Source: Phreatobacter sp. (GTDB lineage: Bacteria; Pseudomonadota; Alphaproteobacteria; Rhizobiales; Phreatobacteraceae). Taken from it: a stretch of DNA of 64,000 nucleotides. The position numbers and the translations under genes are program-made. The notes below the pieces were generated by a model. It ran no database searches, was not told the DNA's origin, and saw nothing but the letters and a program-made list of their open reading frames with translations. Within the stretch, counting starts at the first letter, position 1. Every line of letters starts with the position of its first letter. Below, one piece after another: positions 1-64,000 of the stretch. Location of the stretch: assembly GCA_019749835.1 (NCBI GenBank), contig JAIEPJ010000087.1:44327-108326 (forward strand), read 5' to 3'.

Positions 1-90
1 ATTCCGCGGCGCCTCGTCCACTCCTCCGCCGATGCCGGGCGACGCCGCCCAGCGCTGACAGTCCGGACGTCCGCGAGACAGGGCGCCCGA

Positions 91-408
91 TCAGCCGCGC
101 ACGATATCCTGCCCGTCCATCACCCAGCCCTTGATGCCGCCGGCCAGATGCGCGTTGTAGGGTTTGCCGGAACTCTGGGCGATTTCCGACGCCTGGAGCG
201 AGCGCATGCCGGCCGCGCACATGAACACGACGCGCTTGCCGTCCGGGTCGGGAATGGCGCGCGGATCGAAGCTGGAGAGCGGCAGGTTCAGCGCCCCCGG
301 AATGTGCGCCATCTGGAATTCATGCGGCTCGCGCACGTCGATCAGCAGGATGGTATCGTCCGAGAGCCCGCGGGCGACATCGTCATTGGAGAGGTCATGG
401 ACAGGCAT
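91..408 (-). CDS. Rhodanese-like domain protein
   Basis: Product MPVHDLSNDDVARGL...LIDVREPHEF...VFMCAAGMRSLQASEIA...GGIKGWV; rhodanese fold with active-site loop CAAGMR. Internal ATG of ORF 91..681 chosen as start. Confidence 0.88.
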   Translation of the reverse strand: MPVHDLSNDDVARGLSDDTILLIDVREPHEFQMAHIPGALNLPLSSFDPRAIPDPDGKRVVFMCAAGMRSLQASEIAQSSGKPYNAHLAGGIKGWVMDGQDIVRG

Positions 409-452
409 GGTGGGTCTCGGCTCGGGTGAGTCGGGGGTTTCGGGAGTATGGC

Positions 453-1544
453 CTAGGCGATGACGATCCCGCCAGTGACCGGCGCCTTGACCCCCGTGGT
501 CGAGGGATAGGTCAGCGGCAGGCCCTTCAGGCTCCGGACCGCCAGATAGGCAAAGGCCTGCGCCTCGAGGAAATCGGACGACCAGCCGACTTGCTCGCCG
601 GTGCGCACCTCCGCGCCTGTGACATAGGCCAGGAGCCGCAGCAGTTCCGGATTCCTGGCGCCACCCCCGCAGACGATCCACAGAACCGGCGGATCGGGCA
701 TGAAGTCGGCGGCGCGGGCGATGGAACGCGCGGTGAAGGATGTCAGTGTCGCCGCGCCGTCCTCGGTGGCGACATTGCCGACGATCGAGAAGGCGAAGGC
801 GTTGCGGTCAAGGGATTTCGGCGGCGGCTTGGCGAAGAAGGGATGGACCATGAGCCAGGCGAGCAGGGCCTCGTCGGCCCGCCCGCGCGCCGCGGTGGCG
901 CCGCCGGCATCCATGCGCGCGCCGGTGCGCTCGCCCATCCAGTCGTCGACCAGCGCATTGCCGGGCCCCGTGTCGAAGGCGAGCAGCGCCTCGTCCGAAC
1001 CGATCAGCGTGACATTGGCGACACCGCCGATATTCACCACGGCCAGCGGGCGGGGGAGGGCGGCCTGTGCGGCGAGAGCCCGGTGGAAGACCGGCACGAG
1101 CGGCGCACCCTGGCCGCCGGCCGCGACGTCGGCCTGGCGAAGATCGTAGACGACGGGAATGCCCAGCCGCTGGCGCAGGGCTTCGCCGTCGCCGATCTGT
1201 ACGGTCAGCCCGATCGCCGGGCGGTGCAGCACGGTCTGGCCGTGGAAGCCGACGACGCCGATGTCGCCGCGCGAGAGGCCGTTCTGCTCCAGGAAAAGCT
1301 CGACCGCCTCGGCATGGGCGCGGGTGACGAGGGCTTCGGCCCGGGCGAGGAGGGGCGTACGGGCCGTGCGATCGGTGAGCTGCGCGCCCTCCTTCAGGGC
1401 GGCGCGCAGGACAGCGCGTTCGTCCTCGCTGTAGGCGCGGTAGCCGGTCGGGCCGAAGCCGTCGATGGTCTCGCCGTCGGTCTCGACCAGCGCCACGTCG
1501 ACGCCGTCCAGGGAGGTTCCCGACATCAGGCCGATGGCGCGCAT
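453..1544 (-). CDS. anmK: Anhydro-N-acetylmuramic acid kinase
   Basis: MRAIGLMSGTSLDGVDVALVETDG...VGFHGQTVLHRP...NIGGVANVT...FDTGPGNALVDDW are AnmK hallmarks. Confidence 0.96.
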   Translation of the reverse strand: MRAIGLMSGTSLDGVDVALVETDGETIDGFGPTGYRAYSEDERAVLRAALKEGAQLTDRTARTPLLARAEALVTRAHAEAVELFLEQNGLSRGDIGVVGFHGQTVLHRPAIGLTVQIGDGEALRQRLGIPVVYDLRQADVAAGGQGAPLVPVFHRALAAQAALPRPLAVVNIGGVANVTLIGSDEALLAFDTGPGNALVDDWMGERTGARMDAGGATAARGRADEALLAWLMVHPFFAKPPPKSLDRNAFAFSIVGNVATEDGAATLTSFTARSIARAADFMPDPPVLWIVCGGGARNPELLRLLAYVTGAEVRTGEQVGWSSDFLEAQAFAYLAVRSLKGLPLTYPSTTGVKAPVTGGIVIA

Positions 1545-1642
1545 GGGTCCCGCCGATTCGAAGGGTGAAATGGGTGCCCGCTTCTGCTACACCGCGCCTC
1601 CGCCGGGGTTAAGTCCCGGCCTCAGCTCTCGTTGGAAAGATC

Positions 1643-2896
1643 ATGACCGCCCCCAGCTCCGACTTCCTGCGCATCCTCACCGAGCGCGGGTTCATCCACC
1701 AGTGTTCCGACATGCAGGGTCTCGACGCCCTGGCGGCCAAGGGGGATGTCGTCGCCTATGTGGGCTATGACTGCACGGCGCCCTCGCTCCATGTCGGTCA
1801 TCTCCTGTCGATCATGATGCTGCACTGGATGCAGAAGACCGGCGCCGGCAAGCCGATTACGCTGATGGGCGGCGGCACGACCCGCGTCGGCGACCCTTCC
1901 GGCCGCGACGAGACGCGCAAGATCCTCTCCATCGACGACATCAACGCCAACAAGGACGCGCTGAAGGGCGTCTTCGCCAAGCTCCTGACCTTCGGCGAGG
2001 GCCGGACCGACGCCATCATGCCCGACAATGCGGAGTGGCTGACCAAGCTCAACTACATCGAGATGCTGCGCGACATCGGCCGGCATTTCTCGGTGAACCG
2101 CATGATGACGATGGACTCCGTGCGCATGCGGCTGGAGCGCGAGCAGGAGCTCTCCTTCATCGAATTCAACTACATGATCCTCCAGTCCTACGATTTCGTC
2201 GAACTGGCGCGTCGTTACGGCACCAACCTGCAGATGGGCGGCTCCGACCAGTGGGGCAACATCGTCACCGGCGTCGATCTCGGCCGCCGCATGGGGACCC
2301 ACCAGCTCTATGCCCTGACCTGCCCGCTGCTGACCACGTCGTCCGGCGCCAAGATGGGCAAGACGGCCGCTGGCGCCGTCTGGCTCAATGCCGACATGCT
2401 GTCGAACTACGACTACTGGCAGTTCTGGCGGAATACCGAGGACGGTGACGTCGCCCGCTTCCTCAAGCTGTTCACGCTGCTGCCGATGGCCGAGATCGAC
2501 CGGCTCGCTTCGCTCCAGGGCGCCGAGATCAACGAGGCGAAGAAGGTGCTGGCGACGCAAGCCACCGCGCTGGTGCGCGGCCGCGAGGCGGCCGAGGCCG
2601 CCGCCGAGACGGCGATGAAGACCTTCGAACAGGGCGCGCTTGGCGACGACCTGCCGGTGGTGACCGTGCCGGCCGACGAACTCGCCGCCGGTATCGGCAT
2701 CCTCAGCCTGTTCGTTCGCGCCGGCCTCGTCGCCTCCAATGGCGAGGCCCGTCGTCAGGTCCAGGGCGGCGGACTCAAGCTCAACGACGAGACGGTGACC
2801 GACGCCCAGGCGATGGTGACCGGGGCAGCCCTGAAGGACGGTGTCGCCAAGCTGTCCTTCGGCCGCAAGAAACATGTGCTGGTGAAGGCAGGGTGA
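1643..2896 (+). CDS. tyrS: Tyrosyl-tRNA synthetase
   Basis: Class I signature [16 protein letters not shown] (KMSKS-like), [10 protein letters not shown]-terminal S4-like domain. Confidence 0.97.
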
Positions 2897-2900
2897 GACC

Positions 2901-3518
2901 ATGACGATGAAGTTCTTCTACGGCCCGAAGACCTGCGCGCTGGCCTCGCGCATCGCGCTTGAGGAGGCGAACGCCTCCTATGAGCCCGTCCGTGTCGACT
3001 TCGCCTCGGGCGAGCAGACCAAGCCGGCCTTTCTCGCCGTCAATCCCAAGGGCCGCGTTCCCGCGCTGGTTACCGACCGCGGCGTTCTCACCGAGAACGT
3101 CGCGATTCTTGCTTTCGTCGCGCAGAGCCATCCTGACAAGGCCCTGGCGCCGCTCGCCGATCCCTTCGCGTTCGCGCAGATGCAGGCTTTCAACGCCTAT
3201 CTCGCCTCCACCGTGCACGTGAACCACGCCCACAAGCACCGCGGCGCGCGCTGGGCGACGGAGGAGAGCTCCTTCCTTGACATGCGCCGCAAGGTGCCGG
3301 AGACCATGGCGGCGAGCTTCCGCCTCATCGAGAATGACTTCTTCCGCGGCCCCTGGGTCATGGGTGAGGCCTATTCGGTGGCCGACGCCTATCTCTTCAC
3401 GGTGACGCGCTGGCTCGAGGGTGACGGCGTCGACGTGGCGCAGTTCCCGCGCGTCGCCGACCACCTGAAGCGCATGGGCGAGCGCCCGGCTGTGAAGGCG
3501 GCGCTGGCGGGCGAGTGA
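2901..3518 (+). CDS. Glutathione S-transferase family protein
   Basis: MKFFYGPKTCALASRIALEEANASYEPVRVD...NPKGRVPALVTDRGVLTENVAIL; GST N- and C-terminal domains. Confidence 0.9.
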   Translation: MTMKFFYGPKTCALASRIALEEANASYEPVRVDFASGEQTKPAFLAVNPKGRVPALVTDRGVLTENVAILAFVAQSHPDKALAPLADPFAFAQMQAFNAYLASTVHVNHAHKHRGARWATEESSFLDMRRKVPETMAASFRLIENDFFRGPWVMGEAYSVADAYLFTVTRWLEGDGVDVAQFPRVADHLKRMGERPAVKAALAGE

Positions 3519-3522
3519 GCCC

Positions 3523-3777
3523 TCAGTAGTGGTAGCGGCACTGGGCGATCTCGAGCACCTCGCCGCGCACGCGGTAGACGAGGCGGTGCTCCTGGTCGAT
3601 CCGCCGCGACCACCAGCCTTGGAATTCGTTTTTCAGCGGCTCCGGCTTGCCCGTGCAGGTGAAGGGCGTCAGTCTGCACTCGCGGATCAGAGCGTTCAGC
3701 CTCTTCGGAATCTTGCGGTCCGACTCCTGCCAGTACAGGTAGTCCTCCCAAGCGAGGGGATGGCACGCGACGGTCAT
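3523..3777 (-). CDS. yoeB: Txe/YoeB family type II toxin
   Basis: 84 aa, ...WEDYLYWQESDRKIPKRLNALIRECRLTPFTCTGKPEPLKNEFQGWWSRRIDQEHRLVYRV...IAQCRYHY; canonical YoeB motifs and length. Overlaps the antitoxin by 4 nt. Confidence 0.95.
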   Translation of the reverse strand: MTVACHPLAWEDYLYWQESDRKIPKRLNALIRECRLTPFTCTGKPEPLKNEFQGWWSRRIDQEHRLVYRVRGEVLEIAQCRYHY

Positions 3778-4028
3778 TTCAGTAGATCGCGCTCGACGCC
3801 CTGACCTTCATCAAGTTCGGCGATGGCTTCGAGCAGACGCCGACGGTTCTCGGGGCTCTTCGTCAGATAGGTCGTCTCCTCCATCGACGTGCAATCCTCC
3901 AGCGAGATCAACACCGCGGGAGGTTTGCCGCCCTCCCGGGTGATCAGCACCGGCATATGGTCCGCCGTCACCTGGTCAAGCGTGGCGGCGAGGGTCTTGC
4001 GGAGTTCGGTCGAGGTCTTGACACGCAT
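3774..4028 (-). CDS. YefM/Phd family antitoxin
   Basis: MRVKTSTELRKTLAATLDQVTADHMPVLITREGGKPPAVLISLEDCTSMEETTYLTKSPENRRRLLEAI; directly upstream of and overlapping the YoeB gene. Start moved inside ORF 3774..4127. Confidence 0.93.
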   Translation of the reverse strand: MRVKTSTELRKTLAATLDQVTADHMPVLITREGGKPPAVLISLEDCTSMEETTYLTKSPENRRRLLEAIAELDEGQGVERDLLK

Positions 4029-4037
4029 CGGGAGAAT

Positions 4038-4053
4038 GTACGCCAAAGCGTAC
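4038..4053. promoter_or_regulatory. Probable autoregulatory operator of the TA pair (GTACGC-CAAA-GCGTAC)
   Basis: Perfect 6-bp inverted repeat with 4-nt spacer, 9 nt upstream of the antitoxin start; YefM/YoeB operators typically contain GTAC-centred palindromes. Confidence 0.55.
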
Positions 4054-4059
4054 GCGATC

Positions 4060-4641
4060 TTAAACGCGCCGCGGCGCCGCCCAGGGCCTTGCTCCGGCAT
4101 CGCGCGCCGTGAACGAGGCGATGGCATCGCCTTCGGCGAGGGTCAGGTCGATGTCGTCCCAGCCGTTCAGCAATTGGGTGCGCCAGACCGGATCGATCGA
4201 GAAGGGCACCACGACATTGCCGCAGGCGATGGTCTGCGCCGCGAGGTCGACGGTGACCGGCAGGTCCGCCGTGTCAAGCAGCCGTTCCGCGTCCTCCTCG
4301 CTCACCATGGCCGGCACCACGCCGTTCTTGACGCAGTTGGAGGCGAAGATGTCGCCGAAGGTCGGCGCGATGACGGCGCGGAAGCCGAAATCCGCCAGCG
4401 CATAAACCGCTGCCTCGCGCGACGAGCCGCAGCCGAAATTGCGCCGCGCCACCAGGATGGTCTGGCCGGCGCGAGGGGCGGGGGCCGTGCCCTCGGCGGC
4501 GAGGTCGTGCAGGAGAAAACGGCCATAGCCCTCCGGTTGGCGCGGCTCCTTCATGAAGCGCGCGGGGATGAGCTGATCGGTGTCCACATTGGCCACCGCC
4601 AGTTTCAGCATCGCGGCCGTATCACGTGTGAACGGCTTCAT
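4060..4641 (-). CDS. leuD: 3-isopropylmalate dehydratase small subunit-like (LeuD family)
   Basis: [18 protein letters not shown]...[42 protein letters not shown]; LeuD motifs. Start ATG at 4641. Confidence 0.92.
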
Positions 4642-6040
4642 GCGAACCGCCTGACATCGGTGAGCGTGCCGGTGACCGCGGCCGCCGCCGCCATGGCCGG
4701 CGACATCAGGTGGGTACGCGCCCCCGGCCCCTGGCGGCCCTTGAAATTGCGGTTGGTGGTCGAGGCGCAGCGTTCGCCCGCGGGAACGATGTCGCCGTTC
4801 ATGCCCACACACATGGAACAGCCCGACTCCACCCAGTCCAGCCCGGCCTCGGTGAAGATGCGGGCGAGGCCCTCCTCCTCGGCCTGGCGCTTGACCAGCG
4901 AGGAGCCCGGCGAGACGAGCCCCGGCACCACCGCTCTGCGGCCGGCAAGGATCTGCGCCGCGGCGCGCAGGTCCTCGATGCGCGCATTGGTGCAGGAGCC
5001 GATGAAGACACGGTCGATGGCAACCGACTGCAGCGCCTGTCCCGGCGTCAGGGCCATGTAGTCGAGCGCATCGCGCGCCGCCGCGGCCTTGATCGGGTCA
5101 GCGATGCGGTCGGGATCGGGCACGTGGGCATCGATCGGCAGGGCCTGTTCCGGGCTGATGCCCCAGGTCACGGTCGGCGCGATAGCGGCCGCGGCGAGGC
5201 TCACCTCGCGGTCGAAGACGGCGTCGGCGTCGCTGACCAGACCGGCCCAGTCCGCCATCGCCTGGTCCCAAGCGCCCCCTCCGGCGCGAAGGGCCGGCCC
5301 TTGAGATAGGCGAAGGTGACGGCATCGGGAGCGACCATCCCGCAGCGCCCGCCAGCCTCGATCGACATGTTGCAGAGGGTCATCCGCCCCTCCATCGACA
5401 GGGCGCGGATGGCCGAGCCCGCATATTCGATGGCATGGCCGGCCGCCCCGTCGGCGCCGATCGCGGCGATGACGGTGAGCATGATGTCCTTGGCGGTGAT
5501 GCCGGGCGCCGTCCGTCCATCGACGCTGATCCGCATCCGTTTCGGCTTCTTCTGCCAGAGCGTCTGGGTTGCCAGGACATGGGCGACCTCGGAGGCGCCG
5601 ATCCCGAAGGCATGGGCGCCGAAGGCCCCGTGGGTGGAGGTGTGGCTGTCGCCGCAGACGACGGTGAGGCCAGGCAGGGTAAGGCCCTGTTCGGTGCCCG
5701 TCACGTGGACGATGCCCTGCCGCCTGTCGTCGAGCCCGAACAGCGTGATGCCATGGGCGGCGGTATTGGAGCCGAGCTGCGCGACCATGCGGGCGATCGA
5801 GGCGTCGGGCACCGGGCCGCCGCGGCCGCGGGTCGGGACATAGTGATCGGCCACCCCGAAGGTGAGGTCCGGCCGGGCCACAGGCACGCCCCGGGCCGCG
5901 ATCTGACCGAAGGCATGATGCGAGCCTTCATGGACGAAATGGCGGTCGATCCACAGCAGCGACAGGCCGTCGGCCCGGCGCGCCACCACGTGGCGATCCC
6001 AGAGCCTGTCGAACAGGGTGGCAGGCAAATCCACTCTCAA
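4638..6040 (-). pseudogene. leuC: 3-isopropylmalate dehydratase large subunit-like (LeuC family), interrupted by an apparent frameshift near 5275-5279
   Basis: N-terminal part in ORF 5201..6040 ([40 protein letters not shown]) and C-terminal part in ORF 4638..5258 ([26 protein letters not shown]). Inserting one G into the coding-strand run GGGGG restores ...[15 protein letters not shown]... in one frame. Confidence 0.85.
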
Positions 6041-6068
6041 CTCCGCGACGACGCTTGACGGACGAACA

Positions 6069-6088
6069 TTGTATCATAGGATAGACAA
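6069..6088. promoter_or_regulatory. Candidate GntR/UTRA operator (TTGTATCATAGGATAGACAA) in the leuC/gntR divergent region
   Basis: TTGT/ACAA half-sites in an AT-rich stretch; overlaps a sigma70-like promoter TTGACG(6055-6060)-N16-TAGGAT(6077-6082). Confidence 0.4.
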
Positions 6089-6216
6089 AGCTGGAAATAT
6101 CTCTATCTCTATCCATCGAACAGGCCGGCAGACAAATGCAAACCGTCGCACTGCCTAGCAAGGGGTCCGCGCCAATGCGCCCCGGTGTGACAACCGGACT
6201 GCGAGGGAGCGAGGCC

Positions 6217-7023
6217 ATGGCTGAAGCCATCGAAACATCCAAGACACGACGGGTCTATCTGACCTTGCGCGACCGAATCTCGTCGGGGGAACTGACGCCG
6301 GGCACCCGCCTGCCGTCCGAGCCGGACCTCGCCGATCTGCACGACGTCTCGCGGGTGACGATTCGTCGGGCGCTGGCGGAACTCGAGCGCGAGGGTCTGA
6401 TCTCGCGACGGCCGGGTGCCGGCACCTTCATCACGGCACGGATGATCAAGCGGCCGATCGTCGCAGACCTGTCGAACGCGCTGGCCCATCTGGTCGAGAT
6501 GGGACGGTCGACCGATGTACGGCTCCTGCAGTTTGGCTATGTCGACGCCAATCCCGATGTCGCCGAGGCGCTGAAGCTCGATGCCGGCGAGCGGGTGCAG
6601 CGATCGGTGCGCGTGCGCATCATCGACGGCGAGCCCTTCTCCTACCTCGTCACCCATGTGCCTCAGCGCATCGGCACGACCTATACCGAGGCGGAGCTGG
6701 GCGTGCAGCCTTTGCTGACCCTTATCGAGCGTTCCGGCGTCAAGGTCGACCGCGCCACCCAGACGATCTCCGCCGCCCTCGCCGGTCCGGATATTGCCGA
6801 AGCGCTCGGCGTCGACATCGGTGCACCGCTGTTGTCGTTGAACCGCGTCGTCTTCGACATGAAGCGGCGCGGCATCGAGCACCTCGCGGCCTTCTACCGG
6901 CCGGACCGCTATTCCTTCCAGATGGATCTGGTCCGGATCGATTCCGGCGGAGACAGGCTGTGGTCCCCGGTTGAGCGTCTGCGCATGGGCATCGGTCTCA
7001 ACGGGGCCGGTGCCAACGACTGA
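6217..7023 (+). CDS. GntR family regulator, HutC/UTRA subfamily
   Basis: wHTH RVYLTLRDRISSGELTPGTRLPSEPDLADLHDVSRVTIRRALAELEREGLISRRPGAGTFIT followed by a UTRA domain. ORF opens at 6136; ATG 6217 preferred (GGGAG upstream). Confidence 0.92.
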   Translation: MAEAIETSKTRRVYLTLRDRISSGELTPGTRLPSEPDLADLHDVSRVTIRRALAELEREGLISRRPGAGTFITARMIKRPIVADLSNALAHLVEMGRSTDVRLLQFGYVDANPDVAEALKLDAGERVQRSVRVRIIDGEPFSYLVTHVPQRIGTTYTEAELGVQPLLTLIERSGVKVDRATQTISAALAGPDIAEALGVDIGAPLLSLNRVVFDMKRRGIEHLAAFYRPDRYSFQMDLVRIDSGGDRLWSPVERLRMGIGLNGAGAND

Positions 7024-7030
7024 TGGGATC

Positions 7031-7084
7031 CCGCCGGCCTCACGGCCGGCGGCTTCGGCAGAACGACAAGAACCGGCCGAAGCC
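7031..7084 (+). promoter_or_regulatory. Two consecutive 9-bp stem-loops between gntR and the binding-protein gene
   Basis: CCGCCGGCC-TCAC-GGCCGGCGG (7031-7052) and GGCTTCGGC-N16-GCCGAAGCC (7051-7084), sharing bases 7051-7052. Confidence 0.55.
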
Positions 7085-7123
7085 GGTCGTCTTTCAGAGT
7101 GTAACAGACGGAGAAGAGCGACC

Positions 7124-8341
7124 ATGACCGCCTGGAATGATACGACGCGACGCAGCCTTCTGAAGACCGGCGCCGCGGGCGCCGCCATCCTGTCGGCCCC
7201 GGGCCTCCTGCGGGCGCAAGCCGCCCCTGTGAAGCTCGGCATCCTTCAACCGGTGACCGGGGCGCTCGCCCAGGATGGCGAATACGGCCGCCTCGGCGCC
7301 CAACTCGCCATCGACGAGATCAACAAGGCCGGCGGCATCAAGTCGCTCGGCGGCGCCATGATCGAAATGGTCTTCGGCGACGCCCGCTCGAGCCCGGAGG
7401 CCGGCTCCCAGGAAGTGGAGAAGATGCATGCCGAGGGCGTCTCCGCCATCGTCGGCGGCTTCGCCTCGCCGATCTGCCTTGCCGCTTCGCAGGCCGCGTC
7501 CCGCTACGACATCGCCTATGCGGTTGATGTCGGCGTCTCCGACCAGATCGTTTCGCGCGGCCTCAAGAACACCTTCCGCTTCGGCCCCGGCTTCGGCGCC
7601 GTGACCCGCGCCGCCATCGACAACCTGGTCAAGCTCAACGACGCCGCAGGCAAGCCGGCCAGGACGGTGGTGCTGGTCCACGAGGACGGCCTGTTTGGCT
7701 CGGGACTCGCCAAGCTGATGAACGACCGCCTCTCCGCGCTCGGATTCCAGATCCTCGAGACCATCCCGCATCCGACGCCGGCCCGCGACATGTCCAATGT
7801 CGCGCTGCGAATCCGGGCGCTCAACCCCGACCTCGTCATCCCGTCGAGCTATTACGGCGAGTTCGTGCTGCTCGCCCGCACGATGCAGCAGCAGCGGATC
7901 CGGCCGAAGGGCATCTATGCGGTCCTCAATGGCGCGGCCTCGAACTTCCGCTTCGTCCGTGAATTCCCTGACGCCGCCAACAACGTCATGGATTGCAACC
8001 ACTGGGCCGATCCGCGCAAGCCGAAGACCGCCGAGCTGCGCCGTCAGGTCGAGGCCACGGGCCGCTTCTGGCTCTACAACGTGCCGCTGAACTATTCCTC
8101 GGTGCGTCTGGTCGCCGATGCCATCGAGCGCTCGGGTTCGCGCGATCGCATCAAGATCATCGAAGCCATGGCGACCTCCACCTTCGCCGACCACATCATG
8201 CCCTATGGTCCGACGAAGTTCGAGAACGGCCAGAACACCGCCGCCGCTCCGGTCAATACCCAGGTGCAGAACGGCGACATCAAGGTGATCTTCCCCGACA
8301 CGTTCGCCGACGCCAAGCCGGTCTTCCCCGTCACCGGCTGA
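7124..8341 (+). CDS. Branched-chain amino-acid-type ABC transporter substrate-binding protein (LivK family)
   Basis: Tat-like signal TTRRSLLKTGAAGAAILSAPGLLRAQA then VKLGILQPVTGALAQDGEYGRLGAQLAIDEINKAGGI. Confidence 0.93.
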   Translation: MTAWNDTTRRSLLKTGAAGAAILSAPGLLRAQAAPVKLGILQPVTGALAQDGEYGRLGAQLAIDEINKAGGIKSLGGAMIEMVFGDARSSPEAGSQEVEKMHAEGVSAIVGGFASPICLAASQAASRYDIAYAVDVGVSDQIVSRGLKNTFRFGPGFGAVTRAAIDNLVKLNDAAGKPARTVVLVHEDGLFGSGLAKLMNDRLSALGFQILETIPHPTPARDMSNVALRIRALNPDLVIPSSYYGEFVLLARTMQQQRIRPKGIYAVLNGAASNFRFVREFPDAANNVMDCNHWADPRKPKTAELRRQVEATGRFWLYNVPLNYSSVRLVADAIERSGSRDRIKIIEAMATSTFADHIMPYGPTKFENGQNTAAAPVNTQVQNGDIKVIFPDTFADAKPVFPVTG

Positions 8342-8363
8342 CGCCACCGCCCCGCTCCCTCCA

Positions 8364-8391
8364 CCCCGCGGCTGGTTCGCCCGCCGCGGGG
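8364..8391 (+). terminator. Intercistronic stem-loop downstream of the livK-like gene
   Basis: CCCCGCGGC-N10-GCCGCGGGG, perfect 9-bp stem, followed by TCTTC rather than a long U-run; probably an attenuator or mRNA stabiliser. Confidence 0.55.
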
Positions 8392-8418
8392 TCTTCATGC
8401 CGGTGAGGTTTTTCTCCC

Positions 8419-9300
8419 GTGTTCAGGTCCTATCCGCCACAGATCGTGCTCGAGGCCGTGCTCAACGGCCTGCTCACCGGCGCCGTCTATGCCCTTGTCG
8501 CGCTCGGCCTGACCCTCGTCTATGGCGTGCTGCACATCATCAATTTCGCCCATGGCGCCATGCTGACGCTGGCCATGTTCGCCGTGCTGGTCGCCCATCT
8601 CGGCTTCGGCATCGATCCCTACCTCGCCATCCTGCCGCTGACCCCGCTGTTCTTCGCCTTCGGCTACGGCCTGCAGCGCTTTGTCATCTCGCCGGCGAGC
8701 CGCAACGACGACGGCGCCATCCTCCTCGTGACACTTGGTCTGTCGATCGTCATCGAGAACCTGCTTCTCGCCATCTTCCGCTCCGACACGCGGTCTCTGA
8801 CCCTCGACTATTCCTTCTCCGTGGTGGATCTCGGCTTCGCGCTCCTGTCGCTGCCGCGCGTCATCGGCTTCGGCGTCGCCCTGGTCGTCGCTGCCGCGCT
8901 CTGGGCCATCCTCGCGCTCACCGATACCGGCAAGGCGATCCGGGCGGTGGCGAAGGAGAAGCTCGGCGCCTCCCTGGTCGGCATTGACGTCAACCACATC
9001 TATGCCGTCACCTTCGGCCTCGGTGCGGCGACGCTGGCGGTGGCCGCCTGCCTGCTCATGCCGTCCTTCTACGTCAATCCGCGCGTCGGCAACGCCTTCG
9101 TCCTCGTCGCCTTCACGGTCGTGGTGCTCGGCGGCATGGGGTCGATCGCCGGCGCCCTGGTCGGCGGCCTGGTCATCGGCGTCGTCGAGAGCCTGTCGGG
9201 CCTCTATCTCGGCGAAAGCCTTGGCCAGATCGGCATCTTCCTCATCTTCATCCTGGTCCTGCTCTTCCGCCCGACCGGCCTGTTCGGGGCGAAGGCATGA
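8419..9300 (+). CDS. Branched-chain amino-acid-type ABC permease (LivH family)
   Basis: LNGLLTGAVYALVALGLTLVYGVLHIINFAHGAMLTLAMF; multiple TM segments. Confidence 0.94.
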   Translation: MFRSYPPQIVLEAVLNGLLTGAVYALVALGLTLVYGVLHIINFAHGAMLTLAMFAVLVAHLGFGIDPYLAILPLTPLFFAFGYGLQRFVISPASRNDDGAILLVTLGLSIVIENLLLAIFRSDTRSLTLDYSFSVVDLGFALLSLPRVIGFGVALVVAAALWAILALTDTGKAIRAVAKEKLGASLVGIDVNHIYAVTFGLGAATLAVAACLLMPSFYVNPRVGNAFVLVAFTVVVLGGMGSIAGALVGGLVIGVVESLSGLYLGESLGQIGIFLIFILVLLFRPTGLFGAKA

Positions 9301-10298
9301 GCTCCGGGACCTTCGCAGCCTATCGCCCGATCCTCATCGCCATCGCAGCCCTTGCAGCCCTGCCGCTGGCCGTGCCCATGCTCGTCGGCGCCGGCCTCTT
9401 CGCCGGTCCCAACACCTTCTACAACCTGATGATCTTCATCCTGATCATCACGCTGGCGGCGCAGGGCTGGAACATTGCCGGCGGCTATGGCGGCCAGTTC
9501 TCCTTCGGTCACGCCGCCTTCTTCGGCACGGGCGCCTATGCCCAGGCGGTGCTGCAGACCCGCTATGGCGTCAATGCCTGGGCGGCGCTGCCGGTGGCCA
9601 TGGCGCTGGGCGGTCTCGTCGGAGCGGTCATCGGCCTGCTCGCCTTCCGCGCCCGCCTGCGCGGTTCCTATTTCGCCCTGGTCACGCTCGCCTTCGCCGA
9701 GGTCTTCCGCATCCTCGCCAATGCCACCCCGATCACCGGCGGCGCCGCCGGCACGCTGGTGCCGCTGCGCATCGGCTTCGGCCAGATGCAGTTCGACGCT
9801 CCCGCCGCCTTCTTCTACCTCGCGCTCGCCTTCGTCGCCGTCGTGCTCATCCTCAACCGGCTGCTCGAGCGCTCGCGCTTCGGCGCCTGGCTCGTGGCCG
9901 TCAGGGAAAACGAGGACGCCGCCCGCGCTCTCGGCGTCGACACGCTCACGGTCAAGCTCAAGGCGATCACGCTGTCGGCCGCCATCACGGCGGTGGCCGG
10001 CGCGCTCTATACCCAGAAGTTCCTCTATGTCGACGCCAACATCGCCTATGGCGCCTGGATCTCGGTGGAGGCACTGCTGGCGCCCATCGTCGGCGGCATC
10101 GGCACGGTCTTCGGCCCGCTCATCGGCGCCATCGCGCTGATCGGCCTCGGCGAGGCGGCAAAGACCGTCATCCACGCCGCTTTCGGCTCCGCCGTTCCAG
10201 GCGTCGACCTCGTCGTCTACGGCTTGCTGCTGATCGTCGTCATCGCTTTCGCACCGCGCGGCCTCATCGGTCTGCTGCGAACCGGGGGAGGGCGCTGA
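9297..10298 (+). CDS. Branched-chain amino-acid-type ABC permease (LivM family)
   Basis: NLMIFILIITLAAQGWNIAGGYGGQFSFGHAAFFGTGAYAQAVL; 4-nt overlap with the upstream gene. Confidence 0.94.
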   Translation: MSSGTFAAYRPILIAIAALAALPLAVPMLVGAGLFAGPNTFYNLMIFILIITLAAQGWNIAGGYGGQFSFGHAAFFGTGAYAQAVLQTRYGVNAWAALPVAMALGGLVGAVIGLLAFRARLRGSYFALVTLAFAEVFRILANATPITGGAAGTLVPLRIGFGQMQFDAPAAFFYLALAFVAVVLILNRLLERSRFGAWLVAVRENEDAARALGVDTLTVKLKAITLSAAITAVAGALYTQKFLYVDANIAYGAWISVEALLAPIVGGIGTVFGPLIGAIALIGLGEAAKTVIHAAFGSAVPGVDLVVYGLLLIVVIAFAPRGLIGLLRTGGGR

Positions 10299-11038
10299 TG
10301 CTGGAGGTTCAGGGCCTCACCAAGCGCTTCGGCGGCCTCGTCGCGGTCAGCGACGTCAGCCTCACCGTGCCCGAGGGATCGATCACCGGGCTCATCGGCC
10401 CCAATGGCGCCGGCAAGACCACGCTCTTCACGCTGGTCTCCGGTTTCCAGACCCCGAGCACCGGGCGCGTGCTCTTCCGCGGCGACGATATCACCGGCCG
10501 GACGCCGGAGAGCCTCGCGGTCCTCGGCATCGCCCGCACCTTCCAGATCGTCCAGCCCTTTGCCGGCCTGTCGGTGCTGGAGAACGTCGCGGTTGGCGCC
10601 TATCTGCGCTGCCCCCACCGGGCCGAGGCCATGGCCCATGCCGAGGCCGTGGCGGGCAGGGTCGGCCTGACCGATCTCGGCCGCCCGGCCTCCTCACTGA
10701 CGGTGGCCGGCCGCAAGCGGCTCGAACTGGCCCGGGCGCTGGCGACCGGGCCCCGCCTCCTGCTGCTCGACGAGGTGCTGGCCGGCCTCAACCCCTCCGA
10801 GATCCGCGACATCATCCCGGTGATTCGGGCGATCCGGGAGACCGGGGTGACGATCCTGATGATCGAACATGTCATGCAGGCGGTGATGAGCCTGTGCGAA
10901 CATGTCCATGTCCTCGCCAACGGCCGCCTCATCGCCGCCGGCACGCCGGCCGAGGTGGTGGGCAATCCGGCGGTCGTCGAGGCCTATCTCGGTCACGGCG
11001 CGGCGGGGCGCCTGCAGAAGGGGGCGGCCCATGGCTGA
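10298..11038 (+). CDS. Branched-chain amino-acid-type ABC ATPase (LivG family)
   Basis: MLEVQGLTKRFGGLVAVSDVSL...[11 protein letters not shown]...LLLLDEVLAGLNPSE. True start is well inside ORF 8984..11038. Confidence 0.94.
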   Translation: MLEVQGLTKRFGGLVAVSDVSLTVPEGSITGLIGPNGAGKTTLFTLVSGFQTPSTGRVLFRGDDITGRTPESLAVLGIARTFQIVQPFAGLSVLENVAVGAYLRCPHRAEAMAHAEAVAGRVGLTDLGRPASSLTVAGRKRLELARALATGPRLLLLDEVLAGLNPSEIRDIIPVIRAIRETGVTILMIEHVMQAVMSLCEHVHVLANGRLIAAGTPAEVVGNPAVVEAYLGHGAAGRLQKGAAHG

Positions 11039-11744
11039 ACCGATCCTGTCGGTCGAAGGCCTCGTCGCCGGCTATGGCGCGACGGAAATCCTGCGCGGCC
11101 TGTCGATGAGCGTCGCCCCCGGCGAGATCGTCGCCGTTCTCGGCTCCAACGGCGTCGGCAAGACGACGCTGAACATGGTCCTGTCGGGGATCCTGCGCGC
11201 CAGCGCCGGCACCGTCCGCTTCCTGGGCGAGGACATCACGCGCGCGAGCCCGGGCGAGATCGTCGCGCGTGGCCTGATCCACGTGCCGGAGGGTCGCAAG
11301 ATCTTCCCCAACATGACCGTGCGCGAGAACCTCGTGCTCGGCTCCTACCGGCGCGGCAAGGCGGCGCGCGCCGGCAATCTCGAGCGGGTGTTCTCCACCT
11401 TTCCCCGTCTGCGCGAGCGCAGCGGCCAGCTGGCAGGAACCCTTTCGGGCGGCGAGCAGCAGATGCTCGCCATCGGCCGCGGCATGATGGCCGAGCCGAA
11501 GCTCCTGATCCTCGACGAGCCCTCGCTCGGCCTCTCGCCGCTGCTGGTGGAGGAGATGTTCACCCTGGTGCGGCAGATCCATGCCGAGGGGCTCGCTGTC
11601 CTGCTTGTCGAGCAGAACGTCGTCCAGTCGCTGGAGGTTGCGGCCCGCGCCTTCATTCTGGAAAACGGCATCTTCGCGCTGTCGGGGACGGCGGCGGACC
11701 TCGCCGCCAGCGACGACCTGCGCCGCGCCTATCTGGGCCTGTAA
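11031..11744 (+). CDS. Branched-chain amino-acid-type ABC ATPase (LivF family)
   Basis: MAEPILSVEGLVAGYGATEILRGLSMSV...GSNGVGKTTLN...LSGGEQQMLAIGRGMMAEPKLLILDEPSLGL. Confidence 0.94.
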   Translation: MAEPILSVEGLVAGYGATEILRGLSMSVAPGEIVAVLGSNGVGKTTLNMVLSGILRASAGTVRFLGEDITRASPGEIVARGLIHVPEGRKIFPNMTVRENLVLGSYRRGKAARAGNLERVFSTFPRLRERSGQLAGTLSGGEQQMLAIGRGMMAEPKLLILDEPSLGLSPLLVEEMFTLVRQIHAEGLAVLLVEQNVVQSLEVAARAFILENGIFALSGTAADLAASDDLRRAYLGL

Positions 11745-11805
11745 CGATGGCCCGACCCTTTCCTTCCAAGCCTTTCATGACCAAGCGCCTTGCCGGAGAC
11801 TGCCG

Positions 11806-12690
11806 ATGACCAGCCCTGCCCAGATCCTGCGCGCCCGGCTCGACCGGCGCCCCGTGCTGGTCGCGCCCGGTGTCGTCGATCCGCTCACCGCCCAGATCGC
11901 CGTCGATGCCGGCTTCGAGGCGCTCTATCTGACCGGCGCCGGCATCGCCTACACCCAGCTCGGCATGCCCGATATCGGCCTCACCACCATGACCGAGGTG
12001 AGCAACGTCATTGCCCGCATCGCCGACAAGGTGAACGTGCCGCTGATCGTCGACGGCGACACCGGCTTCGGCAATGCCATCTCGGTCCAGCGCACCGTGC
12101 GCGTCTTCGAACGGGCCGGGGCGTCGGCCATCCAGATCGAGGACCAGACCTTCCCCAAGCGCTGCGGCCATCTGCGCGGCAAGGACGTGATGCCGACGGA
12201 CGACATGGTCGGCAAGATCAAGGCGGCGGTGGACGCCCGCGCCAATGGCATGCTCGTCATCGGCCGTACCGATGCCGGCGCCGTCGAGGGCTTCGAGCGG
12301 GCCTTCGAACGGGCCGAGCGCTATGCCGAGGCGGGGGCCGACATCATTTTCGTCGAGGCGCCGCGCACCCGCGAGGAGCTCTCTGCTGTCCCGACGCGGC
12401 TCGGCCATATGCGCCCCCTGATGGCCAATATGGTCGAGGGCGGCCGAACGCCGATGACGCCGGTCAGGGACCTGGAGGCCATGGGCTACAGTCTCGTGGT
12501 CTTTTCGGCCGGCGTGGTCCGGGCCATGGCGAAGACCGCCCGCCGGTTCTACGACACGCTCCGCGCCGACGGCACCTCCGATGCGGTGCGCGATGAGATG
12601 TATTCCTTCGACGAGCTCGCCGACATGGTCGGCACCACCGCGCTTCTGGAGGCGGGCAAGCGCTATGACCCGGCCGGGGGCGGGGCATGA
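11806..12690 (+). CDS. PEP mutase/isocitrate lyase superfamily C-C lyase (2-methylisocitrate/dimethylmalate lyase-like)
   Basis: LVAPGVVDPLTAQIAVDAGFEALYLTGAGIAYTQLGMPDIGL...VDGDTGFGNAISVQRTVRVFERAGASAIQIEDQTFPKRCGHLRGKDV. Confidence 0.92.
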   Translation: MTSPAQILRARLDRRPVLVAPGVVDPLTAQIAVDAGFEALYLTGAGIAYTQLGMPDIGLTTMTEVSNVIARIADKVNVPLIVDGDTGFGNAISVQRTVRVFERAGASAIQIEDQTFPKRCGHLRGKDVMPTDDMVGKIKAAVDARANGMLVIGRTDAGAVEGFERAFERAERYAEAGADIIFVEAPRTREELSAVPTRLGHMRPLMANMVEGGRTPMTPVRDLEAMGYSLVVFSAGVVRAMAKTARRFYDTLRADGTSDAVRDEMYSFDELADMVGTTALLEAGKRYDPAGGGA

Positions 12691-14339
12691 CGCTCGATCC
12701 CGTCACGCTCGCGGTCCTCAAGGGGCGGCTGGAGCAGATCGCCGACGAGATGGACGCGACGCTCTACCGCTCCGCCTTCAACCCGATCATCGCCGAGGCG
12801 CGCGACGCCTGCCATGGCCTCTACCACCGCGAGACCGGCGACACGCTGGTCCAGGGCACCAAGGGCCTGCCGATCTTCGTTGGCGCCATGGCCTTTGCGG
12901 TGAAGGCGGTGATCGACAAGGTGAAGGCGCAGGGCGGGCTTTCCCCGGGCGACACCTTCATCTTCAACGACCCCTATGCCGGCGGCACCCATCTCAACGA
13001 TTTCCGGCTTGTACGTCCGGTCTTCCGTGACGGGGCGCTGTTCTGTTGGCTCGCCTCGGCCGGTCACTGGCTGGACATCGGCGGCAACGTGCCCGGCGGC
13101 TACAATCCGGTGGCGACCGAGAGCTTCCAGGAAGGCGTGCTGATCCCGGTGGTGAAGCTCGTTTCGGCCGGCGAAACCCGGCAGGACATCCTGGACATCC
13201 TCACTGCCAATTCCCGCCTGCCGAATTCGAACTGGGGCGACCTCAACGGTCAGCTCAACGCGCTCGATCTCGGCGAGATCAGGCTCAACGCCCTGCTCGA
13301 CCAGTATGGCGCCGCCACGATCGACCAGGCCTTCGTTGCCTTTTCCAGCCGCGCCGAGGCCCTCATGCGAGAGGCTGTGTCGGCCCTTCCCGACGGCACC
13401 TATGCCTTTGAGGACTACCTCGACAATGACGGTATCGTCGACGCGCGGCTGACGGTGGCGCTCGACCTCACCATCGCCGGCGAGACCATGGTGCTCGACT
13501 TCTCCCGCTCCTCGCCACCCTGCGCTGGCCCGATCAACATCTCCGTGCCGACGACGATCGCCGCCTGCTATGTCGCCCTCAAACATGTCTTTACGGACGT
13601 GCCGGCCAATGCGGGCTGCCTCAAGCCCATCACCTTCGTCGTACCGGGCACGACCCTGCTTGGCGCCGGGGCGCCCAAGCCGATGGCCGGCTATACCGAG
13701 ACGATCCTCCGCCTGATCGGCGTCGTCTTCGGCGCCCTGGCGAAGGCGGTGCCCGATCGCGCCACCGCCGGCCCCTTCGGCACGATCAACGCCCTCTCCA
13801 TGGCCGGCCATCGCGCTGACGGCAGCCGCTGGGTGATGTTCAACTTCTTCGGCGGCGGTCTCGGCGGGAATCCCGAGAGCGACGGGCTCAACCACGCCAA
13901 CAACCCGATCTCGACCGCCACCATGCCGCCGGTGGAGATCCTTGAGGCCGCCTATCCCATCCTGTTCACGCAATGGGCGCTGCGGCCCGATTCTGCTGGC
14001 TTGGGCGCCCATCGCGGCGGCCTCGGTGCCATCTACGAGATCGAGGTGCTGGACCCGCGCGGGGCCGACGTCTTCCTGCTCGGCGAGCGCGGCCGCTTCG
14101 CGCCCTTCGGTGTCAATGGCGGCGGGGAGGGGGCTCTCAACCGGTTCACCTGGACCAATGGCGGCCTCACCGGCACCCCGCCCATGGCCTCCAAGGTCAC
14201 CGGGGTGAAGCTCGGCCAGGGCGGCCGTGTCAGGTTGGAGACGCCGGGCGGCGGCGGCTTCGGCGATCCCGCCGGGCGCGATCCGGCGGCGACCGCGCGC
14301 GATCATCGGCTCGGCTATGTGACCGGAGCGAAGGCATGA
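12687..14339 (+). CDS. Hydantoinase B/oxoprolinase family protein (HyuB-like)
   Basis: DPVTLAVLKGRLEQIADEMDATLYRSAFNPIIAEARDACHGLYHRETGDTLVQGTKGLP; C-terminal GGGGFGDPAGRDP. Confidence 0.94.
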   Translation: MTLDPVTLAVLKGRLEQIADEMDATLYRSAFNPIIAEARDACHGLYHRETGDTLVQGTKGLPIFVGAMAFAVKAVIDKVKAQGGLSPGDTFIFNDPYAGGTHLNDFRLVRPVFRDGALFCWLASAGHWLDIGGNVPGGYNPVATESFQEGVLIPVVKLVSAGETRQDILDILTANSRLPNSNWGDLNGQLNALDLGEIRLNALLDQYGAATIDQAFVAFSSRAEALMREAVSALPDGTYAFEDYLDNDGIVDARLTVALDLTIAGETMVLDFSRSSPPCAGPINISVPTTIAACYVALKHVFTDVPANAGCLKPITFVVPGTTLLGAGAPKPMAGYTETILRLIGVVFGALAKAVPDRATAGPFGTINALSMAGHRADGSRWVMFNFFGGGLGGNPESDGLNHANNPISTATMPPVEILEAAYPILFTQWALRPDSAGLGAHRGGLGAIYEIEVLDPRGADVFLLGERGRFAPFGVNGGGEGALNRFTWTNGGLTGTPPMASKVTGVKLGQGGRVRLETPGGGGFGDPAGRDPAATARDHRLGYVTGAKA

Positions 14340-16381
14340 CCACCCTCGTCGGCGTCGATGTCGGTGGCACCTTCACCGATCTGTTCTTCCTGGACGAGGC
14401 GACGGGCACGTTCCGCACCGCCAAGGTCCCGTCCAACCGCGGTGACGAGGCCGTCGGCTTCCTCGAGGGGCTGAAGACCTTCGGCGCATTGTCCGACCTC
14501 GGATCCATCGTCCATGGCACGACGGTGGGCACCAACGCCCTTCTGGAGCGCAAGGGCGCGCGCATTGGCGTCATCACCACGGCCGGCTTCCGGGATGTTC
14601 TCGAAATGCGCCGCCGCGACCGCCGCAACACCTGGGGTCTGTGGGGCGACTTCACCCCCATTGCTGACCGGGACCTGCGCGTCGAGGTCATCGAGCGGAC
14701 GCTCGCCGACGGCACCGTGCGCCAGGCAGTGGACCCGGCGGAGGTCGCCGCCGCGGCGCGGGCCCTGGTCGCCGCGGGCGCGACGGCACTCGCCGTCGTC
14801 TTCGTCAACGCCTATGCCAATCCCGCCAATGAGAGGGCCGCGGCCGCGGCCGCCCGCGCCGTCTGGCCGAACGAGCATGTGTCGGTCTCCTCCGAGATCC
14901 TGCCGGAGATCCGCGAGTTCGAGCGCGCCTCGACCACCGCCCTCAACGCCTATCTTCAGCCCGTTGTCGGCTCCTATCTCGCGAAGCTGGAAGCGGCACT
15001 CGCGGGCGAGGCCTTTGCCGGCGCCTTCCACATCGTCCAGTCCAACGGTGGCGTCATGTCGACGGCGACCGCCCGACGCCTGCCGGTGCGCACCGCTCTG
15101 TCCGGCCCTGCCGCCGGCGTCATCGCCGCGGCGGCCATCGCCACCGCTGCCGGCTATCCCGACATCATCACCGGCGATCTCGGCGGCACATCGTTCGACG
15201 TGTCGCTGATCGCCGGCGGCGAGGCCGCGCTGGCCGCCCAGACCACCATCGATTTCGGCCTCGTCATCCGCTCGCCGATGATCGAGATCACCACGATCGG
15301 GGCAGGGGGCGGTTCCATCGCCCGTGTCGACCGCGGCGGCTTTCTCGAGGTCGGGCCCGAAAGCGCGGGCTCGCGTCCCGGCCCCGTGGCCTATGGCCAG
15401 GGCAACGACCGCCCGACGCTGACCGATGCCAATATCGTCCTAGGACGGATCAATGCCGACCGTCCCATTGGCGGCAAGCTCCAGCGGCTCGACGTCGAGG
15501 CGGCGCGGCGGGCGCTCGCCCGCCATGTCGGCGAACCGCTCGGCCTCACGCCGGAAGAGGCGGCCGAGGCGGTCGTGCGCATCGCCGATGCGCGTATGGC
15601 CGGCGCCATCCGCCTCGTCTCGGTGGAGCGCGGCCACGATCCCGGGACTTTCGCCTTCGTGCCCTTCGGCGGCGGCGGCGCCCTGCATGCCGGCGCGCTG
15701 ATCGCCGATATCGGCCTCAGGGCGGCGCTGGTGCCGCGCTTTCCCGGTGTCACCTCGGCCATGGGCTGCGTCATGGCCGATATCCGCCACGACCAGGTGC
15801 AGACGCTGAACCTCGTCCTCGGTAGCCTCGACGCGGGAGCCCTCGACCGCCGCATGGCGGAGGAAGGCGCCGCTGCCCACGCCGTCGTCGCCGGCGCCGG
15901 ACTCACCGTCGGGCGGATCGACGTCACCTACGAACTGGACATGCACTATCTCGGGCAAACCCATACCGTCGCCGTGCCGCTGCCGGTGACGTTGACCGAG
16001 GGCCGCACCGGCATCACCGCGGCCATTGTCGCTCAGGCCTTCGAGGCGGCCTATTCGCGGGCCTTTTCCCGCCTGCTGCCGGGCCTCGGCATCCGCATCG
16101 TCAACCTGCGCACCACTGCCATTGGCCGCCGTCCGGCCATCGACCTCGCCGCGCTGGCGCCGGACGCCTCCGCCTCTCTGGCCAAGGCGCGAACCGGCAG
16201 CCGCTCCGTCTGGTTTGGCGGCTGGCGCGAGACGGCGGTCTTCTCCCGCCTCGACCTTCCGGTCGAGGCCGTGGTCGAGGGTCCGGCCGTGCTCGAACAG
16301 CCCGATGCCACGATCCTCGTGCCGCCCGGCCAGCGGGCGCGCGTCGACCGCTTCGGCAACCTCGTGCTGGAATGCGCCTGA
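14336..16381 (+). CDS. Hydantoinase A/oxoprolinase family protein (HyuA-like)
   Basis: MTTLVGVDVGGTFTDLFFLDEATGTFRTAKVPS...VHGTTVGTNALLERKGARIGVITTAGFRDVLEMRRRDR. 4-nt overlap with hyuB. Confidence 0.95.
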   Translation: MTTLVGVDVGGTFTDLFFLDEATGTFRTAKVPSNRGDEAVGFLEGLKTFGALSDLGSIVHGTTVGTNALLERKGARIGVITTAGFRDVLEMRRRDRRNTWGLWGDFTPIADRDLRVEVIERTLADGTVRQAVDPAEVAAAARALVAAGATALAVVFVNAYANPANERAAAAAARAVWPNEHVSVSSEILPEIREFERASTTALNAYLQPVVGSYLAKLEAALAGEAFAGAFHIVQSNGGVMSTATARRLPVRTALSGPAAGVIAAAAIATAAGYPDIITGDLGGTSFDVSLIAGGEAALAAQTTIDFGLVIRSPMIEITTIGAGGGSIARVDRGGFLEVGPESAGSRPGPVAYGQGNDRPTLTDANIVLGRINADRPIGGKLQRLDVEAARRALARHVGEPLGLTPEEAAEAVVRIADARMAGAIRLVSVERGHDPGTFAFVPFGGGGALHAGALIADIGLRAALVPRFPGVTSAMGCVMADIRHDQVQTLNLVLGSLDAGALDRRMAEEGAAAHAVVAGAGLTVGRIDVTYELDMHYLGQTHTVAVPLPVTLTEGRTGITAAIVAQAFEAAYSRAFSRLLPGLGIRIVNLRTTAIGRRPAIDLAALAPDASASLAKARTGSRSVWFGGWRETAVFSRLDLPVEAVVEGPAVLEQPDATILVPPGQRARVDRFGNLVLECA

Positions 16382-16977
16382 TGGATATCGCCCGAACCGC
16401 GCTGCTCGTCTGCGACCTGCAGAACGACTTCCTCCACCCCGACGGCGCCTATGGCCGGGCGCGGCAGTCCGCGCCCGAGATCGCCGCGCTCCCCGCGCGC
16501 CTGAAGCCGCTGGCGGATCTGATCCGCGCCAGGGGAGGCTGGATCGTCTCCACCCATTTCACCCTCGTTCCGGGCAAGGGCGGCGAGCCCTTCATCTCCG
16601 ACCACCTGAAGCAACTCCGTCCCTTCCTCGGGAAGGGTGATTTCGTGCCCGGTTCGTGGGGCCACGACACGGTCGACGCCCTGCAGCCCGTCGATATCAA
16701 GGTGGAGAAGGTCGCCTATTCCGCCTTCTACATGTCGCGTCTCGAATGGGTGCTGAAGAAGGCGGGCATCGAGACGCTGCTCGCCTGCGGCATCGTCACC
16801 AATGGTGGAGTCGCCTCGACCGTCCGCGACGCCCATGTCCGCGACTTCCACGTGACCGTCATCGCCGATGGCTGCGCTGCCTTCTCGCCGCAGGTCCATG
16901 ACGAGGCCATTGCCGGGCTGAAGCCGGTGGCGCGGATCGCCATGGTCGCTGACCTGATGGCGGAGATCGGCGGGTGA
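16381..16977 (+). CDS. Isochorismatase-family cysteine hydrolase (amidase-type)
   Basis: TALLVCDLQNDFLHPDGAYG...STHFTLVPGKGG...KVAYSAFYMSRLEWVLKKAGIETLLACGIVTNGGVASTVRDAHVRDFHVTVIADGCAAF. Confidence 0.93.
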   Translation: MDIARTALLVCDLQNDFLHPDGAYGRARQSAPEIAALPARLKPLADLIRARGGWIVSTHFTLVPGKGGEPFISDHLKQLRPFLGKGDFVPGSWGHDTVDALQPVDIKVEKVAYSAFYMSRLEWVLKKAGIETLLACGIVTNGGVASTVRDAHVRDFHVTVIADGCAAFSPQVHDEAIAGLKPVARIAMVADLMAEIGG

Positions 16978-16984
16978 GGACCCC

Positions 16985-18388
16985 ATGTCCCGCATTCTGA
17001 CCGACGATCTCCCCTTCGATCTGACCGTGCCGGTCGCCATCGTCGGCGGCGGGGCGGCCGGGCTCTGCGCGGCGCTGGCCGCCCGGGAGGCTGGCATCGA
17101 TCCGGTGGTCTTCGAACGCGATGCGCTGCCCCAGGGCTCGACGGCCCTCTCGGCGGGCCTCATCCCCGCAGCCGGCACCGCGGCGCAGCGTGCTGCCGGC
17201 ATCGTCGATAGCGTCGAGGCCTTTGCCCGCGACATCCAGGCCAAGGCCCATGGCGCGGCCGACCCGGTCGTGCTGAAGGTGGTGACGGAGGGCGCCGGCC
17301 TGGCCATCGACTGGCTCACCGAGCGCCATGGCCTCGCCTTCACCGTCGTCGCCGACTTTTCCTATCCCGGCCATTCCGCCCGGCGCATGCACGGCCTGGC
17401 CTCGCGCGCCGGGGGCGAGCTCATCGACCGGCTGCGCGCCGCCGCCGAATTCGCCGGTATCGACATCGTCACCGGGGCGCGTGTCGACGCCCTCGTCGCG
17501 ACGCCGGAAGGGCGTGTCCGCGGCCTGGTGGTGGCGCGCCCCGACGGGTCGGAGGAACGCATCGGCTGCGACGCCCTCGTCCTCGCCTGCAACGGTTACG
17601 GCGGCAACAAGGACCTCGTCGCAGAGCACATCCCGGCGCTCAAGGACGCGCTCTATTTCGGCCATCCCGGCAACCAGGGCGACGCGGTGATCTGGGGGCA
17701 GGAACTGGGCGCTGCGCTGCGTCACATGAGCGGGCATCAGGGCCATGGGTCCGTCGCGCATCCCCACGGCATCCTCGTCTCCTGGGCGGTGATCATGGAG
17801 GGCGGGTGCCAGATCAACGCGGCGGGAGAGCGCTTCTGGAACGAGGCTTCCGGCTATTCCGAGGCTGCGCTTGCCGTGCTCGGTCAGCCCGGCGGCATCG
17901 CCTGGGACCTGTTCGACGCCCGCATCGCCGGCATCGCCCGCCAGTTCGAGGACTTCCGCCGGGCCGAGGCGGCGGGCGCCGTTCTTCACGCGGAATCGAT
18001 GGATGAACTGGCGGCGCGCCTCAGCATTCCGCCCCAAGTGATTCGCGCGACTCTCGAATCCATCGCCGATCTCAAGCAGTGTCGAGGCACTGACGGCTTC
18101 GGCCGCGACTGGTCGGGCGTTCCCGACCTCGCGCCGCCCTACTGCGCCGTGAAGGTCACCGGCGCGCTGTTCCACACCCAGGGCGGCCTCGCCGTGGACG
18201 GTGCCGCGCGGGTGCTGCGGAAGGGTGGCACGCCGCTCCCCAATCTTTTCGCGGCAGGGGGCGCCGCGGTGGGGGTGTCGGGACCGGACGCCTCCGGCTA
18301 TCTTTCCGGCAACGGGCTCCTGACGGCCGTGGTGCTGGGACGCATCGCCGGCCGTGAGGCGGCCCATCTCATCAGCGCCGAACCCTGA
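16985..18388 (+). CDS. FAD-dependent oxidoreductase, fumarate reductase/succinate dehydrogenase flavoprotein family
   Basis: VPVAIVGGGAAGLCAALAAREAGIDPVVFERDALPQGSTALSAGLIPAAGT ... LPNLFAAGGAAVGVSGPDASGYLSGNGLL. Confidence 0.9.
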   Translation: MSRILTDDLPFDLTVPVAIVGGGAAGLCAALAAREAGIDPVVFERDALPQGSTALSAGLIPAAGTAAQRAAGIVDSVEAFARDIQAKAHGAADPVVLKVVTEGAGLAIDWLTERHGLAFTVVADFSYPGHSARRMHGLASRAGGELIDRLRAAAEFAGIDIVTGARVDALVATPEGRVRGLVVARPDGSEERIGCDALVLACNGYGGNKDLVAEHIPALKDALYFGHPGNQGDAVIWGQELGAALRHMSGHQGHGSVAHPHGILVSWAVIMEGGCQINAAGERFWNEASGYSEAALAVLGQPGGIAWDLFDARIAGIARQFEDFRRAEAAGAVLHAESMDELAARLSIPPQVIRATLESIADLKQCRGTDGFGRDWSGVPDLAPPYCAVKVTGALFHTQGGLAVDGAARVLRKGGTPLPNLFAAGGAAVGVSGPDASGYLSGNGLLTAVVLGRIAGREAAHLISAEP

Positions 18389-18395
18389 GAGCCCC

Positions 18396-20315
18396 ATGCC
18401 CGTCGACCTCGAGGCCCTGAAGCCGCTCCTCGCCCGTGTCCGCGTCACCCCGCCGGGCAAGACCGCCGACGGCTGGATGGCGGCCGCCTGTCCCGGTGCG
18501 AGCGCCGCCGACAGGCAGGTGATCGCCGCCGCGCTCGCGGCATTGCCTCAGCCCGGCCGGACGCGTGACGCCGCCCGCATTCCGGCGCTGCAGAAGATCC
18601 TGAAGAAGGAAAAGCTCGCGGCCTTCCTCGTGCCGCGTGCCGACGAGCATCAGGGCGAGTATCTCGTGGCCCGCGCCGAGCGGCTGCAATGGCTCACCGG
18701 CTTTTCCGGATCGGCCGGATTCGCCATTATCCTGCAGAAGGAGGCCGCACTCTTCGTCGACGGCCGCTACACGCTCCAGGCACCGGCCGAGACGGATGCC
18801 TCGGTCATTGAATGCCGCCACTTCAAGAAGCCGCCCGCCATCGAGTGGCTGGCCGGCAAGGTCAAGGCGGGTGACCGCGTCGGTTTCGATCCGCGCATCA
18901 CGCCGGTGAAGGAGGCCGAGCGCTGGCGCGAGGCGCTCGGCAAGGCGGGTGCCGCGCTCGTGGCGCTCGACGGCAATCCGATCGACGCGATCTGGACCGG
19001 TCAGCCCGGTGACCCATTCTCCGCCATCCATGCCCAGCCGTTGAAATTTGCCGGCGAGGCGAGTGGCGACAAGCGTTCCCGCATCGGTCAGGAGATTGCC
19101 GCGCGCGGCGCCAGAGCGGCCGTGCTGAACCAGCTCGATTCCATCGCGTGGTTGCTCAATGTGCGCGGTGGCGATACCCCGGCGACGCCGCTGGTCCAGA
19201 GCTTCCTGATCCTCGCCGCTGACGGCCACGCCACCTGGTTCGTCGACCAGGCCAAGTTCACGCCCGGCCTTGCCGCCCATCTCGGCAACGGCGTGACCGT
19301 GCGCCCCCTGGAGGCTTTCGCCGAGGGACTGCAGGAATGGTCCGGAAAGGCCGTGACCATCGAACCGGAGACCGCGACCGCCTGGATCGCCGACCGGCTG
19401 ACGGCGGCGGGCGCCACCCTGATTCATGGCCAGGATCCATCGGTCCTGCCCAAGGCGCGCAAGAACCGGGTGGAACTCGCGGGCACTCGCAAGGCGCATG
19501 CCCGCGACGGCGCGGCGATGGCGCGCTTCCTCCACTGGATCGACCGTGAGGCGGTCGGCCAGGGCGAGCTCGCCGTCATGGCGAAGCTGGAGGAGATTCG
19601 CGGCACCGACGCCCTCCACCGCGGCGCGAGCTTCACCACCATTGCCGGAGCCGGCTCGAATGGCGCCATCGTCCACTATCGGTCCTCGCCGGCGACCGAA
19701 CGGAAGGTCGAAAAGGGCACGTTCCTCCTCATCGATTCCGGCGCGCAATATCTGGACGGGACCACGGACATCACCCGCACCGTCGCCGTGGGCGGCGTGC
19801 CGAAGCGTCTCAGGGAGCACTACACGCTCGTCCTCAAGGGCCATATCGCCGTGGCCACCGCGCGCTTTCCGACGGGAACCGGTGGCATCGCCATCGACGG
19901 TTTCGCCCGCCGCGCGCTCTGGCAGGCTGGCCTCGACTTTGACCATGGCACCGGCCACGGCGTTGGCGTCTATCTCGGCGTGCATGAGGGGCCGGCGCGC
20001 ATCTCGCCCCTGTCGCAGGTCCCACTCGAGCCTGGCATGATCCTGTCCAACGAGCCCGGCTTCTACGAGACCGGCTCCCATGGAATCCGTCTGGAAAACC
20101 TGATCGTTGTCACCGAGAGCGCCAAGCCCGGCTTCCTGGAATTCGAGACGATCACCTTCTGCCCCTTCGACCGCCGCGCGATCGTGGCGGCGCTGCTCAC
20201 CGCGGCCGAGCGGCAATGGCTGGATGCCTATCACGCGCGGACCTGGAGCCTGCTGGAGGGGCGCCTGTCCGGCTCCGACCGCGCCTGGTTGAAACGCATG
20301 ACGGCGCCGCTTTAG
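18396..20315 (+). CDS. M24 family metallopeptidase (Xaa-Pro aminopeptidase-like)
   Basis: FLVPRADEHQGEYLVARAERLQWLTGFSGSAGFAII ... FLLIDSGAQYLDGTTDITRTVAVG ... DHGTGHGVGVYLGVHEGP ... LSNEPGFYETGSHGIRLENL. Confidence 0.94.
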   Translation: MPVDLEALKPLLARVRVTPPGKTADGWMAAACPGASAADRQVIAAALAALPQPGRTRDAARIPALQKILKKEKLAAFLVPRADEHQGEYLVARAERLQWLTGFSGSAGFAIILQKEAALFVDGRYTLQAPAETDASVIECRHFKKPPAIEWLAGKVKAGDRVGFDPRITPVKEAERWREALGKAGAALVALDGNPIDAIWTGQPGDPFSAIHAQPLKFAGEASGDKRSRIGQEIAARGARAAVLNQLDSIAWLLNVRGGDTPATPLVQSFLILAADGHATWFVDQAKFTPGLAAHLGNGVTVRPLEAFAEGLQEWSGKAVTIEPETATAWIADRLTAAGATLIHGQDPSVLPKARKNRVELAGTRKAHARDGAAMARFLHWIDREAVGQGELAVMAKLEEIRGTDALHRGASFTTIAGAGSNGAIVHYRSSPATERKVEKGTFLLIDSGAQYLDGTTDITRTVAVGGVPKRLREHYTLVLKGHIAVATARFPTGTGGIAIDGFARRALWQAGLDFDHGTGHGVGVYLGVHEGPARISPLSQVPLEPGMILSNEPGFYETGSHGIRLENLIVVTESAKPGFLEFETITFCPFDRRAIVAALLTAAERQWLDAYHARTWSLLEGRLSGSDRAWLKRMTAPL

Positions 20316-20447
20316 GCGGCCGATTGCCGGGATGGCGGGCAGTCGCGCCCAAAAGTTGTATTTTTTCGGCAGCGTCGGTCGCATCGTACCGTTTTGTTAA
20401 CGGCATTCCCCGATGGTTTGAGTGAAATTCATTCTTCCGGGGCTACT

Positions 20448-22151
20448 ATGCACTTACTGTCTCGTCTTCCTCTCGCCGCGCGGGTAGCCGCCCTCGCGGC
20501 ACTCGTCATTGCTGCCGTTGGCCTCGGCTCCGGCTTCTATGCGGTGTCGCAGATCGACGCCCGCATGGCCGAGATCGTCGAAGGCCAGGTCACCGACCGC
20601 AGCCTCCAGATGAGTCGTGCCGCGGAGCTCGCGCTTCCCGATGGCAAGATGGATCGCGCCAGCGCGACTGGTCCGGTCGTGCGCATCCGCGCCAGCGCCC
20701 TGCCGGCCGAGGGAGACCACCGGATCGTCGATCACGCCGCCGATGGCGCGTCCCTGTTCCGCCGCGATCCGGCGACGGGTGACCTGGTCCGCTTCTCTTC
20801 GTCCGTGCGGGACCAGCAGGGCAACCGCGTCATGGGATCGCGCATCCCGGCCTCCTCGCCCATTGCGCAGGCCATCGGCCGTGGCGAGGTGCTGACCGAC
20901 CACATCGTCGTGGGCAACATCCCGCGCATCGCCCGTTATGTGCCGATCGTCACGCCCGACAACCGCATCCTCGGCGCTCTCGGCGCCGGTGTCAGCAAGG
21001 CCAATGCTGACGCCTCGGCCGCCAGCATGCGGGAAGGCGTGATCATCGCCATGGCCCTGCTGGCCATCATTGCCGCGGTTGGCGTGTTCTTCCTGCTGAC
21101 GCATTTCCTCAAGCCGGTGCGCGAGGCCGCCGCTGCGATCAGCGGTCTCGCCGAGGACCGCTCGGTCGACCTCTCGCGCCATGCTGGCCGTCAGGACGAG
21201 ATCGGACTCATCGCCCGCGCCGTCGGCGGTCTCGCCCAGAGCCTCGCCGAACGTGCGCAGATGCGGAGTGCCGAAGACCAGCGCAGCGCTGCCGAACTGG
21301 CACGTCGGGCGGCGATGGAGACGGCGGTCAGTCATTTTGATGCCGCCATCGGCTCGGTCATCGATCGCGTCGCCTCCCGCGCCGTCTCCGTTACGGGCGC
21401 GACAGGTACGGTCACGGCCGCTGGTGAAGCAGCCGAGACCGGCGTGCGCGAGACCGTGCAGGCGACCGAGGAGACGCTGCACCGCGTCACCGGAATCGCC
21501 GGTGCGACGGAGGAGCTGAATGCCGCCATCGTCGAGATCCGCCGTCAGACCGAAGAGGCGATGAAGGTTTCTTCCGAGGCGACTCAGGCGGTCGAATCCG
21601 CCTCCAGCGATGTCTCCGGTCTCGCCGCCATGGGCGAGAAGATCGGCGCCGTCGTCGAGTTGATCCGCGCCATCGCCGAGCAGACCAACCTCTTGGCCCT
21701 CAATGCCACGATCGAGGCCGCCCGTGCCGGCGAGGCCGGCCGTGGCTTCGCCGTGGTCGCCTCGGAGGTGAAGCAGCTTGCATCCCAGACCGCCCGTGCC
21801 ACCGAGGATATCGCTGCCCAGGTCGCTTCGATCCAGCAGGCGACCGGTCGCAGCGTCGCCTCGATGGGCGGCATCACCGAGACGGTCGTGCGCATGCGTC
21901 GGGCAAGCGAGGCCATCTCCACCGCCATCGACCAGCAGGCCCAGGCGACCCAGGAGATCGGCGTCAGCGTCGAGGGCACTGCTTCTGTCGCCCAGACCGC
22001 GGGCAAGTCCATCGGTACCGTGTCGGAGCGCCTGAAGGCCACGGGGTCGGCGATGGGCGCCCTCAACGATGTGGCCAAGGGCCTCGAGGGCGACATTGCC
22101 GGTCTTCGCCAGGCGGTCGGCACCTTCCTCAAGGAGGTCAAGGCGGCCTGA
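20448..22151 (+). CDS. Methyl-accepting chemotaxis protein (transmembrane, HAMP, MA domain)
   Basis: Two TM segments, HAMP-like region, [46 protein letters not shown]. Confidence 0.95.
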
Positions 22152-22181
22152 GCCTCGGTCCGCCTTCCAGATCTGTCAGGG

Positions 22182-22206
22182 ATGGCCGGGCATTGCCCGG
22201 CCATCG
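22182..22206. terminator. Bidirectional terminator-like hairpin between convergent MCP and amidase genes
   Basis: GATGGCCGGGC-ATT-GCCCGGCCATC, perfect 11-bp stem. Confidence 0.7.
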
Positions 22207-22221
22207 TCGTTTGAAGCCGCC

Positions 22222-23523
22222 TCAGCCGGCGAAGACCTTTTCCACCGCCGCGGCCATGCGCAGCAGCCGGCGGTCCTGCCCGGCCAGCGCCGTCAGCATG
22301 AAGCCGACGGGAAGGCCCTTCACCTGAGGGCAGGGGATCGAGATTCCGGTGAACGTGAAGACATTGCCGACGGTGGTATTGCGCAGCATGAGGCCGTTGG
22401 CGGTCCAGAACTGGTCGTCGGATGCGATCAGATCGGAAATCTTCGGCGCCCGGATCGGCGTCGTCGGCAGGATGAGAGCGTCGATATCGGCGAGCCTGTC
22501 ACGCATGCGGGCAACCAGTTCCGCCCGCTTGTTGACGAGGCGGATATAGTCCGGGGCGGCGGCCTTGGCACCGATGCGCACGCGCGCCAGGACCCGCGGA
22601 TCAAAGTCCCGCGCCCTGTCCTCCATCCATTCCGCATGCACGGCCGCCGCCTCCATGGCGACGAAGGGGGCTTTCGCCATGGCGTCGGCGAGTTCCTGCA
22701 GGAGGTCCTCGATCGAGATGTCGGAGACGCGGGCACCAGCCCTGGTGAGGCGGGCGGCGGAGGCCTCAAAGGCCTGTTCGACCTCCGGCTCCATCTGCCC
22801 GAACAGGCGGCCGCGCGGGATTGCCAGCCTGAGCCCAGCCAGCGGCGCGGGCGTCAGGGTCCACGGCTGCTCGCCGGCGAGGACCGCGTCGGTGGCGGCG
22901 CAGTCGGCGACGGTCTTCGCCAATGGTCCGATCGTGTCGAGCGCGTAGGAGAGGGGAAAGGCACCCTCGAGGGGGATCCGGCCATAGGTCGGCTTGAACC
23001 CGACGCAGCCGTTCAGTGCCGCGGGAATGCGGATCGACCCGCCGGTATCCGAGCCCAGGCCCATGCGGGCCGTGCCTTCGGCGGCCGAGACGCCGGCGCC
23101 CGACGAGGATCCGCCGGGGACCCGGCTCTTGTCGGCGGCATTGCCGGGCGTGCCGAAATGCGGATTGATGCCGATGCCCGAAAAGGCGAACTCGCTCATG
23201 TTGGTCTTGCCGACGATGACCACGCCGGCCTGGCGCAGGCGCGCCACGGTCGGTGCATCGGCGCTCGCCGCCGGCCGTGAGCGCAGGATGGTGGAGCCCG
23301 CCGTGGTCACCTCGCCGGCGACGTCGAACAGGTCCTTGATGGAGATGACCCAACCGTCGAGCGGTGACAGTTTCACGCCCGCCTTGGCGCGTGCATCGGC
23401 CGCGTCCGCTTCGGCCCGCGCCCGCTCCGCATAGACCTTCGTGTAGGTGACCCGGCCGTCGGATGAGGGGTCGTCGATGCGGGCGAGCGAGGCTTCGAGG
23501 GCGTCGCGGACGGAGGTAGGCAT
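22222..23523 (-). CDS. Amidase (amidase signature family)
   Basis: LDGWVISIKDLFDVAGEVTTAGSTIL ... NAADKSRVPGGSSSGAGVSAAEGTARMGLGSDTGGSIRIPAALNGCVGFKPTYGRIP; Ser-cisSer-Lys signature. Confidence 0.94.
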   Translation of the reverse strand: MPTSVRDALEASLARIDDPSSDGRVTYTKVYAERARAEADAADARAKAGVKLSPLDGWVISIKDLFDVAGEVTTAGSTILRSRPAASADAPTVARLRQAGVVIVGKTNMSEFAFSGIGINPHFGTPGNAADKSRVPGGSSSGAGVSAAEGTARMGLGSDTGGSIRIPAALNGCVGFKPTYGRIPLEGAFPLSYALDTIGPLAKTVADCAATDAVLAGEQPWTLTPAPLAGLRLAIPRGRLFGQMEPEVEQAFEASAARLTRAGARVSDISIEDLLQELADAMAKAPFVAMEAAAVHAEWMEDRARDFDPRVLARVRIGAKAAAPDYIRLVNKRAELVARMRDRLADIDALILPTTPIRAPKISDLIASDDQFWTANGLMLRNTTVGNVFTFTGISIPCPQVKGLPVGFMLTALAGQDRRLLRMAAAVEKVFAG

Positions 23524-23610
23524 AGACGGCACTCCAGGCGGGTTGGGTATGGGGACTGTCGGCAATGGCAATGGTTCAGGTCAAGGCGGCTGTACCGGGG
23601 GCAGTCCCCC

Positions 23611-24894
23611 TCACGCCGGCTCGGTGCCGCACCATTCGGCGACAAACAGCGCCATGGATTTGGTCGCCTTGCGCACGCTCTCGATGGAGAAGCGCTCGTC
23701 GAAGCCGTGGACGCGCTCCGCCGAGGGGCCGTAGTTGAGCGTCGGGATCTTGTCGAAGAGCGCATAGACGCGCCCGTCGAGATAGGCGGGCGTGACGCTC
23801 TCCTTGAGCGGCTCGCCCCAGGCGCGCTGGTGCGCGCGTGCCAGCACAGCCTCGGCCTCGGAACCGGGTGCGAGGATATAGCCCTCGGTGGTGAAGCCGT
23901 TCCAGGCGATCTTCGGCGGGTTGTTGGCGAGAAAGCGGTCCGCGCGCGCCGCCTTGGCGATCGTGTCCTCGATGGCGCGCATCATCTCCTGCGGCGTCTC
24001 GCCGGGAAAGATCGAGATGCGGCAGTCGACCGTGCACCACGCCGGTACGGAGGAGGCCCAGTCGCCGCCCTTGATCTTGCCGATATTGAGATTGATCGGG
24101 TGCGGCTCGTCCTTGAACAGCGGGTGGTTCGGTGTCTTGGTGTTCCAGAAGGCCTCGAGTTCACGCAGCTTGCCGATGATGCCGAAGGCCGCCTCGATGG
24201 CGTTCTGGCCTGCGCCCGCCTCGCGCACATGGACCGGATGGCCCTGCACGGTGAACTGGAACCAGACGACGCCGACATTGCCGCGGGTGATCTTGCCCTG
24301 GCTCGGCTCGGGGATCAGCGCCGCTTCCGCCTTGTAGCCGCGCAGGTGGCATTGCAGCGCCCCGTTGCCGGTCGATTCCTCCTCGACCACCGACTGCACA
24401 TAGACTGTCGCCGCCGGTTGCAGGCCCGTGCGCTTCAGGGCGTCGAAGACGGCGACCATGGCGCCATGGCCAGCCTTCATGTCGCCGGCGCCGCGGCCAT
24501 AGAACCAGTCGCCGTCGATGCGTGGCTCGTAGGGCGGCGAGGTCCACATCTCCAGCGGCCCCGGCGGCACGATGTCGATATGGCCTTGCATGATCAGGCT
24601 GCGGCCGGTTTCCGCCTTGGGGCGGTGGATGCCGACGACGATCGGCGCGGTTGAATGGGTGTCCGAGAAGGGCGAACCGCCGGGATGGCGCTTGATCGCC
24701 TCCTCGTCCATGGCGAAGCGCTCCATCGCGAAGCCGCGCTTGCGCAGTTCCTGGAACACGAAGTCCTGCACCGCATGCTCGTCGCCGCGCTGGGAGGGAT
24801 AGCGCACCAGCGTCTTCAGATAGTCGAGCTGGGCGTCGAACCCGTCATCGACGGCCTTGACGATGCGGTCGGCGAGGGCGGGATCGAGGGCCAT
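23611..24894 (-). CDS. M20 family ArgE/DapE-type deacylase (paralog 1)
   Basis: MALDPALADRIVKAVDDGFDAQLDYLKTLVRYPSQRGDEHAVQDFVFQELRKRGFAMERFAMDEEAIKRHPGGSPFSDTHSTAPIVVGIHRPK ... LIMQGHIDIVPPG ... YGRGAGDMKAGHGAM ... VVEEESTGNGAL. Confidence 0.94.
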   Translation of the reverse strand: MALDPALADRIVKAVDDGFDAQLDYLKTLVRYPSQRGDEHAVQDFVFQELRKRGFAMERFAMDEEAIKRHPGGSPFSDTHSTAPIVVGIHRPKAETGRSLIMQGHIDIVPPGPLEMWTSPPYEPRIDGDWFYGRGAGDMKAGHGAMVAVFDALKRTGLQPAATVYVQSVVEEESTGNGALQCHLRGYKAEAALIPEPSQGKITRGNVGVVWFQFTVQGHPVHVREAGAGQNAIEAAFGIIGKLRELEAFWNTKTPNHPLFKDEPHPINLNIGKIKGGDWASSVPAWCTVDCRISIFPGETPQEMMRAIEDTIAKAARADRFLANNPPKIAWNGFTTEGYILAPGSEAEAVLARAHQRAWGEPLKESVTPAYLDGRVYALFDKIPTLNYGPSAERVHGFDERFSIESVRKATKSMALFVAEWCGTEPA

Positions 24895-24932
24895 GGGGTT
24901 TTGCTCCGGGCAGAGGTCGATGAAGGTGAGGG

Positions 24933-26222
24933 TCAGGACGCGATCGGCTCGGTGCCGCACCATTCGGCGACGAAGAGAGCCATCGTCCGGGTGACGCGGC
25001 GCATGCTGCTGATCGAGAAACGCTCGTCGAAGCCGTGGATATTCTCCGAGATCGGGCCGTAGCAGAGCGCCGGAATCTTGTCGTAGAGCGCATAGACGCG
25101 GGTATCGAGATAGCCGGGCGTGACGAGGTCCTGGAGCGGCGTGCCGGTTGCCGTCTCGTGGGCGCGTGCGAGCACGCTTTCCGCCTCCGAACCCGGCTGC
25201 AGCGCATAGCCCTCGGTGGTGAAGCCGGTGAAGGTGACACGCGGCGGATTGTTGGCGAGGAACCGGTCGGCCCGCGCCGCGCCGATGACCGCCTCCTCGA
25301 TGGCGCGCATCATCGTCTCGGCGCGCTCGCCCGGATAGATCGCGATACGGCAGTCGATGGCGCACCAGGCCGGCACCGACGAGGCCCAGTCGCCACCCTC
25401 GATCATGCCGATGTTCAGATTGATCGGGTGGTCAACGTCCTCGAAATGGCGGAACTCGGCCTTCTTCGCGTTCCAGCGGGCCTCGAGGTCGCGCAGCGCC
25501 CGGATGACGCCCTGTGTCGCCTCGATGGCGTTCTGCCCGGTCCCTGCCTGGCTGACATGGACGGGAAGGCCGGCCACCGCGACCCGGAACCAGACGACGC
25601 CGGTATTGGCGCGGATGAGCTTCTCGTCCTCCGGTTCGGGGATCAGGACCGCATCCGCCCTGTAGCCGCGCAAGTGGCACTGGAGCGCGCCGTTGCCGGT
25701 GGATTCCTCTTCCACCACGGACTGCACCGTGACGGTCGCTGCCGGCTGAAGCCCGATGCTGGCGAGCGCGTCGAAGACGGCGAACATGGCCGCATGGCCG
25801 GCCTTCATGTCGGCGCCGCCACGGCCATAGAACCAGTCGCCTTCGCTGTGCGGTTCGAAAGGATCGCGCGACCACAGGTCCCGCGGTCCCGGCGGGACGA
25901 CGTCGACATGGCTCTGCAGGATCAGTGTGCGGCCGGTTTCCACTTGCGGGCGGTGGATGCCGACGACGATCGGCGCGTCGGAATGGTCGGCCGTCACCGG
26001 CGATCCGCCGGGATGGCGGGCGAGGGCAGCAGGCTCCATGGCGAAGCGCTCGGTGGCCCAGCCGCGGCGCATCATCTCGGCGAGCACGAAGTCCTGGCAG
26101 GCGTGCTCGCGGCCGCGCGTCGAGGCAAAGCGGACGAGATCGGCCGTCAGCGCGATCTGGCGGTCGAACCCTGCATCAACGGCGGCGACGATTTGGTCGG
26201 CGAGGGCAGGATCGAGAGGCAT
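24933..26222 (-). CDS. M20 family ArgE/DapE-type deacylase (paralog 2, tandem duplicate)
   Basis: MPLDPALADQIVAAVDAGFDRQIALTADLVRFASTRGREHACQDFVLAEMMRRGWATERFAMEPAALARHPGGSPVTADHSDAPIVVGIHRPQ; collinear with paralog 1 throughout. Confidence 0.94.
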   Translation of the reverse strand: MPLDPALADQIVAAVDAGFDRQIALTADLVRFASTRGREHACQDFVLAEMMRRGWATERFAMEPAALARHPGGSPVTADHSDAPIVVGIHRPQVETGRTLILQSHVDVVPPGPRDLWSRDPFEPHSEGDWFYGRGGADMKAGHAAMFAVFDALASIGLQPAATVTVQSVVEEESTGNGALQCHLRGYRADAVLIPEPEDEKLIRANTGVVWFRVAVAGLPVHVSQAGTGQNAIEATQGVIRALRDLEARWNAKKAEFRHFEDVDHPINLNIGMIEGGDWASSVPAWCAIDCRIAIYPGERAETMMRAIEEAVIGAARADRFLANNPPRVTFTGFTTEGYALQPGSEAESVLARAHETATGTPLQDLVTPGYLDTRVYALYDKIPALCYGPISENIHGFDERFSISSMRRVTRTMALFVAEWCGTEPIAS

Positions 26223-26359
26223 GGCGGCTCCGGCGGGGAGGGGCGAGCCTAGCCGCGTACGGCCGCCGAGCAACCATCGCCGGTGCAGCCGTGCTGCGCG
26301 CCGGGTGGCGTATCGCGCAGCGGGGCGGAACCGGCGCTGCCTGTCGCCCTGCATCGGAG

Positions 26360-26524
26360 AAGTGCGTCCTTCGAGGCTCGCCACCGACGATGCTCGCGCA
26401 TCGCCGGGCTCGCACCGCAGGATGAGGAGGAAGGTGACCGGCATCAGCCGGAACCTTGGTACAAAGCATTCCCGCCCTCATCCCGAGGTGCGAGCCTGAC
26501 AGGCGAGCCTCGAAGGACGCACTT
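26360..26524. repeat. Nested inverted-repeat (REP/MITE-like) intergenic element
   Basis: Outer perfect 23-bp arms AAGTGCGTCCTTCGAGGCTCGCC (26360-26382) / GGCGAGCCTCGAAGGACGCACTT (26502-26524); inner arms GGCTCGCACC-gca-GGATGAGG (26407-26427) / CCTCATCC-cga-GGTGCGAGCC (26476-26496). Confidence 0.9.
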
Positions 26525-26648
26525 GCCTGATGCAAGTCTCGGAACTTCCAATGCGCCCGTGCAAACCACCCCGCCGCGCGCCGCCCTTGCCTCGGCCCGT
26601 CATCCGGGGATCATGGCGCAACCCTCTCGAGCCCGGTCGAATCCCGTC

Positions 26649-27674
26649 ATGAAAGCCGTCTTCACCGACCTGCACAAAGGCCATGACCCCAAGCGCTTCA
26701 TCCTGCGCGGCAAGTTCGCCCAGGGAGAAGAGCGCCCGGAACGCGCCGCGCGGCTCACGGCAGGTCTGAAGGCGGGAAAACACGAGCTCGTGCCGAGCGA
26801 GGCCTTTGGCCAGGGGCCCCGGCTCGGCGTCCACTCCGTCGATTATCTGCGCTTCGTCGAGGAGGCTGCCGTTGAGTGGAAAACGCTCGCTGACGCCTCC
26901 GACGAGGTGCTGGGCAATGTCCACCCCGTCCGCCGCGGCGGCACCATGCCCCAATCCATCACCGGTCGCGCCGGCTGGTACATGCAGGACATGGCCTGCG
27001 GCATCGGGCCGGACACCTGGCTCGCCGCCTCGTCGGCCACCGATGTCGCGGTGACGGCCGCGGAACTCGTGATCGAGGGCGAGCGCGCCGCCTATGCGCT
27101 GTGCCGGCCACCCGGCCACCACGCCTATCGCGACGCCGCCGGCGGCCATTGCTTCCTCAACAACACCGCCATCGCGGCGCAATATCTGCGCGCGGTCCAC
27201 GACCGGGTGGCGATCCTCGACATCGACATCCACCACGGCAACGGCACGCAGGACATCTTCTACGATCGCGGCGACGTGCTGACCGTCTCGGTCCATGCCG
27301 ATCCCGCGCGCTTCTACCCCTTCTTCTGGGGCTATGCGCACGAGCGCGGCACCGGTGCCGGCGATGGCGCGAACCTCAACCTTCCGATCCCCGTCGGCTC
27401 CGGCGACGATGCCTATGTCGCGGCAGTGGAGGCCTCGGCCAAGACCATCGCCGCCTTCACGCCGGGCATGCTGGTGATCGCCCTCGGTCTCGATGCCTCC
27501 GCCGATGATCCCTTTGGCGGCGCCAAGGTGACGGCGGCCGGGTTCCGACGCGCCGGCGAGGCCATCGCGCGGATGGGCTTGCCGACGCTTTTCGTGCAGG
27601 AAGGCGGCTATCTCTCCGACCAGCTCGGCCCGAATCTCACGGCCGTGCTCGGTGGCTTCGAAGCCGCCGCCTGA
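26649..27674 (+). CDS. Histone deacetylase-family amidohydrolase (acetylpolyamine amidohydrolase-like)
   Basis: YALCRPPGHHAYRDAAGGHCFLNNTAIAAQYL...VAILDIDIHHGNGTQDIFYDRGDVLTVSVHADP. Start moved inside ORF 26283..27674. Confidence 0.94.
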   Translation: MKAVFTDLHKGHDPKRFILRGKFAQGEERPERAARLTAGLKAGKHELVPSEAFGQGPRLGVHSVDYLRFVEEAAVEWKTLADASDEVLGNVHPVRRGGTMPQSITGRAGWYMQDMACGIGPDTWLAASSATDVAVTAAELVIEGERAAYALCRPPGHHAYRDAAGGHCFLNNTAIAAQYLRAVHDRVAILDIDIHHGNGTQDIFYDRGDVLTVSVHADPARFYPFFWGYAHERGTGAGDGANLNLPIPVGSGDDAYVAAVEASAKTIAAFTPGMLVIALGLDASADDPFGGAKVTAAGFRRAGEAIARMGLPTLFVQEGGYLSDQLGPNLTAVLGGFEAAA

Positions 27675-27890
27675 TCAGCCCTGGCGGGTCGATACCGGGC
27701 AGGTGTTCATGCCGAGCAGCGTATAGGCCGGGCACCAGCCGAGTGCCGCGGTGGTGAGCGGCACGATGCCGATCCAACCGAGCCAGTTATAGCCGGTTGC
27801 CGGAATCCCGGTGATGGCGAAGAGCAGCAGGGCGATGCCGGCAACGATGCGCAGGACGCGGTCGATGCCGCCGATATTGGTGCTGAACAT
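27675..27890 (-). CDS. DUF2892 (YgaP-like) small membrane protein
   Basis: MFSTNIGGIDRVLRIVAGIALLLFAITGIPATGYNWLGWIGIVPLTTAALGWCPAYTLLGMNTCPVS. Confidence 0.92.
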   Translation of the reverse strand: MFSTNIGGIDRVLRIVAGIALLLFAITGIPATGYNWLGWIGIVPLTTAALGWCPAYTLLGMNTCPVSTRQG

Positions 27891-27976
27891 GGGAGCCTCC
27901 GTCAGGGGCGCCGGCGGAAGAGCCGGTGCCGATAGCGCCATAGGACGCTGTTTCGCCGCCGCTGTCGGTGACCTCG

Positions 27977-28663
27977 TCACACGGCGCGGGCGAGCCTTGC
28001 GAGCTTTTCCGGGGCGGTGATGCGGATGACGCCCCGACCGAGCGCCACCATGCCGTCCTGCTCCAGTGCCTTCAGCGCCCGGCTGACCACCTCGCGCGCC
28101 GATCCCAGCTCGACGGCGAGGTCGTGATGGGTCGCGGTGACGGCCCCGTCCGCGGCCCGCTCGACCAGCGTTTCGGCCAGCCGGCGGTCGAGGCGGCGGA
28201 AGGCGAGCTCCTCGAAGGTCATGATGAGGTCGGCGACCCGTGTCGCATAGCTCTCCAGCACGGCATTGCGGAAGGCTGGCGAGGAGCCGAGGAGGTCATG
28301 GAACAGCGGCGCGGGGATCGCGACGGCTGTGACGGCGCTCTCGCAGAGCGCCTCGGCCGCATAGGGCTCGTGCTTGAGCAGGCAGGATGTCGTCAGGACG
28401 CAGCTCTCGCCGGCCGAGACCCGGTAGAGCACGATCTCGCGGCCGGATTCGGCGACGATCTGCACGCGTACGCAGCCCTCCAGCACAATGAGATAGGCCT
28501 CGCAGGGCGCCCCCGGTACGAAGGGATGTCCGTCTTTCGCCATGTGAAGGATCCGCGCCCGCCGGGCGATCTCCTGGCGCGATGCGGCGTCAAGCCCGGC
28601 AAAGGTGCCGATGCGGTCGAGCCAGGCTGCAGCCGGGCCGGCAGGGATGGCGCGTTGTTCCAT
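27977..28663 (-). CDS. Crp/Fnr family transcriptional regulator
   Basis: cNMP-binding-like domain (ILHMAKDGHPFVPGAPCEAYLIVLEGCVRVQIVAESGREIVLYRVSAGESCVLTTSCLL) and C-terminal HTH (HDLAVELGSAREVVSRALKALEQDGMVALGRGVIRI). Confidence 0.92.
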   Translation of the reverse strand: MEQRAIPAGPAAAWLDRIGTFAGLDAASRQEIARRARILHMAKDGHPFVPGAPCEAYLIVLEGCVRVQIVAESGREIVLYRVSAGESCVLTTSCLLKHEPYAAEALCESAVTAVAIPAPLFHDLLGSSPAFRNAVLESYATRVADLIMTFEELAFRRLDRRLAETLVERAADGAVTATHHDLAVELGSAREVVSRALKALEQDGMVALGRGVIRITAPEKLARLARAV

Positions 28664-28738
28664 GGCTGCAAGCCTGAGCCATTGGATATTCCGGTTCAAG
28701 TCGGTCGGGCGCTTGACACCCGGGACGCGGCCCGTTCC

Positions 28739-28754
28739 CCTTGATCCGACAAGG
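28739..28754. promoter_or_regulatory. Candidate operator palindrome CCTTG-ATCCGA-CAAGG between crp/fnr and the FAD monooxygenase
   Basis: Perfect 5-bp arms in the divergent intergenic region; TTG/CAA half-sites are Crp/Fnr-like but the spacing is not canonical. Confidence 0.35.
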
Positions 28755-28788
28755 TCGCGGGTGAACGCGGCGGGAAGGAAGCGCAACA

Positions 28789-30474
28789 GTGAGACCCGAG
28801 GGCAGGGGGCCGCTGGACTCCCTCTACTTCACCTATCCGCATTTCGCCGCCGAGCGCGCACCGGAGCTCGGCGGTGACGCGACGCAGCACCCCGCCGTCA
28901 TCGTCGGCGCCGGCCCCATCGGCATGACCGCTGCCCTGACGCTGGCGCGCTACGGCGTCCGCTCCGTGGTGCTCGACGCCAAGCCGACCTTCAACGACGG
29001 CAGCCGGGCTACCTGCATCGCCAGGTCGAGCTTCCACATCTTCGAGCGGATAGGCGCGGTCGACGCCTTCCTCGCCAAGTCGCTCGGCTGGACGACGGGC
29101 CGCAGCTCCTATCGCGGGCGTGAGATCTATCGCCTGACCATGCCGGATTCCGAGGACGAGAAATTCCGGCCCATGTACAATCTGCAGCAGCAATACACCG
29201 AGCAGTTCCTCTACGACGCTTGTATCGCGAGCGGCCGCGTCGCCTTCCGCTGGCAGAGCGAGGTGACGGCCACCGACAACCGCGCCGACGGCGTGACCCT
29301 GACGGTGGAAAGCCCGCACGGGTCCTATCCGCTCGCCGCCGCCTGGGTCCTTGCCGCCGACGGCGCCCGCAGTGCGATGCGGGGGCAACTCGGCCTGCGC
29401 CTCAAGGGCGACAATTACGAAGGGCGCTACGTCATCGCCGACGTGAAGATGGCCTTCGACCATCCGACCGAGAGGCGAGCCCTGTTCGACCCGGCCTCCA
29501 ATCCCGGCGGTACCGTCCTGATGCACAAGCAGCCGGACGCCATCTGGCGCGTCGACTATCAGTTGCGCGAGGGCGAGAGCCCGGAAGAGGCGGTGCGCGA
29601 GGCGACCATCCGCGCCCGCGTCGGTGCCATTCTCGTCGATCTCGGGCACCGCGGGCCCTGGGAGCTGGAATGGTGGTCGATTTACACCGCCAACACCCTC
29701 GCCCTCGACGACTACCGCCACGGCCGCGTGATCTTCATCGGCGACAGCGCGCATATCGTGCCGATCTTCGGCGTGCGCGGCCTCAACAATGGCCTCGCCG
29801 ACGCCCACAATATCGGGTGGAAGCTCGCCTATGTGCTGAACGGGCAAGCCGATCCGCGGCTCCTCGACAGCTATTCTCCGGAACGGCGCGGCGCGACCCT
29901 CGACGTCTTCGCTAATGCCACCAAGAGCACGCGCTTCATGACGCCACCTACCCGCGGGCTCCGGCTGGTGCGCGAGGCGGTGCTCTCCCTTGCCCTCACC
30001 GAGGACTTCGCCAAGGGCTTCGCCAATCCACGCCAGATGCAGCCATACACCTATGGGCGGAGCCCGCTGACGCCCTTCGCGTGTCGCGACGCGGAGTTTG
30101 CTGCCGGCCCCGGATCGGGCGCCGCGCTGGCCAATGTCCGCCTCGCTGACAGCTTCCTCTCCGATCATGTCGGCGACGGTTTCACCGCGCTGATCTTCGC
30201 TGATGGCGCGGTTCCGGCCGACATCGCCGCCCTGGCTGCCACCATGGCGAAACGGGACCCTCTCTTCCGCGCGGTCGTGGTCGGCGGAACGCTCGCGCAT
30301 CCCGGCGCGGTCTCGCTCGCCGATCCCGGCGGCCGCCTCGCGCGCGCCTACGGGTCCGTGCCGGGAACGCTCTATCTGATCCGGCCGGATCTCCACATCG
30401 CGGGGCGTTGGCGGCGCGCCGTGCAGGCCGAAATCCTCACAGCCCTCGACGCCGGTCTCGGGAGATCGTCATGA
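28789..30474 (+). CDS. FAD-dependent aromatic-type monooxygenase (MhpA-like)
   Basis: GTG start with GGAAGGAA SD; AVIVGAGPIGMTAALTLARYGVRSVVLDAKPTFNDGSRATCIARSSFHIFERIG ... GRVIFIGDSAHIVPIFGVRGLNNGLADAHNIGWKLA. Confidence 0.9.
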   Translation: MRPEGRGPLDSLYFTYPHFAAERAPELGGDATQHPAVIVGAGPIGMTAALTLARYGVRSVVLDAKPTFNDGSRATCIARSSFHIFERIGAVDAFLAKSLGWTTGRSSYRGREIYRLTMPDSEDEKFRPMYNLQQQYTEQFLYDACIASGRVAFRWQSEVTATDNRADGVTLTVESPHGSYPLAAAWVLAADGARSAMRGQLGLRLKGDNYEGRYVIADVKMAFDHPTERRALFDPASNPGGTVLMHKQPDAIWRVDYQLREGESPEEAVREATIRARVGAILVDLGHRGPWELEWWSIYTANTLALDDYRHGRVIFIGDSAHIVPIFGVRGLNNGLADAHNIGWKLAYVLNGQADPRLLDSYSPERRGATLDVFANATKSTRFMTPPTRGLRLVREAVLSLALTEDFAKGFANPRQMQPYTYGRSPLTPFACRDAEFAAGPGSGAALANVRLADSFLSDHVGDGFTALIFADGAVPADIAALAATMAKRDPLFRAVVVGGTLAHPGAVSLADPGGRLARAYGSVPGTLYLIRPDLHIAGRWRRAVQAEILTALDAGLGRSS

Positions 30475-30716
30475 CCGCCAACCCGCCGGCCGCGCCACTT
30501 CCCTTCGAGGCCCTGGAACGCGTCTACGAGCAGCTTGCCGCCGCCATCGACCGGGCGGGTGAGGCGAACGAGGCCCTGTTCCTGACGAAACTGGTCATGG
30601 TCATGGCGCACAGGGCGGGCGAGGGGCTCGACTTCGACGGCTGCGTCGCGACGGCGCTGGAGAACCTCGGCCTTCCCGCTCAGACCCTGTCGTCGTCCGG
30701 GGAAGCGGCGTCCTGA
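30471..30716 (+). CDS. DUF2783-like small protein
   Basis: MTANPPAAPLPFEALERVYEQLAAAIDRAGEANEALFLTKLVMVMAHRAGEGLDFDGCVATALENLGL; 4-nt overlap with the monooxygenase. Confidence 0.8.
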   Translation: MTANPPAAPLPFEALERVYEQLAAAIDRAGEANEALFLTKLVMVMAHRAGEGLDFDGCVATALENLGLPAQTLSSSGEAAS

Positions 30717-31420
30717 GCCGCACCAGGGGGTTCTGCGCCACGCCCCCGGAACCCCATGGCGAGCACGTAGAGCTCCTTGGAATCGGCGCGGCTCGCCTGC
30801 GGCTTGATGTGCTTCACCGTGACGAAGTCGCGCTTCAGGTCACTGAGAAGGTCGCCCTCGGTGCCGCCCTGCAAGACCTTGCAGAGGAAATGCCCGCCGG
30901 GTGCCAGAACCTCGCGGGCGAAGTGGATGGCGAGTTCGGCCAGATAGATGATCTTGATCTGGTCGGTCTTGCGGTGGCCCGTCGCATTGGCCGCCATGTC
31001 GGAGAGCACCACGTCGGCCTCGCCGCCGAGCATCTCCTTCAGCCGCAGCGGCGCCTCGTCGGTGGTGAAATCGCCCTTCATGAAGGCGACGCCGGGTACG
31101 GGATCGACATCGAGGAGGTCGATCCCGACGATCTTGCCGCGGCCCTGCTCCAGGCCGATGCGCTTGGCGGCCACCTGCAGCCAGCCGCCCGGTGCCGCGC
31201 CGAGATCGACGATGCGCTGGCCGGGTTTCAGGAGCTTCGCCCGGTCGTCGATCTCGATCAGCTTGAAGGCGGCGCGCGAGCGCCAGCCTTCGCGCTTGGC
31301 GCGGGCGACATAGGGGTCGTTGAGCTGGCGCTCAAGCCATTTCTGCTGGCTGGTGGTGCGTTTCTTGGCGGTCTTGAGCCGCACCGCGAGCTCGCGGCCA
31401 CCGCCGGTCTTCGTCGTCAT
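30680..31420 (-). CDS. rlmE: 23S rRNA (uridine2552-2'-O)-methyltransferase
   Basis: DPYVARAKREGWRSRAAFKLIEIDDRAKLLKPGQRIVDLGAAPGGWLQVA ... VLSDMAANATGHRKTD ... FLCKVLQGG; FtsJ/RrmJ family. Confidence 0.95.
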   Translation of the reverse strand: MTTKTGGGRELAVRLKTAKKRTTSQQKWLERQLNDPYVARAKREGWRSRAAFKLIEIDDRAKLLKPGQRIVDLGAAPGGWLQVAAKRIGLEQGRGKIVGIDLLDVDPVPGVAFMKGDFTTDEAPLRLKEMLGGEADVVLSDMAANATGHRKTDQIKIIYLAELAIHFAREVLAPGGHFLCKVLQGGTEGDLLSDLKRDFVTVKHIKPQASRADSKELYVLAMGFRGRGAEPPGAAQDAASPDDDRV

Positions 31421-32547
31421 CTGGCGCCTCCCGATCCGGCGGGCCTGTCCTGGTCGCGGTGATGGAAAGGCCGACGCCACACGCCGTCCTGGCGCATCAG
31501 GCTGACGAGGATGCCCTCGCGCAGGCCCCGGTCGGCAACGCGCAGCCGCTGGCAGGGAAAGTGCCGCCGCATGCCTTCCAGGATCGCGCAGCCGGCGAGC
31601 ACCAGGTCGGCGCGCTCGGCCCCGATGCAGGGATGGGCAATGCGCTCGTCGTAGGACATGTCGAGCAGCTGGTCGAGGATGACATCGACCTCGCCGGCCC
31701 CCAGCCAGGCCCCGTCCACGCGGCGTCGGTCATATTTCGGCAGGCCGAGATGGACGCCGGCGAGCGTCGTCACCGTGCCCGACGTGCCGAGCATGTGCAG
31801 GTGCTCGATCTGCGCCTGGATCGCCTTGCGATGGGCGAAGGGCTCGACCATCGCTGCGACCTCGTCGACCATCCGCCCGAAGCTCTCGCGGGTGACGTGC
31901 TTGCCGTCGTGCCGCTCGGCGAGCGTGACGACGCCGACGGGGAGCGACGTCCAGCCGAGGATCTCGGCTGTCGGCGGGCCGCCCTGCCGGCCGGGGCCGC
32001 GCGGAAGCAGCCAGACGATCTCGGAGGAGCCGCCGCCGATGTCGAAGAGGATGACGCCACGGGAGCGCGGATCGGCCAGCGGCACGCAGCCCTGCGCCGC
32101 GAGCTGCGCCTCGGTGCCGCGGTCGACCACCTCCAGCGCCAGCCCGGTCTCCGCTTTCACGCGGGCGATGAAGTCGGCGCCGTTCACCGCCTGGCGACAG
32201 GCCTCGGTGGCGATGAGCCGGGCGCGGGCCACCTGGCGGTCGCGCAGCTTGATGCGGCAGATCTTGAGCGCCTCGACGGCGCGATCCATGGCCGCGTCGC
32301 TCAGCCGCCCGGTCTGCGCCAGGCCCTCGCCCAGCCGCACGATTCGGGAAAAGGCGTCGACGACGCGAAAGCTTGCGCCCTCGGGCTTGGCCACCAGCAG
32401 GCGGCAATTGTTGGTTCCGAGATCCAGCGCGGCATAGAGCCGGCGCGGCCGTTGCGGCTGATGGCCGCGGGACTCGCCCGCATGACCCTCCGCGACCGGA
32501 CGCACGCCTGAATCTCCCGGCGAACCGCGGGGCGGCTCGTGGGTCAT
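31417..32547 (-). CDS. Ppx/GppA family phosphatase
   Basis: YAALDLGTNNCRLLVAKPEGASFRVVDAFSRIVRLGEGLAQTGRLSDAAMDRAVEALKICRIKLRDRQVARARLIATEACRQAVNGADF. Confidence 0.94.
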   Translation of the reverse strand: MTHEPPRGSPGDSGVRPVAEGHAGESRGHQPQRPRRLYAALDLGTNNCRLLVAKPEGASFRVVDAFSRIVRLGEGLAQTGRLSDAAMDRAVEALKICRIKLRDRQVARARLIATEACRQAVNGADFIARVKAETGLALEVVDRGTEAQLAAQGCVPLADPRSRGVILFDIGGGSSEIVWLLPRGPGRQGGPPTAEILGWTSLPVGVVTLAERHDGKHVTRESFGRMVDEVAAMVEPFAHRKAIQAQIEHLHMLGTSGTVTTLAGVHLGLPKYDRRRVDGAWLGAGEVDVILDQLLDMSYDERIAHPCIGAERADLVLAGCAILEGMRRHFPCQRLRVADRGLREGILVSLMRQDGVWRRPFHHRDQDRPAGSGGAR

Positions 32548-32691
32548 GGCGACCTTTCCCGCCGGTGGCCGGAACGCTGGCGCGCTCGACGGACGACCGA
32601 CTGTTCTGTTCAGTTGGTCCTGAGTGTATCAGGGCGGGGGCCGGCTGCAAGCCATCTGCCGGGGACAGCCAAAAAGGCTGCCGGCCGGGGC

Positions 32692-32720
32692 TTGAACAGC
32701 CCGGCGCAATCGACTATCAC
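32692..32720 (+). promoter_or_regulatory. Sigma70-like promoter for tRNA-Gln
   Basis: TTGAAC-N17-TATCAC, ending 40 nt upstream of the tRNA 5' end. Confidence 0.55.
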
Positions 32721-32760
32721 CGCGCCTCGCATCGGCAACGCTCTCTCGCGGGAGCGCTGC

Positions 32761-32834
32761 TGGGGGATAGTTCAACGGTAGAACATCGGACTCTGACTCC
32801 GAGAATCTTGGTTCGAATCCAGGTCCCCCAGCCA
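32761..32834 (+). tRNA. tRNA-Gln (anticodon CUG), CCA encoded
   Basis: TGGGGGATAGTTCAACGGTAGAACATCGGACTCTGACTCCGAGAATCTTGGTTCGAATCCAGGTCCCCCAGCCA; cloverleaf with acceptor TGGGGGA/TCCCCCA, anticodon loop CTCTGAC, TTCGAAT T-loop. Confidence 0.97.
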
Positions 32835-33276
32835 GATTTTCCAAATCATTACAGTCGACTAAGCTGACGTAGCCGGATGTCGCAACCGAGCGCTCAACCG
32901 CGTCTGCGAGCGCTCCACGCCGCCGGGCTGACCGCCGATGACCGCTGTCCCGGATCGATACCTTTCATCCCTACGCGCTACTCGGCCTGGGCCGTCGCGC
33001 GCCAGCGGGTCATCGCCGGCCGTATGGCCAGGCGAGACAGCTGTCGGTTCTCGATTCCCGCGGGGGCCGAGGGCGCCATGCCAACGTGGTCACCCGGCCA
33101 GCGTGTCGATGGGTCACACGCAGTGTGCCGGAGCGAACCCGCACACGAGGTCGCCAGAGTTCTCTCGGGAAGCCTGTCCGGGCCGCCGTGGGCTTGTGGA
33201 GGGCGCGTTACACTGATTATAGAACAAAGGAAGCCGGGGGCCATGTGAGACTCTTCGGCAAAGGGAGACGCGATCC

Positions 33277-34263
33277 ATGACGATGACCCGCCGAACGGGC
33301 CTCAAGACCTTGGCGCTCGGCGCCACTCTGGCGCTCGGCGCCGCCCCGGCCCTGGCCCAGACCCAGGTGACCTTCCAGCATCCCATCGGGATCAACAGCC
33401 ACTACGGTGCCGGTACGACCGCCTTCAAGGAAACCTTCGAGCGGCTGACTAGCAATCGCTTCCGTGTGATCTACCAGCGCAACGACAACGAGCGCGAAAC
33501 GATCGAGGCCGTGCAGATCGGCACCATCGAGTGCACCATCACCTCGACGGGACCGGTTGGAAATTTCGTGCCGGAAACCCGCAACCTCGACGTGCCGTTC
33601 CTGTTCCGTGACACCGCCCATGCCCGTGGCCTGCTGGACAGCCCGATCGGCCAGGAACTGCTGCAGCGCTTCCCCGCGCGCGGGATCTATGCGGTGGCCT
33701 GGCTCGAGAACGGCTTCCGCCACATGACGAACAGCCGGCGCGAGGTGAACACGCCGGCCGATGTGCGCGGCCTGAAGGTGCGCACCATGGAAAATCCGGT
33801 GCACATGCGCGCCTTCCAGACGCTCGGCGCGTTGCCGACGCCGATGGCGTTCAGCGAACTGGTGCCGGCGCTGCAGCAGGGTACGGTGGACGGTCAGGAA
33901 AACCCGATTCCGGTCATCCTGAACAACAACCTGAACCAGGTGCAACGGTACCTGACGCTCACCGGCCACGTCTATTCGCCGGCGCTGCTGCTCTGCAACC
34001 CGGCCTTCGTGAGCCGGCTGAACGCGCAGGATCGCGCGGCGCTCGTGCAGGCCGGCCGCGATGCGGCAGCGGCGAACCGCGCCCGCGTCACCTCCGACGA
34101 GCAGACCGGCGTCGACGAACTGCGCCGCCGCGGCATGACCGTGGTGACGCAGGTCGACAGCGCCGCTTTCCAGGCCGCGCTTGCCTCCGGGGCCACGCAG
34201 ATCGAGCAGGGTCTCGACAGCGCTCTGCTCCGCCGCATCCGGGATTGGCGCCCGGGCTCGTGA
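33277..34263 (+). CDS. TRAP transporter substrate-binding protein (DctP family)
   Basis: Signal peptide TRRTGLKTLALGATLALGAAPALAQ then FQHPIGINSHYGAGTTAFKETFERLTSNRFRV ... DVRGLKVRTMENPVHMRAFQTLGALPTPMAFSELVPALQQGTVDGQENP. Confidence 0.94.
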   Translation: MTMTRRTGLKTLALGATLALGAAPALAQTQVTFQHPIGINSHYGAGTTAFKETFERLTSNRFRVIYQRNDNERETIEAVQIGTIECTITSTGPVGNFVPETRNLDVPFLFRDTAHARGLLDSPIGQELLQRFPARGIYAVAWLENGFRHMTNSRREVNTPADVRGLKVRTMENPVHMRAFQTLGALPTPMAFSELVPALQQGTVDGQENPIPVILNNNLNQVQRYLTLTGHVYSPALLLCNPAFVSRLNAQDRAALVQAGRDAAAANRARVTSDEQTGVDELRRRGMTVVTQVDSAAFQAALASGATQIEQGLDSALLRRIRDWRPGS

Positions 34264-34285
34264 GCCTGGCTGAACTGGCCTGACC

Positions 34286-34315
34286 GGGGGCGCAGGGCTC
34301 AAACCCTGCGCCCCC
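34286..34315 (+). terminator. Strong stem-loop between dctP- and dctQ-like genes
   Basis: GGGGGCGCAGGG-CTCAAA-CCCTGCGCCCCC, perfect 12-bp stem followed by TTT. Confidence 0.75.
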
Positions 34316-34339
34316 TTTCCTTGCCGCGCTGGAGAACAG

Positions 34340-34948
34340 ATGAACGCGATCAATGTCATGCCCCTGCAGGTGACCGCCGTTGCGACGCTCGCTGCCGTGG
34401 GCTTCGCCTTGTGGGCGGGCCACCCTGACGGCCAGCCCAGCAGCGCGCGCGCCTTGGCGCGCCGCGCGATTCTGACCCTCGATCGCGTCACGACCGAGAT
34501 CGCCGCGATTGTTGCCTGCCTGGCCATGACGATCGCCGTGGCCGCCGGCGCCTGGCAAGTGGTCGCCCGCTTCGCGACTGAGACACCCTCCTCCTGGTCG
34601 GAAGCTCTGGTGCGGGTCGCTCTGATCTGGATGGCTTATCTTGGTGTCGCGGTCGCACTGCGCGCGGGCGCTCTGGTCTCGATCGATGTCGCGCATCGCT
34701 TCACGAGCGGCGCCTTGCAGCGGACGATCGAAGCGATGTCCCTGGCCTGCGTGCTCTCATTCCTGGGCGTGATGTTCTGGTTCGGCTGGGCTATGACCGA
34801 ACGCGTGCAGTTCCAGACCATTGCCGGCCTGGAATTCTCGATGGCCTATGCCTATGCCGCAATCCCGCTGGGTGCGCTGCTGGCCATGGTGGGCGCGATG
34901 GCGCATTTCCTCGACCGTCGGTCGGAAGAACTGGAGAACGCGTCATGA
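34340..34948 (+). CDS. TRAP transporter small permease (DctQ family)
   Basis: Four TM segments; WSEALVRVALIWMAYLGVAVALRAGALVSIDVA. Confidence 0.92.
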   Translation: MNAINVMPLQVTAVATLAAVGFALWAGHPDGQPSSARALARRAILTLDRVTTEIAAIVACLAMTIAVAAGAWQVVARFATETPSSWSEALVRVALIWMAYLGVAVALRAGALVSIDVAHRFTSGALQRTIEAMSLACVLSFLGVMFWFGWAMTERVQFQTIAGLEFSMAYAYAAIPLGALLAMVGAMAHFLDRRSEELENAS

Positions 34949-36222
34949 GCGGCATGATGCTCACCGTGATGCTGGTGCTGTTTGCAACCAGCGTCCCAGT
35001 TGCGGTGGCCATCGGCCTGGCCGCCGTGGTCGGGCTCACCGGCTACACCAATTTCCCGCTGATCGTGGCGGCGCAGCAGCTTTTCATCGGGCTCGACCGC
35101 TTTCCCCTGGCGGCGATTCCCTTCTTCATCCTCGCCGGCAACCTGATGGATGTCGGCGGCATCTCCCGCCGGCTTGTGGATTTCGCGAAGTCGATCGTGG
35201 GCGGCATCCAGGGGGGGCTGCCTGCGACCTGCGTGCTGACCTGCATGATCTTCGCCGCGATCAGCGGTTCGTCGGTCGCGACCACCTTCGCAATCGGTGC
35301 GATCATGATTCCGGCGCTGGTGCGCGCGGGTTACCCCGTGGCCTTTGCCGCAGCTCTGCAGGCGACCGCCGCCGAACTCGGCGTGATCATTCCTCCTTCC
35401 ATCCCGATGATCCTCTACGGTGTCAGCACGCAGACGAGCATCCCGGAGCTTTTCATCGCAGGCTTCGGTCCGGGCCTCCTCATCTCCGCCGCGCTGGTCG
35501 CGACGGTGCTGATCTGGTGCCGCATCAAGGGCTGGGGCAAGAACGATGGTGATGGCCGTCTGCCCTTCCTTGTGGCAACGAAGCAGGCCGGCTGGGCGCT
35601 GCTGATGCCGGTGGTGGTGTTGGGCGGCATCTATGGCGGGATCACCACGCCGACCGAAGCTTCGGTGGTCGCGGTGGTCTATGCGATCATCGTTGGCGTC
35701 TTCATTCACCGTGAGATCCGGCTGCCCAACCTCTACCCGATCTTCAAAAAATCGGTGATCAGTTCTGCGGTGATCATGTTCATCATCGCCGCCGCGACGC
35801 TGTTCTCCTGGCTGCTTAACCGTCAGGGCGTACCAGACATCGCAGCAGAATGGCTGGTGAAGACCTTCGACGATGCGAACTCGTACCTGCTGGCGGTGAA
35901 CGTGTTCCTGTTCGTGGTCGGCATGTTCGTGGAGACCTCGGCCTCCATCATCGTGCTGGCGCCGATCCTGGCGGAAGCCGCGCAGCGGCTGGGCATCGAC
36001 GGCGTCCATTTCGGCACGGTCATGGTGGTGAACCTGGCAATGGGGATGATCACGCCGCCCTTCGGCGTGAACCTTTTCGCTGCCGCGCAGGTGGCAGGCA
36101 CCAGCGTCGACAAGATGATGCGCTACCTGCCCGTCTTCATCGGCGTGATCTTTGGCTGCCTGATGCTGATGTCCTACATACCCTGGATCACGCTGGCGCT
36201 TCCGACGCTCGTCTTCAGGTGA
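34945..36222 (+). CDS. TRAP transporter large permease (DctM family)
   Basis: PLAAIPFFILAGNLMDVGGISRRLVDFAKSIVGGIQGGLPATCVLTCMIFAAISGSSVATTFAIGAIMIPALVRAGYP ... MGMITPPFGVNLF. Confidence 0.95.
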   Translation: MSGMMLTVMLVLFATSVPVAVAIGLAAVVGLTGYTNFPLIVAAQQLFIGLDRFPLAAIPFFILAGNLMDVGGISRRLVDFAKSIVGGIQGGLPATCVLTCMIFAAISGSSVATTFAIGAIMIPALVRAGYPVAFAAALQATAAELGVIIPPSIPMILYGVSTQTSIPELFIAGFGPGLLISAALVATVLIWCRIKGWGKNDGDGRLPFLVATKQAGWALLMPVVVLGGIYGGITTPTEASVVAVVYAIIVGVFIHREIRLPNLYPIFKKSVISSAVIMFIIAAATLFSWLLNRQGVPDIAAEWLVKTFDDANSYLLAVNVFLFVVGMFVETSASIIVLAPILAEAAQRLGIDGVHFGTVMVVNLAMGMITPPFGVNLFAAAQVAGTSVDKMMRYLPVFIGVIFGCLMLMSYIPWITLALPTLVFR

Positions 36223-36500
36223 ATGGAGTGACCAGGTGACGGGCCCGCGCCCATCACCGGTCAGGCCGTCACACTCATCCTCGATCACCGCATCGCCATG
36301 GCGGAGCGCGGCCCCGCGCTCTCCGAGGCGGCGCGGTCTGTTTGAGCAGGTTTGACGGCAGCGGATCAATGGCTTCGCCCCTGGTGATGCCGCCACCGGG
36401 ATGGGCTGCTGGGCCCGGGCTCGTATTTGGTGAAGCGTCAAGCCGGCGCGGGCGAGGCTCGTGCCGGCAGGATGCGTCGAAGATATTGTGATCGCCTCCG

Positions 36501-38621
36501 TTAGGCCGCCTGGACGTTGAGGCTCTCCAGGGTCTCGGCCAGCACCCCGATCCGGTTGCGGCTGGTCTCCAGCAAGGCGGAGATCTCGGAAGACGAGGAC
36601 GACGAGCGCGAGGCGAGCAGCTTGACCTCCTGGGCAACGACGGCGAAGCCCTTCCCGGTCTCGCCTGCACGCGCCGCCTCGATGGTCGCATTGAGCGCCA
36701 GCAGGTTGGTCTGTTTGGCAATCGTCTCGATGGCGCTGGTGATGGCGCCGATCTGGTCGGCAGAACTGAGGACTTCCGCCAGGGCCTGATTCGTCTGTTC
36801 CATGGCGCGCCGGCGGTTCGTGATGTCCACGGCACACATCAGGATGCGCTCCGGCCGGCCCTCGATGTCGTTGAGGACGGAGAAGATGGCCTCCAGCCAG
36901 ACGGCCTCGTTGCCAAGCCCGGGCCAGGCCAGTTCCCGCCGCACGGCCTCGCCATGCATCAGCCGGCTGCGATCGGCTTCCGCGAGCAGGTTCGAAAGGT
37001 CGACCGTCGGCCCGGACGTCACACCCCGGCCGTCGAGAAAGCGATTGGCCATGATCAGCCGTCCGTCGCCGATGGACCACTCGGCCAGGGCATTGTTCGC
37101 GCTGATCGAGTCGATCTGGGCGGTCTTGGCCAGCGCGGCCTGTTTGGTCGGGGTAATGTCGTTCTGGATCGACACATAGCGCTCGATCTGCCCGCCGGCG
37201 CCGAAGACCGGGTTGATCGCCAGCGAGTTCCAGAACGGCTGGCCGTCCCGGCTGTAATTGAGGATCTCGCAGTAGAAGGGCTCCCGGCGGCGCAGGTGCT
37301 CGGCGATGGCGGCGCGGGTTTCGGCGCTGGTGGCCGCCCCCTGCAGCAGGTCGCCGGGCTTGCGGCCCCTGACCTCCGCCGCCTTGTAGCCGGTTGTGCG
37401 TTCGAAGCCCGGATTGACATATTCGATCATTCCCGCGGCATCGGTGATGATAACCGAATTCGAGGTCTCGTTGGCCACGAGGGAGAGCAGGTGGAACTGC
37501 TCGCGCCGCTTCACATCCGCGGTGATGTCGGAGGCGAACTTGACGATCTTGATGGGCTTGCCATCCGGGCCGAGGACGGGGTTGTAAGTCGCCTGCAGCC
37601 AGATGCGGCTGCCGTCCTTGCCGCGTCGGCCGAACTCGCCCGACTTGAACTCGCCGCGGCCGAGCGCCGCCCAGAAGGCCGCATAGCTGGGGCTATTGCC
37701 CTCAGCCTCATCGACGAACAGCCGGTGATGGCGCCCGACGATCTCGTCGAGCCGATAGCCGACGCAAGCGAGGAATATCTCGTTGGCGGTCTGGATGGTG
37801 CCATCCGGTGCGAACTCGATCACCGCCTGGGAGCGGTCGATCGCGCGCAGTTTCCCGGCGGCATCGAGGCCCCGCATCTTGTCCGCGGTAATGTCGGAGG
37901 CGAACTTGACGATCTTGAGCGGCTTGCCGTCGGGACCGAAGACCGGATTGTAGGTCGCCTGCAGCCAGATCTCGCGGCCACCCTTCGCCAGGCGCCGGAA
38001 CTCGCCGGACTGGAATTCGCCGCGCCCCAGAGCCTGCCAGAAGGCGCGGTACTGGGCACTTTCGGCCATATCCGGCGGCACGAACATGCGGTGATGGCGT
38101 CCGATGAATGCCTCGGGGGCATAGCCCACGGCGGCGGCGAAATTGGCGTTCGCGGCGAGGATGGTGCCGTCGAGCGCGAACTCGATCACCGCCTGCGAAC
38201 GATCGAGTGCCGCCATCTTGCCGGCATCATCGGCGCGCGCCCGCTTCAGGTCGGTGATGTCGGTGGCGAATTTCACGATCCGGACGACGCGGCCCCGCCA
38301 GTTCTTGACCGGTGTGTAGGTGGCCTGGATCCAGACGTCGCGGCCATCGCGGGCGATGCGGCGGAACTCGGCCTGCTGAAAGCGGCCGGCAGCGAGGTCG
38401 GCCCAGAAGGTTCGGTAAGCGTCGGTATCCCGTTCGCTCACGTCAACGAAGATGGAATGGTGGCGACCCTGGATCTCGTCCAGCCTGTAGCCCATGACGG
38501 AAAGGAAATTGGCATTGGCCTTCAGGATCGTCCCGTCGGGCCGGAATTCGATGACGGCCTGGGACTGATCAACAGCACTGAGCAGCGCGAGGAAGGCCTT
38601 CGGCAGCATCCTATTCTCCAT
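36501..38621 (-). CDS. Multi-PAS cytosolic methyl-accepting chemotaxis protein with short MA domain
   Basis: Three near-duplicate PAS/PAC units ([70 protein letters not shown]), further PAS units, then [47 protein letters not shown]; no TM segment evident. Confidence 0.93.
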
Positions 38622-38987
38622 TTGCGAAGCGTAATTTGGTGCAGCGTTCTATCGCGCGAGTCGTTAAGCGGAATTTTCGGTTGCATGGGGCACGGTGTCG
38701 CAACCGTTCGCGCAGCCATTCCAGTCTCCCTCTGCGTCAGGCGGCGATCATCTTGCGGCAGGCCTGCGGTGTCACGCGGTGCGCCGACGCCCTCGTTGCG
38801 TGGGCCTGCGAACAGTCGCCGCACGGACGGCGTCCGTTTCACAAATATCCGGGCGATCGCCCCATGGGCGGCCATCCGGGCCTTCCGTGCCGTGAGGCCG
38901 ATCACCCGGGCCGGAACACGCGCTGAGGCCCGGCGTTCCCTCTCCGCGAGCGCCGCAATCGCTGTGGGGCCGACGGGAGGACGCAGG

Positions 38988-39383
38988 ATGGCGGCAGGAC
39001 AGAGCAGCGGAACCGGAGCGATGACTGAACTCGACGACGAGAAGGTCAGGAAGGACGAGATCCTGAGCAATCGCGACAAGGCGCAGCGGCGGCCCGGACA
39101 GAGCCTGGACGGCAAGGGCGTCCAGGTCGACGAATACAAGGACAACCCGGCCAATCGCCGTCCCCCACGCGACGGGGGGCCGGCCCGAGCCGAGCCGGCC
39201 GATGGGACGCCCGCCGGAAGCGCGTCCGGGGAGGGCCCGCCGGCCGAAGCCGGAACGCCGGAGCCCGTCGACCGGCCCGGCTTCGATCTCGGCGGAGCGA
39301 CCGGCGAGACCGTCGCGGGCCAGGGCCTCGGTCTCGGCGACGATGCCAGAAACGGTCGCAAGGACTGGCGTCTGCCCCGTTAA
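38988..39383 (+). CDS. Hypothetical hydrophilic, probably disordered protein
   Basis: Intergenic coding-like ORF MAAGQSSGTGAMTELDDEKVRKDEILSNRDKAQRRPGQSLDGKGVQVDEYKDNPANRRPP...; preceded by GGGAGGACGCAGG; followed by a terminator hairpin. Confidence 0.6.
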   Translation: MAAGQSSGTGAMTELDDEKVRKDEILSNRDKAQRRPGQSLDGKGVQVDEYKDNPANRRPPRDGGPARAEPADGTPAGSASGEGPPAEAGTPEPVDRPGFDLGGATGETVAGQGLGLGDDARNGRKDWRLPR

Positions 39384-39447
39384 CGTCGACGGGGGCAGGG
39401 ACGGGCGCAGGCCGCAGGCGTTCGGCCCCGCCCGCCCGGAAACGTCG

Positions 39448-39473
39448 GCGCCGGTCCCGCAGGGGACCGGCGC
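39448..39473. terminator. Terminator-like hairpin
   Basis: GCGCCGGTCCC-GCAG-GGGACCGGCGC, perfect 11-bp stem. Confidence 0.7.
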
Positions 39474-39552
39474 TTGCTGTCTGTGGTCGGCCAGGACGGC
39501 TCAGCCGCGTCTGGTGATGGCCGGGCTCCGCACCCGGCCCGGCCGTCCGCGC

Positions 39553-40539
39553 TCAATCGTCGAGGGAGAAGCCGGACGCCTTGACGATCGGCTCCCAGTT
39601 CCGCCTAGCCTGCTCAAGGTAGGCGGCATAGTCCGGCGGGGTCATGCTCAAGGGCTCCTGTCCGACGGCGCGCAGCGTGTCGCGCGTCGCCGGCACCTTC
39701 ACCGCCTCGCCGATCAGGCCGGCAATCTGAGCGGCGAGGGCGGGCGCGGTGCCCCGCGGCAAGAAGCAGCCGAACGTGTCACGGGCGACCACTTTGGCGT
39801 GCCCCTGTTCGCCGAAGGTTGCGACATTCGGCAGGAAGGCCGAGCGTTCCCGGTCAGCGACGGCGATGACGCGCAGGACGCCCCCGGCCACGTGGGGCAG
39901 GTAATCGCCGATGGGCGTGATGGTCGAGGCGATATGGCCGCCGATCAGGTCCTGGATGGCGGGGGTCGAGCCGCGATAGGGCACGTGGCGGAGCTGCAGG
40001 CCGGCCGAGGCGATCAGCAGTTCGCCCATGAAATGGGGCGACGAGCCGGCGGCGGGCGAGCCGAAGGCGGCCTTGTCGGGATTGGCCCTGGCCCAGGCGA
40101 TGAAGGAGGCGACGTCCCTGACCTCGGCCGGGACCATCGGGCCGACCGCCATGGCAAAGGTGACATAGGTGGCCGGCGTGACGGGGGTGATATCGGTCGC
40201 CGGATTGTAGGCCAGGCGCCGGTAGACACTCGGATAGATGGTGAACATGGCGTCGGGGCTCACCAGCATGGTGCGGCCGTCGGGCTGGGCCTCGATCACC
40301 GCCTGAATGGCGATCCTGGCGGAGGCGCCGGGCCGGTTCTCGACGACGAAGCTCTCGGCGACCGTGCCACGCAGGCTTTCGGCGAGGCGCCGCGCCAGCG
40401 TGTCGGTCGGCCCGCCCGCCGGGAAGCCGACGACAAGACGGCCGACCCCGCGAATGAGCTGAGCGGGGGCGGGCAGGGTGGATGCGGTCAGGGCTGCGGC
40501 TGAGAGGCCGAGCATGCGGCGGCGGTTCATGGTCTTCAT
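39553..40539 (-). CDS. Tripartite tricarboxylate transporter (Bug/TctC) substrate-binding protein
   Basis: LVVGFPAGGPTDTLARRLAESLRGTVAESFVVENRPGASARIAIQAV...; Bug family. Confidence 0.92.
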   Translation of the reverse strand: MKTMNRRRMLGLSAAALTASTLPAPAQLIRGVGRLVVGFPAGGPTDTLARRLAESLRGTVAESFVVENRPGASARIAIQAVIEAQPDGRTMLVSPDAMFTIYPSVYRRLAYNPATDITPVTPATYVTFAMAVGPMVPAEVRDVASFIAWARANPDKAAFGSPAAGSSPHFMGELLIASAGLQLRHVPYRGSTPAIQDLIGGHIASTITPIGDYLPHVAGGVLRVIAVADRERSAFLPNVATFGEQGHAKVVARDTFGCFLPRGTAPALAAQIAGLIGEAVKVPATRDTLRAVGQEPLSMTPPDYAAYLEQARRNWEPIVKASGFSLDD

Positions 40540-40631
40540 GGGTTTCCTCCCTCTGGTGAAGCGGTCGCCGGTTCTTGGAGGTCCGGTCGCCGCGATATGG
40601 TCTGCACGGCCTTCTCGTGCGGGGTCGGCGG

Positions 40632-41498
40632 TCAGCCTCCGAGCCCCAGCACCTTCATGGCGTTTTTCTTCATGATCAGGTCATGCACCTCCGGCTTGAA
40701 GCCAACCTCGGTGAACTGGGTGAGCCAGCGTTCCGGCGCGATCAGCGGGAAATCCGACCCGAACAGCATCTTCGTCCGCAACTGCGCATTGGCATATTGA
40801 ACGATCTGCGGCGGGAAATACTTCGGCATCCACCCCGACAGGTCGATGTAGACATTGGGTTTGTGCAGAGCCATGGAGAGCGCTTCGTCGGTCCAGGGCC
40901 ACGACGGATGAGCGAGGATAATCGTCATGTCCGGGAAGTCGACTGCGACATCATCGACATGGATGGGCTGCGAATACTTGAGACGCATGCCGCCTCCGCC
41001 GCGCATGCCGGTGCCGATGCCGGAATGACCGGTGTGGAAGATCGCCGGCATCTTGTAGTGGGCGATCACTTCATAGAGCTGATAGGCCATCCGGTCGTTG
41101 GGGTAGAAGCCCTGGCAGGTCGGGTGGAACTTGAAGCCCTTGACGATGCCGCCCTTGATCAGGGCCTCCGCCTCGCGCGCCCCGAGCCGGCCCTTATGCG
41201 GGTCGATCGAGGCGAAGGCGATCATGATGTCGGCATTGTCGCGGGCGGCGTCGGCGATCTCGTCATTGGGAATGCGCCGGTTGCCGATCTGCGTCTCGGT
41301 GTCGACGGTGAACATCACCAGGCCGATCCGCTGCGCGCGGTAATGCGCAATGGTCTCGGCAATGGTCGGCCGTTTGCCGACCTTGAAATACTTGCCCGCC
41401 GCCTCCTCATAGGGGGCCCAATAGGGGTCGGGCTCCTGCCGACATGAGACCTCGGCATGCGTGTGGATGTCGATGGCGACGAGATCGTCGACCTTCAT
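40632..41498 (-). CDS. Amidohydrolase-2 family TIM-barrel hydrolase/decarboxylase
   Basis: DIHTHAEVSC ... GFKFHPTCQGFYPNDRMAYQLYEVIAHYKMPAIFHTGHSGIGTG ... ILAHPSWPWTDEAL ... MLFGSDFPLIAPERWL. Confidence 0.9.
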   Translation of the reverse strand: MKVDDLVAIDIHTHAEVSCRQEPDPYWAPYEEAAGKYFKVGKRPTIAETIAHYRAQRIGLVMFTVDTETQIGNRRIPNDEIADAARDNADIMIAFASIDPHKGRLGAREAEALIKGGIVKGFKFHPTCQGFYPNDRMAYQLYEVIAHYKMPAIFHTGHSGIGTGMRGGGGMRLKYSQPIHVDDVAVDFPDMTIILAHPSWPWTDEALSMALHKPNVYIDLSGWMPKYFPPQIVQYANAQLRTKMLFGSDFPLIAPERWLTQFTEVGFKPEVHDLIMKKNAMKVLGLGG

Positions 41499-43378
41499 GG
41501 GGCAGCTCCTGCACGGGAGTTAAAGGCGATGACATGGGGCAGCGGCCGCTCGGCATGGAGGGCGGCGACAAGATCGGCACGGCGGGTGAGCACGGCACGC
41601 TGATTGATCGAGCCCTTGTCGGTGAGCTCGCCATCCTCCAGCGATGGCGGCACAGCGAGGATCATCGCCCGTGCCACGCGGTTTGACGAGCCGGTGGCCG
41701 CCGCGGCCAGACTGGCCAGACGCCGCGTGATCTCAGCAACCAGCCCTGCATGGGCATAGAGGCCGGGATCGCCGGGCGGCAGACCGGTGAAGGCCGCGCA
41801 GGCCTCGCGGTCCGGTACGAGAAGCACCCCGATTTCATCGCGGTCGTGCCCCGTGATGACCGTGTCGCGGATCAGCGGGTCGAGGCTCGAGGAGATCAGA
41901 TGCCGTAGCGGTCCGACGCTGACCCAGGTGCCGGTGCCCAGCTTGAAATCCTCCGACAGGCGGCCGTCGAACAGGAAGCCCTGGGCCGGATCAGCGGGAT
42001 CGGCAAAGGCCACGGCATCGCCGAACTTGTAGAATCCTTCCTCGTCGAAGACCTTTTCCGTCAGGTCCGGCCGGCGCCAATAGCCGGGCGTCACCGTCTC
42101 GGCCTTCACCCGCGCCTCCAGCTTGGTGTCGACCGGCACGAGTTTCATCGTCACGCCGGCCATCGGAAGGCCGATCGCTCCGGCCTGACCGGTGGTGCGC
42201 AGGTTCATCAGGGCCGAGGGGGCGGTTTCGGTGGCCCCGAGGCCGGTGACGAAGGGGATATCGCGACCGGCGACTTCCCGGGCCAGGTCGCGATAGCCGT
42301 CCCAGACCGGCTGGGCGAGGCCGGCGCCGGCATAGAACAGCATGTCGAGACGGCTGAAGAAGTGACGGGCGAAGGCGGTGTCCGCCTGCAGGTGCGGCAG
42401 CAGCGCCTCGTAGCCCTTCGGCACGTTGAAATAGGCGGTCGGCGCGATCTCGCGCAGATTGCGGACTGTTGGCAGGATACCCGCTGCTACCGGCTTGCCC
42501 TCATCGATGTAGAGCGTGCCGCCATGGGTCAAGACCATACCGAAATTGTGGTTCGAGCCGAAGGTGTGGTTCCACGGCAGCCAGTCGACGAAGACAGGCG
42601 GCGTCGCCGTGAGAAAGGGAAAGCACTGCTCCAGCATGGCCTGGTTGGCCATCAGCATGCGCTGGGTATTGATCACCGCCTTGGGCTCGCCGGTCGAACC
42701 GGAGGTCAGAAGGAACTTGGCGATGGTGTCGGGACCGATCCCCGCGAAGGCCGCGTCCACCCGGGCATCGTCCGCCGCGCCCTCAAGCGCCGTCAACGGC
42801 AGGGCGCCTGCCGTCTCCGCCCGTTGCGCGGCGACGAGCACCCGGCCCTGTCCCGCGACGGCGGCCAGCGCCGCCCGGAACGGGTGGGCATCGGCAACGA
42901 AGATCAGGCCCGGGGTGAGGAGGTCGAGACAATAGGCGAGCTTGCCGAAGTCACGCGCCACGAGGCTGTAGGGCGGCGAGATCGGCGCATAGGGCGCGCC
43001 GACCATCATGGCGGCGAGGGCGACCAGAGCATGGTCGATGCCGTTGCCCGACAGGATGGCGACTGGCCGCTCGGCCGAGAGGTCGTGGCGCAGGAGGCCC
43101 GCGGCAAGGCGCCGGACCTGCCGCAGGGTCTCGGCATAGGTCAGGCTGCGCCAGGCGCCGTCGGCATTTCGTTCGGCGAGGAAGGGACGGTCGGGAGCTG
43201 CAGCCGCCCAGTGGACGAGACGGTCCGGCAGGGCGCGCGGATAGGCACCGATCGTCTGGCTCACCGAGACGAGGCGGACGCCGTCGGCCCGCTCCTCGAT
43301 GACGGGCTCGAGGCGGCCGAGCCGGTGCCAGCCGTCACCTTCGGCATCAATCGTCTGACGGGGGGCGACAAGCGACAT
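41495..43378 (-). CDS. Feruloyl-CoA synthetase-like acyl-CoA ligase
   Basis: FLLTSGSTGEPKAVINTQRMLMANQAMLEQCFPFL...PVFVDWLPWNHTFGSNHNFGMVLTHGGTLYIDEGKP...GLGATETAPSAL; Fcs-family AMP-forming ligase. Confidence 0.88.
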   Translation of the reverse strand: MSLVAPRQTIDAEGDGWHRLGRLEPVIEERADGVRLVSVSQTIGAYPRALPDRLVHWAAAAPDRPFLAERNADGAWRSLTYAETLRQVRRLAAGLLRHDLSAERPVAILSGNGIDHALVALAAMMVGAPYAPISPPYSLVARDFGKLAYCLDLLTPGLIFVADAHPFRAALAAVAGQGRVLVAAQRAETAGALPLTALEGAADDARVDAAFAGIGPDTIAKFLLTSGSTGEPKAVINTQRMLMANQAMLEQCFPFLTATPPVFVDWLPWNHTFGSNHNFGMVLTHGGTLYIDEGKPVAAGILPTVRNLREIAPTAYFNVPKGYEALLPHLQADTAFARHFFSRLDMLFYAGAGLAQPVWDGYRDLAREVAGRDIPFVTGLGATETAPSALMNLRTTGQAGAIGLPMAGVTMKLVPVDTKLEARVKAETVTPGYWRRPDLTEKVFDEEGFYKFGDAVAFADPADPAQGFLFDGRLSEDFKLGTGTWVSVGPLRHLISSSLDPLIRDTVITGHDRDEIGVLLVPDREACAAFTGLPPGDPGLYAHAGLVAEITRRLASLAAAATGSSNRVARAMILAVPPSLEDGELTDKGSINQRAVLTRRADLVAALHAERPLPHVIAFNSRAGAAP

Positions 43379-43469
43379 CGAAGCCTCCGGGGGTGCCGCC
43401 TGTGGCTGGCGAGGCGTTGGGGGACATGCGGTATGCACTGTGCCGGAGCCTGCGGTCCGGCGGTGCCGG

Positions 43470-44276
43470 TCAGGCGGGCCGGGAGACCTTGGCCGCCCGC
43501 TTGGCGAGGAAATCGCGGACGCGGGCCTTGGCCTCGGGCATGGTCTGGGCGGCCGAAGCCATCAGCGCCTCCGTCAGGTAGCCAATATGGGGGTCGGCCT
43601 CGGCGATGCGCGGCAGGGCGTGGATCACCGCAAAACGTGTCATGTCGGCAATTCCGGCCGCCTTGCGGGCGAGGTCCATGGCGAGCGCCAGTCCGGCGCC
43701 GTCGGCGACGCGATACTGGCAGGCGCCGGCCGCCTTGGCCTCATCCGCCGAGAGCGTGCGTCCGGTCAGCATCATGTCCTGGACCAGCGGCGTTCCGATC
43801 AGCCGTGGAATACGGACCGAGCCGCCCCCGCCGAGGAAGATGCCACGCTGGCCTTCGGGCAGCGCGAAGAAGGCGGATTGCTCGGCGATGCGGATATGGG
43901 TTGCGGCCGCCAGTTCGAATCCGCCGCCGACCACGGCGCCGTGCAGCACCGAGATGACGGGGACGCGGCCGAACTGGATGTCCTGGAAGGCGCGATGCCA
44001 GCCGAGTGAATGATGGATGGCGGCGGCGAGGTCCGGCTCGCCGTCCACCTCGCCGAGATCGAGGCCAGCGCAGAAATGGTCGCCCTCGCCATGGAGGACA
44101 ACCGCGCGGACTGCCGCGGGCAGGCCGGACACGGCGCGGGAGAGGCCCGCCACCATGTCCTCGCTCAGGGCATTGCGCTTGGCAGGGCGCGCCAGCCGGA
44201 TGACGGCGACCGCCCCCTCGATGTGGAGGTTCAGACCCGGGTAGGGTGAAAGGTCAGACACGGACGTCGCTCCCAC
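43470..44276 (-). CDS. Enoyl-CoA hydratase/crotonase family protein
   Basis: VAVIRLARPAKRNALSEDMV...FCAGLDLGEV...VPVISVLHGAVVGGGFELAAATHIRIAEQSAFFALPEGQRGIFLGGGGSVRIPRLIG. Confidence 0.93.
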   Translation of the reverse strand: MGATSVSDLSPYPGLNLHIEGAVAVIRLARPAKRNALSEDMVAGLSRAVSGLPAAVRAVVLHGEGDHFCAGLDLGEVDGEPDLAAAIHHSLGWHRAFQDIQFGRVPVISVLHGAVVGGGFELAAATHIRIAEQSAFFALPEGQRGIFLGGGGSVRIPRLIGTPLVQDMMLTGRTLSADEAKAAGACQYRVADGAGLALAMDLARKAAGIADMTRFAVIHALPRIAEADPHIGYLTEALMASAAQTMPEAKARVRDFLAKRAAKVSRPA

Positions 44277-44289
44277 GGAACCATTATTG

Positions 44290-44304
44290 GTTATTTGATA
44301 TAAC
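44290..44304. promoter_or_regulatory. MarR-type operator candidate GTTATTTGATATAAC
   Basis: 15-bp near-palindrome (GTTAT/ATAAC arms) in an AT-rich island in the divergent ech/marR region. Confidence 0.5.
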
Positions 44305-44389
44305 TATTTTCCAGCGCGGCGCTTGTGTCAATGGGGGAAGTGCCTATACCGCTCCCTGTCGCGCTGCGACCGGGTTTCACGAGGTGGTG

Positions 44390-44830
44390 ATGGCGCTGGA
44401 TCTGGGGCCTCTCGACGGACATGTCGGCTATCTCCTGCGCCGGGCGCAGCTTGCCGTCTTTGCCGATATCGGTGCGGGGCTCGCCGCACATGCCATGTCG
44501 CCGGCGGACTATGCGGTGCTCACCGTCATCGACAGCAATCCCGGCGCGGGCCCCTCCCAGGTCGCCGAGACGCTGGGCATCCAGAAGACCAATTTCGTGC
44601 CCCTGATTCGCCGGATGGAGGCGCGGGGCCTGGTGCTGCGGACGCCATCCGCGCGCGACAGGCGGTCCGTGGATCTGACACTGACCGAGGACGGAAAGAC
44701 CTTCCTTGCCACCCTGCACGCCATGGCACAGGCCCATGTCGATCGCGTCCGCGACCATCTCGGCCCGGCCGAATACGAAGCACTGCTCGCGCCGCTGCAA
44801 CGGCTTGCGAGGCTCACGCGCCCGGCGTGA
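44390..44830 (+). CDS. MarR family transcriptional regulator
   Basis: MALDLGPLDGHVGYLLRRAQLAVFADIGAGLAAHAMSPADYAVLTVIDSNPGAGPSQVAETLGIQKTNFVPLIRRMEARGLVLRTPSARDRRSVDLTLTEDG. Start moved inside ORF 44246..44830. Confidence 0.93.
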   Translation: MALDLGPLDGHVGYLLRRAQLAVFADIGAGLAAHAMSPADYAVLTVIDSNPGAGPSQVAETLGIQKTNFVPLIRRMEARGLVLRTPSARDRRSVDLTLTEDGKTFLATLHAMAQAHVDRVRDHLGPAEYEALLAPLQRLARLTRPA

Positions 44831-44882
44831 GCGCGCAGCGGGCGACAGGCGTCGTCCGCTGGATGCAAGAGCTGGCGTCCGG

Positions 44883-45752
44883 CTATTCGGCGGCCGCGTG
44901 GAGCTTCGTTCCGGCCAGCTCACGGAAATCCGGCATCGGCGCCAGCCAGCGCCTGGTCAGCGCTTCGGCCCGGGTCGACCAGGCGAAGTCGTCGCGGCCA
45001 TGGACGCGCCAGAGCACCTGATCCGAAAGCTCGAGCAAGGCGAAGGCGCCCGCCGGCTCGCCCGCCGTCGCGAAGGTTTCGGTCAGCGACTGCAGCGTCA
45101 GATGGGCAATGCCGTCCACCATGGTCAGCGTATTCCAGTGGACGTGGCCGGAGATCCAGACGACCGGCACCTTTGCAAGGCGCAGCGCCGCCCGGACCCG
45201 TTCGGCCGTCGGATAGGTCGAGAAGCGCGCATTGTTCTCGAACCAGCGGTTGCCGACCTGCGAATGGCCTGAGACCGGCACGTGGCTGACGATGGCGAGC
45301 GGACGGTCGGCGGCGCCGATCGTCGCGGCGAGCCACGCGAGATCGGCGTCCTGCAGCGCAAAGCCGCCCGGCCGGTGCAGCCTGGCGTCGGCGCGCCAGA
45401 CGACGATCCGCCAGTCACCGATGTCGATGGTCTCATGGCCGGCGGTCCGGCCGAGGATGGCGTCGTTGTCGGCAACCTCCAGATGGTCGCGGTCGTGGTT
45501 GCCGTCGAGATGGAAACGCGGATGGGCGATGGGGGCAAAGGCCTCGGCCACTTCCCGCTCCAGCACGAGATCGCTCTCCCGCGCCTCGTCGGAGATGCGG
45601 TCGCCGAGATCGAGGACGATGTCGGGATCAGCCTCGGCGACGAAGCGGCGGAACTCCTCCATCAGGCCGAGCGCGGCCGGCCCGGCCTTCGAAAACGACG
45701 GCTTGCCATGGTGGATGTCGGTGACGATGCACAGGCGTGCGGCGCGGGTCAT
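44883..45752 (-). CDS. Calcineurin-like metallophosphoesterase
   Basis: LCIVTDIHHGK...DIVLDLGDRISDEARESD...FHLDGNHDRDHL...ISGHVHWNTL; full metallophosphoesterase motif set. Confidence 0.93.
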   Translation of the reverse strand: MTRAARLCIVTDIHHGKPSFSKAGPAALGLMEEFRRFVAEADPDIVLDLGDRISDEARESDLVLEREVAEAFAPIAHPRFHLDGNHDRDHLEVADNDAILGRTAGHETIDIGDWRIVVWRADARLHRPGGFALQDADLAWLAATIGAADRPLAIVSHVPVSGHSQVGNRWFENNARFSTYPTAERVRAALRLAKVPVVWISGHVHWNTLTMVDGIAHLTLQSLTETFATAGEPAGAFALLELSDQVLWRVHGRDDFAWSTRAEALTRRWLAPMPDFRELAGTKLHAAAE

Positions 45753-45786
45753 GGGCGGTTCTCGACGGGCAGGGGAAGGAGCAAGG

Positions 45787-45805
45787 CCCGCCCCGCCGGG
45801 GCGGG
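45787..45805 (-). terminator. GC-rich hairpin downstream of the family-1 binding-protein gene
   Basis: CCCGCCCC-GCC-GGGGCGGG, 8-bp stem between 45752 and 45830. Confidence 0.5.
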
Positions 45806-45829
45806 ACGGGCCGACGGCGTGGATGGGGA

Positions 45830-47113
45830 TCAGCTGGCGCGGCGCGGTAGCAGCGGCTGCACCGCGGTGGCCATGGCGGTCAGCGCCTCGTCGGCGCCCT
45901 TCGACTTGTTCACCACCGACTGCAGGTGATCGTTGATCACGTCGGTGATGCGCAGGGCGTTCTGGCCGGGGAAGGCGTACCAGCCGTTGATCACGTCCTG
46001 CTGGCGGATGGCGACCAGGTGGTTCGGGTTGTCGCGATAGAACTTGCCGAGCATGTCCTCGCGCTGCGCAGGAATGGTCGTACCTGGCATGTAGCCGGTG
46101 GCGTTGACCATGGTCGTCGCGCCGACCGGACCGGTGGCATATTTGATGAACTTCCAGGCTGCGTCCTGCTTGGCACGGTCCTTGGTGAACATCATGGCGA
46201 CATTGCCGCCGGCCGGCAGGCGCGGATTGGCGGCAGAGAGCGGGAAGCGGCCGCAGACCAGCTTGAAGCGCCCGCCGATCTCGCGGTTGTAGCGGCCGAG
46301 CTGGGCGGTGGACTGCATCGACATGCCCAGGCGGCCCGAGAAGAAGTCCTGGAAGGCCGTATCCGGGCGGATGTCGGGCATCTTGCCGTCGTCAACCAGC
46401 TTGCGCAGCACGCGGATCGCTTTCTGGCCCGGCTCGTCGGCAAAGGCGACGCGGCTCTCGTCGGCGTTCAGCATCGTCCCGCCATGCGACATGACGAGGG
46501 CCTGCCAGGCCCAGTTGCCAGTGATGGTCCAGTCGTAGAAAAGGCCGGTCCGGTTCTGCGCCGGAGCCTGGATGGCCGCGGCGAGGCGGGTGACCTCGTC
46601 CCAGCTGGTCGGCAGCTTGTCGGGATCGCCGCCGGCGGCCTTCAGCAGGTCAACATTGTAATACATGATCGGCGTCGACATAGCGAAGCCGATACCGGTC
46701 TGCTTGGTGCCGGTCTGGCCGAGCGACAGGAGCGACGGCGAGAAGCCGAGCGAGGCGGTCTCCGGATCGGCGTCCATGAAGGGCTTGAGGTCAACGGGAA
46801 TGCGGCGCTCGTCCAGGGTGCGCTGGCGGTTGAGGCCATGGAAGGCGATGTCCGGCAGGGTGTTGGTCACGACGTCGCGCAGATTGCGCTGAAGGATTTC
46901 CTCATAGCCCACCTCGGGCGCGCGCAGCGTCACCTTGATGGTCGGGTTGGCCTTCTGGAAGTCGGCGACGATCTTTTCCATCAGGTCCTTGAACAGGACC
47001 GGAATGGAGTACTGCACCTGCAGTTCCACCGGCGTGGACTGGGCGCGCAGGTAGGCAGGCAGGGCCACCGTGGCGGCGGCGCTGGCGATGAATGTGCGGC
47101 GGGTCGTGGTCAT
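45830..47113 (-). CDS. Family-1 extracellular solute-binding protein (UgpB-like)
   Basis: TTTRRTFIASAAATVALPAYLRAQ signal; VADFQKANPTIKVTLRAPEVGYEEILQRN ... YYNVDLLKAAGGDPDKLPTSWDEVTRLAAAI. Confidence 0.88.
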   Translation of the reverse strand: MTTTRRTFIASAAATVALPAYLRAQSTPVELQVQYSIPVLFKDLMEKIVADFQKANPTIKVTLRAPEVGYEEILQRNLRDVVTNTLPDIAFHGLNRQRTLDERRIPVDLKPFMDADPETASLGFSPSLLSLGQTGTKQTGIGFAMSTPIMYYNVDLLKAAGGDPDKLPTSWDEVTRLAAAIQAPAQNRTGLFYDWTITGNWAWQALVMSHGGTMLNADESRVAFADEPGQKAIRVLRKLVDDGKMPDIRPDTAFQDFFSGRLGMSMQSTAQLGRYNREIGGRFKLVCGRFPLSAANPRLPAGGNVAMMFTKDRAKQDAAWKFIKYATGPVGATTMVNATGYMPGTTIPAQREDMLGKFYRDNPNHLVAIRQQDVINGWYAFPGQNALRITDVINDHLQSVVNKSKGADEALTAMATAVQPLLPRRAS

Positions 47114-47140
47114 GGTCACTCCAGGGGTCAGAGGCATGCG

Positions 47141-47944
47141 TCAGGAAAGAGCGAGCCGGGGGCCGGCGTCGCGGGGCGTCGGGTCGGCCGCCGGGGGATG
47201 CTCGGTCGTCCCGTAGATCGCGGTGAAGGCCGCGGTGTCGAAGGCGCTCGCCGGGCCGTCGAGGACGACCCGTCCCGCCCTGAGGGCGACGACGCGGTCG
47301 GCGAAGCGGCGGGCGAGTTCGACCTGATGGAGGGCGCAGAGGACGGCGATGCCGCTTTCGCGCGCCACCGTCCGCAGGACGCCGAGGACATTCTCTGCTG
47401 ATTGCGGGTCGAGGCTCGAGACCGGCTCGTCGGCGAGCAGGATGCGCGAGCGTTGCGCCAGGACCCGGGCGATCGCGACCCGCTGCTGCTGGCCGCCCGA
47501 GAGGGAATCGGCGCGCTGATAGGCCTTGTCGAGGACCCCGACGCGGTCGAGGCAGGCGAGCGCCAGCTGGCGATCCTCGTGCGGGAACAGGCGGGTAACG
47601 ACCCGCCATGTCGCCACATGCCCCATGCGGCCAGCGAGCACGTTGTCGATCGCCGACATGCGGCCGATCAGGTTGAACTGCTGGAAGATCAGGCCGACAT
47701 CGCGGCGCGCCCGTCGCAGTTCGCTGCCGCTGAGCTTGGCGAGATTGCGCCCGAGGACTGCGACCGTACCCTTGTCCGGTGCCACGAGCCGCGTCACGCA
47801 GCGGAACACTGTCGACTTGCCTGCCCCCGACGGGCCGACCAGGGCAACGACCTCACCCGGCCTGACGGCGAGCGAGACGTCGGCCAGCGCCGTCGTGGCT
47901 CCATAGGCCTTGGTGACGCCGTCGAGGGCGAGAACCTCCGCCAT
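47141..47944 (-). CDS. phnC: Phosphonate-type ABC transporter ATPase (PhnC family)
   Basis: MAEVLALDGVTKAYGATTALADVSLAVRPGEVVALVGPSGAGKSTVFRCVTRLVAPDKGTVAVLGRN...LIFQQFNLIGRMSAIDNVLAGRMG; PhnC-typical. Confidence 0.93.
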   Translation of the reverse strand: MAEVLALDGVTKAYGATTALADVSLAVRPGEVVALVGPSGAGKSTVFRCVTRLVAPDKGTVAVLGRNLAKLSGSELRRARRDVGLIFQQFNLIGRMSAIDNVLAGRMGHVATWRVVTRLFPHEDRQLALACLDRVGVLDKAYQRADSLSGGQQQRVAIARVLAQRSRILLADEPVSSLDPQSAENVLGVLRTVARESGIAVLCALHQVELARRFADRVVALRAGRVVLDGPASAFDTAAFTAIYGTTEHPPAADPTPRDAGPRLALS

Positions 47945-48771
47945 CAGACGAGCCTCCGCCGGAGCCAGGCCGAGAACTGGTCGATGGCCGTGACCATGAC
48001 CAGCACGATGACCGAGAGAGTCAGCAGCTTCTGGAAGTCGAGCAGGTCGATCGCGGCCTTGATCTCGATGCCGATGCCGCCGGCGCCAACGATGCCGAGG
48101 ATGGTCGACGTGCGGACATTGGCCTCCCACACATAGAGCGAGACCGAGGCGAGGTTCGGCAGGACCGAGGGCAACATCGCATAGGTGACGATCTTGGTCT
48201 GGTTGGCACCGGACAGCGCCGCGGCCTCCAGCGGCGCCGGCGGAATGGTCTCGATGGCCTCGGCGTTGAGCTTGGCGATGACCCCCAGCGAATGGACGAT
48301 CATGCCAAGCACGCCGGCGAAGGGGCCTAGGCCGACGGCCGCGACGAAGAGGATGGCAAAGACGACCGTGTCGATGCCGCGGAAGGCGTTGACGACCGCC
48401 CGCACCGGAATGGACAGCAGCGGCGAGGGCGTCATGTTGCGGGCGATGAAAATCGACAGGGGAAAGGCCAGCAGCGTCGCCACCGTCGTCCCCACCGTCG
48501 CGATCGCCACCGTTTCGAGGGCGCGATAGACGAAGGCGTCGAAGTCGCCCGTATAGGGCGGCCAGGCCGTCGAGGCCCAGGCCCAGAGCCGTGGCAGGCC
48601 AGTCACCAGCTTGGCGGGGTCGACCTCGGCGATCCGCACCGAGGCCACCACGAAGGCGACGACGGCAACCCCGACCGCCACCCGCGCCAGGAAGGCGCGG
48701 GACCAGAAGGTGACCGGCGGCTCCACATAGGAGCCGTCGGTGCGCCGGGTCGGGGTCGCCGGTTGGGACAT
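47944..48771 (-). CDS. phnE: Phosphonate-type ABC transporter permease (PhnE family)
   Basis: ETVAIATVGTTVATLLAFPLSIFIARNMTPSPLLSIPVRAVVNAFRGIDTVVFAILFVAAVGLGPFAGVLGMIVHSLGVIAKLNAEAIETIPPAPLEA. Confidence 0.93.
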   Translation of the reverse strand: MSQPATPTRRTDGSYVEPPVTFWSRAFLARVAVGVAVVAFVVASVRIAEVDPAKLVTGLPRLWAWASTAWPPYTGDFDAFVYRALETVAIATVGTTVATLLAFPLSIFIARNMTPSPLLSIPVRAVVNAFRGIDTVVFAILFVAAVGLGPFAGVLGMIVHSLGVIAKLNAEAIETIPPAPLEAAALSGANQTKIVTYAMLPSVLPNLASVSLYVWEANVRTSTILGIVGAGGIGIEIKAAIDLLDFQKLLTLSVIVLVMVTAIDQFSAWLRRRLV

Positions 48772-48773
48772 GG

Positions 48774-49637
48774 TCAGGAGGTCCGGATGACGCCGAGATC
48801 GCGGCCCATCTTCTCGAGGACCTCGTAGGGTGCGTGGGTAGCGGTCACGAAGCCGGTATAGGGCCAGGGCAGGAGCTTCTTCTCCTCGTCGGAGAGACCG
48901 GCCAGCGACGCCGCCAGCGCATCGGCGCGGGCCTGGGGGAAGCTCTTCGAGACGACAACGCACTCGTTCGGCAGCGGGTCGGATTCCCACACGATGGTGT
49001 TGGATGTCGCCTGGATCGTGCCGTTGCGGATCATCGTGTTGCGGTGGGTGTCCCAGCCGGTGGCGAGATCGACCTGACCGTTGATCGTCGCCATCTGCGC
49101 GGCGGCAGCGGAGGCGCCTTCGGCATAACGGCCGAAGAAGGTCTTCGGCTCGATGCCCTTGGAACGGAGGAAATGGGTCGGTACCAGCCAGCCCGAGGTC
49201 GAGCCGACGTCGAGCATCTGCATCGACAGGCCGCGCGCATCCTCGGGGAACCTGGCGACGTTGAGGCCCGGACGGCCGACGATGATCGCCTTGTAGGTGG
49301 GGATGCCGTTGACCAGCATCGTGTTGATGATGCGCGCCTCGCCGCGCACCTTGGCGAGGATGTAGCCCCACGGGCCCATCTGCGCGACGTCGATCTGCTC
49401 GTTGGCGAGCGCGGTCGCGATGCCGGCCCAGTCGTTGGCCACCTGCAGTTCAAGATTGAAACCCGCCTTTTCGGCGATGGCCTTGTAGACCGGCTCCCAG
49501 ACGCGGCGGGTGTCGGCCTGGGTCGGCTGCTGCGGGCCGAGGCCGATCTTCAGCGTCGGCCGTGCCTGGGCGAGAGCGGGGGCGGCCATGGCAGCTCCGG
49601 CGGCGGCAAGAAGGATGCGGCGATCGATCAGGGTCAT
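48774..49637 (-). CDS. phnD: Phosphonate-type ABC transporter substrate-binding protein (PhnD family)
   Basis: LKIGLGPQQPTQADTRRVWEPVYKAIAEKAGFNLELQVANDWAGIATALANEQIDVAQMGPWGYILA. Confidence 0.92.
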   Translation of the reverse strand: MTLIDRRILLAAAGAAMAAPALAQARPTLKIGLGPQQPTQADTRRVWEPVYKAIAEKAGFNLELQVANDWAGIATALANEQIDVAQMGPWGYILAKVRGEARIINTMLVNGIPTYKAIIVGRPGLNVARFPEDARGLSMQMLDVGSTSGWLVPTHFLRSKGIEPKTFFGRYAEGASAAAAQMATINGQVDLATGWDTHRNTMIRNGTIQATSNTIVWESDPLPNECVVVSKSFPQARADALAASLAGLSDEEKKLLPWPYTGFVTATHAPYEVLEKMGRDLGVIRTS

Positions 49638-49662
49638 GAGAGGTCTCCTTGGGGGGTCGAGA

Positions 49663-50520
49663 TCACTTGACGGCGGTCATGGTGACGCCGTCGATGAACC
49701 AGCGCTGGGCAGCGAGGAACGCGATGACGAGGGGGGCGGTGATGGCCGTCGCCGCGGCCATGAGCGGGCCGTAATTCGTCCCGGCCTCGGCATTGGCGAA
49801 GAAGACGACGCCGAGCGGCGGGGTGGCGAGGTGCTCGGACTGGACGACGATGAGCGGCCAGAAGAACTCGTTCCAGTTCCACACCAGCGACAGGACGCCG
49901 AAGGCGATCACTGCCGGCATCGCGGTCGGCATCATGATCCGCCAGACGATGGCGAATTCGCCGAGACCGTCGAGGCGGGCGGCATTGATGAGATCGTCCG
50001 GCACGGTGAGGAAGAACTGCCGCATCAGGAAGATGCCGAAGACCGAGATGGTCGAGGGCAGGATGATGGCGGCATAGGTGTTCAGCAGCCCGAGCTGCCA
50101 GAGCAGGATATAGAGCGGGATGGCGGTCACCTGCGGCGGGATCAGCAGGCCGAGCAGCACCAGCATGAACATGGTCTCGCGGCCGCGCCATCGCAGCTTC
50201 GCCAGCGCATAGGCGCAGGGCAGCGCCGTCAGCAGCTGGCAGGCGAAGATGGAGCCGGTGACGATGAAGCCGTTGAGGATGTAGCGGGCGAGCGGCTGTT
50301 TGGTGAAGGCGTCTGCATAGTTCTGCCAGGCGTGCCACTGTTTCGGCAGCAGCGTGAATTCCGGCGAGAAGATCTCGCCCGACGGCTTCAGACTGACCGA
50401 GATCATGATGACGAAGGGGGCCAGCATCAGGAAGGCGCCGAGGCCCAGCGCCGCATGGCGGAAGAGCTGGAAGCCGAGACCGGTCGCGGCGATGGAGCGC
50501 GTGCGCATGGGGCCCCTCAA
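49663..50520 (-). CDS. Carbohydrate/glycerol-phosphate-type ABC permease (MalG/UgpE family)
   Basis: LGAFLMLAPFVIMISVSLKPSGEIFSPEFTLLPKQWHAWQNYADAFTKQPLARYILNGFIVTGSI ... EAARLDG-type loop LINAARLDGLGEFAIVWRIMMP. Confidence 0.92.
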   Translation of the reverse strand: MRGPMRTRSIAATGLGFQLFRHAALGLGAFLMLAPFVIMISVSLKPSGEIFSPEFTLLPKQWHAWQNYADAFTKQPLARYILNGFIVTGSIFACQLLTALPCAYALAKLRWRGRETMFMLVLLGLLIPPQVTAIPLYILLWQLGLLNTYAAIILPSTISVFGIFLMRQFFLTVPDDLINAARLDGLGEFAIVWRIMMPTAMPAVIAFGVLSLVWNWNEFFWPLIVVQSEHLATPPLGVVFFANAEAGTNYGPLMAAATAITAPLVIAFLAAQRWFIDGVTMTAVK

Positions 50521-51452
50521 CCGTAATGGGTGTTGCGCTCCTGCAGGCGCACCTGGATGACGGTGACCAGCAGGACAAAGCCGAGGAAGACGACGGTAAG
50601 GGCCGCCGCATAGGCCGAGCGCAGGAAGGAGAAGCCCTCCTGGTACATCTGGAACAGCAGCACGTTGGTGGCCTTGTTCGGGCCGCCGTCGGTCAGCACC
50701 TGCACCGTGTCAAAGACCTGGAAGGCGCGGATCGCGGTGATGGTGACGACGAACAGCATGGCCGGCCCGAGCATCGGCCAGGTAACCCTTCGGAAGCGCT
50801 CGAAGGCGCCGTCGGCCCCGTCCACTGCGGCGGCCTCGTAGAGATCCTTCGGGATCGCCTTCAGCCCGGCGATGAAGAGCACCATCGACAGGCCGATCGC
50901 CTGCCAGATGCCGATGACGCCGAGGGCGAAGAGTGCGGTGTCCGGGTTCTTCAGCCAGTCGGTCGTGGGAATTCCGACGAAGGCGAGGGTCAGGTTGATG
51001 GCGCCGACCGTCGGATGGAAGGCGAACTGGAAGACCAGCGCCATGGCGAGCAGGGTCGAGACCACCGGCAGGAAGAAGGCGGCGCGGTAGAAGCCCCTGA
51101 GGCTCTCGCCCGCCTCGATCAGGATGGCGGCGCCGAGGCCGAGAAAGACCGATAGCGGCACTACGAAGGCGACATAGGTGAGCGTGTTGCGCAGCGTCTT
51201 CCAGAACACTGCGTCGCCGGCCATCTCGCGATAGTTTTCGAGCCCTGCCCAGGCGATCTCCGGCATGCCGAAGGTCCAGTCGGTGAAGGACAGCACGAAG
51301 ACAGCGACCGTCGGCCCCAGCAGCAGGATCCAGATCAGCGCGAAGGCCGGTCCCGCCAGCACCCAGGCGGCGAGCTGCTCGGCCGTCTCGCCCGCGCGGG
51401 CCCTGGCGGGGCGGGCGAGCCCTGTCGGTGCGGCGAGGGCGAGGTCAGACAT
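50517..51452 (-). CDS. Carbohydrate/glycerol-phosphate-type ABC permease (MalF/UgpA family)
   Basis: LGPTVAVFVLSFTDWTFGMPEIAWAGLENYREMAGDAVFWKTLRNTLTYVAFVVPLSVFLGLGAAILIEAG ... LYEAAAVDGADGAFERFRRVTWPML. Confidence 0.92.
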   Translation of the reverse strand: MSDLALAAPTGLARPARARAGETAEQLAAWVLAGPAFALIWILLLGPTVAVFVLSFTDWTFGMPEIAWAGLENYREMAGDAVFWKTLRNTLTYVAFVVPLSVFLGLGAAILIEAGESLRGFYRAAFFLPVVSTLLAMALVFQFAFHPTVGAINLTLAFVGIPTTDWLKNPDTALFALGVIGIWQAIGLSMVLFIAGLKAIPKDLYEAAAVDGADGAFERFRRVTWPMLGPAMLFVVTITAIRAFQVFDTVQVLTDGGPNKATNVLLFQMYQEGFSFLRSAYAAALTVVFLGFVLLVTVIQVRLQERNTHYG

Positions 51453-52632
51453 GGACCGTCTCTCCCCGCGCGGCCGGCACCAGGGGCGGGGATGACTGGC
51501 GGACGGCGATCCGCTTTCCGTCCTTGCCGAAGACCAGGACCCGGCGCGGGTCGGTCGACAGTGCGACCGGGTCGCCTGTCCTCAGGGCCGCTGCCGCCGA
51601 CGGTTCGATCCGCGTGACGAGAGGCCGGGTCAGCGGGCTGGCGACGACATGGACCAGCGTCTCGGCGCCGAGCATCTCGACATGACGGATCGTGCCGACG
51701 AGGGCGATGGCGTCGCTGGCCGCCCCGTGCGTCACCATCAGCGCCTCGGGGCGGATGGCCACCGTCACTTCCGCGCCCGGCTGCCCCTCGACCGTAACCG
51801 GCCAGGGCGTCCCGATCACCTCGACGCGTCCGTCGGCGCCGATTCGGCCCGGCAGCGTGTTGATCTCCGGCGTACCGATGAACGTGGCGACGGCGAGGTC
51901 CTGCGGGTCGTCATAGATGACCTGCGGCGGGGCGACCTGCAGCAGGTGGCCCCCCATCATGACCGCCACCCGGTCCGACATGGTCATTGCCTCGGCCTGG
52001 TCGTGGGTGACGTAGACGAAGGTGGCGCCGAGCGAGCGGTGCAGTTCCGAAATCTCGGTGCGCGCCTGCACCCGCATCTTGGCGTCGAGGTTCGACAGGG
52101 GCTCGTCCATGAGGAAGGCCTTGGGCCGGCGCACCATGGCGCGGGCGAGCGCCACGCGCTGGCGCTGGCCGCCGGAGAGCTGGGCCGGCTTGCGGGCGGC
52201 GAGATGGCCGATGCCCAGCCCCTCGGCAACGGCCTTGACGTCCCGGTCTATGCCGGCTCGGGCTGCCCGCGCACCCGGCATGAAACGTCCCGCCAGGGGC
52301 AGGCGCTGGAGCGCCGACAGGCGCCGCATCTCCAGCGGCAGGGCGATATTCTCCGCCACCGTCATATAGGGGTAGAGCGCATAGGACTGGAAAACCATGG
52401 CGACGTCGCGCGCCTTCGGCGGCAGGTCGTCGACCATGCGTTCGCCGATCAGGACATCACCGGAATCCTGGGTCTCCAGGCCGGCAATGATGCGCAGGAG
52501 CGTGGTCTTGCCGCAGCCCGAGGGACCGACCAGCGTCAGGAATTCGCCATCGGCGATGTCGAGCGAGACGCCGTGCAGGATCTGCGCGTCCTTGAAGCTC
52601 TTCCGGATGTTCCGCAGCGATATGCCGGCCAT
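51445..52632 (-). CDS. UgpC/MalK-type ABC transporter ATPase
   Basis: ISLRNIRKSFKDAQILHGVSLDIADGEFLTLVGPSGCGKTTLLRIIAGLE...LSGGQRQRVALARAMVRRPKAFLMDEPLSNLDAKMRVQARTEISELHRSLGATFVYVTHDQAEAMTMSDRVAVM. Confidence 0.94.
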   Translation of the reverse strand: MAGISLRNIRKSFKDAQILHGVSLDIADGEFLTLVGPSGCGKTTLLRIIAGLETQDSGDVLIGERMVDDLPPKARDVAMVFQSYALYPYMTVAENIALPLEMRRLSALQRLPLAGRFMPGARAARAGIDRDVKAVAEGLGIGHLAARKPAQLSGGQRQRVALARAMVRRPKAFLMDEPLSNLDAKMRVQARTEISELHRSLGATFVYVTHDQAEAMTMSDRVAVMMGGHLLQVAPPQVIYDDPQDLAVATFIGTPEINTLPGRIGADGRVEVIGTPWPVTVEGQPGAEVTVAIRPEALMVTHGAASDAIALVGTIRHVEMLGAETLVHVVASPLTRPLVTRIEPSAAAALRTGDPVALSTDPRRVLVFGKDGKRIAVRQSSPPLVPAARGETVHV

Positions 52633-52664
52633 CGTTCCGCCTCCGCCGTCGAGGCGACGGCTTC

Positions 52665-52689
52665 ACTTGTCGCCTTTAAGCCGACAAGT
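52665..52689. promoter_or_regulatory. 25-bp operator-like palindrome ACTTGTCGCCTTTAAGCCGACAAGT
   Basis: Symmetric at 22 of 25 positions (ACTTGTCG/CGACAAGT arms plus central CTT-T-AAG); 32 nt upstream of the UgpC-like start, between it and the PhnF-like regulator. Confidence 0.75.
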
Positions 52690-52739
52690 TAACGGGCGTG
52701 TGACGGCATGCCGGATTTGCCGCAGTGCGGCAGGACGCT

Positions 52740-53456
52740 TCAGAGCGTGTCGATGCGCAGGATGAGGCTGCCGCTGGGAATGACGGCATTGCCGTAGAGC
52801 AGGGGCCGGCCCTCGGCGTCGCTGTCGACATACATCATCACCAGAACCGGCGCATCGAGCGGGATCGCAAGGGCTTCCGCCTCGCGCGGACGCGGCATCC
52901 GGCAGTCGATCCATGTCGAGGTGCGGAAGAACTGGTCGACGCCGAATTCGGCCAGCGCCTCGGTGAAGCTGCCCGTCCGGCGCACCGCCGCGTCGATACC
53001 GGCGAAGCGGACATGTTCCAGCACGTGGTAGGAATAGATCAACAGGGCAGGGGCGGCGCCGCGCACGCTCTCGACGAGCAACAGGGGCGTTCCCTCGGTC
53101 AGTCCTAGCAGCCCGCCGACGGAGGAACTCGCCGCCCGCCCGCTGGCATCGATGACGCGCGCCGACGGCGCCGCATTCATCTGCCGCTCGATCTCGCTCC
53201 ATTTGGAATCGCGGTTGATGCGATATTCCGGCGGACGGTCCTCGACGAAGACGCCGCGCCCGCGCCGCGCCCGCACCATCCCGACCATGGCGAGATTGGC
53301 GAGTGCCGTCCGCACGGTGTGGCGGTTGACGGCGAACCGCTCGGCGAGGTCGTTCTCCGAGGGCAACTGGTCGCCGGGCCCGATCAGGCCGGACCGGATC
53401 TCCGCTTCCAGTTCGCTTTGGATGAGCCGCCAGACGGGGAAACGGTTCTTGGCCAT
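52740..53456 (-). CDS. GntR family regulator, PhnF/HutC (UTRA) type
   Basis: MAKNRFPVWRLIQSELEAEIRSGLIGPGDQLPSENDLAERFAVNRHTVRTALANLAMVGMVRARRGRGVFVEDRPPEYRINRDSKWSEI; PhnF-like wHTH plus UTRA. Confidence 0.9.
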   Translation of the reverse strand: MAKNRFPVWRLIQSELEAEIRSGLIGPGDQLPSENDLAERFAVNRHTVRTALANLAMVGMVRARRGRGVFVEDRPPEYRINRDSKWSEIERQMNAAPSARVIDASGRAASSSVGGLLGLTEGTPLLLVESVRGAAPALLIYSYHVLEHVRFAGIDAAVRRTGSFTEALAEFGVDQFFRTSTWIDCRMPRPREAEALAIPLDAPVLVMMYVDSDAEGRPLLYGNAVIPSGSLILRIDTL

Positions 53457-53554
53457 CAGTGTCGCATCGGGGAGGGGGCTGGGCCATGAGGCCGTGAGGA
53501 AGACGTCAGGCACATGACGCCGGCCGCTCGGGCCGCGCCGGCGCGGACCTTGTC

Positions 53555-54568
53555 CTATCCGGACCTGTCCGCGTCCGCGCCGAACACCGCGTGGTCGCCG
53601 CGTTCGACCCGCGCCTCGCCGCGGATGACGCTGGCGTAGAAGTCGACCAGCCTGTCGCTGCCGGTCGAGGGGGTTGCATCTTCGTCGTAACGCCCGGTCA
53701 CGGGATCCCCGACCAGCATGGATTCGGTGGCGTAGTAGCGACCGATCCGCGCCAGTTCGGCCTTGACAGCCAAGGACGGCACGACCCGCCCGAGCAGCGC
53801 GAGGGCTGCGATGACGGTGTCGAGGACGCCGATCGGCACCCGCCGGTAGCGCGGCGGGCGTCCGGTGAGGGCGAAGAGCGCCTCGCCCTGGTCACGGGGG
53901 GTGAGGGCCGGCCCTGGGCCGCCGATCGGCAGGATCGCGTCGTGTTTGTCCTGGTCATCGAGGCAATCGCAGAGAAAGGCAGCGAGGTCGGCGTCGCTGA
54001 TCGGCTTGCAGGCCGTCAGGGTGCCGTCGCCGAACATCAGAAAGGGCTTGCCGGCCTGCACCCGGGCGATCTGGCCCGACAGCGACTTGAAGAAGGCGGT
54101 GGGGCGGACGATCGAATAGGTGAGCCCCGAGCCGATCAGCGCCGTCTCGAAGGCGAGCTTGGCCTGCTGGAACGCCAGGAGCGGCTTCTGCACGCAGATC
54201 GCCGAGAGCAGGACCATCTGGCTGGCGCCCGCCTGCCGGGCTGCCGCGAGGACGTTCATCTGGGCCGCATGGTCGATGGCCCAGGCATCTTCCGGCGCCC
54301 CGGTCCGCGATGCCAGGCAGGAGACGACCGCATCGAAGCGGTCGTCCGCAGCGAGGATGGGCCCGGGATCGGTGATATCGCCGAAGCGGATTGTCGCGCC
54401 TGCCAGCAGGCGCGCGGTCTCGTCCCTGTCGAGCCGCCCGCCAACCCCGGCGCGGGGCCGGACCACACAGGTCACGGCATGCCCGCGCGCGACGAGGGCC
54501 GCGGCGGCCGCCTGACCGATCGTGCCGGTCGCGCCGAACAGCAGGACGCGTCGCGGCCGCGGTGACAT
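53555..54568 (-). CDS. bciA: Divinyl (proto)chlorophyllide a 8-vinyl-reductase-like protein (BciA family, atypical SDR)
   Basis: RRVLLFGATGTIGQAAAAALVARGHAVTCVVRPR ... YSIVRPTAFFKSLSGQIARVQAGKPFLMFGDGTLTACKPISDADLAAFLCDCLDD ... LARIGRYYATESMLVGDPVTGRYDEDATPSTGSD. Alternative start 54622. Confidence 0.8.
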   Translation of the reverse strand: MSPRPRRVLLFGATGTIGQAAAAALVARGHAVTCVVRPRAGVGGRLDRDETARLLAGATIRFGDITDPGPILAADDRFDAVVSCLASRTGAPEDAWAIDHAAQMNVLAAARQAGASQMVLLSAICVQKPLLAFQQAKLAFETALIGSGLTYSIVRPTAFFKSLSGQIARVQAGKPFLMFGDGTLTACKPISDADLAAFLCDCLDDQDKHDAILPIGGPGPALTPRDQGEALFALTGRPPRYRRVPIGVLDTVIAALALLGRVVPSLAVKAELARIGRYYATESMLVGDPVTGRYDEDATPSTGSDRLVDFYASVIRGEARVERGDHAVFGADADRSG

Positions 54569-54764
54569 GGCTGCGGCGGGACGGGATCCGGTGGCAAGGG
54601 AGGCGTGAGGCGGCGGGTCCATGAGGATCGTGTGATCAAGGCCGGTTCCGTGGCGGGAATCAAGCCGGGCGTCGCCGACCTGAACGCTGGCGGTGCCCTC
54701 CGGTTCACCCCGCATTCAAGGCATGCCGCAAATGATCCCCTGGTCAGCCACAAGGAGGAAACGC

Positions 54765-55055
54765 ATGGCCACAATCATACCAGACTCCCGCATGTTGAAC
54801 CGCCGGGCGCTGCTCGCCACCGCCTCGGGCGCAGCCGCTGTGATGGTGACCGCCGGGCTCGCTCCCGCCGCCGCGCAGCCGGCGCCGTCCATCGCCCCGG
54901 TGACGGTCCCTGTCGCCACGGCCATCTCGCCGGCCACGCCGGAAGAGATGCAATGGGGCTGGCGCCGCCGCCGCTGGCGCCGTCGCCGCTTCGGCTGGCG
55001 CCGACGGATGTGGCGCCGCCGTCGGATGTGGCGCCGCCGCCGCTATTACTGGTGA
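54765..55055 (+). CDS. Small secreted-type protein with Arg/Trp-rich C-terminal tail
   Basis: Perfect AAGGAGGAA SD at 54752-54759; MATIIPDSRMLNRRALLATASGAAAVMVTAGLAPAAAQPAP... ending WGWRRRRWRRRRFGWRRRMWRRRRMWRRRRYYW; followed by a terminator hairpin. Confidence 0.75.
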   Translation: MATIIPDSRMLNRRALLATASGAAAVMVTAGLAPAAAQPAPSIAPVTVPVATAISPATPEEMQWGWRRRRWRRRRFGWRRRMWRRRRMWRRRRYYW

Positions 55056-55085
55056 CGCTGCGCCGGTCGCCCGGCGAGAGTCACG

Positions 55086-55113
55086 AGGCCCGCCGTTCCA
55101 GGATGGCGGGCCT
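55086..55113. terminator. Terminator-like hairpin
   Basis: AGGCCCGCC-N10-GGCGGGCCT followed by TTCCG. Confidence 0.6.
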
Positions 55114-55128
55114 TTCCGTTTCGGTAGG

Positions 55129-55299
55129 TCACATCGTGTCGGGCGTCTGGATCGGATCTTCCGGTTGCGGCGCATCGGGCTCCGGTTCCGGCTGGTCGGG
55201 CTGCGGCGGGCCCGGCTGGGGAAACGGCGCCGGCATGGGCGGCTGCGGGGTGCCGAAATAGGGGGTGCCGAGAAGGGTCGGTGCGGTCTGTAGGGTCAT
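55129..55299 (-). CDS. Small Pro-rich hypothetical protein
   Basis: MTLQTAPTLLGTPYFGTPQPPMPAPFPQPGPPQPDQPEPEPDAPQPEDPIQTPDTM; 56 aa; coding status uncertain. Confidence 0.45.
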   Translation of the reverse strand: MTLQTAPTLLGTPYFGTPQPPMPAPFPQPGPPQPDQPEPEPDAPQPEDPIQTPDTM

Positions 55300-55478
55300 G
55301 GCTGGTCTCCGGGTCGGGTGCCGGATCAACCCCCGATGACGCTCATCGTTCCGGACCGCGCGCACGGCCGGGCGGCCATGCCGCACTTTCCGCTTCCCGA
55401 TCCGATTCAAACGGTTCAAGCTCGTGTCCAAGGCAAGGCCCGCCCGTGCGGGACCCACAAATTGCCGGGAGGAAACCC

Positions 55479-56453
55479 ATGAAGAAGCTGATGCTGGCGC
55501 TGCTCGGCGCCTTGGCCCTGACGGCCGTTCGGGCGGAAGCCCAGACCGCCGCCCCCGCCTGGCCGCAACGCCAGGTCACCGTGATCGTGCCTTTCACGGC
55601 GGGCGGCACCACCGACCTCTTCGCCCGCATCTTCACGCAGGCGATGCAGCAGAAATACGGCACGGCCTTCGTGGTGGAGAACCGGGCCGGTGCCGGCGGT
55701 ACGGTGGGCGCCACCGCCGCCGCGCGCGCCGCCAAGGACGGCTATACGCTGTTCGTCGGCACGGCCAGCACCCACGCCATCGCCCCGTTCGTCTACAAGG
55801 CGCTGAACTATGACGCGGATCGCGACTTCCAGCCGATCAGCCTTTTCGCCACGCTGCCCAACATGCTGGTTGTGTCGAACCAGATTCCGGCGCGGACCAT
55901 GGGCGAGTTCGTCGCCTATGCGAAGGCCAATCCCGGCAAGCTGAACTATGGCTCGTCCGGCATCGGCGCCTCGAACCACATTCCGGCCGAGATCATCTCG
56001 AACCTCATCGGCACGCCGATGACGCATATTCCCTTCCGTTCCTCCAACGAGATCATGAACGCGCTGGTCGGCGGCCACATCCATCTCGCCTTCGACAACA
56101 TCACCTTCGCGCTGCCGCAGTCACAGGGCGGCACCGTGCGCGCCATCGCCGTGACATCGAAGGAGCGCAGCCCGACCGCGCCGGAAATCCCGGCCATCGC
56201 CGAGACCTTCCCGGGCTTCGACATCGGCACGTGGCACGGGCTTTTCGCGCCGGCCGGCGTACCGCGCGCCGTCGTCGACCAGGTGGCAGCCGACGTGAAG
56301 GAGATCTTCTCCCGCCCCGACGTGGTGGCGAAGCTGAAGGAGATCGGCGCCGTCGCCGCACCCAACACGCCGGACGTCTTCACCGCCTTCGCCCGGTCCG
56401 AGCGCAGCCGCTACCAGGTCATCGTCCGCGAAGCCCGTATCGAGCCGCAGTGA
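55479..56453 (+). CDS. Tripartite tricarboxylate transporter (Bug/TctC) substrate-binding protein
   Basis: Signal peptide MKKLMLALLGALALTAVRAEAQ then WPQRQVTVIVPFTAGGTTDLFARIFTQAMQQKYGTAFVVENRAGAGGTVGATAAARAAKDGYTL. Confidence 0.93.
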   Translation: MKKLMLALLGALALTAVRAEAQTAAPAWPQRQVTVIVPFTAGGTTDLFARIFTQAMQQKYGTAFVVENRAGAGGTVGATAAARAAKDGYTLFVGTASTHAIAPFVYKALNYDADRDFQPISLFATLPNMLVVSNQIPARTMGEFVAYAKANPGKLNYGSSGIGASNHIPAEIISNLIGTPMTHIPFRSSNEIMNALVGGHIHLAFDNITFALPQSQGGTVRAIAVTSKERSPTAPEIPAIAETFPGFDIGTWHGLFAPAGVPRAVVDQVAADVKEIFSRPDVVAKLKEIGAVAAPNTPDVFTAFARSERSRYQVIVREARIEPQ

Positions 56454-56514
56454 GCTTCGGCGGGAACCGGGTCACGATCCGCGCGTTGTCTGTCCCGAAA
56501 CGGCCGGAGCCTCA

Positions 56515-56697
56515 GTGGCCCCGGCTGGTGGGGAAGGACCCGTGTGGATCGGCTTTCTGGTTGTCCTGCTTGTCGTGATCCTGGTGTTCGGCGGCTATCA
56601 CGGCGGTGCAGCGGGCGCTGGCGGGTCGGTGATCACCCTGCTGGCCGTGCTGGCTGGGCTGCACCTCGGCGGCTGGCTGCCGGCCCCAGGGTGGTAG
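56515..56697 (+). CDS. Small single-TM hypothetical protein
   Basis: MAPAGGEGPVWIGFLVVLLVVILVFGGYHGGAAGAGGSVITLLAVLAGLHLGGWLPAPGW; 60 aa; GTG 56541 is an alternative start. Confidence 0.45.
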   Translation: MAPAGGEGPVWIGFLVVLLVVILVFGGYHGGAAGAGGSVITLLAVLAGLHLGGWLPAPGW

Positions 56698-56713
56698 TGC
56701 CGCCGCGGGGCCA

Positions 56714-57430
56714 CTAGCGCCCCGCCTTCTCCCGCCAGGCCGCGAAGTCGACCCGGCTCTGCTCGTCGGTCGGCGGATAGAGGCCGAGGATCGAGCGGCC
56801 CGCGAGTACCATCTCCGTCACGAAGTCCTCGAAAACCGTCATCTCCACGGCCTCCGTGGCGATCTCGTCGGCGATGGCAGCGGGGATGATCACCACGCCG
56901 TCGCCGTCGCCCACCACCACGTCGCCCGGCCAGACCGCGGCGTCGCCGCAGCCGATCGGCACGTTGATGTCCACCGCCTGGTGCAGGGTGAGGTTGGTCG
57001 GCGCCGATGGGCGGTGGTGATAGGCGGGAATGGCGAGGCCGGCGATCTCGGCGCTGTCGCGAAACCCGCCATCCGTGACGATCCCGGCGACACCGCGCAT
57101 CATCAGCCGCGAGACGAGGATGCCACCGGCCGAGGCTGCGCGGGCGTCCTTGCGGCTGTCGATCACCATGACGGCGCCGGGCGGGCAGGTCTCCACCGCC
57201 TTGCGCTGGGGATGGCCGCGGTCCTGGAACACGGTGATCGGGTTGAGATCCTCGCGTGCCGGGATGTAGCGCAGGGTGAAGGCCTCCCCCACCATGGTCG
57301 GCAGGTTGGGGTTCAGCGGTTTCACGTCCTGGATGAACTGGTTGCGCAGGCCGCGCTTGAACAGCGCCGTGCACAGGGTGGCGGTCGAGACGCCCTTCAG
57401 CTTCTCGCGGGTCTCGGTCTTGAGGCTCAT
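56714..57430 (-). CDS. RraA-fold family protein (ribonuclease activity regulator RraA/aldolase-like)
   Basis: KGVSTATLCTALFKRGLRNQFIQDVKPLNPN...GEAFTLRYIPAREDL...MVIDSRKDARAASAGGILVSRLMMRGVAGIVTDGGFRDSAEI...WPGDVVVGDGDGVVIIP. Confidence 0.9.
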   Translation of the reverse strand: MSLKTETREKLKGVSTATLCTALFKRGLRNQFIQDVKPLNPNLPTMVGEAFTLRYIPAREDLNPITVFQDRGHPQRKAVETCPPGAVMVIDSRKDARAASAGGILVSRLMMRGVAGIVTDGGFRDSAEIAGLAIPAYHHRPSAPTNLTLHQAVDINVPIGCGDAAVWPGDVVVGDGDGVVIIPAAIADEIATEAVEMTVFEDFVTEMVLAGRSILGLYPPTDEQSRVDFAAWREKAGR

Positions 57431-57445
57431 GATGGGCTCCACCGC

Positions 57446-59182
<1,737 letters not shown>

Positions 59183-59478
59183 GGGCATCTCGTGTTGGGC
59201 GTTTCGACAGGGATGGGCGGCTCTTGGCGGCCGGGGGCACATCCAAGGACGGGCGGCCGCGGATGGCAAGACGAAGTGTCGAGGACAGCGGCGATTTCGA
59301 CCAAGTCGGCCAGCCAGGGGCCTTGCCCAAGGCAGGATGGTCGGTCCAGCGGCCTTGCTGGCGCTGCAACGGCCCCTGACGGGCACACCGCATCGCGCTT
59401 GCGAAAATTCAGGGCACGGCTAGGCTCCGCGGCGCGCCAGAGGACCCCGGACGGATCCCGACGCCCGGAGAATCGACC

Positions 59479-59784
59479 ATGCGCCGTATTGCCCTCGTTG
59501 CCGTCGTTGCCCTCACCGCGCTCGCGGCCGGCGAGGCCCAGGCCGTCCGAATCCTCGGTCATGGGACCGACGCCTGCTCGGTCTGGCTGCGTGTGCGCAC
59601 CACCCCGCAGGCGGCTGAATATCGCGAGTGGATGCTCGGCTACCTTTCGGCGTCGGCCTTCCACAAGAACAAGGATATCCTGCGCAACATGACCTATACG
59701 CAGGTCCTCGCGCGCGTCACGACCGACTGCCAGCGCACCCCGACCAGGCGCCTCGACGACGTGCTCGATGGCTTCCTGCGCTGA
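59479..59784 (+). CDS. Small periplasmic protein, HdeA/Rap1a-like
   Basis: Signal peptide MRRIALVAVVALTALAAGEAQA, two Cys (DACSVWL, TTDCQRTP), YREWMLGYLSASAF...LDDVLDGFL helical pattern. Confidence 0.6.
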   Translation: MRRIALVAVVALTALAAGEAQAVRILGHGTDACSVWLRVRTTPQAAEYREWMLGYLSASAFHKNKDILRNMTYTQVLARVTTDCQRTPTRRLDDVLDGFLR

Positions 59785-59921
59785 GGCGCGCCAAGCCGGC
59801 CGCGCGCCGCCGATACCCCCTTTCGGCGGCTGCGCCATCGCACGCTATCGTCCGATCATGCAGCAAGTCCTCGCCCCCGGAGCGATCGAGCCGGGGCGTT
59901 AGCGATTCATCAAGAGAAAGA

Positions 59922-59976
59922 GAGACAAAATACGAATGATATTTACGCTATTTTTCTGGTATTCGTATGTTGTCTC
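59922..59976. promoter_or_regulatory. 16-bp inverted repeat overlapping the tadG-like start codon
   Basis: GAGACAAAATACGAAT (59922-59937) / ATTCGTATGTTGTCTC (59961-59976), 15 of 16 complementary, 23-nt loop; ATG 59967 lies in the right arm; T7 run at 59982-59988. Confidence 0.75.
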
Positions 59977-61208
59977 ATCCGTTTTTTTACAATGTAATTT
60001 GGTGTTTTCAGCGGGATAAGCGCGGCAGCATCGCGGTCACCTTCGCTATTTGCCTCATTGCGATCTTCGGATTCATCGGTTCTGCGGTAGACTATTCGCG
60101 CGCCTCGCGGCTCCAGGCCAAACTCCAGTCCGCACTCGACGCGGCAGCGGTGGCGGCTTCGTCCCGCGCCTCGGGCAAGACGGCCGACCAGATCCGGGCG
60201 GATGCGCTGACCTACTTTGCCGCCCAGTTCAGGGAACCCGGCATACCGACGCCCCCGGTCGTCGCCACCGTGACGGGCTCAACGCTCGAACTCACGTCCA
60301 CTTTGCAGATGCCGGCGAGCTTCCTCGCCGTGATCGGGATCGATTCGGTCGGGGTGGGAGCCGTCGCGAAGACCGCCTGGGGCATCACCCGCCTGAGGGT
60401 CGCCCTGGCGCTCGACAATACGGGCTCGATGGCGAATGCCGGCAAGATGGAGGCTCTGAAGACGGCCACGCTGAGCCTGCTGGCACAGCTCCAGGCCAAT
60501 GCCCGGAACGACGGAGACGTTCTGGTCTCCATCGTCCCCTTCGCCAAGGTGATCAATGTCGGCGCGGCCCATCGCAATGCTCCGTGGATCCGCATGGCGG
60601 ATGCAACCGTCTGCACATGGCGGGGCTGTTCGGCGAGCTGGAGCGGAGCGATCCAGGATCGCGACAGGAACAGCGACATTGCCAACGCCACGCCGACCGG
60701 GTCGTCGACCTATTTTCCGGCCATGCACGAGAGCCATACCGGCGGCACGCCGGTAGCGATCCAGTCTCTGACGTCGAACTGGGGCCAGTTGCGCTCCACC
60801 GTGGCGCAGATGACCCCGCAGGGGAACACCAATCAGGTGATCGGTCTCGCCTGGGCCTGGCAGACCCTCACTCAAGGATTGCCGATGAACGCGCCCGTCG
60901 AGGATCCGAACTACACGTTCAAGCGAGCGATCATCCTCATTTCCGACGGCCTGAACACCGAAAGCCGGCATTCCAGCCGGCAGAACGAGATCGACGCGCG
61001 TCAGACCCTGCTGTGCAATGCGGTGAAGGCCGCCGGAGTGACCCTCTACACGATCCAGGTGAACACCGGCGGCGATCCCACCTCGGCGGTGCTCAGGGCC
61101 TGCGCCAGCAGCAGCGACAAGTTTACACTGATGACCAACCCCACGCAGCTCCAGACGACCCTGACGGATATCGGCGGTCAGCTGACGCGGCTGCGCCTGA
61201 CGCATTGA
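59967..61208 (+). CDS. TadG-like pilus-assembly protein with TadE-type N-terminus and vWA domain
   Basis: RDKRGSIAVTFAICLIAIFGFIGSAVDYSRASRLQAKLQSALDAAAVAA ... VALALDNTGSMANAGKMEALKTATLSLLAQL ... AIILISDGLNTE. Confidence 0.9.
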   Translation: MLSHPFFYNVIWCFQRDKRGSIAVTFAICLIAIFGFIGSAVDYSRASRLQAKLQSALDAAAVAASSRASGKTADQIRADALTYFAAQFREPGIPTPPVVATVTGSTLELTSTLQMPASFLAVIGIDSVGVGAVAKTAWGITRLRVALALDNTGSMANAGKMEALKTATLSLLAQLQANARNDGDVLVSIVPFAKVINVGAAHRNAPWIRMADATVCTWRGCSASWSGAIQDRDRNSDIANATPTGSSTYFPAMHESHTGGTPVAIQSLTSNWGQLRSTVAQMTPQGNTNQVIGLAWAWQTLTQGLPMNAPVEDPNYTFKRAIILISDGLNTESRHSSRQNEIDARQTLLCNAVKAAGVTLYTIQVNTGGDPTSAVLRACASSSDKFTLMTNPTQLQTTLTDIGGQLTRLRLTH

Positions 61209-61272
61209 TCGCGCCGCAGCGGAAGGCCCCGGACGGATCCGGGACCTTCGTCGGCGGTGCATGGCGCTGGGA

Positions 61273-62391
61273 CTAGCGGCGGGCGAATCGGCTGCCGGAA
61301 TGGCCGCGACCCCCCATGGCGAAGCCCGGGCGCGGGCCCGGTCGGCCGATGAAGGGGCCGGGGCGCGGGCCGGGGCGGCCGACGAAGGGACCCGGACGTG
61401 GGCCGGGCCGGCCGACGAAGGGCGCGGGACGCAGCGGACGTACCTGACGGCAGGCGGGATGCCCCGGAGCGCGGGCGCAGATGCTGCCGAGCGGGCCGGG
61501 CGTGGCACCGACGGGAAGCTGGACACCGCCGGCGAAGGGGCCGGGACGGCGGCATCCGGGTGCGAAAGGCCGTGTGGCACAGATCGGCCGGCACCAGGAC
61601 GGCCGGATACCCGTCGCGCAGGACGGCGGCAGGCCGACATGGCCGGGGCGGCAGCCGAAGGCCCAGGGATGGCGCCGGCAACGATCGATGATGACGATCC
61701 CGCCGCCGGGGATGAAGGCGGGCCCGCCGGGGATGAATTCCGGGCCGCCATGGGCCATGACCGGGCGCTCGGGAGCCAGCCGCGGTGGCACGTAGCCTGC
61801 CACCGGCGCCGGTGGTGAGGCGGTGCGGCAGCCATGGTTGAACGAGGCCTGGTCCTGCGTCTGCCAGCCGTCACGTGGCGGCTGGTTGCCATGCTGCTCG
61901 GGCAACATCGGCGCCCAGCTCACCTGATGGGGCTCGGCGCGCCAGACCACCCAGCCGGGGCCGAAATTGGCGTCCGCCGCCCAGACCCAGCCATGCTGGG
62001 GATCATTGGCCCAGCGGCCGTGACGGTGGACGATGGCGCCCCAGGGCGTCGGGTCGTTGAACACCCAGCTTCGCTGCTCGCGGTCGAACTGCCAGTGGCA
62101 GCGCGGATAGGGCGACCAGCCCGGCATGGCGATCTGCTCCGACGGCTTCCATACCTCGCCGTAGAGCGGGTGGGTGTGGAAGTCGCCGAACTGTTGCAGC
62201 GTCGCGCGGAAGGCATCCATGGGGCTCGGCATCCTCTGCTGGATGGCTGCACCGGGGCTGCCCTCCTCGGGTGGTGGCGGAGGCGCCCCTGCGCCGGGGG
62301 CGGTGGCAAGGGCCTGGCCGATCGACAGGCTCATGGCCAGCGCAAGCGTCGACACGACGGATGCAATGCGTGAATGGAATGTCTGGGACAT
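61273..62391 (-). CDS. DUF6600-like secreted protein with C-terminal GRPGPRP repeats
   Basis: Signal peptide; LYGEVWKPSEQIAMPGWSPYPRCHWQFDREQRSWVFNDPTPWGAIVHRHGRWANDPQHGWVWAADANFGPGWVVWR; C-terminal (PFVGRPGPRPG)x3. Confidence 0.85.
   Translation of the reverse strand: MSQTFHSRIASVVSTLALAMSLSIGQALATAPGAGAPPPPPEEGSPGAAIQQRMPSPMDAFRATLQQFGDFHTHPLYGEVWKPSEQIAMPGWSPYPRCHWQFDREQRSWVFNDPTPWGAIVHRHGRWANDPQHGWVWAADANFGPGWVVWRAEPHQVSWAPMLPEQHGNQPPRDGWQTQDQASFNHGCRTASPPAPVAGYVPPRLAPERPVMAHGGPEFIPGGPAFIPGGGIVIIDRCRRHPWAFGCRPGHVGLPPSCATGIRPSWCRPICATRPFAPGCRRPGPFAGGVQLPVGATPGPLGSICARAPGHPACRQVRPLRPAPFVGRPGPRPGPFVGRPGPRPGPFIGRPGPRPGFAMGGRGHSGSRFARR
61324..61422. repeat. 33-bp tandem repeat (about 3 copies) within the DUF6600-like gene
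   Basis: Encodes PFVGRPGPRPG / PFVGRPGPRPG / PFIGRPGPRPG; repeat unit about GGGCGCGGGCCGGGGCGGCCGACGAAGGGGCCG. Confidence 0.8.
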
Positions 62392-62536
62392 CACAGCTCT
62401 CCTCGCGGGCGCCTAGCGCGCTCCCCCATCCGTCGTTCGCAGCGGGGGAAAAGTTCACGCATGGCGGCGAGAATGGTGGCAGTCGCGATCCCGGTTAGGC
62501 CTTTGATCGGGCGAGATCTTCGGCTACACACGCTGC

Positions 62537-62974
62537 ATGTGGCTGAACCAGCGAACCGTCGACGCGATCAGGCTGATGGCAGAGCTGTCGGCCCGCTGGC
62601 CCCATGCGGTCAAGGCGGCCGAACTGGCGGCCATCACTGGCATCACCTTCCTCAACGTCCAGAAGACGGCCCATGCGCTGTCGCGCGCCGGGCTGCTGGA
62701 GGCCGAGCGCGGCCGCTATGGCGGCCTCAGGCTGGTGCGCGCCGCCGACGAGATGAAGGTGGCCGAGATCGTCCGCGCCTTCGAGCCGGCGGACTGCCCG
62801 GTCAACTTCCTCGATGCTGACCAGACGCGTGACCCGGTCTCGACGCTGATGTTCCGCGCCCATCGCGGCTTTTTCCAGCCACTGGAAGAGACGACGCTGG
62901 CCGATATCGAGCCCCGCGCCATCGCCCGCAAGGATGGTCAGGCGGCGCCGCGTGCGAGCCGCATCTCCGCATAG
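62537..62974 (+). CDS. Rrf2 family transcriptional regulator
   Basis: MWLNQRTVDAIRLMAELSARWPHAVKAAELAAITGITFLNVQKTAHALSRAGLLEAERGRYGGLRLVRAADEMKVAEIVRAFEP. Confidence 0.9.
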   Translation: MWLNQRTVDAIRLMAELSARWPHAVKAAELAAITGITFLNVQKTAHALSRAGLLEAERGRYGGLRLVRAADEMKVAEIVRAFEPADCPVNFLDADQTRDPVSTLMFRAHRGFFQPLEETTLADIEPRAIARKDGQAAPRASRISA

Positions 62975-63765
62975 TGCTGCGGCAGGACGATCGGCAGGCC
63001 GCCGGTTCCGTCCGCCTCGCGGCAGAGGTCCACGCCGAACACCTCGTGCACCGCCGCCCGCGTGATCACCGCCCCCGGCGCGCCCAGCGCATGAAGGCGG
63101 CCGCCGCTCATCACCAGGATCCGGTCGGCGAAGGTGGCGGCGAGGTTCAGGTCATGCAGGACGGCGATGACCGCAACCCCCACGCGCGCGAGGCCTGCGG
63201 CGCTCTCCATCAGCGCGATCTGGTGGGAAAGGTCGAGATTGGCCACCGGCTCGTCGAGAAAGAGGACCTGTCTCGCGCTGGTCTGCCGGCCCGCCTGGAG
63301 CTGCGCGAAGGTGCGGGCGAACTGCACCCGCTGCTGCTCGCCGCCCGACAAGGTCTGGTAGCTTCGGGCCGCGAGATGGGCAATGTCGGCCGCATCCAGC
63401 GCATCAGCGATGATTCGCTCGCGCAGGGTGCGGGCGAGGGCACGCCCGACACTGTCGATGCCGATCCGCACCACCTCGGCCACCGTGAAGGGAAAGGCGA
63501 GGCGGGTCGCCTGCGCCATCACCGCGCGCTGCGAGGCGAGCTGCCAGGCCGGGATGGCGCCGAGGGCCCTGCCGTCGAGGCGCACGGCGCCGCTGGTCGG
63601 CGCCACCTCGCCGGTGAGCAGCTTGATCAGTGTGGTCTTGCCGGCGCCGTTCGGGCCGACCACCACCAGGACCTCGCCGGCGGCCAGGGCCAGCGACACG
63701 CCGTCAACCGGCTTGTGGCGCCCGTAGGTGACGCCGACCGCTTCAGCCTCGATGAGGTTCGTCAT
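62938..63765 (-). CDS. hmuV: Heme ABC transporter ATP-binding protein
   Basis: [89 protein letters not shown]; HmuV-typical. Confidence 0.92.
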
Positions 63766-64000
63766 GCGTCGAGCGTCCGGTCGCGGCGTAGCAGCAGCCA
63801 CAAGAAGAAGGGGGCGCCGATCGCCGCCGTGAGGATGCCGATGGGCAGTTCCGCCGGCGCCACCATGGTGCGGGCGAGAAGATCCGCCCCGGTCAGCAGG
63901 ATGGCACCGAGAAGGGCGGACAGGGGCAGCAGCATCCGGTGATCCGGACCGAAGAGCAGCCGGATGAGATGCGGCACGACGATGCCGACGAAGCCGATGA
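63762..64000 (-). CDS. hmuU: FecCD-family iron/heme ABC permease, 5' part beyond the window
   Basis: [65 protein letters not shown]: conserved FecCD C-terminus; partial at window end. Confidence 0.9.

Follow-up and report, generated by a model that had tools for sequence, protein, structure and literature searches.

The 64,000-nucleotide stretch of DNA analysed here (the window), which comes from a Phreatobacter-like MAG, carries a regulated catabolic cluster that we read as serving the degradation of a cyclic imide with a five-membered ring, a substituted maleimide being the most likely. We put the probability of this reading, with the steps proposed below, at about one half. Overall, the substituted maleimide would be converted to an alkylmaleate, the alkylmaleate to an alkylmalate, and the alkylmalate to a 2-oxo acid and, often, glutarate. 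Gene content, synteny, paralogy, residue changes, module exchange and the links to glutarate genes were observed directly, and from these we infer every reaction and the substrate. The cluster occurs in hundreds of genomes of soil and marine bacteria, and no description of it was found in the literature searched.

The operon was confirmed, with gene calls that are correct in nearly all respects (Table 1). All the genes named in the first-pass annotation of this DNA were present at or near the positions given there, and their families had been correctly assigned. The six operon junctions described there as ATGA-type overlaps are all tight; those at 9297, 12687 and 14336 are true 4-base ATGA overlaps, whereas 10298 and 16381 are 1-base overlaps (TGATG) and 11031 is an 8-base overlap. 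The imperfect palindrome TTGTATCATAGGATAGACAA was the best-conserved stretch of the leuCD-GntR intergenic region in 11 Phreatobacter-group sequences. It occurs once in the window, against a chance expectation of none, and is a candidate operator of the GntR/UTRA regulator. Against three congeners with an intact copy, the leuC-like gene of the window misses a single base near 5270; unless this frameshift is a sequencing error, the pathway may be defective in this strain, which counts against the reading. The first-pass annotation was silent on this frameshift, on the absence of Cys from the isochorismatase-fold hydrolase (Ich), on the PrpD member and on the glutarate link.

Table 1. Features of the cluster in the window.
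Feature	Position	Strand	Evidence or remark
LeuD-like small subunit of cluster hydratase	4060-4635	-	NCBIfam PRK01641 188 bits; orthologs adjoin cluster LeuC in congeners and other families
LeuC-like large subunit of cluster hydratase	4638-6040	-	Two frames, 5201-6040 and 4638-5258; one-base frameshift near 5270
Conserved imperfect palindrome TTGTATCATAGGATAGACAA, candidate operator	6069-6088	+	Between divergent leuCD and GntR genes
GntR/UTRA regulator, HutC-subfamily-like	6217-7023	+	Pfam UTRA 110 bits, GntR 77 bits; orthologs in same place
liv-type ABC substrate-binding protein	7124-8341	+	Pfam Peripla_BP_6 156 bits
Two liv-type ABC permeases	8419-9300, 9297-10298	+	Orthologs annotated as branched-chain amino acid ABC permeases
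Two liv-type ABC ATPases	10298-11038, 11031-11744	+	Orthologs annotated as ABC transporter ATP-binding protein
ICL/PEPM-superfamily C-C lyase, PrpB-like	11806-12690	+	NCBIfam prpB 291.7 bits, below cut-off 354.4
HyuB (hydantoinase B/oxoprolinase)	12687-14339	+	Pfam Hydantoinase_B 562 bits
HyuA (ATP-dependent hydantoinase A/oxoprolinase)	14336-16381	+	Pfam Hydant_A_N, Hydantoinase_A, Hydant_A_C
Isochorismatase-fold hydrolase (Ich)	16381-16977	+	Pfam Isochorismatase 133 bits; Asp-Lys-Gly, motif TNGGVAST
FAD-dependent flavoprotein, fumarate-reductase/FAD_binding_2 family	16985-18388	+	Tyr at both fumarate Arg positions
M24 peptidase	18396-20315	+	

The set of HyuB-HyuA-Ich, lyase, transporter, flavoprotein and a hydratase of LeuCD or HacA/DmdAB type is conserved across Alphaproteobacteria and is kept across families and orders, far beyond chance. 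Among 59 full loci of 20 kb taken around Ich from genome_contigs, HyuB-HyuA was present in 58, the lyase and the liv ABC transporter in 54 each, and an FAD or FAD2 flavoprotein in 41; LeuC was found in 25 and a DmdA-type hydratase in 7, never both together. When the class was sampled evenly, HyuBA adjoined Ich in 24/26 loci, the lyase in 19/26 and the hydratase in 18/26. Thus, the lyase, Hyu, Ich and hydratase genes stay together in many genomes, as the first proposal needed. Against the reading, some loci (L103, L142 and L148) keep HyuBA-Ich without lyase or hydratase, in L123 Ich is kept and HyuA was undetected, and a Mo-hydroxylase-like gene adjoins Ich in some Roseomonas-type loci. Neighbouring genes were also screened systematically for further families that recur, and no such family reached more than 10 loci. 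The XDH/CO-dehydrogenase genes beside the L085 cluster were set aside as a true cox cluster and an accidental neighbour. Old-Yellow-Enzyme genes, whose relatives include bilirubin and N-ethylmaleimide reductases, occur in L037 and L041 and might have favoured a tetrapyrrole imide, but they were not used, being found in 0/80 genome_contigs loci.

The LeuC-like protein of the cluster belongs to a paralog clade apart from the biosynthetic (housekeeping) LeuC of the genus. A separate housekeeping LeuC is present in the congeners and a separate LeuD in the window's own genome. The pair is thus neither grouped with biosynthetic 3-isopropylmalate dehydratase (LeuCD) nor the only copy, the two findings that would have spoken against the role first proposed for it. 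Because the hydratase subfamily changes between LeuCD and HacA/DmdAB types and yet keeps the same place in the cluster, the hydration step appears integral to it. The residue after the YL/FM motif in the LeuD specificity loop, tried as a sign of a carboxylate side chain, was mostly K or S in both cluster LeuD and DmdB types and was not decisive. Of the 10 cluster-bearing congeners examined, 7 have an MmgE/PrpD gene placed after the second ATPase and before the lyase, and PrpD is present in 31/59 full loci; none was found in the window, its genome or the three nearest cluster-bearing species (four whole Phreatobacter genomes). The lyase has an intact KRCGH catalytic motif and the metal-binding DxD on alignment to 3eoo and 1o5q, as in ICL/PEPM C-C lyases. 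Its PDB matches were methylisocitrate lyases and petal death protein, and its score of 291.7 bits fell below the NCBIfam equivalog cut-off for 2-methylisocitrate lyase PrpB (354.4). Since aconitase-family hydration followed by ICL-fold cleavage needs a vicinal 1,4-diacid, the imide is predicted to be five-membered.

HyuA and HyuB carry the hydantoinase A and B domains and are members of that superfamily; with 484 and 281 bits, respectively, they scored below the NCBIfam equivalog cut-off of 1000 for caprolactamase CapAB. The HyuAB enzymes could act on a lactam or hydantoin, which counts against an imide. Ring opening of a cyclic imide is well supported, and ATP-dependent opening by HyuAB indirectly so, because the operon of one genome (L237) has a Cys-amidase and imidase-fold genes, arranged Ich2(Cys)-PDA1-PDA2, in place of HyuB-HyuA-Ich, the GntR, liv ABC, DmdAB, lyase and FAD genes being kept. 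The Ich2 of related plasmid clusters carries TSGC, PDA1 is PuuE-allantoinase-like, and both PDA genes have the PuuE/cyclic-imidase fold; imidases of this PuuE/polysaccharide-deacetylase fold are known (PMC9304392).

The AF2 model of Ich (pLDDT 91.8) matches the fold of TrtA, BiuH, NicF and EntB. The catalytic Asp and Lys (D12 and K110) and the TNGG motif, with Gly where amidases of this fold have the nucleophilic Cys, were invariant in 33 orthologs, and Gly143 aligned with Cys162 of TrtA. The G..T..CV motif of the NicF/RutB/TrtA cysteine hydrolases is therefore without its nucleophile, which contradicts a canonical cysteine-amidase role for Ich of the maleamate amidase type. Amide hydrolysis by the D-K-G enzyme is a supposition, and this counts against the reading. 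The flavoprotein likewise has no substrate/catalytic Arg of the fumarate/urocanate reductases, both being replaced by Tyr (Tyr291 nearly invariant and Tyr439 invariant in 17 homologs), and it is doubtful that it adjusts the C=C of a dicarboxylate as first suggested. The M24 peptidase, tried as a pathway member, holds this place only within the genus and is only a neighbour. These results together retain part of the original scheme of imide, diacid, hydration and C-C cleavage, favoured by synteny and LeuC paralogy, and depart from it on Ich, the flavoprotein and M24.

Glutarate is suggested as a cleavage product because in five lineages the cluster contains or adjoins a gene for glutaryl-CoA dehydrogenase (GcdH), for succinate-glutarate CoA-transferase (SUGCT) or for both. 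The Tistrella and Burkholderia clusters have GcdH (E down to 1.8e-220) and SUGCT, the Tistrella cluster GcdH being a second copy in its genome; GcdH follows FAD in L084 and stands beside DmdA in L240/L241, and SUGCT is in the cluster in L273. Neither gene was present in any of the 59 full genome_contigs loci, and therefore glutarate may be one of several products. At the genome level, GcdH co-occurred with Ich in 23/26 against 194/359 genomes (Fisher p = 3e-4), an association counted as weak because genome size is a confounder; GcdH is present in each of the 12 Phreatobacter genomes, the one without the cluster included.

In the pathway that we propose, the liv-type ABC transporter would import the maleimide or its succinimide form, HyuA/HyuB would open the ring at the expense of ATP, and the Cys-less Ich would complete conversion to a substituted maleate with release of ammonia. 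The flavoprotein may introduce the C=C, acting on the carbonyl ring or on an early intermediate. The hydratase, of LeuCD or HacA/DmdAB type, would then turn the alkylmaleate into an alkylmalate, assisted by PrpD where present, and the ICL-fold lyase would cleave it to pyruvate or glyoxylate as the 2-oxo acid, together with a carboxylic acid, probably glutarate in lineages with GcdH or glutarate CoA-transferase in the cluster. The late steps of nicotinate fermentation in Eubacterium barkeri, with DmdAB and 2,3-dimethylmalate lyase, similarly pair a LeuCD/HacA-type hydratase with an ICL/PEPM-fold alkylmalate lyase, and some clusters use the DmdA/HacA type. Unlike that system, the clusters occur in aerobic bacteria together with a HyuAB module and glutarate-linked genes, and 2-methyleneglutarate mutase, methylitaconate isomerase and hydroxymethylglutarate dehydratase, which there connect formylglutarate with dimethylmaleate, were not noted among the annotated cluster genes. 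Cyclic-imide metabolism is known from imidase (PuuE/polysaccharide-deacetylase fold) and half-amidase pairs such as the P. putida imidase and A. nidulans HxnM/HxnN (PMC9304392). The logic of imide to half-amide to diacid is shared, and the imidase fold itself replaces HyuBA-Ich in the related operon, whereas here an ATP-dependent HyuAB and the Cys-less Ich would take this role, with a dedicated hydratase and then a C-C lyase acting next.

Other substrates would account for parts of the gene set. In an unlikely alternative of pyridine or nicotinate type, HyuAB would open the lactam of a reduced oxo-pyridine (e.g. 1,4,5,6-tetrahydro-6-oxonicotinate, THON) to an enamine, which the D-K-G Ich would hydrolyse as isochorismatase does a vinyl ether, with later conversion to glutarate. 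Enamine hydrolysis needs no Cys, and the D-K-G of Ich resembles isochorismatase-type enzymes. Furthermore, XDH-family genes adjoin Ich in Roseomonas-type loci and lie ~10 kb away in Paraburkholderia, and nicotinate catabolism in Azorhizobium runs via THON to glutarate (PMC3511419). A 6-hydroxynicotinate reductase/XDH cluster also lies just downstream in Sulfitobacter S190, but a regulator and further genes stand between the two, and no other locus showed it. This route makes no use of LeuCD and the lyase, and the swap of HyuBA-Ich for imidase-fold and Cys-amidase genes fits an imide better than an enamide. Hydrolysis of a 5-substituted hydantoin by HyuAB, with Ich removing the carbamoyl group, is less probable still. 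It would follow creatinine degradation via N-methylhydantoin, where a HyuAB-type N-methylhydantoinase works with N-carbamoylsarcosine amidase; the HyuAB membership, its adjoining Ich and the fold shared with biuret/triuret hydrolases and related amidases agree with it. However, the cluster Ich has Gly for the catalytic Cys of those enzymes, an amino-acid product would leave the additional hydratase and lyase without a role, and Asp/Glu-racemase-family genes were found in just 6/59 loci.

The lyase is nearest PrpB and PrpD is frequent (31/59), so that PrpD, LeuCD and lyase might instead process a (homo)citrate-type tricarboxylate, with HyuAB/Ich as a separate nitrogen function. The dehydratase/hydratase/ICL-fold lyase series does recall the second half of the methylcitrate cycle (PrpD, AcnD/AcnB, PrpB), but PrpD is dispensable here, being absent from four whole cluster-bearing Phreatobacter genomes including the window's, the hydratase is LeuCD-type rather than AcnD, the lyase scores below the PrpB cut-off and the link is to glutarate rather than succinate. 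No citrate synthase was seen among the annotated cluster genes, nor PrpC, which with PrpD would mark that cycle, in the annotated cluster loci, and the lyase is retained beside the ring-opening module also where that module is exchanged; we consider such a branch very improbable. The same low standing is given to aconitimide or a citrazinate-like imide, which would yield cis-aconitate, isocitrate and then glyoxylate and succinate. Its enzyme logic, drawn from isonicotinate degradation, is the same (imide opening, aconitase-type hydration, ICL-type cleavage), but a housekeeping aconitase would suffice, and the glutarate genes indicate a chain one carbon longer.

Returning to the substituted maleimide, hematinic acid, a natural chlorophyll/heme breakdown product, is the best-fitting candidate substrate. 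Imide opening would give 2-methyl-3-(2-carboxyethyl)maleate, its hydration a methylhomoisocitrate, and cleavage pyruvate and glutarate. That the cluster is dedicated to hematinic acid and related alkylmaleimides as oxidative end products of chlorophyll/heme, Ich exploiting self-hydrolysing dialkylmaleamates, is a tentative proposal on the doubtful side. For bacterial recycling of the last chlorophyll/heme fragments, the literature matches listed showed only chemistry and physiology papers.

On these findings, genes that are usually annotated one by one, under leucine biosynthesis, hydantoinase and cysteine hydrolase, can be named as one pathway. The findings also bring to notice misannotated LeuCD paralogs, an invariant replacement of Cys by Gly in an isochorismatase-fold enzyme, and, as a case that can be tested, the exchange of two unrelated ring-opening modules within one operon. 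Should hematinic acid or a related maleimide prove to be the substrate, the cluster would show bacterial recycling of the last chlorophyll/heme fragments and provide a microbial end step that is missing from global tetrapyrrole turnover.

The GntR/UTRA regulator gene is flanked on one side by the divergent leuCD-like pair and on the other by a forward operon, which comprises liv-type ABC genes, the gene of an ICL/PEPM-fold lyase, hyuB, hyuA and the genes of an isochorismatase-fold protein (Ich) and a flavoprotein (FAD). The open reading frames and families named in the first-pass annotation were borne out when the window was re-examined, and three of its six ATGA-type overlaps are 4-base ATGA, while two are of 1 base and one is of 8 bases; the other gaps in the operon are 7 to 100 bases, and all junctions are tight. 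The assembly has 4.43 Mb in 326 contigs and is about 85% complete, and Phreatobacter MAGs are the nearest named relatives of this genome. The leuC-like gene is an uninterrupted open frame in the congeners, with 478 to 498 codons in most of them.

Located features of the window and of two related loci
Sequence	Position	Strand	Feature
Window	near 5270		One base missing relative to three congeners, because of which the leuC-like gene is split over two frames
Window	6069-6088		Imperfect palindrome, conserved; candidate operator
Window	18396-20315		M24 Xaa-Pro aminopeptidase gene, starting 7 bases past the flavoprotein gene; this placement only in Phreatobacter-group genomes
Window	22222-26444	minus	Amidase and two M20 (ArgE/DapE-like) peptidase genes, kept in congeners
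L174 (Sulfitobacter sp. S190)	17691-24179		Close to the cluster, genes of XDH-family subunits, 6-hydroxynicotinate reductase, UPF0280 and the amino acid synthesis family
L258 (one HyuBA-Ich locus)	12035-12946		PuuE allantoinase gene, above cut-off, immediately past FAD

When the window proteins were compared with related loci by tblastn, 10 congeners shared the gene order, and the gene set recurred in Azospirillum, Methylobacterium, Microvirga, Roseomonas, Neorhizobium, Sulfitobacter, Stappia and others. Among 59 full-length loci chosen by Ich alone, where counts are lower bounds because the 10-kb flank trims some clusters, at least 58 contain HyuB and HyuA, 54 the lyase, 54 liv ABC, 41 a FAD or FAD2 homolog, 32 LeuC or DmdA and 31 PrpD. 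Ich was found in 26 of 385 evenly drawn alphaproteobacterial genomes, accompanied by HyuBA (24/26), lyase (19/26), hydratase (18/26) and FAD (13/26). The lyase, Hyu, isochorismatase and hydratase genes are thus kept together in many genomes, as the earlier scheme would require. PrpD lies within the cluster in seven of 10 cluster-bearing congeners examined and was found nowhere else in the genomes of the others, so it is dispensable. Four Roseomonas-type loci (L123, L147, L148 and L103) lack lyase and hydratase; in them the gene of a Mo-hydroxylase-like large subunit comes after HyuBA-Ich or Ich, and some add an Asp/Glu-racemase/arylmalonate-decarboxylase-like gene.

A separate housekeeping LeuC is present in congeners; the genome of the window also encodes a separate LeuD, besides additional aconitase-family fragments. 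A 53-sequence tree places the main housekeeping LeuCs in a single clade (support 100/100) and the window's LeuC outside it, inside a cluster clade (94/96 for 21 rows), which sets this LeuC apart as a paralog of the genus's biosynthetic one; the cluster LeuC group overall does not resolve as one clade. A HacA/DmdAB-type hydratase substitutes for the pair in some relatives, and neither LeuC nor PrpD was found together with the DmdA type among the 59 full loci.

The strongest indirect evidence on HyuB-HyuA-Ich comes from locus L237, whose operon retains PrpD, GntR, liv ABC, DmdAB, lyase and FAD homologs (42-66% identity) and holds an Ich2-PDA1-PDA2 trio in the exact slot expected for HyuB-HyuA-Ich. 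Ich2 carries the amidase Cys (TSGC), and PDA1 has the PuuE allantoinase/polysaccharide-deacetylase fold, as do known cyclic imide hydrolases (PMC9304392). Because of this exchange, HyuB-HyuA-Ich is taken as a probable cyclic-imide opener. The trio also adjoins LeuCD-type genes and FAD homologs on Acidiphilium, Burkholderia, Sphingobium, Neorhizobium and Rhizobium plasmids, some of these loci also holding lyase, transporter and racemase-family genes. Mobilizable or conjugative plasmids with the imidase-type module and LeuCD genes (L251, Sphingomonas pJE1; L252, Sphingobium pTomTYG65b; L042, Acidiphilium) also carry HMG-CoA-lyase-like and CoA-transferase genes, with two LeuCD pairs each on pJE1 and pTomTYG65b.

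Both KRCGH and the DxD metal site are retained in the lyase, but its score does not reach the equivalog cut-off of PrpB, from which it also departs near the NITEFG stretch (NMVEGG in the window's protein). The predicted structure of Ich (AF2 pLDDT 91.8) has the isochorismatase fold, with Foldseek matches to 3kl2, TrtA, BiuH, RutB, NicF and EntB. Asp and Lys are retained, Gly143 stands at the position of TrtA Cys162 and TNGG is unchanged in 33/33 orthologs, with identity down to 54%; Ich therefore does not belong to the canonical cysteine amidases. Fumarate and urocanate reductases can be aligned with the flavoprotein, but in it Tyr291 and Tyr439 occupy the two Arg positions, which argues against a fumarate-like dicarboxylate as its substrate. 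The earlier imide-to-alkylmalate scheme is thus partly supported: the conserved gene set and module exchange speak for it, while deamidation by Ich and C=C adjustment by the flavoprotein need revision.

Hydration by LeuCD/aconitase-type enzymes and then ICL-fold cleavage need a vicinal unsaturated 1,4-diacid, and because of this the imide would be a five-membered maleimide. Dialkylmaleamates hydrolyse readily via the neighbouring carboxylate, which would spare Ich a Cys. Glutarate as product would call for a carboxyethyl side chain, and the natural compound combining both features would be hematinic acid (methyl/carboxyethyl maleimide), which arises from chlorophyll and heme oxidation and is reported in leaves and sediments (PMC7318184). 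The glutarate-enzyme identity of neighbouring acyl-CoA dehydrogenase and CaiB genes was predicted before their comparison. The Tistrella and Burkholderia dehydrogenases match glutaryl-CoA dehydrogenase (GcdH; E = 1.5e-185 and 1.8e-220), and the CaiB proteins match succinate-glutarate CoA-transferase (SUGCT) best by >200 bits, yet below cut-off. GcdH lies immediately past FAD in locus L084 and adjoins DmdA in L240 and L241, and SUGCT lies between LeuC and Ich in L273; the Tistrella operon GcdH is a second, dedicated copy in its genome. A rough post-hoc estimate gives a chance expectation of 0.08 adjacent cases among about 130 loci, but neither gene was found in the 59 full genome_contigs loci, which counts against the link. 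Hematinic acid itself as substrate is a hypothesis that we consider rather unlikely.

Three observations favour a rival nicotinate/oxo-pyridine route: the 6-hydroxynicotinate reductase cluster adjoining the Sulfitobacter S190 locus, Mo-hydroxylase-like genes next to some Ich genes and the Azorhizobium pathway from THON to glutarate (PMC3511419); this route would give the hydratase and lyase no use. Support is weaker for hydantoin, methylcitrate-like and aconitimide readings. Breakdown of a cyclic imide of the substituted maleimide type is given a probability of about 0.5. As judged from sequence, the genes form a genuine catabolic cluster that is widely conserved but uncharacterised and in which known enzyme families stand in an unusual combination.
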